In this document: one piece after another, positions 1-32,897 of the stretch
Numbering within the stretch: position 1 is the stretch's first letter
Layout of the letters: the number at the start of each line of letters is the position of its first letter
NCBI GenBank assembly: GCA_017640485.1
Contig: JAEPQP010000017.1
Location: 1 to 32,897, forward strand
Direction of reading: 5' to 3'
DNA from: Phycisphaerales bacterium
Lineage (GTDB): Bacteria; Planctomycetota; Phycisphaerae; Phycisphaerales; UBA1924
DNA length: 32,897 nt
Position numbers and translations under genes: made by a program
Notes under the pieces: model-generated
What the model saw: only the letters and a program-made list of their open reading frames with translations
Told to the model about the DNA's origin: nothing
Databases searched by the model: none

Positions 1-395
1 TGGTCGTCGCGTCTTTCCTCTGCAAGCACCTGCTGATTTCATGGACCGAGGGCGAAGCCTGGTTCTGGGACACCCTCGTCGATGCGGACCTCCCCAACAA
101 TGTCTTCGGCTGGCAATGGACCGCCGGATGCGGCGCCGACGCCGCCCCCTACTTCCGCATCTTCAACCCCATGACCCAAGGCAAGAAGTTTGATCCAGAC
201 GGAGACTACATCCGCAGATGGGTCCCCGAACTCGCAGAGCTTGATGCGCCATCAATCCATGAACCCTGGGAAGCCAAGCCCCTCGAACTCAGCAGCGCCG
301 GGATCACGCTCGGCGAAGACTACCCCGAGCCAATCGTCGATCACTCCAACGCACGCGACAAAGCCCTCGACGCCTACGAGCAGGTTAAGGGCTAA
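1..395 (+). CDS. phrB: Deoxyribodipyrimidine photolyase (C-terminal part)
   Basis: This is the last 131 codons of a gene cut by the left window edge; codons begin at base 3 and the stop TAA ends at 395. The visible part is the C-terminal FAD-binding domain of the class I photolyase/cryptochrome family. It contains the hallmark run WQWTAGCGADAAPYFRIFNP, followed by Q-G-K-K-F-D-P-D-G and YIRRWVPEL. In this family the segment lines the FAD pocket, and the enzyme uses light to split cyclobutane pyrimidine dimers. The Trp-rich, DAAPYFRIFNP form favours a CPD photolyase over a cryptochrome, but the antenna domain that would settle this lies outside the window. The gene converges on the glutamine synthetase gene with only 22 bases between the two stops, and no clear terminator hairpin is seen there. 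Confidence 0.93.
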   Translation, partial: VVASFLCKHLLISWTEGEAWFWDTLVDADLPNNVFGWQWTAGCGADAAPYFRIFNPMTQGKKFDPDGDYIRRWVPELAELDAPSIHEPWEAKPLELSSAGITLGEDYPEPIVDHSNARDKALDAYEQVKG

Positions 396-417
396 GCATC
401 CGCTCAAATCAAATCAG

Positions 418-2610
418 TTAACGGATCGTCAGCAACTGACTATAACCCGGAAGCGGCCAGAGATCATGGTCTACGACGCGCTCAAGATCATCCGAAGCTT
501 CTCGGAGCGATTCCATCGCACCCAGCACATGATCACGGATAAAGATGCTCGCCTCGAACGATTCCATGCTCCGGAACTCCAGCAAGTTCTTCAGCTGCTC
601 AATAGCAAGATTCAGCGTGTGGATCCGCTGAGCAACAAGCTCTAGCGGCTCACGCAACGACTTAGCATCGACCCCGACATCCTCCGACGCCTTGATCGAA
701 CGAGCCAGACGATGCTGGTACTCGATACACGCCGGGAGGATCATGGTCCGCGCGATCGAGATCATCTGGTGCGTCTCGATCCCGATTTGCGTGACATACT
801 TCTCCGCAAAGATCTCCGCCCGGCTCTCAAGCTCAGGTTTCGATAGCACCTTGAACTTCTTGAACATCGCTGCGACCTTGCGATCCTTGAACACCGGGAG
901 CGCATCGGGAGTGGTCCGGAGATTCGGGAGCCCACGCTTCTCCGCTTCCTCGGCCCATTCTTCCGTGTAGTTGTCGCCGTTGAACACAATCGCGCGGTGA
1001 TCCTTGATGATTCCCTGGAGTACCTTGCGGATCGCCGACTCACGCTGCTTCTCCGTCGAGCGTTCCTTCACAGCGCCCTCGATCTCCGTCGCAATGAAAT
1101 CCAGACTCTCCGCAACGATCGTGTTGATCACCGTGTTGGGCCATGAACACGACGCGGTGGATCCCACCGCACGGAACTCAAACCGGTTCCCAATAAACGC
1201 GAACGGCGAGGTCCGGTTCCGGTCCCCCGAATCCCGCTTGAGCGCCGGAAGCGAACGCGCCCCAAGATCCAGGTTCCCGCCCTTGAGCGTCCGGCTCGGA
1301 GACCCCTTCTCGATCTGATCGATCAGATCCTCGAGCATGTCGCCGAGGAAGATCGAGATAATCGCAGGCGGCGCTTCGTTCGCACCAAGACGATGGTCAT
1401 TGGACGCACTCGAGATCGTCGCGCGGAGCAGATCCGCATGCTTATGCACCGCACGGATCACCGCGCACAGGAAGGTCATGAACTGGAGGTTGTTGTGCGC
1501 CTCGTCCTGAGGATCCAGCAGGTTCACGCCGGTATCCGTCGAGAGCGACCAGTTGTTGTGCTTCCCTGAGCCGTTCACCCCAGCGAATGGCTTCTCGTGC
1601 ATGATCGCCACAAACCCAAAGCGACCCGCAACGCTCTTGAGCGTCTGCATCATGATCGCTTGGTGATCGCACGCGATGTTCGTCGTCTCAAAGAGCGGCG
1701 CGATCTCGTACTGACCCGGAGCGACCTCATTGTGACGCGTCTGAACGGGAACCCCCAGACACGAGAGCTCACGCTCGACCTCCGCCATGAACGAAAGCAC
1801 ACGAGTCGGGATCGACCCGAAGTAGTGGTCGTCAAGCTGCTGGTGCTTCGGAGGCATCGAACCAAAGAGCGTCCGATCGCAGCTCACCAGATCCGGACGA
1901 GCGTAATACAGGTTCCGATCGACCAGGAAGTACTCTTGCTCAGCGCCGAGCGTAGACCCAACAGAGGTCACCCCTTCGTCGGAACCAAACGCCTTGAGAA
2001 TCCGGATCGCCTGGGTCGAAATCGCATCCATCGAACGAAGCAGAGGGGTCTTTTTGTCGAGCGCCTCACCGTTCCACGACACAAACGCCGTCGGGATACA
2101 CAGCGTCGCGTAGTTCGATCCGCGGATGATGAACGCCGGAGAGGTCACATCCCACGCCGTGTACCCACGCGCCTCAAAGGTCGCACGGAGCCCACCAGAC
2201 GGGAAACTCGATGCATCGGGCTCGCCCTGAATCAATGAGTTCCCGCTGAGCCGGTAGACCACCCCGCCCTCCCCGTCAGGGATCGTCAGCGAGTCATGCT
2301 TCTCAGCCGTCAGCCCGGTCATCGGCTGGAACCAGTGCGTGAAGTGGGTCACCCCGCGTTCGATCGCCCAGTCCTTCATCGCTGTCGCGATCACATCCGC
2401 ATCCGCGTGCGTCAGCTTCCCACCGCCGGACATCACATCCTCGACCGAGCGGTAGACGCTCTTGGGAAGACGCTGACGCATTTTTTTGAGATCAAACACA
2501 TCGATCGCGAAGATCTCATCGACGCGCGTGTGCCCGCCACCCGTATCCAAGCTCGCGTTCTGCCACCGGTTTGATGCAGCGATTGCCTCTGACTTCGGAT
2601 CACCGTTCAT
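418..2610 (-). CDS. glnN: Glutamine synthetase type III
   Basis: This 730-residue protein ligates ammonia to glutamate using ATP in the cytoplasm. The length fits the GSIII family, which is much longer than GSI (about 470). The catalytic core is visible: [11 protein letters not shown] (about 221-231), [18 protein letters not shown] (291-308) with metal and glutamate ligands, and [17 protein letters not shown] (340-356), the ATP-side signature of type III enzymes. The N-terminal GSIII domain is complete. The ATG at 2610 is preceded by GAGGA eight bases upstream, which supports the start. The gene stands alone on the minus strand, convergent with the photolyase and divergent from tRNA-Leu. It belongs to the host chromosome, just outside the island. 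No truncation or missing active-site residue was noticed. Confidence 0.96.
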
Positions 2611-2862
2611 ACTGATCGTCCTCGTCTTGCGTATCGAAAAATCGTTCTTAACTGTGAAGAAACACCTGAAATGAGCATAGCCGTGCGGCTTGTGCTCTAC
2701 AAGAGCACCCGGAGTCAGTGCTTACGAATTCATGCAGAAAAAGTTCGTGGCTTCCTATGTTTCAAGCACATTCCGAACCCTGCTCCCTCTCAGCCGAGAC
2801 GAGTTATCCCCAACGCATGCGAATCGAACGCCCACACCCGATAATCACCCGGCCAATCAAGG

Positions 2863-2868
2863 TACAAT
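2863..2868 (+). promoter_or_regulatory. Possible -10 box of tRNA-Leu
   Basis: TACAAT lies 11 bases before the tRNA-Leu 5' end, a suitable distance for a -10 element. No good -35 hexamer is seen 16-18 bases upstream, so this is tentative. Confidence 0.3.
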
Positions 2869-2879
2869 CAACCCACCCA

Positions 2880-2944
<65 letters not shown>

Positions 2945-2963
<19 letters not shown>

Positions 2964-4264
2964 TTCTCGTCATTCCGCAAGGAGTGGCAACAAGATGAAG
3001 GGACCGGCATAAACGCTGGTCCTTTATCTATTTGCGCATTGTTTCCGTAGTTGTTGCGGACTGCTGCCGCTTGCTGCTGCGACGCGTTTTGCGACACAAG
3101 TGCGCCGCTTTCTGCGCCGCTTTGTGAAGCGGTCTTTTGCCCCGGACTGCGAGTTGGCTCATTTGCTGCACGGGTGAAATCTTCATCACGGACCATATGA
3201 TAATGAGCTTCAGCAACCGCATGGGTATGCCCCATCCATGATGTGCACACCGCACTCGGATACTCCGCTGCCAGCTCAGTCACCCGACTGGCTCGCATCG
3301 CATTGAACGCACGCGGCCAAGGTTCGATACCGGCTTTTCGAATGATGCGTTTGAACTGGGTGCCAAGGTTTGCGGCTGGATCTCTGTACCGACCCACTAC
3401 ATACTCACTGCCTTCTGGGGCGAGCTCGTAGGCATCGATCAGGACCTTCCTGAGTTCTGGGAACAACGGGATGATGCGTTCGGACTTACCAGCATGATGC
3501 TCGGTCTTAGGTGAACGCACACGCATCCGATCCTCGTCCCAGTATACATCCGACCACTGAACTCGCAACACTTCCGATGGACAGCGGAGACCACCGAAGC
3601 GAGCGAGGGCGATGATGCACCTCCAGTCCGCGTCTGGAGCCGCGTTGATGAGCTTCTGGGCAATCTCTGGGTAGACATAGAACAACCGATCACGATTGAT
3701 CTGAGAGCCGCCCCGGACGCCTTCGAAGGGATTGGACGGAATCATCTCCCATCGAACCGCTTGCTTGAAAAACATCCGAGCGATGGAGATCTCTTTGGAT
3801 ACCTTCGCTGTGGAATATTCCTTGTCCACGAGCCATGCTCGATATTGATCACAGTCATGAGGCGTGATCAAATCAATCACTTGATCTGAACCGTATCGTT
3901 CAAGCAAGAGCCGGCGGGACTGGGCGTATCGAGTCCGTGTGGTCTCCTTGACACTCATGGTCGCAAAGTACTGTTCAAGCAATGTACCAAGTGTGTGCGT
4001 CTCGGATTGCTGGCGATTTTCGACTAAGCCGGCATTTACCAGCTTCGCATGCATCTCGTCTGGAAGATGGGTAAGCCATTGAGCGGTTTGAGAATCGATA
4101 CTCGTGCCCGTGCGCTGTGCATCGATCAATCGCTCGATTCGCATCAAGAACGATTCAGCGGCTTTGACATTGAGCTTACCGAGCCTGATAGTGCGACGCT
4201 TGCCCGATGTGTCCATAAACAACAGGCGTTTGGTTCCGTTTTTATCTCGTGATAATGAAGCCAT
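2945..4264 (-). CDS. int: Tyrosine recombinase (island integrase)
   Basis: This 439-residue integrase should catalyse recombination between the island and the tRNA-Leu 3' end. An N-terminal DNA-binding region (about 1-60) and a SAM-like core-binding domain (about 90-180) precede the catalytic domain. Catalytic residues can be assigned: R227 in FGGLRCPSE, K253 in SPKTEHH, R324 in NAMRASRVTEL, H346 in WMGHTHAV and nucleophile Y355 in AEAHYHMV. The box II His is replaced by Asn321, as is common in planctomycete integrases. The region after residue 375 is low-complexity (GAESGALVSQNASQQQ) and ends in NGPGGT, the reverse reading of the tRNA tail. The start ATG is two bases after the stop of the upstream replication gene, so it is the last gene of that operon. 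The stop lies inside attL, and the frame would be longer in the excised circle. Confidence 0.93.
3101..3118. repeat. Candidate left arm-type repeat
   Basis: TGCGCCGCTTTCTGCGCC holds two TGCGCC hexamers 12 bases apart. The same 18 bases with one mismatch occur in the same orientation at 26762-26779 near the right end. The pair could be arm-type binding sites for the integrase or excisionase; this is inferred. The left copy lies in the integrase coding region. Confidence 0.35.
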
Positions 4265-4266
4265 GA

Positions 4267-6879
4267 TTATTGATCCTCTCCTGTAGAGTGTACCTGGTAG
4301 CGCCCAATCGCGCCAGTGTCAGATTGCGGGATTTCGGGCGAATCAGGCCCCGAAGTGTCAGTTTCAGTGATGCAAGGTGGAGATTGGTATTCTGCGTGCA
4401 GAACGAACTCTTGCGTTCTTCCTCTCGGCTTTCGGCCTTGGAGGATGCCGAATCCTGCCTCGACGAGCTGCTTGATTCTCGCTTCTGCTTTGCTCGTTTC
4501 TTTGTACTTAGCAAGACCTCTTGAGAATTCACGGACAGTGACTGCGCCCCCTTTCTTGCCGATCCATTCCACAGCCTGAAGATTCTCTAGCGTCTCATGG
4601 TCCATCTCAAGAATCGTGTACACGCGTTTGGTCTCGGCCTTGAACCACTCGACCAACCTGATCGCCGCATTGATTGAATCAGTATCGATATGTTCAGGGT
4701 CCATGAGTGTGGGATCATTTACGGCTTCGCGGACGAGGTGGATGATCAACGCGAAGCGTGCGACATAGCACTCCAGCTTCGACCACGCTGCACCGATGTG
4801 TTCGGGCTGGTGCTGAATCGATTCGTTATGGACATCGACGAACGCGCCGAACGCTTGTTTGGCATCGGGGTCAAGGTCGATAATGTGCGGATTGGGTTGC
4901 TCCTTGCTCGCGGTCGGCTCGACAGTGCACATCGTGTGCGAGTACAAACGCTTGACCAGTGTGTTCATTTGATCTGAAACCACTGGATCGATCTCATTGT
5001 TGGTCCAACGCTTGGAAGGCGCTGCGGGCATCGCGAACAAGAATCGTGCGATCAACCCGCTTTCGAGGTTCTTCTTGGTGAGCAACCGATTGAGGATGCC
5101 CGGCTGGGTACCTCCTGCAATGCTAAGCGCGGCGCGTGGGACAAAGATCGACTCGGTAGTTTTACGATCAACACTGACCGGTCTGGCGTGAAAGAGTTCA
5201 ATCCATCTGGAAGCGCCCCCGCTGCTGTTTCCTCCGCTGTATCGTTCGAAGTCGAACCACGCTGCGAGCTCGTCTCTTTTCTGGACGATACCGTGTGGAT
5301 TTGTTGAGATGAGCTCAATGGTGGCCTCGATGGTCGCGTCATCGATGATGCATCGACTGGGTCGCGGTACTGAACCATTACCAGCGTTTTCATGAGCCTG
5401 ATAGCCTCCAGAATCTTGCTTCTGTGCTTCGAGTTCTTGCTGATACTCCAAGAACATCCGCTCCTGGATCAGCTCCAAAGGTCTAAACGCGAGCGCGATC
5501 GCGGGGCTTTTGCAGGTCCCGGACTTCCCGACGATGCACGACCAGACCACGCAAGGCTCTGTCCAGCCGTACTTAAGCCGGACCTCGTGCGTGTTCCCGA
5601 TTGATCCTGCGAGCATGGAGAGCACAGGAATCGCGATGTATGATGGATCACACCCGATCGCTTTCGCGCCTTGCATGATGTAGCACTTGACGGGATCCGG
5701 TAGTAGATCGACCGGGAACGGTTGGTAGATCCTCGCTGTTCTCTCGCTGTTCTTGGCTGCGAAATCTTCTTGTCCACCAGATATGCATTCAGGTTCAGTC
5801 TGCTGAATCAACGCATCGAGTCTCTGTGAAAGGCGCTGAGCATCACCCGATTCCATCGCAAGCACATCAACCAGATCAGCCCCGCTTGGGAGATCGCTCC
5901 ATGCTTCGGAGAGATCGACCACCCGCACCGACGCAGAGCCGCTGCACAACTCAATCAACTCATCAGCGTAGCGATCTCCGGCTTCATCCAGATCCGGAAC
6001 AATCACCACATGCTTCCCATTTAGCACGCTCCAGTCACACTTCGAGGCGCTCTTGGCCCCATGCGGGCTCGTGGTCGCGGTGTACCCGCACGCGATTGCC
6101 GCTTCTGCTGCCTTCTCACCCTCACATACAAGCACGAGCTCATGCGACTGACCATCCTTGTGGATCAACCCAGGCAGCCCATACAACGGACGAGGCGCAG
6201 GCATCCCCGTCAGCTTCCATTGACCCCCACTCCCATGATCATGTCCATCATCACGAAAGAACGAGACCGGGCGGATCTGCTTGCCTTTCGGAGTATCCCA
6301 TCGCAGCACCAAACCCACGAGAAGCCCAGCCGCATCGTGGTAATCCCAGCGATGATCAAAGCGACCCAGACTCCGTTCGTACACCGCGATCGCATCTTGG
6401 AGCTCGGCGTAACCAGTCTCTTTCCGACTGCCCTCCCCACTGACACTGACACTTCGAGGCTTCTGGACAGAGAAATCACGGCAACTGTCAGTGACACCGC
6501 TGTCATACGCAAAGAGATCCCTCATGCTCATCCCGAGCGACGCGATCACTGATTCTGTGCGACATCCAGCGTGGCAATGCACGATTACCGAGCCATCCGA
6601 TCCGGTGTTGATACTCAACGACGGGTTTCGGTCCTCATGGGCTGGACATCGGCACGCCCACCCATCGCCGGCTATTTTGGGTTGATGTCCTTGCAATCGC
6701 AGTGCATTGAGGAACCGATCAAGCGGACTGATCAAAAGTTTGGTAGACTGTGTGTGATCAAAGTGTGTTTGGCCGCCCTCGCTTGCCAGCGGGGATGTGT
6801 CTTTTTTGGATCGCCACTCTGATTGTTCCAGAGATCGTCTTTGATCGGTCTGCTTTCGATTTGGTAACTCTCGGCTCAT
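4267..6879 (-). CDS. Zinc-finger/Toprim/DUF3987 replication protein (primase-helicase-like)
   Basis: This 870-residue protein looks like the replication protein of a mobile element. Near the N-terminus is a CHC2-type zinc-binding site as in DnaG-like primases (C76, C78, H81, then C102, H103 and C106 in HCHAGC). A Toprim domain follows at about 248-330, with VCEGEKAAEA (acidic E253 and E255) and VVIVPDLDEAG (D296, D298). The second half is a DUF3987 region, a P-loop-like module found in many phage and island proteins; GKSGTCKS at 451-458 looks like a Walker A motif. The start codon overlaps the stop of the upstream HTH gene (ATGA at 6876-6879), and a G-rich ribosome binding site (GGGGGTGAGG) precedes it. 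Primase plus helicase function is inferred from domains. It may let the excised island replicate. Confidence 0.85.
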   Translation of the reverse strand: MSRELPNRKQTDQRRSLEQSEWRSKKDTSPLASEGGQTHFDHTQSTKLLISPLDRFLNALRLQGHQPKIAGDGWACRCPAHEDRNPSLSINTGSDGSVIVHCHAGCRTESVIASLGMSMRDLFAYDSGVTDSCRDFSVQKPRSVSVSGEGSRKETGYAELQDAIAVYERSLGRFDHRWDYHDAAGLLVGLVLRWDTPKGKQIRPVSFFRDDGHDHGSGGQWKLTGMPAPRPLYGLPGLIHKDGQSHELVLVCEGEKAAEAAIACGYTATTSPHGAKSASKCDWSVLNGKHVVIVPDLDEAGDRYADELIELCSGSASVRVVDLSEAWSDLPSGADLVDVLAMESGDAQRLSQRLDALIQQTEPECISGGQEDFAAKNSERTARIYQPFPVDLLPDPVKCYIMQGAKAIGCDPSYIAIPVLSMLAGSIGNTHEVRLKYGWTEPCVVWSCIVGKSGTCKSPAIALAFRPLELIQERMFLEYQQELEAQKQDSGGYQAHENAGNGSVPRPSRCIIDDATIEATIELISTNPHGIVQKRDELAAWFDFERYSGGNSSGGASRWIELFHARPVSVDRKTTESIFVPRAALSIAGGTQPGILNRLLTKKNLESGLIARFLFAMPAAPSKRWTNNEIDPVVSDQMNTLVKRLYSHTMCTVEPTASKEQPNPHIIDLDPDAKQAFGAFVDVHNESIQHQPEHIGAAWSKLECYVARFALIIHLVREAVNDPTLMDPEHIDTDSINAAIRLVEWFKAETKRVYTILEMDHETLENLQAVEWIGKKGGAVTVREFSRGLAKYKETSKAEARIKQLVEAGFGILQGRKPRGRTQEFVLHAEYQSPPCITETDTSGPDSPEIPQSDTGAIGRYQVHSTGEDQ

Positions 6880-7115
6880 GCCTCACCCCCCTCGTGTTGT
6901 GACTTCCGTTCAATAAACGCTTTCAGCTCGCTCACCAAGATCAGGACTGCTCGATCCAGCTTCGCATGCGGGATCTCTCCCTGACGGAGCAGTTCTCGGA
7001 GTGTGCGCTCAGAGACCCCGATCATCTCCGCCGCTTTCGCCGGGCGTACCGAGATCGGTTCTGGTGTGGATCGCTTCTGTTGGTTCAAACTCTGGAATGT
7101 GTTGTGTTGATTCAC
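6876..7115 (-). CDS. Small HTH protein, excisionase/AlpA-like
   Basis: This 79-residue protein has one MerR/excisionase-type helix-turn-helix, at about residues 20-65. The pattern is VRPAKAAEMIGVSERTLREL, then a wing region (GEIPHAKLDRAVLILVSEL) ending in KAFIER. Such proteins bend DNA at attachment sites or switch on the excision operon. The start is GTG at 7115, overlapping the stop of the preceding gene (GTGA), with AAGGGGG upstream; its own stop overlaps the next start (ATGA). The three genes are therefore translationally coupled, and the place directly before the primase and integrase supports a control or excision role. Which of the two small HTH proteins is the true excisionase cannot be told from sequence. 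Confidence 0.78.
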   Translation of the reverse strand: MNQHNTFQSLNQQKRSTPEPISVRPAKAAEMIGVSERTLRELLRQGEIPHAKLDRAVLILVSELKAFIERKSQHEGGEA

Positions 7116-7321
7116 AGTGCACCCCCTTGGCGTTGTGAATCGATCCTCTCGATTTCATTCTTGAGCCGATCGACATCCGCCGGCGCGAAGATCCTCGCGA
7201 TCCCGGCACGAGCAATGGGCTTGATCCCCCGCGAATCAATCAGGTACTCGATGCGATGCCGGTCCACGCTCAGATGAGCCGCGATCCGTGCGACGGTCCA
7301 GAGAGTGTTCTCTGTGTTCAT
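7112..7321 (-). CDS. Small HTH protein, first gene of the excision operon
   Basis: This 69-residue protein has a winged-HTH/excisionase-like pattern: WTVARIAAHLSVDRHRIEYL, then IDSRGIKPIARAGIARIFAP and a short helix (DVDRLKNEIERI). The frame extends upstream to 7471, but the ATG at 7321 is preceded by AAGGAGG at ideal distance, so I chose that start. It overlaps the next gene by four bases. Along with that gene it probably regulates or assists excision. The ribosome binding site is part of a small potential hairpin (7326-7339). Confidence 0.72.
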   Translation of the reverse strand: MNTENTLWTVARIAAHLSVDRHRIEYLIDSRGIKPIARAGIARIFAPADVDRLKNEIERIDSQRQGGAL

Positions 7322-7325
7322 GTTC

Positions 7326-7339
7326 TGCCTCCTTAGGCA
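7326..7339 (-). promoter_or_regulatory. Hairpin covering the ribosome binding site of the excision operon
   Basis: On the minus strand TGCCT-AAGG-AGGCA forms a five-base-pair stem whose loop and 3' arm are the Shine-Dalgarno sequence AAGGAGG of the 7321 start. An overlapping palindrome, AGGCAATGCCT (7335-7345), could compete with it. A translational switch is possible but unproven. Confidence 0.3.
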
Positions 7340-7425
7340 ATGCCTGGCCCGTGCTGGGTAGTGTCTACCTGGAATCACATGGGCCTTCCACCCATGCCAG
7401 TGAGCGCGCAAAAGACTCCATGAAC

Positions 7426-7438
7426 GCTGAAAATCAGC
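7426..7438. promoter_or_regulatory. Short inverted repeat upstream of the excision operon
   Basis: GCTGA-AAA-TCAGC is an inverted repeat in the gap between the excision operon and the gene ending at 7517. A further palindromic TCAGCTGA lies about 40 bases to the right. Either could be an operator for the small HTH proteins. Support is weak; no promoter hexamers were convincingly found. Confidence 0.2.
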
Positions 7439-7516
7439 GATCAGTGTGCAGAAACGACGATATGTGTGCATTCTCAGCTGATGAGTGATTGCATCTCTGA
7501 GCGCGAGCGATCGCGC

Positions 7517-8944
7517 CTACTGAACATATGGGCTGCGATCATCCTTCGCTTGATCAGAAATAAGATCAGCCAGCCGGTCAGAGTCCCGTTCAAGATGAGA
7601 TTTCAGTGGCATGCCTGACTGTTGGTAAGATCGTCGCAGACTTGGGCTCTGATCAAGCGCTTTCTTGATCGTAGAAGGGCTGCAGTTGACCATTTCCGCC
7701 AGCGCACGCACCGAAGCCTTGCCTCGTGATCTAGGCCACCCACGCTTCTTCACGATTGCGAGTGCTTTGTGAGTTGCAGCCTCAACGCTGATTGGTTTTT
7801 TTGCTGAACCATCTGTTTTGGATTCAACCTCCGATGCCTGCGTCTGATCAACACGAAGCAATTGATCTGGCTGATTAATGTACAACCGGCACCCACTACA
7901 CAACGGCTCAAGATCTTTAAACGCTTGAATCAGACGAGTCTTTCGATCCTCAATCAGTTCATCCTGCCCGCGGTTGATAGCTGCGCGGAAGATGTGATCA
8001 CCCGGCTCTTCATGATCAGAGTAAAACACTGGCTCCTGATACTGATCGTTGATCGCAGCCAATGCATCGAAAGCTTTCTGTTTCGCAATGGTGAGTTCTT
8101 GGAGATCAATCAACTGAACCGCTTGTCGCGCCCGGAGCATGACACCGGACCACTTTGCCCACCAGATCCGATTGTCTATCCGGATGAAATCCAGATCTTC
8201 GCGTATCGATTGATCATGCCGATAATGCCATTCTTTACGCCATTGATCAACAGCGTAGAAAAAATGCTTCACAAAGCGTTGAACATCCCGGATCGCCCGT
8301 TCCGCTTCATCAAACCGATTCAAGCCTGGTTCATTACATGGTCGCCCGTCACCAGTCGGTATTCGGCTCTGTCGAGCAGACTTCACACTCCCATGACGAA
8401 CGACATCGATCGCATGCCGTAATCGTTTGAGCACTCTTGGCGAGGGTTCATTCTTCTCATCCCAACCATCCTCAGCCCATGCGATCCAAGAACTCCCACC
8501 AAACTCTGGAAGGTCACCATCAACTTCAATCTCATACGGCGTATTCGCAAGCACTCCCATCTCATTGGTGACGACTTGCTCCTTATCAGGATCAGCCGCC
8601 GCGAGCATCACGAGAATCGCTCTGCGTGCCGACTGCTTGCGTTCTTCAACGGGGGCATTGCCTTCAAAGTCCAGATGGTTGTCATACACATGATTCTGAG
8701 GATACATGAAACACTGCACGGCGAATGCAAGCCGTTTAAATCGTTGAAACTCGAAAGTCTCCTCGACCGCATACTTTTCCCCCGGACCAAGGGGTATTTC
8801 ATCATCTCTACAGACCAGCTGTTCTGAATAAATCTCGTCAAGCTGCTGCCCAGCATTCGCGAAGAGGTCTGATTCTTCTCTGACCAACGCTCTCGCGATG
8901 TGAAAGACACCATCTCTCATTGATGAATGATCTACTGAAACCAT
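7517..8944 (-). CDS. Unrecognised 475-residue island protein with C-terminal HTH
   Basis: I do not recognise this family. The frame is open to 9016; possible starts are 9016, 8977 (AGGA upstream) and 8944 (AGAGG upstream). I chose 8944, which gives a compact N-terminus, MVSVDHSSMRDGVF. The protein is hydrophilic, has no signal peptide or membrane segment, and is rich in Arg, Asp, Glu and Trp. Near residue 360 it has a C-x2-C pair (PLCSGCRLYINQ). Near the C-terminus ASVRALAEMVNCSPSTIKKAL resembles a helix-turn-helix, so DNA binding is likely. It is on the same strand as the excision operon and separated from it by about 200 bases. It could be a regulator, a defence or a maintenance protein of the element. 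Confidence 0.6.
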   Translation of the reverse strand: MVSVDHSSMRDGVFHIARALVREESDLFANAGQQLDEIYSEQLVCRDDEIPLGPGEKYAVEETFEFQRFKRLAFAVQCFMYPQNHVYDNHLDFEGNAPVEERKQSARRAILVMLAAADPDKEQVVTNEMGVLANTPYEIEVDGDLPEFGGSSWIAWAEDGWDEKNEPSPRVLKRLRHAIDVVRHGSVKSARQSRIPTGDGRPCNEPGLNRFDEAERAIRDVQRFVKHFFYAVDQWRKEWHYRHDQSIREDLDFIRIDNRIWWAKWSGVMLRARQAVQLIDLQELTIAKQKAFDALAAINDQYQEPVFYSDHEEPGDHIFRAAINRGQDELIEDRKTRLIQAFKDLEPLCSGCRLYINQPDQLLRVDQTQASEVESKTDGSAKKPISVEAATHKALAIVKKRGWPRSRGKASVRALAEMVNCSPSTIKKALDQSPSLRRSYQQSGMPLKSHLERDSDRLADLISDQAKDDRSPYVQ

Positions 8945-9377
8945 GTGTTCGCCTCTGTTTAAATCCTTGCTCTCCATAGCGTTCCTGCTCATGAGCCGGT
9001 ACCCAGAAGCATACAACGATCAATGGGATCGCGCACAGATCATTCGCACTTTGATAGGTATTCGTGGACAAGTACGCGCGCCCGCGCGAAGCAGAATCCA
9101 TGCCAACCCACCCAGAACCAAGAAAAAACAGCTTCAGGTCATCCAGTAAACACATCGAACGCGCGCATAATCTGTACTGACCTGATTGAGATTACTGATC
9201 ACAGAACTCAAGATCGCCGATGAATGAAGCGGACTGATACCAGCCCGCCGTATCCCAATAAGCCTTCACCGCTATTGATTATTGGAACTTCTTGCGTTTG
9301 ATGATTCGATCCTAAAGAGTGCATTTTCTGAAACTCATGGAATACAACCGGGCTGCTGCCAGTTATACTCACACCGG
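8945..9377. other. Intergenic region between mobility module and metal cargo
   Basis: About 430 bases separate the divergent genes at 8944 and 9414. I see no convincing gene: the short frames here have no ribosome binding site and no protein-like composition. A perfect palindrome CGCGCG-CC-CGCGCG lies at 9075-9088. A TATACT hexamer at 9364-9369 may be a second -10 element just upstream of the better promoter at 9378-9406. No terminator was found. Confidence 0.5.
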
Positions 9378-9406
9378 TTGACGGCTCCGTATCAGCCGAG
9401 TACAGT
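9378..9406 (+). promoter_or_regulatory. Promoter of first metal-efflux operon, with inverted repeat in spacer
   Basis: TTGACG (9378-9383), a 17-base spacer and TACAGT (9401-9406) form a good sigma-70-type promoter. The ATG at 9414 begins only seven bases after the -10, so the message would be leaderless or nearly so. An inverted repeat CGGCT-N7-AGCCG (9382-9398) sits in the spacer and could be a repressor operator. A MerR-type activator site would need a 19-20-base spacer, so that mode is unlikely. Confidence 0.55.
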
Positions 9407-9413
9407 CTGAATC

Positions 9414-9860
9414 ATGCTGACCCGTATCTTCGTCCCCATCGCGATGTTCCTCCTCTACTGCACCAGCAGCAGCGCGATCGAAGGGTCATCTCATCAGCAC
9501 TCAGCATCGCAGACACGCAACTCACAGGTCCATGTCCACATAGACCAACACTGTGGTGTTGCCCATCTACACACGCATTCAAGCCCGAATGCTCCCGACA
9601 CAATCAATCCGCATCACGCATGCGAAGAAGAACATGACTCCGACGACCATTGCTGCGTCGATCATCACGAGTCGGAATCCAAACCAGTCGCATCGCTTGT
9701 GAATCCACAAGACCGTCCCACCGATGCCACTCCAGCGGCGCTTCCAAACCTCTCCCCAGTGCTCCAGACCGTCCCCAGCACACCAACCCGCTGGTTGCCT
9801 GTGCGCCAGCGCCCCCCGGATCATCTCGTGCTCCTGCGCACATTTGTTATGCTCAACTGA
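9414..9860 (+). CDS. Secreted His/Cys-rich small protein, probable metal binder
   Basis: This 148-residue protein starts with a signal peptide (residues 1-21, VPIAMFLLYCTSSSA). The mature part is rich in His, Cys and acidic residues: SHQHS, HVHIDQHCGVAHLHTH, HHACEEEHDSDDHCCVDHH. These clusters suggest periplasmic binding of Cu, Zn or Ni. The C-terminus is Pro/Thr-rich and ends in a short hydrophobic-basic tail. No known domain is recognised. It opens the first efflux gene set, 97 bases before the TolC-type gene, under the promoter at 9378-9406. A protein of the same length and layout but with more Cys opens the second set at 16600. Function is inferred from composition and context only. Confidence 0.65.
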   Translation: MLTRIFVPIAMFLLYCTSSSAIEGSSHQHSASQTRNSQVHVHIDQHCGVAHLHTHSSPNAPDTINPHHACEEEHDSDDHCCVDHHESESKPVASLVNPQDRPTDATPAALPNLSPVLQTVPSTPTRWLPVRQRPPDHLVLLRTFVMLN

Positions 9861-9957
9861 CCCAGCACGCCTTGCGTGTTGTATGCCGTCGCCCTATGTC
9901 GTCCTCTAGACATGCCGACGCTCTTGTCTCGTTGTCATTCACAAATGGAGCACTTCA

Positions 9958-11394
9958 GTGCAGTATATCCCCACCCCCCGCTCGCTCATGCTGGGGCTCG
10001 TGCTGGTCATCTTATCCGGTTGCCAGACCTATCAACCAAGACCACTCGACCCACAGTCACACCTGGAAGCGTTCTCAGCGCGATCAGTCCATGACCAGTC
10101 CCTCAAGACCTTCATCGACTCGCTTGACAACCCGAGCCAAAACAACCGCGCGATCGATTCAAGCCCCTACGACCCCTCCGACGGCATCTCCCTGAACGAA
10201 GCCGAACGCATCGCGCTGTATTACAACCCCGACCTCCGAATTGCAAGACTCCAAGCGGGTCTCGCGTCCGCTGACGCTACACACGCCGGTATTTGGGATG
10301 ACCCCAGTCTCAACTTCGATGCTCTTCGCATTACCGATGGAGGAAACACCCCCTGGATCATTGGTGGTTCACTCTCCATTACCATCCCCATCTCAGGGAG
10401 ACTCAGAACCGAGAGAGCACGAGCCGATGCCCAGACCAAAGCGTCCCTCTCTGCGATCGCTCAAGCCGAATGGAACACACGCATCGAGCTGCGCAGAGTA
10501 TGGAACCAATGGAGTGCCGCTCATCTCCGCGCCCAGCGCAACGAGCATCTCCTTGAATCCATCATCGGTCTCGCATCCTCAACAACAAAGCTCGCCCAAG
10601 CCGGTGAACTCCCCTCGACACAAGCACTCCTCTTCGAGATCGAGCGCGTCAGCCACATCCAGTCGATCGCAAGACACCGCGTCCAAGCAACGATGCTCAA
10701 GCACAAACTGCACGCGATCATGGGTCTCCCTTCTGAAGCGGAAGTGGAACTGACCCCCGCGATCTCCACTGATCCCGTTGCATCACCGCCGAGGTTCGAG
10801 CACATCGTTGAGCACCATCCATCGCTCTTGCAACTGCGTGACGAGTACGCGATCAGCGAAGCCTCGCTCCTCCACGAGATCCGCAAGCAGTACCCCGATC
10901 TGACTATTGGCCCTGCGTATGAATCCGAGCAAGGCGAATCCCGCATTGGTCTCGTCGCCGGCATCCCACTTCCCATCCTCAACTCCAACAAACAAGGCAT
11001 CGCCCGCGCCCGAGCCCAAAGAGAACTCGCGCGTGGTGTCTACGAAACACAGCTCGAAAGACACCGAAGCGCTTTGGCCGTCGCACTTCTTAACGCAAAC
11101 AGCGCCCAGCGGCAACGCACCCAGATGGAATCCACACTCGTCCCGCTCGTTGACAAGCAGCTCACCGATGCCCAGCGTCTCCTCGAACTCGGAGAGAGCG
11201 ACGGGCTCGTCCTCCTTGAATCGCTCCAACGCGCCGGACAAACAACCAACGAGATCATCGACGCTCGTCTCGCTGAAGCAATGGCAACCACCGAGCTCGA
11301 AGCACTGATTGGACTAATCCCTTCCACCCAACTGCCCCCCAGCACCCACGCCCAACCCATAAACAACCCCACCACACCGGAGGGAACAGAATGA
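9958..11394 (+). CDS. TolC-family outer-membrane efflux lipoprotein
   Basis: This 478-residue protein is the outer-membrane channel of a tripartite metal efflux pump (CzcC/CusC type). It has a lipoprotein signal with lipobox LSGC (Cys22), so it should be acylated. Two outer-membrane-efflux repeats of long helices follow. They include ISLNEAERIALYYNPDLRIA near 75, the typical entry motif, and the second half starts near 280 (HHPSLLQLRDEYAISEASL). The start is GTG at 9958, preceded by GGAG eight bases upstream. The stop overlaps the adaptor start (ATGA), so the two are coupled. The partner pump is the RND protein at 12789. Substrate cannot be told from this component. Confidence 0.88.
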   Translation: MQYIPTPRSLMLGLVLVILSGCQTYQPRPLDPQSHLEAFSARSVHDQSLKTFIDSLDNPSQNNRAIDSSPYDPSDGISLNEAERIALYYNPDLRIARLQAGLASADATHAGIWDDPSLNFDALRITDGGNTPWIIGGSLSITIPISGRLRTERARADAQTKASLSAIAQAEWNTRIELRRVWNQWSAAHLRAQRNEHLLESIIGLASSTTKLAQAGELPSTQALLFEIERVSHIQSIARHRVQATMLKHKLHAIMGLPSEAEVELTPAISTDPVASPPRFEHIVEHHPSLLQLRDEYAISEASLLHEIRKQYPDLTIGPAYESEQGESRIGLVAGIPLPILNSNKQGIARARAQRELARGVYETQLERHRSALAVALLNANSAQRQRTQMESTLVPLVDKQLTDAQRLLELGESDGLVLLESLQRAGQTTNEIIDARLAEAMATTELEALIGLIPSTQLPPSTHAQPINNPTTPEGTE

Positions 11395-12776
11395 ACACCA
11401 CCGCGACAAGTAAACCAATGATCGCCGCATTGACCGCACTCATGCTGATGCTCAGCGCCTGCACAAAGGAGCATGCACCACACGAGCAAAGTACACAAGA
11501 CGAGCACAGCGAACCGTCACAAGCCAACCCGAACCTCGTAGAGATCCCACCAAGCGTCCGGACCAACCTCGGGATCACTTTCTCAAAGGTCCAACGCCGC
11601 TTGATCCAGAGCACCATCCGTATCCCAGGCGCCTTTGAACTCCAGCCTCTCGCACGACGCGAATACCGGATGACACTCCCAGGCCACATCGAACTGGCCG
11701 TGGATCAGTACGACCATGTCGAAGAGGGCGACCTGCTGTTCCGATTCAAGTGCACCCACTGGCCCGAACTCCAGCACGAGATCATCCTTGCTGAACAGGA
11801 AATCGAGTCCGCACAGTCCGTGATCGAAGTCGTCGAAGCTCGGATGACCGAAGCACAGCAGCGACTCACCAACCTCCGCCAGCGCCTCGAATCCCTGAGC
11901 AACGCACAGGTCCGGAACGCCGAGCTCGAAGCACAAGCAAGCGAGATCGAAGCGTCCCTACCAAGGCTCCGAGCTGAACTCAGTCAATCACTGACCCAGA
12001 TCAACAACGCCAAACGAACCCTCGAACACGCGCTCCATCGCGCCTCCGTTGTCAGCGGCGTCGAAGAATCTAAACTCGTTGCCCCAATCCAATACGAAGG
12101 CACTACCGTACCAACCTACCTCGTTATCGACTGGATCGAGATTCACGCCCTTCGTTCAGGGATCGTTGAAGCCCTCCACCTCACCGACGGCGCATACGCT
12201 GAATCGCCCACACTCGTCCTCTCTACGATCAATCCAGACCAAGTCCGTTTCCGTGCTCAAGCCCTTCAAGCAGACCTCCCACGCCTCTCAAACGCAAGCA
12301 CCGCACGCATCGTCCCCCCCATCGCTCCGGGGATCGATCCCGCAGACAGCGTGAAATCCAGCGCTCAGCTCGGTCTCGAAGCACATCCCGAACAACGGAC
12401 CGTCACAGTCTTAGCAACCCCAGCAAGCACACGATCCTGGATCCGTCCAGGAGTGAGCGCCTTCCTCGAAGTCGTCATTGAATCAAGCGAAGGATCAACA
12501 CTCGCGATCCCACGATCCGCGATTGTCCGTGATGGTATCGAGCATGTCTACTTCCGCCGCGACCCCAAAGACCCCAACCGGGTCATCCGCACCAAAGCCG
12601 ACATGGGTGTCGATGACGGCCGATGGGTCGCTATCAAATCCGGACTTGGACCAAACGATGAAGTCGTACTCCAAGGCGCTTACGAGCTCAAACTCGCAAC
12701 CCAGCAATCCGGCGATCAACAACAGGGCGGGCATTTCCATGCCGACGGCACTTTCCACAACGAAGAAGAAGATTAA
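11391..12776 (+). CDS. RND efflux periplasmic adaptor lipoprotein (HlyD/CzcB family)
   Basis: This 461-residue membrane-fusion protein links the RND pump at 12789 to the TolC-type channel. The lipobox is LSAC (Cys24), giving an inner-membrane-anchored lipoprotein. After a polar His-containing stretch (EHAPHEQ) comes the beta-barrel/lipoyl half (about 65-120, LPGHIELAVDQYDHVEEGDLLF). A long coiled-coil hairpin follows at about 125-215, then the second lipoyl and barrel halves and a C-terminal membrane-proximal domain (LAIPRSAIVRDGIEHVYF). The last residues carry a His patch (GGHFHADGTFHNEEED) that may take part in metal transfer. The start overlaps the upstream stop by four bases, and the pump follows after 12 bases. 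It lacks the YxCxMHP heavy-metal motifs seen in the second adaptor. Confidence 0.86.
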   Translation: MNTTATSKPMIAALTALMLMLSACTKEHAPHEQSTQDEHSEPSQANPNLVEIPPSVRTNLGITFSKVQRRLIQSTIRIPGAFELQPLARREYRMTLPGHIELAVDQYDHVEEGDLLFRFKCTHWPELQHEIILAEQEIESAQSVIEVVEARMTEAQQRLTNLRQRLESLSNAQVRNAELEAQASEIEASLPRLRAELSQSLTQINNAKRTLEHALHRASVVSGVEESKLVAPIQYEGTTVPTYLVIDWIEIHALRSGIVEALHLTDGAYAESPTLVLSTINPDQVRFRAQALQADLPRLSNASTARIVPPIAPGIDPADSVKSSAQLGLEAHPEQRTVTVLATPASTRSWIRPGVSAFLEVVIESSEGSTLAIPRSAIVRDGIEHVYFRRDPKDPNRVIRTKADMGVDDGRWVAIKSGLGPNDEVVLQGAYELKLATQQSGDQQQGGHFHADGTFHNEEED

Positions 12777-12788
12777 GGAGCACGAACC

Positions 12789-15700
12789 ATGCTAAAGAAA
12801 CTCATCAGGTTCTCGCTCGATAACGCAGCCCTCGTGCTGCTGATGAGCCTCGTCCTGCTCGCGTTGTCTGCCTACCAGCTCCCCAAGACACCCGTCGATG
12901 TTTTCCCAGAGCTCAACGCCCCGACCGTCGTGGTGATGACCGAATCCCCAGGTCTCGCTGCTGATGAAGTCGAGCAGTATGTCACATTCCCGATCGAAAC
13001 TTCAGTCAACGGCATCCCAGGCGTCCGCCGAGTGCGAACCACCAGCGCCATCGGTCTGTCGATTGCGTACATCGAGTTCGACTGGGGCGCGGATATCTAT
13101 CGCGCCAGACAGCTCGTATCTGAACGCCTCGACACCATCCGCGAGGATCTCCCACCTGACGCCCACGCCGAGATGACCCCAATCTCAAGCATCACCGGCG
13201 AGATCATGCTCCTAGCAGTCTCATCCCCAGACACGACCGCCCCCCCGATGGAACTCCGCGCCTACGCAGAATATGACCTCCGCAACAAACTCCTCGCAAT
13301 CCCCGGAGTCTCACAAGTCGCCGTGATCGGAGGCGAACTCCCAGAATATCAGGTGCTTGTCGAACAAGAGAAACTGCGTCTCTACGACCTGAGCATAGAC
13401 AATGTCATCGCAGCTGCTGGAGCATCCCACAGCACCCTCAGCGCCGGCTATCTCGCAGATGTAGACCATCTCGAACTCCCGATCCGCCAGAGTGGACGAG
13501 TGCGTTCCGCAAGCGACATCTCCGGAACAGTGATCAAGTACCACGCAGGCGCTCCGGTCACCATCGGGCAGGTCGCGCGTGTCCAACTCGGCCCTGCCCT
13601 CAAGCGTGGAACCGGAGCTGACGCCGGGAACCCAGCGGTGGTCATGACCATCAAGAAAGCTCCTGGGACCAACACACTCACCATCACCGATGAGATCGAC
13701 ACGATGCTCGATGCCCTCGAACCCTCACTCCCAGAGGGAATCAGCATCAACAGACAGATCTTCCGTCAAGCGGACTTCATCAATCTATCGATCACCAATG
13801 TCGTGCACGCCCTGCGCGATGCCGCGATCATCGTCTCGATCATCCTGATCTTGTTCCTGCTCAATGTCCGAACAACGCTCATCACGCTCACCGCTCTCCC
13901 CTTGTCGCTTGCAATGACACTCTTATTTCTGGACTGGATCGGAGAGACCATCAATGTCATGACCCTCGGCGGACTCGCGATCGCTGTCGGATCACTTGTG
14001 GACGATGCAATCATTGATGTCGAGAACGTGTTCCGCAGATTGAAACAGAACGGATCAAAGCCCGAGAGCGAACGACTCCCGAGTCTCCGAGTGATCTTTG
14101 ATGCCAGCAATGAGATCCGTCCCGCAATGGTGTTCGCGACCGCCATCATCGCTCTCGTCTTTCTACCACTGTTCTTCCTCGAAGGCATCGAAGGACGATT
14201 CTTCCGTCCGCTCGGGATCGCATTTGTCGTATCTATCCTTGCATCGTTGCTCGTAGCACTCACCGTCACACCAGCGATGTGTCGATTCATGCTCAAAAGC
14301 GATCCCAATGACAATGCACACCGCGACGGCCTGCTTGTCCGATCATTGAAAAGTGTGTATGAACGCGCAATCCGTACAGCACTGCACTTCCGCAAAACCG
14401 TCTTGACGCTTGCTGCAATCGCGACCGCCACATCAATCCTGCTCGCCTCGACCTTCGGGACATCATTCCTCCCAGAGTTTAACGAGGGCACCTTCACCGT
14501 GTTTGTCTCAGCCCCTCCAGGCACCTCCCTGGTCGCAAGCGATCGACTCGCCGCTTCACTCGAAAAGCAACTCATCGAAGCCCAAGGCGTCCGCAGCGTC
14601 ACACGCAGGACAGGACGCGCAGAACGCGACGAACACGCCGAACCTGTGAGTAACTCTGAGATCGAGATCACGGTTGAACCTGGATACTCAAAGAACGAAG
14701 TCCGATCTCGGATACGATCCATCCTCGACGCTGTCCCAGGCATCACCACAAGTATAGGACAGCCCATCGAGCACCGCTTGAGTCACATCCTCTCGGGAAC
14801 ACCCGCTGCCATCGCGATCAGTGTGTATGGAGATGATCTCGACACTCTGCGAGTGATTGCCAAAGAAATCGAGTCCGAACTCAAAGCACTCCCTGGAGCG
14901 CGTGATGTCTCAGCCAATCGAGAGATCATGATTCAATCACTCCCTGTCGAGTACCAACCAGCACAACTCGCCGCGTACGGGCTCACCCCCCAGTCCGCAG
15001 CCGAGCAAGTGAGGAACACGATCTTCGGGGTAGAAGTTGCCGAGGTCAACGAAGGAGTACGCCGCTATGGGCTCGCTGTGCGACTCGAAGAAACCGAACG
15101 CGATAGTGTCCAAGATCTCAAGAGTCTGATCTTGCGTGGTCAAGGTGGAGCACTCGTTCGTCTCGAACAGGTCGCTGTCATCGGTCCTGAAATGTCATCA
15201 AACCTCATCGCCCGTGAGAATGCACAGCGAAAAGCGGTGATCTCACTCAATGTAGCCGAAGGGTCGAATCTCGGACACCTGGTCGAGCAAGTCCGTGAAC
15301 GAGTTGATCCCATTATTCAAAACTATGGCTATACAGTGAAATACGGCGGCCAATTTGAGGCACAGCAGTCTGCATCACGCACCATCGGGTTACTCAGCGC
15401 CGTAGTAGTCATAGTGATGCTCGCTCTCTTGAACCTCGCCATCGGTTCAATCCGTGTTGCACTTCTCGTCTTGGTGAACCTACCGCTCGCCCTCATCGGA
15501 GGGATCCTTGCAATCTTTATGACGGAGTCTCCCAATCCTCTATTGAACTTTGCCGCACTCTTCGGCATCGGGAGTTATACAGCACCGGTGATCTCCATCG
15601 CCAGTCTCGTCGGATTCATCACGCTCTTTGGTATTGCGGTACGCAATGGCATCCTGCTGGTCAACCACTACAAACATCTCACAGTTGAAGACGATGTACC

Positions 15701-15956
15701 ATTGTATGAAGCGATCGTACAGGGATCACTTGAACGACTCGTCCCGATCCTGATGACCGCCCTCACTGCTGCACTGGCGCTCATCCCGATTATCCTCAAA
15801 GGCGAGAAACCGGGCAATGAGATCCTCGCTCCGCTTTCTGTAGTTATTCTGGGAGGTTTACTCACCTCGACCTTCCTCAATCTGATCGTCGTACCAGCGG
15901 GGTACGCCGCCATCCATCGCGTCCGTCGAACAACGGGAACAGAAACTAGTTCCTAA
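12789..15956 (+). CDS. RND-family efflux pump, CzcA/CusA-related (metal not determined)
   Basis: This 1055-residue inner-membrane pump has the usual RND layout: TM1 near 10-30, a large periplasmic loop, TM2-6 at about 340-510, a second loop, and TM7-12 in the last 200 residues. The proton-relay helix reads GGLAIAVGSLVDDAIIDVEN, with D405, D406 and E412. Of the CzcA relay acids, the second Asp and the Glu are present but the first is not. In the second loop the positions that hold the CusA Met triad are not Met (FTVFVSAPPG; SNSEIEITV), so Cu/Ag by the CusA route is unlikely. RAERDEHAEPVSNSE is a variant of the HME-type loop motif. AGGAG-type signals space it 12 bases after the adaptor. Zn, Co, Ni or Cd are guesses only. 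Confidence 0.86.
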   Translation: MLKKLIRFSLDNAALVLLMSLVLLALSAYQLPKTPVDVFPELNAPTVVVMTESPGLAADEVEQYVTFPIETSVNGIPGVRRVRTTSAIGLSIAYIEFDWGADIYRARQLVSERLDTIREDLPPDAHAEMTPISSITGEIMLLAVSSPDTTAPPMELRAYAEYDLRNKLLAIPGVSQVAVIGGELPEYQVLVEQEKLRLYDLSIDNVIAAAGASHSTLSAGYLADVDHLELPIRQSGRVRSASDISGTVIKYHAGAPVTIGQVARVQLGPALKRGTGADAGNPAVVMTIKKAPGTNTLTITDEIDTMLDALEPSLPEGISINRQIFRQADFINLSITNVVHALRDAAIIVSIILILFLLNVRTTLITLTALPLSLAMTLLFLDWIGETINVMTLGGLAIAVGSLVDDAIIDVENVFRRLKQNGSKPESERLPSLRVIFDASNEIRPAMVFATAIIALVFLPLFFLEGIEGRFFRPLGIAFVVSILASLLVALTVTPAMCRFMLKSDPNDNAHRDGLLVRSLKSVYERAIRTALHFRKTVLTLAAIATATSILLASTFGTSFLPEFNEGTFTVFVSAPPGTSLVASDRLAASLEKQLIEAQGVRSVTRRTGRAERDEHAEPVSNSEIEITVEPGYSKNEVRSRIRSILDAVPGITTSIGQPIEHRLSHILSGTPAAIAISVYGDDLDTLRVIAKEIESELKALPGARDVSANREIMIQSLPVEYQPAQLAAYGLTPQSAAEQVRNTIFGVEVAEVNEGVRRYGLAVRLEETERDSVQDLKSLILRGQGGALVRLEQVAVIGPEMSSNLIARENAQRKAVISLNVAEGSNLGHLVEQVRERVDPIIQNYGYTVKYGGQFEAQQSASRTIGLLSAVVVIVMLALLNLAIGSIRVALLVLVNLPLALIGGILAIFMTESPNPLLNFAALFGIGSYTAPVISIASLVGFITLFGIAVRNGILLVNHYKHLTVEDDVPLYEAIVQGSLERLVPILMTALTAALALIPIILKGEKPGNEILAPLSVVILGGLLTSTFLNLIVVPAGYAAIHRVRRTTGTETSS

Positions 15957-15976
15957 TTCCATAGGAGTTTTATCAA

Positions 15977-16459
15977 ATGAAAACGAAACCAATCACAGTC
16001 CTTTCCCTCGTCCTTGGACTCGCGCTCTCAATGAATGCATGCACTGAACAAAGCAGTTCATCAAGTAGCCACTCGCATGGCGACGAGACCCATTCCCACG
16101 CAGAAGACAATCATGCAGCAGAAGACATACATGAATCAATCCCGCTCGGATCAATGATGATCAACGACTTCACAGTCGAACTCGCACAAGGTCACGGTGC
16201 AGTACACGCTGGTGAAGAGGAGCACCTCATTGTGAAGTTGCAAAGTAGCGAGGATGAAGTACTCGCTATTCGTGCTTGGATTGGGACTGAGGATAAGACT
16301 CAATCGTTTGTAGGCAAGGGCGAATACTCCGCTGATAGGGATGTGTACGATGTCCACATGATCGCTCCCCAGAGCCTTGATCCCGATGCAATGTGGTGGG
16401 TCGAGCTGGAGTTGCGAGATGGGACGATCAAGACGGGATCGATGAAAGTAATCCAATAA
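15977..16459 (+). CDS. His-rich small lipoprotein of the first efflux operon
   Basis: This 160-residue lipoprotein has a signal peptide ending in NAC (Cys22), then a Ser run and a His/acidic stretch (HSHGDETHSHAEDNHAAEDIHE, about 32-54, divided here only for description), likely a metal-binding tail. A compact C-terminal half (about 60-160) looks like a beta-sandwich: FTVELAQGHGAVHAGEEEHL, AIRAWIGTEDKTQ, MWWVELELRDGTIKTGSM. No family is assigned. AGGAG lies before the ATG, and the gene begins 20 bases after the pump, so it ends the first operon. A periplasmic metal chaperone or sensor for the pump is the simplest role, inferred from context. Confidence 0.65.
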   Translation: MKTKPITVLSLVLGLALSMNACTEQSSSSSSHSHGDETHSHAEDNHAAEDIHESIPLGSMMINDFTVELAQGHGAVHAGEEEHLIVKLQSSEDEVLAIRAWIGTEDKTQSFVGKGEYSADRDVYDVHMIAPQSLDPDAMWWVELELRDGTIKTGSMKVIQ

Positions 16460-16508
16460 GCAGGTCACTTAGGCAATATTCTGTCTTCTATTCAACAAAT
16501 ACCATTCT

Positions 16509-16579
16509 CTCAATATTGAGGAATACTGAGCTGAGGAGAAGCATTGCTTTTGATGAAACAGCCAGATATGGTGTATAGG
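16509..16579 (+). promoter_or_regulatory. Candidate control region of the second efflux gene set
   Basis: A perfect 12-base palindrome CTCAATATTGAG lies at 16509-16520 and may be an operator. TTGATG (16550-16555), an 18-base spacer and TATAGG (16574-16579) could be a weak promoter for the gene at 16600. The gap 16460-16599 is more AT-rich than its neighbours. Evidence is pattern only. Confidence 0.3.
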
Positions 16580-16599
16580 CTCTACTAGAGCGGAGCGTT

Positions 16600-17046
16600 A
16601 TGATCCGATGGTTCACACTCATCCTGTTCTCCCTAGGCGTGCTACACGCTTCGGGGATCGCGCTGCCTCGTGCGGCGGGTGACGACTGCGCCACGATCTG
16701 CGGCTCACACGAAGCGCCTCAAGTCGTGATCACTCCGTCGTGCTGCCCATCCCAGAGCACAGAGACCAAGAGCATGCAAACCCAGAGCGACGAGTATTGT
16801 CCGATGAGCAACGGGCCGTGCACTTGCGGGATCAGCTCGAATGATGATCATGCTCCAGATGCGCCGATGCCTGCTCCTCAGCGGGAGCGACAGAGCGTGC
16901 AGATGATGCGTGGTCCGCCGCTGACGATCCAGATCATCAACACCGATACTCCCAAGCGTCTGATCCCGGTCGCACTGACCGGCTCGATCCGCTCGCGGTT
17001 CACACACAACCAAGTCCAAGCAATCCTGGGTGTCTGGAGACGATAG
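16600..17046 (+). CDS. Secreted Cys-rich small protein, probable metal binder
   Basis: This 148-residue protein has a signal peptide (about 1-25, WFTLILFSLGVLHASGIALP). The mature part has several Cys clusters (DDCATICGSH, PSCCPSQ, EYCPMSNGPCTCGIS) and Met/His residues, followed by a Pro-rich linker and a C-terminal segment (SIRSRFTHNQVQAILGVWRR). No known family is recognised. A GGAG ribosome binding site precedes the ATG. It opens the second, Cu/Ag-type efflux set, matching in length and layout the His-rich protein that opens the first set at 9414. The Cys-rich character fits Cu(I) or Ag(I), the His-rich one harder ions; this is an inference. Confidence 0.62.
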   Translation: MIRWFTLILFSLGVLHASGIALPRAAGDDCATICGSHEAPQVVITPSCCPSQSTETKSMQTQSDEYCPMSNGPCTCGISSNDDHAPDAPMPAPQRERQSVQMMRGPPLTIQIINTDTPKRLIPVALTGSIRSRFTHNQVQAILGVWRR

Positions 17047-17133
17047 AGACCCGACCTGTAGGGAAGGTACGCGCACTGCGAACCGATCCCCAGTCGAATC
17101 TCTTCCGTTCCAACTCACACCAGGACCCTTGTT

Positions 17134-18573
17134 ATGCACAGATCCATCCTGCTCGCGTGCGCCTCTTCATTGATGCTCACAAGCTGCACGAGCGACCCGC
17201 TTTCGCCGCGCCCGGCGCATGCACTGACTCGATCGCTCGACGACACTCTCAGCGCTGAGCCTGTCCCGTCTCGATTCAGAGACGACGCACGCTCCGAAGA
17301 ATCAACACACAGAATCAGCGAGATTGTCACAGCGGATACATCCCCCGATGACATCGTGCAGCTCGCGCTGTACCGATCCCCCGAACTCGAGAGCGCGTAC
17401 CAGCAATGGGTCGCGATGTCCGAGCGTGTCCCTCAAGCGAGGGCGCTTCCGGATCCACGATTGAATATCGGGTTCTTTGCCAACGAGGTCGAGACACGCG
17501 TTGGTGCTCAACAAGCGCGGATCGGGATCTCTCAGCAGCTCCCTTGGTCCGGGAAGCTGCGTGCGTCGGAGGAAGCCGCGGCTGCAGAAGCGCGTGCGGC
17601 ATGGGTCCGCTATACCGCGATCGAACGATCCATCACCCGACGAGTCGTGACCGCTCTCTACATGCTCCACGAACTGGACGCGACCATCGAGATCACGCGC
17701 GAGAGCCTTGAGCTGCTGTCATCGTTCGAGGACTCGATCCGCTCGCGTTTCCGCGTCGGAGGAGGGTCGCACCCCGCACTTGTGCGCACGCAAGTCGAGC
17801 TGGGGATGCTCGAAGACCGACTGGTTTCGCTGGGATCCGCGCGATCAACGCTCGTTGCACAGCTCAACGCACTGCTTGATCGCTCGCATGATTCCACGAT
17901 CCCAGTGCTCAGCGAGCTCCCTGTCCCGATCCTCGATACTTCGCTCCAAACGCTGATCGCACAGAGCGAACGCACCAACCCAACGCTCGTAGCACTCAGC
18001 GAACGCATCAGCGCACAGCAGTCGCGCACCAAGATCGCGCGATACGCGAGCAAACCCCAGCTCACGCTCGGCGTCGAGACCATCTTCACAGACGACGCAA
18101 GCAATCCGAGCATCGCTGAGAGCGGAGACGATCCGCTGCTACTGACCTTCAGCGTGAACCTCCCGATCTGGCGCGACAAGTACGACGCGCAGGTCCAAGA
18201 GTCCATCGCTCAACGCCTCGCACTCGCGCATGAACGCCAGTCCACACGCAACGACCTGAGCACACGAATCGTCCAGTCGCACTTCGACTACACCGACGCA
18301 CAGCGTCGAGTGGAACTCTACGAGCACACCCTCATCCCCAAAGCAACCGAATCCATCCGCACAACCCTCGCGTCCTTCCGCACGGGTTCAGAGGGCTTCA
18401 CCGACCTGCTCGACGCTCAAAGAACACTGCTCGAGTTTCAGCTCAACGCGCTCCGCGCACGCACAGCGCAAGGGGTCGCGTTGGCGCAGCTCCATGAGTT
18501 GATCGGGATCACCAACGCGAGTGTCGAGCAGTCCATCACCAGACCTATCCAGCCACTGGAGAACGAGCAATGA
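17134..18573 (+). CDS. cusC: TolC-family outer-membrane lipoprotein of the Cu/Ag efflux system
   Basis: This 479-residue protein is the outer-membrane channel component of the second pump. Its lipobox is LTSC (Cys18). The first outer-membrane-efflux repeat starts near residue 70 (SPDDIVQLALYRSPELESAY). It contains the family motif ARIGISQQLPWSGKL, common in CusC/CzcC-type channels, and the second repeat begins near 270 (SERTNPTLVALSERISAQQ). The end overlaps the CusB-like adaptor by four bases (ATGA), supporting a common operon. AGGA lies eight bases before the ATG. The symbol rests on the copper-type partners downstream, not on this sequence alone. Confidence 0.86.
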   Translation: MHRSILLACASSLMLTSCTSDPLSPRPAHALTRSLDDTLSAEPVPSRFRDDARSEESTHRISEIVTADTSPDDIVQLALYRSPELESAYQQWVAMSERVPQARALPDPRLNIGFFANEVETRVGAQQARIGISQQLPWSGKLRASEEAAAAEARAAWVRYTAIERSITRRVVTALYMLHELDATIEITRESLELLSSFEDSIRSRFRVGGGSHPALVRTQVELGMLEDRLVSLGSARSTLVAQLNALLDRSHDSTIPVLSELPVPILDTSLQTLIAQSERTNPTLVALSERISAQQSRTKIARYASKPQLTLGVETIFTDDASNPSIAESGDDPLLLTFSVNLPIWRDKYDAQVQESIAQRLALAHERQSTRNDLSTRIVQSHFDYTDAQRRVELYEHTLIPKATESIRTTLASFRTGSEGFTDLLDAQRTLLEFQLNALRARTAQGVALAQLHELIGITNASVEQSITRPIQPLENEQ

Positions 18574-20564
18574 AATCACCACGCATCCCCGCACCTGTCC
18601 TCTGGATCTGGAATCACACCGCCGCGTTTGTCGCGTTGGTGCTGATCGCACTTGCGTTCATCGTTGGGATCCGATTGGGAACCACGCCCGACCCTACTGC
18701 CAGTCCCCCCTCACATGCACACGAGAACGCGGGAAGTGTCAGTGACAGTGGTGACATGACCAGTGACAGTACTCCCCAGATGTACACCTGCTCGATGCAT
18801 CCAAGCGTACGGCTCCCTGATCCGGACGCGAAGTGCCCCATCTGCTTTATGGAGCTGATCCCAGTCCGAGACAATGACACGGGTGATCCCAACACCCTGG
18901 TCCTCTCAGAGTCAGAAACCGTCTCGGCCCGCGTCCAAACAACTAGGGTCTCGCGCTATGTCCCAACCAGCACCATCCGACTCTTCGGGAAAGTCCGCAT
19001 GGACGAGACCACTGTTGAACGCATCAGCGCCTACTTCCCAGGACGCATCGAAACTTTGTACGCAAACTTCCTCGGTTCTCGCGTCAACCAAGGCGACCAC
19101 CTCGCGGAGATGTACTCCCCCGAACTCCTCACCGCGTTCGAGGAGCTCAGGCAGACCGCTCACGCCGCAGAGCGATCGTCTTCAATGAGCGAGATCGTGC
19201 GTGAGAGTTCAGTGGAGACGCTCAACGCTTCGCGCGATCGGTTGCGACTCTTTGGGATCGATCCCGATCTCATCGAGCGGATCGAGAACGATGGATACGA
19301 CGAGGACACCTTCAGCATCGATGCACCACGCGGCGGGACCATCACCCACATCGCTTCTCAGGAAGGCGCGTATGTCCAGACCGGGGATCCCATCCTGACC
19401 ATCGCGGATCTCACCCACCTCTGGATTGACCTCCAAGCCTACGAATCTCAGATCAGCAAGATCCATTGGGGTCAACGCGTTGGATTCAGTGTCGAGTCGC
19501 ATCCTGGAGAGCTGTTCGAGGGACGCGTCTCGTTTATCGATCCGATGATCGATCCATCGACCCGGACCGCTGCGGTCAGAGTTGCGTTTGAGAATCCCCG
19601 ACGCATACTCAAGCCGGGCATGTTCGCGAGCGCGACCATCAGCGTCCCACTCGATGGCAACCACCGATCCATCGCTCCAGAAATCCAAGGCCGATGGGTC
19701 TGCCCGATGCATCCGACAGAGATCCACGACGATCAGGGAACATGTACGATCTGCGAGATGGACCTCGTCCCAGTCGAGTCACTCATCGAGCAATCACAGG
19801 AGCATGCACAGTCAACGCCCCCGCTTGTAGTCCCATCGAGCGCCGTCCTTTTTACCGGCACCCGATCGGTCGTCTATACCCAGACCGATGACGAGAACGG
19901 ATTCCGCTACACACCAGTCGAGGTGACTCTCGGACAACGCGCCGATGACGCGTACATCGTGCTCGATGGTCTCAAAGAACACGACCGCGTCGTGACCCAA
20001 GGCGCGTTCAGGATCGACAGCGCGATGCAGATCGCGTCCAAACCAAGCATGATGTCGATGAAATCCGAATCCAATGACACCACTGTCACTGCCACCTCCC
20101 TGCCTAGCACATTCAAAACGGGGGTTACTGACAGTGTCAACGCATACCTCGATGCGCAAGAAGCTCTCGCAGACGATGACCTCGATGCGTTCAACACCCA
20201 CGCACAACAGCTCATCAGTGTGCTTGATTCGATCGCAACCGACGGACTCCTCGGAGAAGACCTGAGCATCTGGCGCAGAGCATCGCGTGATCTGCGACCA
20301 AACGCTCCCTACGACGACATCGAGCGAGCACGCGCCGACTTCGAACCAATGAGCAACGCGGTCTTCACGCTCATCGATCAGTTTGGTACTCCAGAAGACG
20401 CAGCGGTCCATGTCGCGTATTGCCCAATGGCGTTCGACTTTGAAGGAGCCGACTGGCTCCAGCGCACAACCACCATCGACAACCCCTACTTCGGATCCTC
20501 CATGCTCCAGTGCGGCGAGATCCTCCGCACCATCACATCAACTCACAACCACGGGGGTGACTGA
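18570..20564 (+). CDS. cusB: CusB-like periplasmic adaptor with two heavy-metal-binding motifs and DUF3347 tail
   Basis: This 664-residue adaptor is anchored by an N-terminal membrane helix (about 15-36). A heavy-metal-binding motif follows at 71-99: MYTCSMHP, then KCPICFMELIPV (C74, M76, H77, C89, C92, M94). The adaptor core (barrel, lipoyl, short hairpin) spans about 115-360. A second metal-binding motif lies at 375-402, WVCPMHP then TCTICEMDLVPV. After the membrane-proximal part comes a DUF3347 domain (about 500-650) with AYCPMAFDFEGADWL and NPYFGSSMLQCGEI, whose Cys/Met residues may bind copper. The typical motif has CGMDL; here it is CFMEL and CEMDL. It overlaps the channel gene by four bases and ends one base before the pump ATG. 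It should load Cu(I)/Ag(I) into the pump. Confidence 0.92.
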   Translation: MKSPRIPAPVLWIWNHTAAFVALVLIALAFIVGIRLGTTPDPTASPPSHAHENAGSVSDSGDMTSDSTPQMYTCSMHPSVRLPDPDAKCPICFMELIPVRDNDTGDPNTLVLSESETVSARVQTTRVSRYVPTSTIRLFGKVRMDETTVERISAYFPGRIETLYANFLGSRVNQGDHLAEMYSPELLTAFEELRQTAHAAERSSSMSEIVRESSVETLNASRDRLRLFGIDPDLIERIENDGYDEDTFSIDAPRGGTITHIASQEGAYVQTGDPILTIADLTHLWIDLQAYESQISKIHWGQRVGFSVESHPGELFEGRVSFIDPMIDPSTRTAAVRVAFENPRRILKPGMFASATISVPLDGNHRSIAPEIQGRWVCPMHPTEIHDDQGTCTICEMDLVPVESLIEQSQEHAQSTPPLVVPSSAVLFTGTRSVVYTQTDDENGFRYTPVEVTLGQRADDAYIVLDGLKEHDRVVTQGAFRIDSAMQIASKPSMMSMKSESNDTTVTATSLPSTFKTGVTDSVNAYLDAQEALADDDLDAFNTHAQQLISVLDSIATDGLLGEDLSIWRRASRDLRPNAPYDDIERARADFEPMSNAVFTLIDQFGTPEDAAVHVAYCPMAFDFEGADWLQRTTTIDNPYFGSSMLQCGEILRTITSTHNHGGD

Positions 20565-20565
20565 G

Positions 20566-23500
20566 ATGAACACCCAAGCTCACCCAAGCCTCCTGGGACG
20601 CATCGTCCGCTTCTGTCTGACTCAGAAACTCGTGGTCGCGATCCTCTTAACAGGGATGGTCTTCTGGGGAGTCCTCGTCGCCCCCTTCGACTGGTCGATC
20701 GGGAATCTTCCGCGCGACCCTGTCCCAGTTGACGCGATCCCCGACATCGGAGAGAACCAACAGATCGTCTTTACCGAATGGGCCGGACGCAGCCCACAAG
20801 ACATCGACGACCAGATCTCCTACCCGCTCACCGTCGCGCTCATGGGTATCCCAGGCGTCAAAGACATCCGCTCCTATTCCGTCTTCGGATTCTCAACCAT
20901 CTATGTCGTCTTCGAAGAAGACATCGAGTTCTACTGGTCCCGCTCGCGCGTCCTCGAAAAACTCAACGCGCTCCCTGCAAACACCCTCCCCACCAGCGTC
21001 TCCCCGATGCTCGGCCCCGACGCAACCGCACTCGGACAAGTCTTCTGGTACACCCTCGAAGGACAAGACGACCAGGGGAACCCGACCGGTGGATGGGACC
21101 TCGATGAGCTGCGAACCATCCAGGACTTCAATGTCAAGTACCTCCTCTCAGGTGTCCAATGCGTCTCGGAAGTCGCCTCCATCGGAGGATTCGTCCGCGA
21201 GTACCAGATCGATGTAAACCCCGACGCGATGCGAGCTACCGGGATCACACTCCCGCAGGTCATCAGCGCAGTGCGCCAATCCAACCTTGATGTCGGAGCG
21301 CGGACCATCGAGGTCAACCGCGCCGAGTATGTCGTTCGTGGGATCGGGTTCATCGAATCCGTCGAAGACCTGCAGAACACCGCGATCGTCGCTCGTGATG
21401 GTCAACCCATCCTTCTCACCCAGATTGCAGAGGTCGGGACCGGTCCAGCACTTCGACGAGGGGTCCTGACCAAGGAAGGCTCCGAAGCCGTCGGAGGCGT
21501 GGTCGTCACCCGATTCGGTGAGAACCCGATGGCCGCGATAGAACGCATCAAATCCAAGATCAACGAAATCGAGTCGGGACTCCCATCCAAAGTCCTCGAA
21601 GACGGCACCGAATCCCGCGTCACCATCGTCCCCTTCTACGACCGATCCGGACTCATCAACGAAACACTCGAAACACTCAACTCCGCGATCAAGCAGCAGG
21701 TTCTCATCACGCTAATCGTCGTCATCCTCATGGTCATGCACCTGCGTTCAAGCATCCTCATCGGAGCGATGCTCCCCATCGCAGTGCTGGGAACTTTCAT
21801 TGGGATGAAACTCTTCAGTGTCGATGCCAACATCGTCGCACTCTCAGGGATCGCGATCGCGATCGGGACCATCGTGGACATGGGGATCGTCCTCTCCGAA
21901 AACATGCTCCGCAAGCTCGAGGATGCAGCAGAAGACACATCCAGACTCGAAACCATCTACGAAGCAACCATGGAAGTCGGAGGCGCGGTCCTGACAGCGG
22001 TCGCAACCACCATCGTTGGATTCCTCCCAGTGTTCACGATGACGGCTGCTGAGGGAAAGCTGTTTAAGCCCCTCGCGTACACCAAGACCTTCGCGCTGAT
22101 CGCATCGATCGTGATCGCGCTGACGATCCTTCCAAGCATCGCTCATGTGCTGCTCGGATGGTCACCACGCAAGGGAGTGATCGCACGCATCGCGAAGTCC
22201 TCAGCAGCTCGTGTTCTTGTGTGGTCCATCAACATCATCATCGTGCTGCTTGTGCTGATACTCCTGACTCGCTCCTGGGAGCCCATCGGTCCTGAGCCTG
22301 GACTGATAGGAAACGCGCTGCTGATTGCGCTGCTCATCGCGTTGCTGCTCGGAGTGTTCTGGATCGTCCGTCTCGCGTTCCCGCGCGTGCTTCATTGGAC
22401 ACTCCGTCATAAGCTCGTGTCGATGCTCCCAGTCCTCGGCCTCGTCCTGACAGGCGCAAGCGTCTGGCTCGGATTCGACCGCGTCTGGGGATGGTTGCCC
22501 GATCGTCTCCGCGCTACCCAACCGATGGTCCAGCTCGCCCACGACTTCCCAGGCATGGGCTCCGAGTTCATGCCCGCACTCGACGAGGGCGCGTTCTTGT
22601 ACATGCCCACAACAATGCCCCACGCATCGATCGGGGAAGCGACCGACATCCTCAAGGAACTCGATCGTCGCATCATGTCCGTCCCAGAGGTCAAAAGCGC
22701 AGTAGGCAAGATCGGACGCGTCGATTCCCCCCTCGATCCCGCGCCGATCTCGATGGTCGAAACAATCATCGAGTACCAGAGCGAGTACATCGTCGATGAG
22801 CACAACCGACGGATCCTGTTCGCATACGACGCTGATCACGATGAGTTTCTCCGCAACGAGCAAGGCAACCTCATCCGGAATGACGAAGGCAAGCCCTATC
22901 GACAGTGGCGCGATGAGATCGATTCACCCCAAGCAATCTGGGACGAGATCGTCGAAGCCGCGCAGATGCCGGGACTCACCAGCGCGCCCAAACTCCAGCC
23001 CATCGAAACACGCATCGTCATGCTCCAGTCTGGATTCCGCGCCCCGATGGGAATCAAGGTCTTCGGCCCATCACTCGAATCTATCGAATCCTTCGGATAC
23101 CAGCTCGAGAACCTGCTCAAGCAGATCCCCTCTGTCCAACCCGCAGCCGTCTTTGCCGATCGTGTTGTAGGCAAACCCTACCTCGAGATCGAGATCAACC
23201 GCGAGAAGATCGCACGCTACGGCCTGCAGATCGCAGACATCCAAGAAGTCATCGAGGTCGCGATCGGAGGCAAGACCCTGAGCATGAGCGTTGAGGGACG
23301 CGAGCGATACCCCATCCGTGTCCGCTATCAACGCGAACTGCGTGACCAACCGGACACACTGACCGATACCCTCATCGCAACACCACAAGGCGCGCAGATC
23401 CCGCTCCGCGAGTTCGCAGACATCATCTACAAGCGAGGGCCTCAGATGATTAAGAGCGAGGACACCTTCCTTGTTTCTTATGTGTTGTTCGATAAGCAAC

Positions 23501-24258
23501 CCGGATACGCTGAGGTCCGCGTGGTTGAGGATGCACGCGATTACATCAACGCGAAGATCGACTCCGGAGAACTCAGCGTTCCGCATGGAGTGACCTTCGA
23601 GTTCGCAGGCGCATACAAGAACCAGGTCCGCGCCTCCAAGACACTCGCGATCGTTCTTCCGCTGTCACTCGTGGTCATCTTCCTGCTCATCTACTTCCAG
23701 TTCAAGCGTGTGAGCGTCACCATGATGATCTTCTCAGGAGTCTTCGTCGCATGGTCCGGTGGATTCCTGATGCTCTGGCTCTACGCCCAGCCCTGGTTCA
23801 TGGACTTTGAACTGCTGGGAACCAACATGCGTGAGCTGCTCCAGATCCGCGAGTACAACCTCAGCGTCGCGGTCTGGGTCGGGTTCCTCGCGCTCTTCGG
23901 GATCGCAACCGACGACGGCGTCGTCATGGCAACCCGCATCGAGCAATCCATGCGCGAAGATCAACCTCAATCAATCGAAGCCATCCGCGCCAGCATCGTG
24001 ACAGGTGGTCGGCTCCGCATCCGCGCCGCGGTCATGACCAGCGCTACCACAATCCTCGCGCTGCTACCAGTGCTCACCAGCACCGGTCGCGGCTCAGACA
24101 TCATGATCCCCATGGCCATCCCCACCTTCGGAGGCATGGCCGTCGCATCAATTACCTGGTTCGTCGTGCCCATCCTCTATAGCTGGTGGGCCGAGTCCAG
24201 ATTCCGTATTCACAACACACTCGGACAATCCGAGCAAACACAAAGGAGTTCATCATGA
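20566..24258 (+). CDS. cusA: CusA-like Cu(I)/Ag(I) RND efflux pump, enlarged
   Basis: This 1230-residue inner-membrane pump is longer than usual (about 1050). The frame is open upstream to 20383, but ATG 20566 with GGGGGTGA before it gives the family N-terminus. The relay helix reads GIAIAIGTIVDMGIVLSENM with D438, CusA-like. The three Met residues that carry Cu/Ag in CusA are all in place: M680 in GAFLYMPTTM, M730 in PAPISMVETIIEY and M819 in ETRIVMLQSGF. Extra length comes from two added hydrophobic helices at about 551-603 and a hydrophilic insert at about 738-790 in the second periplasmic loop. Its stop overlaps the next start (ATGA at 24255). Cu(I)/Ag(I) export with the adaptor and channel just upstream is well supported. 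Confidence 0.94.
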   Translation: MNTQAHPSLLGRIVRFCLTQKLVVAILLTGMVFWGVLVAPFDWSIGNLPRDPVPVDAIPDIGENQQIVFTEWAGRSPQDIDDQISYPLTVALMGIPGVKDIRSYSVFGFSTIYVVFEEDIEFYWSRSRVLEKLNALPANTLPTSVSPMLGPDATALGQVFWYTLEGQDDQGNPTGGWDLDELRTIQDFNVKYLLSGVQCVSEVASIGGFVREYQIDVNPDAMRATGITLPQVISAVRQSNLDVGARTIEVNRAEYVVRGIGFIESVEDLQNTAIVARDGQPILLTQIAEVGTGPALRRGVLTKEGSEAVGGVVVTRFGENPMAAIERIKSKINEIESGLPSKVLEDGTESRVTIVPFYDRSGLINETLETLNSAIKQQVLITLIVVILMVMHLRSSILIGAMLPIAVLGTFIGMKLFSVDANIVALSGIAIAIGTIVDMGIVLSENMLRKLEDAAEDTSRLETIYEATMEVGGAVLTAVATTIVGFLPVFTMTAAEGKLFKPLAYTKTFALIASIVIALTILPSIAHVLLGWSPRKGVIARIAKSSAARVLVWSINIIIVLLVLILLTRSWEPIGPEPGLIGNALLIALLIALLLGVFWIVRLAFPRVLHWTLRHKLVSMLPVLGLVLTGASVWLGFDRVWGWLPDRLRATQPMVQLAHDFPGMGSEFMPALDEGAFLYMPTTMPHASIGEATDILKELDRRIMSVPEVKSAVGKIGRVDSPLDPAPISMVETIIEYQSEYIVDEHNRRILFAYDADHDEFLRNEQGNLIRNDEGKPYRQWRDEIDSPQAIWDEIVEAAQMPGLTSAPKLQPIETRIVMLQSGFRAPMGIKVFGPSLESIESFGYQLENLLKQIPSVQPAAVFADRVVGKPYLEIEINREKIARYGLQIADIQEVIEVAIGGKTLSMSVEGRERYPIRVRYQRELRDQPDTLTDTLIATPQGAQIPLREFADIIYKRGPQMIKSEDTFLVSYVLFDKQPGYAEVRVVEDARDYINAKIDSGELSVPHGVTFEFAGAYKNQVRASKTLAIVLPLSLVVIFLLIYFQFKRVSVTMMIFSGVFVAWSGGFLMLWLYAQPWFMDFELLGTNMRELLQIREYNLSVAVWVGFLALFGIATDDGVVMATRIEQSMREDQPQSIEAIRASIVTGGRLRIRAAVMTSATTILALLPVLTSTGRGSDIMIPMAIPTFGGMAVASITWFVVPILYSWWAESRFRIHNTLGQSEQTQRSSS

Positions 24259-25160
24259 ACGCAACACTACTCGCTTCGATCGTTTCCTGCACCTGCTGCG
24301 CCGGGTTCACCATCGCCCAGGATGGTCATGACAACCACGCCCATCACGCCCATGCTCAAAGCAATACCCCCATCAACGCGATGTGCCCGATCGGCAAGGA
24401 ACCCATTGTCGATGGTGTCCCAACAATCCAGTACAAAGGCAAGACCATCGCGTTCTGCTGTCCAGGTTGCGACCAAGTGTTCATGAACTGGGACGAATCA
24501 AAGCGTGATGCGTTCGTTGCTCTCGCTCAAGCAGGAAACGAACCGGGAGAGGCTCATGCTGAAGCAATCCCCGACACAGCAACTCCAATCAAGAGCCAAC
24601 CCTACACCCTCTCCACCTGCCCAGTTTCAGGTGAACCCCTCGGCTCGATGGGTGACCCAATCATCAAAGAGTACGACGGCCGAGAGGTTCGTCTTTGCTG
24701 CAAAATGTGCGTCTCCAAGTTTGAGAAGAACACAGACGCGTATTTCAAGAAGATCGACGAGAAGATGATCGCTGACCAGATGCCCTACTACCCGATGACC
24801 ACCTGCGCCATCTCAGGAGAGCCCCTCACTGAAGACGGCGAAGACATCGCGATCAACCTCATCCACGCGAACCGGCTCGTGCGCCTCTGCTGCACAATGT
24901 GCGTGAAGGATTTCAAGAAAGATCCAGCAGCATACATCGCAAAGATTGACCAAGCAGCCGCAGACGCTCAGCGGGAAGATTACCCCCTCGACAAGTGCAT
25001 GATCGGCGGAAAGCTGGGATCAATGGGCGAACCCTCCGAGATCGTCCTCGCGGGAAGACTCGTCCGCTTCTGCTGCTCGATGTGCGAACCCAAGGTGATC
25101 GAGAATCCCGCTAAATACCTCAACCAACTCGATGAGGCATGGGCGAAGCAGAACCCATAA
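24255..25160 (+). CDS. Secreted protein with four tandem TRASH/YHS-like Cys domains
   Basis: This 301-residue protein has a signal peptide (1-21; the frame runs upstream but AGGAG precedes the ATG at 24255) and a His-rich linker (DGHDNHAHHAHAQ). It then has four repeats of a Cys domain at about 41-92, 118-172, 180-235 and 244-297. Each has a first Cys (44, 122, 184, 248) and a CC-x2-C triplet (68/69/72, 148/149/152, 212/213/216, 273/274/277) preceded by a hydrophobic strand. The last three share the pattern R-x-CC-x-MC, and a conserved acidic/aromatic helix follows the second and third. This resembles TRASH and YHS metal-binding folds. It is coupled to the CusA stop (ATGA) and probably buffers or delivers Cu(I)/Ag(I) in the periplasm. 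Confidence 0.82.
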   Translation: MNATLLASIVSCTCCAGFTIAQDGHDNHAHHAHAQSNTPINAMCPIGKEPIVDGVPTIQYKGKTIAFCCPGCDQVFMNWDESKRDAFVALAQAGNEPGEAHAEAIPDTATPIKSQPYTLSTCPVSGEPLGSMGDPIIKEYDGREVRLCCKMCVSKFEKNTDAYFKKIDEKMIADQMPYYPMTTCAISGEPLTEDGEDIAINLIHANRLVRLCCTMCVKDFKKDPAAYIAKIDQAAADAQREDYPLDKCMIGGKLGSMGEPSEIVLAGRLVRFCCSMCEPKVIENPAKYLNQLDEAWAKQNP

Positions 25161-25267
25161 TCAGCAAATCTTCATTCCCACAACAATCAAGGTCGCATCC
25201 CGACCATCAACGGAGCAAAGAACAACCCAATCCAGCTGTCACACAGCCACACGAAATGGAGAACAGA

Positions 25268-25819
25268 ATGGAAACTGAAGAGCACCACGACACACTTAAA
25301 CAGCACGGATCACCCTACCTCCGATTCACGGCCATGATCACAACCTCTATGGTTGTGATGTTCTTCCTGATGTATCTCCACTCATACGACATCCTTGCCC
25401 ACGCTTGGTTCAGCGAGACCCGTCTCTTCATGACGCTGATCATGGGAGGAGGGATGATCTTCGTCATGCTCTTGTTCATGCTCAAAATGTACACAAGCAA
25501 AGCAAAGAACACGGCCGTCATTGCCATCGCGTTCCTCCTTCTCGCAGGAGGGATCGCGTTGGTCCGCTCGCAGATCACCGTCACTGGGACGGACTACATG
25601 GAGGGGATGATCCCCCACCACTCCATCGCGATACTGACAAGCGAGCGAGCAGATATCAAGGACGCCCGCGTTCGGAAGCTCGCAGATAAAATCATCGAAG
25701 CACAGCTTCGTGAAATCAAAGAAATGGAATGGCTGATCGCAGACATCAAAGCCAACGGCATCGCAACCACCGAATCGGAAGCCGAAGCTCGAGCGATACC
25801 AGAATTTAATCCAAAATAA
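25268..25819 (+). CDS. DUF305-family membrane protein
   Basis: This 183-residue protein has three predicted membrane helices (about 20-40, 52-73 and 81-98) and then a DUF305-type helical segment containing DYMEGMIPHHSIAIL (H117, H118) and a long charged helix (RKLADKIIEAQLREIKEMEW). The M-x-GM-x-PHH pattern is the hallmark of DUF305 proteins, often found near copper-resistance genes. The family's biochemical role is unclear; copper binding is suspected. The frame is open to 25139, which would overlap the previous gene, and ATG 25256 is also possible. GGAG seven bases before 25268 decides the start. It lies 107 bases after the four-domain protein and is probably cotranscribed. Confidence 0.8.
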   Translation: METEEHHDTLKQHGSPYLRFTAMITTSMVVMFFLMYLHSYDILAHAWFSETRLFMTLIMGGGMIFVMLLFMLKMYTSKAKNTAVIAIAFLLLAGGIALVRSQITVTGTDYMEGMIPHHSIAILTSERADIKDARVRKLADKIIEAQLREIKEMEWLIADIKANGIATTESEAEARAIPEFNPK

Positions 25820-25867
25820 CGGTGACAAACATGCTCAATCTCATGAGCACCAAATGGACAACAAAAC

Positions 25868-26629
25868 ATGAGTACTCAATACCAACTGACCATCCAAGGC
25901 ATGCACTGCAGCAGCTGCGAAAACAAAATCCGTGACGCGCTCGCGAAGATTGACGGCCTAAACACCGATGCAATCTCAGCAAAGTCCGGGAATGCTACAC
26001 TCCATGCGCCAACCAATGTCTCTGAGCAAGCAATCAGGGAAGCGGTCGAGAACGCAGGGTCCTATCAAGTTACCAAAATCGAACAAACTGATCTTGATAC
26101 TCCATCAAAGCAAAATCCACACCAAACCAGTCCGGCATCACAGGAAGAGGCAGCGGAGAGTCTGTACCCACTGTTCATGATCGTCGGGTTCATCGCTGGA
26201 GTCACGGTGCTTGTCGCATGGTCAACGCAACGCTGGGAAATCGAACCCATGATGCGCCATTTCATGGCCGGGTTCTTCATCGTGTTCTCATTCTTCAAGC
26301 TGCTCGACCCTCCAGGCTTCGTCTCCGCATACCGTGGATACGACCTCATCGCACGCAGATCCAAAGCTTGGGCATGGAGCTACCCCTTTGTGGAACTCGG
26401 ACTCGGCGTGATGTATCTCATGGCCTGGGCACCGGTGACAACAAACATCATCACACTCATCCTCATGCTCATCGGTGCTGCAGGTGTGCTCAAAGTACTG
26501 CTCAACAAACAAGCGATCCGATGCGCATGCCTTGGAACAGCACTCAATCTGCCCATGACCAAAGTCACGCTCGTCGAGGACCTGACCATGGCTCTGATGG
26601 CTGGAGGCATGCTAATCCTGATTGCATAA
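25868..26629 (+). CDS. HMA domain fused to a MauE-like membrane domain
   Basis: This 253-residue protein begins with a heavy-metal-associated domain (about 3-70) with the metal site GMHCSSC (C14, C17). A polar Gln/Ser-rich linker (about 72-98) leads to a membrane domain with four or five helices (about 100-120, 131-148, 170-190, 193-212, 232-252). The membrane part resembles MauE/DoxX-like proteins and contains a Cys pair RCACLG (C219, C221), as in MauE-type proteins that handle disulfides or metals. The fusion suggests moving Cu(I) or reducing power between cytoplasmic HMA and membrane Cys. No clear Shine-Dalgarno sequence is seen before the ATG. It is the last cargo gene before the right attachment site. 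Confidence 0.8.
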   Translation: MSTQYQLTIQGMHCSSCENKIRDALAKIDGLNTDAISAKSGNATLHAPTNVSEQAIREAVENAGSYQVTKIEQTDLDTPSKQNPHQTSPASQEEAAESLYPLFMIVGFIAGVTVLVAWSTQRWEIEPMMRHFMAGFFIVFSFFKLLDPPGFVSAYRGYDLIARRSKAWAWSYPFVELGLGVMYLMAWAPVTTNIITLILMLIGAAGVLKVLLNKQAIRCACLGTALNLPMTKVTLVEDLTMALMAGGMLILIA

Positions 26630-26635
26630 GTTGCC

Positions 26636-26827
26636 TCAATCCTCTGAGAGTTTCCGAATCTGCTGTTCAATGTGATCTCTGAGTTCACAAATGGATTGAG
26701 GATTGATCCGATCGATCAATGAGATCCAGCATTGTAGAGTTTTTACCGATTGCGCCCAATCTGCGCCGCATTCTGCGCCCCTATGATCGGATATTGGGCC
26801 TTGGGGCACCTCAGACGCAGTAGTTCG
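26636..26827 (-). other. Detached C-terminal coding segment of the island integrase
   Basis: These 63 codons and a TGA stop have no start of their own. In the excised circle (attR joined to attL) the integrase frame reads through the core repeat into this segment in phase. There the integrated stop TGA (complement of 2945-2947) is replaced by CGA at 26825-26827. The peptide starts RTTASEVPQG, contains GAECGADW and ends in a helix-like segment (WISLIDRINPQS, then HIEQQIRKLSED). It has a protein-like composition. Whether it is translated is inferred. Confidence 0.6.
26762..26779. repeat. Candidate right arm-type repeat
   Basis: TGCGCCGCATTCTGCGCC differs by one base from 3101-3118 near the left end, in the same orientation, and lies about 45 bases from attR. 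It may be an arm site for the recombinase. It also encodes GAECGA in the detached integrase tail, as the left copy encodes GAESGA in the integrase, so it could be a coding duplication instead. Confidence 0.35.
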
Positions 26828-26845
26828 AGTCCCTCCAGGCCCATT
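26823..26845 (+). repeat. Right attachment site (attR)
   Basis: This is a partial copy of the tRNA-Leu 3' end. It shares AGTCCCTCCAGGCCCATT exactly with attL, plus GTTC and one mismatch (G26827). The anticodon and D arms are missing, so it is not a functional tRNA. It marks the right island boundary; core genes resume 64 bases later. Confidence 0.9.
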
Positions 26846-26909
26846 GCAATAGCAGCATTCATCATCCAAACCCGCTGCCCCCCACCAATCACACACCCCG
26901 GGGACACTC

Positions 26910-28580
26910 GTGAACGAACAAGCACCCGAAATCTTCAAACTCGTCCAAGCCAAGGGGCCCGTGAAGATGGACCCCATCTCGATGACCGATGGCGAAATCA
27001 AGACACTCGGACGATCCTCCTCGTGCGAGATCCCGCTCGAGGACCCCGACGCGTCCATCTCTCGTAGACACATCGAAATCTCTCAGCACAAGGGACACTG
27101 GTCAGCCACCGATCTTGGATCACGCAACGGCACCCAACTCAACGGCACCAAACTCCTCCCGGACTTCCCCACCGCCCTCAAGCACGGCGATGTCATCCGG
27201 CTCGGATCCTGGGTCTTCCGAGTCAGCACCAACGCAAACGATTCGATCACACACGATTCGACCATGATCAACACACTCAACGACACCTCAGACTCAACCG
27301 GTCTCGTTGAAAAGGTCCGCGCCGAACCACTCGCCAACCTCGCGAGCCACCGACTCGCGATCCTCCTCGAATGCGCCGATCAAATCCACAGTTCGACCAC
27401 CCTCGAGCAAGCCGCTCAGGTCGCACTCCACGCGATGGTCGAATCCACCGGATTCTCTCGCGCCGCGTTCCTCATCCCATCCGAAGAACCCGATCAATAC
27501 GAAACGATCGCCTTCCAATCCAAAAACCCGCTCGATGAGGTCAGCTCCGTCGATTTCTCCCAGTCTCTCCTCATGAGCGCCAGCGAGGGTGAGGTGGTCC
27601 GACTGTCTGGGACCGGGAACCAAGCCGACTACGGCCAGAGCATCGCTGAGCTCGACATCCACTCCGCGCTATGCGTCCCCGTCATGGTCGACGACAGCCC
27701 GATCGGATTCGTCTACCTCGACGCCCGCGGCTCAGAAAGCACCGTCAAGCACGACGCCTCCGCTTTTGGTCGAGCCGTCGGTCGTCTCTTGGGACTCACC
27801 GCAACCAACCTCCGAGGCAAAGAACTCGAGATCCAGCAGCACGCGATGCAGTACGATCTCGATGCCGCCGCCAACGCGCAGCGGCTCCTCCTCCCTCCCG
27901 ACAACGGGGTGGTCGCATCCGTCTCCTACTCCATGCTCATGAGACCCGGTCGCATGGTCGCCGGAGATCTCTTCGGCGTCATCGAACTCGACGACGGACG
28001 CGCCTGTGCCTTCCTCGGAGATGTCTCAGGCAAAGGGGCCGGCGCCGCAATCATGATGGCCACCACCCAAAGCTACATTCACGCGATGTTCGACCAGACC
28101 AACGACCTCGCGACCGTGATGACCAAACTCAACAAGCACATCGCAGAACGCTCGACCGGTCAGTTCGTCACGATGTGGATCGCCGCATTCAAAATCGATG
28201 ACGATGGATCCGGCGCCGAGGTCGAGTTCATCGACGCGGGTCACGGCCACTGGATGATCACCACGCCGGGACAACACGCCGCCAAACCAGACTTCACCGG
28301 CAGTCTCGTCGTCGGTATCGACCCCGATGTCGAGTTTGAATCAGAGAAGATCCGACTCACCAAAGACCAACGGATGGTCATCTTCTCCGACGGAATCGTC
28401 GAGCAGACCCCGCCCGACGAGGACGAAGAGTACGGGATGCACCGCGCCGGAGCACTCCTGAGAGAATGCACCAACCACCAAGAGGATGTCTCAAAGCTGC
28501 TGGAAAGCGTCCTTGAGTTCGCACAATCCGATCAACTCCGTGACGACACCACGATTGCCTCAGTTGGCATCGCTCAATAA
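26910..28580 (+). CDS. FHA-GAF-PP2C (SpoIIE/RsbU-type) protein phosphatase
   Basis: This 556-residue cytoplasmic protein has three domains. The FHA domain (about 8-108) shows the phosphothreonine-binding signature: GRSSSCEI, SISRRHIEI and DLGSRNGTQLNG. A GAF sensor domain follows at about 155-300. The PP2C/SpoIIE phosphatase domain (about 335-555) has the metal-binding motifs MVAGDLFGVIELDDGR, GDVSGKGAGAAIMMA, DAGHGHWM and IFSDGIVEQ. The start is GTG at 26910 with GGGGA upstream. It lies 75 bases before a Ser/Thr kinase gene on the same strand. The pair suggests reversible phosphorylation, with the FHA domain docking to phosphorylated kinase. It belongs to the host chromosome, just right of the island. 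Confidence 0.9.
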   Translation: MNEQAPEIFKLVQAKGPVKMDPISMTDGEIKTLGRSSSCEIPLEDPDASISRRHIEISQHKGHWSATDLGSRNGTQLNGTKLLPDFPTALKHGDVIRLGSWVFRVSTNANDSITHDSTMINTLNDTSDSTGLVEKVRAEPLANLASHRLAILLECADQIHSSTTLEQAAQVALHAMVESTGFSRAAFLIPSEEPDQYETIAFQSKNPLDEVSSVDFSQSLLMSASEGEVVRLSGTGNQADYGQSIAELDIHSALCVPVMVDDSPIGFVYLDARGSESTVKHDASAFGRAVGRLLGLTATNLRGKELEIQQHAMQYDLDAAANAQRLLLPPDNGVVASVSYSMLMRPGRMVAGDLFGVIELDDGRACAFLGDVSGKGAGAAIMMATTQSYIHAMFDQTNDLATVMTKLNKHIAERSTGQFVTMWIAAFKIDDDGSGAEVEFIDAGHGHWMITTPGQHAAKPDFTGSLVVGIDPDVEFESEKIRLTKDQRMVIFSDGIVEQTPPDEDEEYGMHRAGALLRECTNHQEDVSKLLESVLEFAQSDQLRDDTTIASVGIAQ

Positions 28581-28643
28581 CCAAACCCGCAAGATTCATC
28601 GCCTCTGAACCCGATTCTCCTGCGGAATTCTCCCTAAACCGGA

Positions 28644-28649
28644 TATACT
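28644..28649 (+). promoter_or_regulatory. Possible -10 box giving a leaderless kinase mRNA
   Basis: TATACT ends six bases before ATG 28656, and no Shine-Dalgarno sequence is present, so transcription would begin at or near the start codon. No good -35 is seen. The same spacing occurs at 32851-32863. Confidence 0.4.
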
Positions 28650-28655
28650 GAGCGT

Positions 28656-30779
28656 ATGGACGACCAGAAGCCCAAACCCAAGCCAAAGGACCTTCGCGAG
28701 ACGATGGCCACCATGGCGGACGAGGTTGTCCATACCGCCGCGGATGATGTGACCATTCCCGACTATGTCGAATACGAGCACGATGTCCCGACCCTCCCCC
28801 CAGGCACTGTGGTCGGGAAGTACACCATCGACAAAGTCCTCGGCGTCGGAGGCATGGGTGCCGTCTACCGCGCCACACAAGACAAGCCCCACCGCCAGGT
28901 CGCGCTCAAACTCATCCGAGCAGGGGTGCTCTCATCCAAATCAATCCGGCGCTTCGACCTCGAAGCCGAGATTCTGGGAAGACTCCACCACCCCAACATC
29001 GCGCAGATCCACGAAGCCGGGATCGATCAGGACTCCGGATCTCCGTACTTTGCGATGGAGTATGTCGCCGGCGAGGAACTCGGCGACTATGTCGTCGAAA
29101 AGAAACTCTCGACACGCAAACGCCTTGAACTCTTTGTTAAGCTCTGCGACGCGATCCAACATGCACATTCAAAAGGGGTCATCCACCGCGACCTCAAACC
29201 CGCTAATGTGCTGGTCGACGAGACCGGCGAGCCCAAGGTCCTCGACTTCGGGGTCGCACGGGCAACCGATTCTGAATCTGCAGGCAACACCATGCAGACC
29301 AATGTCGGACAGCTGATCGGAACGCTCTACTACATGAGCCCCGAGCAAGCGATCGGTGACACCACCAATCTCGACACCCGCTCCGATGTCTACGCGCTCG
29401 GAGTCGTCCTCTACGAGATCCTGACAGGACACATCCCCTACGACCTGAAAGACAAAGCGATCCATGAAGCCGTCCGCGTGATCGCAGACTCCAAACACAC
29501 TAAACTCAGCACCTACGACGGCTCCCTCACCGGTGACATCGAGGTCATCGTCGGCAAAGCACTCGACAAAGACAAAGACCGCCGATACCAGAGCGCCGCA
29601 GAACTCTCGAAAGACATCTGCAGGTCGCTCAACAACGAACCGATCTCCGCACGCCCGCCGAGCATGGTCTATAAGACCACCAAGTTTGTGCGCAGAAATA
29701 CAGGACTCACCGTAGCCGCCGCGTGCATCCTGATCATCTTCTCGATCGCGAGTGGTTTCGCCGTGACCCAGTGGGTCCAGCGCATCGAAGCCCGCCAGCT
29801 CGCGCTCAGCAACATGCTCACGACCCTCACCGAGATGGATGTCCAGAACGGCACCGGACCCGCACTCGCAGGACGACTCCTCGACCTCTACTCCGAGCAC
29901 GGCAGCGCTCTCTTCGCAAGCGACCAAGACAGTCTCGCCGTCTTCTACACCAACATCGGCGAAGCATTCCTCGGATACGAGGACTACGAGAAAGCACTCC
30001 AGAACTTCGAGAAAACGCTTGCGATCCGCGAGTCAATGCATTCAGCACCACATCCGCTGATCGCGAACGCGTACCACAACAAAGCCCGCGCTTTGTTCTT
30101 CCTCCAGCGCTACGACGAAGCCAAGTCCCAGTATCAAACCGCCCTCAACATGCGAGAGGACCTCTTCGACCTCGAGGATCCCGGAGCCGCGGATCTCGCG
30201 ACAACCCTCAACCATCTCGGTTCGACCCATCTAAGGATCGGTGAATACGACCAAGCCATCAACTATTACCAGCGAGCGAAATACATCCGAACCAAACTCT
30301 TTGGAGCAGGTAGCCTCGAAGTCGCACGCACCAACAACTCCATCGCCGCCTTCTACATACAGACCAAGCAGTACGAACTCGCCGAGCAGACCTACCAAGA
30401 ACAGCTCGACCTCCTCCGATCCCTCCCAGAAGAAAACGCAAAGCCGCTCTGGGAAGCCCGCACACTCCACAGTCTGGGACGCACACTCATCAACATGCGT
30501 CAATACGAGAGCGCTGTCGATCACTACAACGAATCACTCGTACTCAAACAAGTCCTGCTGGGAGAGGACAAAGCCTCGGTCGCGGAAACCCAGCAGAGTC
30601 TCGCGGGCGCGTATTACCACCTCGGCGAATATGAAAATGCACTCGCCCACGCGCTCGAAGCCGTCCGAGTCCGCGAGCTCCTTGAAGAAGACCCCCGCTT
30701 CCTCCAATCCGCTCAAGCGGACCTTAAGGTCATCCAGTCTAAAGTCAATGAAAACGCGACCACAGCCGATACCGACTAG
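28656..30779 (+). CDS. Ser/Thr protein kinase with transmembrane segment and TPR domain
   Basis: This 707-residue PknB-type kinase has a glycine loop (VLGVGGMGAVY, about 61-71) and ATP-binding K85 in VALKLI. The catalytic loop is IHRDLKPANVL (D179), DFG is D197-G199 and SPE ends at 230. The kinase domain covers about 55-330. One membrane helix lies at about 351-373 (LTVAAACILIIFSIASGFAV). The outer part is a run of TPR repeats (about 430-690), including YEDYEKALQNFEKTLAIRE and EYDQAINYYQRAKYIR. These probably bind partner proteins, the common planctomycete layout. It is likely partnered with the FHA-PP2C protein just upstream. A TATACT box directly before the ATG suggests leaderless transcription. 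Confidence 0.93.
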   Translation: MDDQKPKPKPKDLRETMATMADEVVHTAADDVTIPDYVEYEHDVPTLPPGTVVGKYTIDKVLGVGGMGAVYRATQDKPHRQVALKLIRAGVLSSKSIRRFDLEAEILGRLHHPNIAQIHEAGIDQDSGSPYFAMEYVAGEELGDYVVEKKLSTRKRLELFVKLCDAIQHAHSKGVIHRDLKPANVLVDETGEPKVLDFGVARATDSESAGNTMQTNVGQLIGTLYYMSPEQAIGDTTNLDTRSDVYALGVVLYEILTGHIPYDLKDKAIHEAVRVIADSKHTKLSTYDGSLTGDIEVIVGKALDKDKDRRYQSAAELSKDICRSLNNEPISARPPSMVYKTTKFVRRNTGLTVAAACILIIFSIASGFAVTQWVQRIEARQLALSNMLTTLTEMDVQNGTGPALAGRLLDLYSEHGSALFASDQDSLAVFYTNIGEAFLGYEDYEKALQNFEKTLAIRESMHSAPHPLIANAYHNKARALFFLQRYDEAKSQYQTALNMREDLFDLEDPGAADLATTLNHLGSTHLRIGEYDQAINYYQRAKYIRTKLFGAGSLEVARTNNSIAAFYIQTKQYELAEQTYQEQLDLLRSLPEENAKPLWEARTLHSLGRTLINMRQYESAVDHYNESLVLKQVLLGEDKASVAETQQSLAGAYYHLGEYENALAHALEAVRVRELLEEDPRFLQSAQADLKVIQSKVNENATTADTD

Positions 30780-30807
30780 GTCGCGTCATTCAGATGAACA
30801 ACTCGAT

Positions 30808-31494
30808 TTATCGCCGACGACGCGTCAAGCCAACCCCTGCAAACGCGAGCAGCGCTGTTCCACCTGGAGTCGGAGTGATCTCGATGCCGTATCCACCAGC
30901 GGTGCCTTCACCACCGGACCACGCCGCGAGCGGGTTGTCCGCACCAGCACCGTCTGCACCGGACACTTCGTTCGCATCCTCGAAGAAGAAGATCTCTTCA
31001 AAGACACCCTCTCCAAGACCCGGAGTTTCCCGGAAGCTCAAAGGCACATTCCCACTCTCGGTGATCGCAAGGAAGTAGATCCCCGGAGGAAGCATCAGCG
31101 TAACACCATCAGTTGACGGCGCAATCAAACGAGCATCCGGACCGCCGAGGATGGGATCATCATCATTCCCCAGCACACCGAATCCTTCGCTATCGAACAG
31201 CCAGAGAGAAGGGTCAAAGAGCATGTCCTCACCCTGATTCAGGGTCAATCCAAACATCACCTCACCGCCGATGTCATCGCCGTCCAGAATGACCAGCTTG
31301 TAGACATCTTCTGTGTCCTGACCGCCAAGCGTGCCTGCGATGGTCTGAACAGGTCCGACAGGGGTGATGTCCTGCGAAGTGTTGAGCGTGCTCCCTGCAT
31401 CGCCGTCTTCAATCCAGTCTGGTCCTGCAACAGCAGCACCGCTGAGTGAACCCAACGCAATAACGACGCTCAATGTGCTGATCTTGGTCTTCAT
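30808..31494 (-). CDS. Secreted protein with Phycisphaerae-type PEP-CTERM-like tail
   Basis: This 228-residue protein has a signal peptide (about 1-23, IALGSLSGAAVAG) and a beta-rich middle part (TEDVYKLVILDGDDIGGEVM) that resembles a pre-peptidase C-terminal or similar extracellular domain. The end is a sorting signal: a PTPGG motif, a short hydrophobic helix (ALLAFAGVGL) and a TRRRR tail. Such tails are read by exosortase-like enzymes for surface or matrix attachment. GGGGAG lies before the ATG. It converges with the kinase gene 28 bases away. Its function beyond secretion is not recognised. Confidence 0.82.
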   Translation of the reverse strand: MKTKISTLSVVIALGSLSGAAVAGPDWIEDGDAGSTLNTSQDITPVGPVQTIAGTLGGQDTEDVYKLVILDGDDIGGEVMFGLTLNQGEDMLFDPSLWLFDSEGFGVLGNDDDPILGGPDARLIAPSTDGVTLMLPPGIYFLAITESGNVPLSFRETPGLGEGVFEEIFFFEDANEVSGADGAGADNPLAAWSGGEGTAGGYGIEITPTPGGTALLAFAGVGLTRRRR

Positions 31495-31843
31495 TCGATG
31501 ATCTCCCCATGAGTTTCATGGCTGTGTACTTCTTCCGATAGGGAAATCTACCTCAGATCCTCACGAATGCCATGAAAATGCAAACCAGACCAAGATTTGA
31601 ACCCGCAGAACCCGAACCACCACGCCGGATCGCTTACCCATCTTCACAGATCCTCCCAAAACACGCCTCTGGACACGAGAATCGCACCAGAAACCACCAC
31701 ATATTTCCCAAGTTTGTTGGCCCCCGACCCATTCCTCGTGTCTCTTAGGGATGAAGAGATGTCCCTACAGGTCCATCTCGCAGTCCGTGTTCCGAGGCGC
31801 CACTCTCATCCAGTGGCTCCACATCTCATCGGGGAGATTCGCC
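31495..31843. other. Divergent intergenic region
   Basis: About 350 bases lie between the divergent secreted-protein genes. No gene is supported: a short frame at 31597-31941 lacks a ribosome binding site. The region should hold promoters for both flanking genes, but no clear pair of hexamers was found. Confidence 0.45.
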
Positions 31844-32491
31844 GTGCTCAACTCACTGACCACCCAAGCCGCACTCGCAGCACTCGCAACCAGCGCCATC
31901 GCGACCAGCTCAATCGCAGGCATCTCCACCTACATCGATGATGTCTCCCGCATTCAAGACCCCACCAACCATGCCAACTTCAACGGCCTCGTTGATGAAC
32001 AAACCCTCGAAAACTATACCGAAGACGGCCTGCTCCTCAATGTCAACCGCTCCTACTTCAGCTGGGACGCCCCAGGCCTCGACGGCTCAGAGATGTACTA
32101 CGCCTCGACCGGGTCGCTCGGTCTGATCGACATCTCACTCGTATCAGGCGATGACTTTGACGATGTTGACATGCAACTCGCATCCGGATGGGTGCAGGAC
32201 GAGATCGACACCATGTATCTCTGGGTACAGCTCTACGACAACGGTGGTCTGGTTGAGGAACTCAACATCGACATGATGGCCGGCGACTACCTCGCGATGA
32301 CCGGTGGCGGCTTTGACCAGATCCGGATCGGCAGCTACGCCACCGAAGAAATCCGTGACAGCCGGAATCCAATTGCTCGCAACGCGATCGCGATCGACAA
32401 CGTCAGCGTGGGAACCTATGTTCCGGTCCCCGCCCCAGGCACCCTCGCGATCTCCAGCATCGCTCTCATCGGTCTCCGCCGGCGCCGATAA
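31844..32491 (+). CDS. Secreted protein with PEP-CTERM-like RRRR tail
   Basis: This 215-residue protein starts at GTG 31844, where GGGGAG lies seven bases upstream. The longer frame from ATG 31751 would add an implausible basic N-terminus, while this start gives a clean signal peptide (LTTQAALAALATSAIATSSIAG). The mature part is acidic and beta-rich (YFSWDAPGLDGSEMYYAST, LGLIDISLVSGDD). The tail has VPAPGT, a hydrophobic helix and LRRRR, as in its neighbour at 30808. Surface or matrix attachment is likely. No known family is recognised for the middle part. Confidence 0.76.
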   Translation: MLNSLTTQAALAALATSAIATSSIAGISTYIDDVSRIQDPTNHANFNGLVDEQTLENYTEDGLLLNVNRSYFSWDAPGLDGSEMYYASTGSLGLIDISLVSGDDFDDVDMQLASGWVQDEIDTMYLWVQLYDNGGLVEELNIDMMAGDYLAMTGGGFDQIRIGSYATEEIRDSRNPIARNAIAIDNVSVGTYVPVPAPGTLAISSIALIGLRRRR

Positions 32492-32620
32492 GCAGATCAC
32501 GCCGGTTTCCGTCAGGATCTGAGCATTTCAAGCAAATTTTCTCACCAAAAACGCCGATCCACTCCGTCTGGATCGCTATGGTTTACACAACACCATCGGA
32601 GTCCTTGACCCCGATGATCC

Positions 32621-32707
32621 GGTGCGATGGCTGAGCGGTTGAAGGCGCTCGACTTGAAATCGAGTGACCCTGAAAGGGGTCCGTGGGTTCGAATCCCTCT
32701 CGCACCG
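32621..32707 (+). tRNA. tRNA-Ser (anticodon TGA)
   Basis: The acceptor stem GGTGCGA pairs with TCGCACC, with discriminator G. The anticodon stem CTCGA/TCGAG holds loop CTTGAAA, giving anticodon TGA. A long variable arm (GACCCTGAAAGGGGTC) fits serine. The T stem has one T-T mismatch and loop TTCGAAT. CCA is not encoded. Confidence 0.95.
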
Positions 32708-32716
32708 CTTCAATAC

Positions 32717-32760
32717 AGGCAACACCCTCGGCGTCGAATCTCGACGTCGATTGCCTTTTT
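32717..32760 (+). terminator. Likely terminator after tRNA-Ser
   Basis: An outer stem AGGCAA/TTGCCT and an inner stem CGTCGA-ATC-TCGACG are followed by a run of five T (32756-32760). There is an uneven internal loop between the stems. It lies ten bases after the tRNA. Confidence 0.5.
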
Positions 32761-32850
32761 CAACCCTCCGTTGTATCCCTTCGTTGAAACCCCTCGCATC
32801 CATCCGACAACACCCACAAGATTTCTTCTCACAGAACCAAGCCCGTCTGG

Positions 32851-32856
32851 TATATT
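32851..32856 (+). promoter_or_regulatory. Possible -10 box giving a leaderless mRNA
   Basis: TATATT ends six bases before ATG 32863, the same layout as TATACT before the kinase ATG 28656. No Shine-Dalgarno sequence is present. Confidence 0.35.
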
Positions 32857-32862
32857 GATCCC

Positions 32863-32897
32863 ATGATCCAAGACCTCACCAGAAGACAAGCCCTCAA
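32863..32897 (+). CDS. Start of a gene cut by the window edge
   Basis: Eleven full codons are visible (MIQDLTRRQAL). The TRRQAL run so near the N-terminus resembles a twin-arginine signal, so a Tat-exported protein is possible. The evidence is thin: the start is chosen on the -10-like box and the absence of a stop. Confidence 0.35.
   Translation, partial: MIQDLTRRQAL

Follow-up and report, generated by a model that had tools for sequence, protein, structure and literature searches.

In the mobile island studied here, the integrase gene appears to span its own attachment site (attP), and the C-terminus of the encoded enzyme differs between the circular and the integrated state. As a matter of gene anatomy, this state dependence is well supported by the sequences compared. 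We put at about 0.8 the probability that the tail encoded by the circle only is a selected part of the enzyme; a role of its loss in biasing the direction of recombination, or in locking the island in place, is a more tentative proposal, held with less than even confidence. The island lies in the window, by which we mean the whole 32,897-nt stretch analyzed (contig C193 of genome G000). Coordinates of its features are collected in the table.

Table. Features of the island and its ends, in window coordinates
Feature	Position	Strand	Basis
tRNA-Leu(taa), restored host target; its T-loop gives the integrase stop in the integrated state	2880..2963	+	ARAGORN; T-loop comparison
Tyrosine integrase (439 aa as encoded after integration)	2945..4264	-	Pfam PF00589 + PF13102
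Stop codon (TGA) closing the integrase frame after integration; reads CGA in the circle	2945-2947	-	sequence
attL core, 18 nt, same as attR core	2948-2965	.	sequence comparison
Terminator-like hairpin a short way past the tRNA 3' end; the integrase frame overlaps it on the opposite strand	2998..3025	+	fold
Left direct repeat of putative arm type, GGCGCAGAAAGCGGCGCA, within the integrase frame	3101..3118	-	repeat search
DUF3987 gene directly upstream of the integrase gene	4267..6879	-	Pfam
HTH_17 protein, candidate directionality factor	6876..7115	-	Pfam PF12728
Small ORF, HTH-like by eye, without Pfam match	7112..7471	-	sequence
Cargo, mostly two RND efflux sets and heavy-metal-associated proteins	9414..26629	+	Pfam
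Circle-only integrase tail, 63 codons; stop 26636-26638	26639..26827	-	in silico join
Tail end KTLQCW...IRKL, putatively helical	26648..26743	-	tail alignment; helix predicted from sequence
Right direct repeat of putative arm type, GGCGCAGAATGCGGCGCA, read as GAECGA in the tail	26762..26779	-	repeat search
attR core, 18 nt	26828-26845	.	sequence comparison

The integrase frame has its start side at 4264 on the minus strand and reaches its TGA at 2947-2945. Plus-strand letters are TCA at 2945-2947 (TGA on the minus strand) and TCG at 26825-26827 (CGA). The initial annotation had claimed that circularization through the core replaces TGA by CGA (A2947 versus G26827), adding 63 codons in phase and extending the enzyme from 439 to 502 residues. 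Joining the ends in silico through the 18-base core confirmed this exactly: translation gave a frame of 502 aa, ending at the TGA at 26636-26638, in place of the 439 aa of the integrated form. The remaining two phases beyond the core run into stops after 27 and 4 codons. The attP core thus falls within the coding frame of the circular form, as it likewise does in joined relatives. The PF00589 match (residues 202-357) lies entirely within the integrated frame, and H354 and Y355 are invariant in the integrase alignment; residue 355 is probably the catalytic tyrosine, placed far upstream of the core. Integration changes the C-terminus alone, and the catalytic domain is intact in both encoded forms. 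Shuffling gave a p of about 0.05 for a 63-codon open frame in the window alone. A single open frame of this length is unremarkable by chance; its recurrence across related islands is remarkable.

A restored tRNA at one end, a 3' tRNA fragment at the other and an integrase gene mark the element as a tRNA-targeting island. Because tRNA-Leu(taa) covers 2880-2963, attL has the complete tRNA and attR the 3' fragment, and for the same reason the integrase TGA is T-loop sequence of that tRNA read on the opposite strand. Matches to this tRNA came from 20 of 21 genomes of the genus. The T-arm was read by pattern in nine tRNA-Leu loci, other loci being missed by the pattern. Six of the nine have the exact CTCC T-arm and GGCCC end, and all six, which include the window and the occupied site of G004, carry TTCAAG; the three with TTCGAG differ in the T-stem or the acceptor end. 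Among the A-bearing tRNA-Leu loci is that of G006, in whose genome there was no integrase match. A2947 is probably derived from the host and G26827 from the island, and a crossover on the right-hand side of 2947 agrees with this origin of the two bases. Strand exchange to the left of 2948, which the initial annotation recognized would keep the TGA in the circle, is spoken against by the identity blocks of 32 islands, which intersect 12 to 4 bases before the tRNA 3' end, corresponding to 2951-2959 in the window. A crossover right of the TGA is supported by these suggestive comparisons, short of proof, since mutation after integration could shorten identity blocks.

Distribution of related integrases was analyzed by comparative genomics. 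With the joined integrase as query at 1e-20, 46 of 81 genomes had matches; a second integrase query, at 1e-40, found them in 127 of 301 genomes of the order. A total of 62 related integrase loci were examined, window included (45 + 17). In 50 of these (35/45 and 15/17), ARAGORN called a tRNA at the 3' end of the integrase gene or close to it, encoded on the other strand; of the 12 loci without such a tRNA, 7 had a tmRNA in this position. A candidate attR was accepted in 40 of the 62 loci: 32 by tRNA match, one (the C187 island) via another contig, and 7 more. For the remaining loci, the contig or stretch ended first or the repeat was not found. A tRNA-matched attR was the longest exact match of at least 13 nt, picked irrespective of frame. 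One locus (G040_C57), in which a 42-nt attR match resembles a tRNA cluster and a stop precedes the core, was excluded beforehand from all counts. The 32 tRNA islands come from 29 genomes, span 3.7 to 39 kb and occupy tRNAs for Phe, Val, Ile, Leu, Glu and Lys.

Some of these islands bear individual mention. A second related island in the genome of the window lies in tRNA-Ile on contig C187 (L007, 2711-4042), with its likely attR on contig C170 (L073) at 3306. In the islands of G150, G128, G038 and G022 (L207, L204, L115 and L116-L117, respectively), the core resembles the 3' end of tmRNA and the tail architecture is kept; a tmRNA was called in G150, G038 and G022 and none was called in G128. 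C-termini such as GLEPRTPAFSMPCSTN come from reading a tRNA gene in antisense, and databases may hold many of this kind.

In all 40 islands with a candidate attR, 35 or more in-phase codons followed the core before the frame closed. In the 32 tRNA-matched islands, every in-phase tail was 35-122 codons long, with a median of 66, compared with medians of 34 and 26 in the other phases. Joining the C187 island to C170 gave an in-phase tail of 58 codons. The seven further islands, of which four or so have tmRNA-like targets, were all open in phase, and five carried the tail motif; one of the seven (G068_450), for which attR rests on 13 nt only, showed only a weak likeness to it. The motif, DPxLAxVxxAWPxLPxxIRAxIxAMV, fits 18 of 32 tails in its strict form. 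Two islands depart from the pattern. In G010_C77 a TAG interrupts the integrase gene before the core and the tail itself is open, and in G026_C16 (L104, L185) the motif occupies a frame other than that of the integrase, which would be explained by a decayed copy or an assembly error.

Substitution patterns distinguish the integrase phase from the other two. Identity within the motif was 0.59, 0.67 and 0.44 at the first, second and third codon positions (18 islands), and motif pN/pS was 0.62 in the integrase phase (column bootstrap, 0.53-0.74) and 1.03 and 1.38 in the other phases. Pooled over 12 non-independent pairs, dN/dS was 0.21 for the catalytic body, 0.65 for the linker, 1.07 for the tail linker plus arm and 0.52 for the tail helix. 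Judged by these values, the motif and helix part of the tail is evolving as protein, and the tail linker and arm part appears free of protein selection. In one pair (G002/G010_C20) the tail had nearly no synonymous changes and many nonsynonymous ones, with no sign of protein selection. The tail of the window is itself divergent, with 12-33 % identity to other tails and an insertion within the motif. The extra peptide had been described as protein-like at the outset, and that description holds to the extent that the peptide joins a tail family with a protein-like substitution pattern. A Pfam search of six tails gave no family below E 0.09, and the tail was rejected as a known domain.

The same data bear on whether the tail frame could be a by-product, with attP constrained as DNA and one frame open by luck without selection at the protein level. 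The ratio of 1.07 over a tail linker and arm whose arm word is conserved as DNA would fit such an origin, as would the facts that no single tail is strongly significant alone and that 14 of 32 tails miss the strict motif. Openness in phase throughout the islands with attR and a pN/pS below 1 in the integrase phase only argue the other way, as do the occurrence of the motif across the phylum and inside viral integrase ORFs (see below). A by-product is largely contradicted by the phase-specific substitution pattern and seems highly improbable. A chance open frame was ruled out by recurrence together with that pattern.

A profile built from ten tails matched in 85 of 151 genomes of the order, and across the phylum the tail profile matched in 34 of 199 genomes, 28 of those 34 outside the order; there, the tail motif was seen alone, without the matching integrase. 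Among listed tail and integrase matches on one contig and less than 60 kb apart, a limit set after the lists had been seen and applied to coordinates copied by hand without use of attR repeats, the tail was on the same strand as the integrase gene and on its upstream side in 33 of 33. This placement is as expected for the opposite end of an island. In G179 (C10), a tail match stood 62 kb from the integrase, on the wrong side. Many of the listed unpaired tail-motif ORFs come, by eye, after peptides resembling antisense tRNA (L184 is among the exceptions), and many of them look like the attR of other islands. The divergent window tail was absent from the matches of tail profile A2 in its own genome, where the single match lay on contig C163. 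That match (G000:C163:16528-16623) perhaps marks the attR end of a third island.

Two short direct repeats flank the core inside the joined frame, and no further copy of them occurs in the window at up to 3 mismatches. The best 18-nt word shared by linker and tail DNA averaged 17.0 of 18 positions within islands (n = 32), 14.5 between islands (100 random pairs) and 13.0 after shuffling; in G251 and G053_C161 the best word is unlike the arm. The repeats are probably the arm-type sites of the integrase, because they are identical within islands yet divergent between islands. The peptide GAECGA of the window tail would then be such DNA read as protein, and it formed part of what made the tail look protein-like to the initial annotation. 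The C187 island contains DNA nearly identical to the hairpin at 2998-3025. By inserting, the island may supply its target tRNA with a new terminator in place of the old one, and the peptide KGPAFMPVPS would be the hairpin read as protein.

Related integrases were found on 36 viral contigs by an alignment-based scan; a scan with a single sequence as query gave no match. In two contigs with an identical integrase end (L245 and L246), the protein has 504 residues and ends in HPELGSLIEAWPDLSDEDRAAILEICAG with a short stretch beyond it; these loci gave neither a tRNA call nor a tRNA-like core. A third integrase (L250, 508 aa) has a stretch resembling T-loop and acceptor (by eye), followed by GELAEVAERWALLTAEERERVMRVVRGG; its tRNA match was 13 nt, against 12 nt in the wrong-strand control. 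A fourth (L263, 477 aa) resembles the tailed viral integrases but is shorter. The tail in these viral ORFs was recognized by eye, the motif-flagging pattern having flagged none. L245, L246 and L250 thus appear to carry catalytic domain and tail within a single ORF, and we infer that they may represent intact attP. Searches of plasmid and phage collections for free forms gave no match; in tblastn at 1e-10 with the window integrase as query, the phage collection gave none either.

Several other related viral integrases end soon after the catalytic tyrosine and have no tail; the tail is therefore unneeded for catalysis in general. On a tree of 57 sequences, spanning and short architectures were clustered and had changed at least four times, and some short labels (L249, beside the spanning L247) may be broken frames. 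The initial annotation had named related integrases lacking an in-phase tail as evidence against its proposal. The outcome is mixed: tail-less relatives do occur among these viral integrases, others of them have the tail within one ORF, and all 40 islands with a candidate attR keep the frame open in phase, one of them with its motif off phase.

Taken together, these comparisons lead us to propose the following mechanism. The circle would encode a 502-residue enzyme consisting of the catalytic domain, a linker containing the left arm DNA, the core, the right arm and a conserved C-terminal segment; in this form the core would be read as the antisense of the tRNA 3' end, and the final conserved segment looks helical. 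Integration would sever the last 63 codons and leave them at the far end of the island, while the integrated frame would enter the restored tRNA and end in the T-loop, so that the enzyme would have 439 residues and an intact catalytic domain. Both proteins are presumed to be translated. Integrase expressed from the circle would make use of the tail, most likely to aid formation or maintenance of the attP complex that integrates, and loss of the tail may alter activity after integration. Replacement peptides are dictated by the target tRNA, and the tail belongs to the island. Read most simply, the tail has its function in the circle, and its absence is the mark of the integrated state.

The tail may be selected for its work in circle-made integrase, with its loss a harmless, non-regulatory side effect of a compact module of integrase gene and attP. 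Peptides that the target tRNA dictates have probably not been tuned, and in 50 of 62 loci a tRNA target gene stands at the integrase 3' end or close to it, both in favor of such a module; a compact module, however, needs no spanning gene, because relatives that end before attP exist. We consider a harmless loss a serious possibility, at somewhat below even odds. The gene structure might alternatively serve as a memory of state, as in phage Mx8, with the full form favoring integration, the tail-less form weak or specialized for excision together with an HTH directionality factor, and the inserted state held by the arrangement itself. The Mx8 precedent, as far as the consulted passages describe it (PMC6070905), speaks for this, as do the HTH proteins encoded upstream of the integrase gene and the catalytic domain retained in both forms, but excision must remain possible if the islands move; we hold such a memory, too, at below even odds, slightly under those of a harmless loss. 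It is very unlikely that the tail destabilizes or inhibits the enzyme, limiting integrase in the circle, and that its loss stabilizes the enzyme once integrated. The position of the C-terminal segment behind a variable linker would allow this, but inhibiting an enzyme required for integration seems counterproductive.

At the place of the DUF3987 gene, the C187 island has an ORF of similar size. Between 9958 and 26629 are two RND efflux sets and YHS/TRASH, DUF305 and HMA-MauE proteins, suggesting that the cargo has a role in metal handling.

The integrase of phage Mx8 is IntP, and its integrated form is named IntX. In mycobacteriophages with integration-dependent immunity, attP lies within the repressor gene, and the product changes on integration; there the changed gene is a repressor, whereas here it is the integrase. 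For Mx8, the consulted passages place attP inside the integrase gene and describe a new 3' end after integration without inactivation of the enzyme (PMC6070905). The Islander paper, in its consulted part, likewise notes that the Mx8 and SSV integrases reach across attP (PMC4383910). The initial annotation was aware of no description of such an attachment site for this kind of island; in view of Mx8, the arrangement is not undescribed in principle, to judge from the consulted parts of both papers (PMC6070905, PMC4383910). The likeness to Mx8, compared by published description as far as it was consulted, lies in an attP within integrase coding sequence and a new 3' end with the catalytic domain kept. 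The islands differ from Mx8 in being many within one bacterial order, in their conserved circle-only motif and paired repeats in frame, and in using several tRNA targets and tmRNA; in the window, the stop comes from the T-loop of the host tRNA.

SSV-type (suicidal) archaeal integrases have the att site within the integrase gene, which is altered on integration (PMC8371274, consulted part), and share this with the islands. In SSV, the catalytic part is separated and the consulted passages describe the split gene as inactive, whereas integration of the present islands removes a short tail and spares the catalytic domain. The window integrase does not show the SSV-type split of a catalytic C-terminal part from the N-terminal part, and its Pfam matches are PF00589/PF13102, not Phage_integr_3. 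Islander islands lie between a restored tRNA and a 3' fragment, with crossover in the T-arm/acceptor region (PMC4383910, consulted part), and resemble the present islands in having the restored tRNA at one end and the 3' fragment at the other. In the consulted part of that work, attP-crossing integrases are the exception, Mx8 and SSV being named, and no conserved tail is described. The arrangement was described nowhere for Planctomycetota in the titles and abstract beginnings searched, which covered few subscription papers, and such silence is weak evidence of novelty. With Mx8 as precedent, what is new is the breadth, the conserved circle-only tail, the arm sites inside the frame and the tRNA and tmRNA targets.

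Integrases that span attP look widespread in planctomycete mobile islands. Possibly, although we would not wager on it, DNA state is written in the integrase of these elements, with integration favored when the island is free and disfavored when it is inserted, arm sites and core doubling as coding sequence, in a class of elements common in one planctomycete order and perhaps phylum-wide. The islands amount to a large natural collection of integrases whose short C-terminal segment comes and goes with each cycle of excision and integration. How tyrosine integrases distinguish attP from attL and attR would become testable with two proteins, four sites and many natural variants. The tail motif marks attR and offers a practical aid for locating the missing end of islands, and odd integrase C-termini would be explained as read-outs of antisense tRNA.
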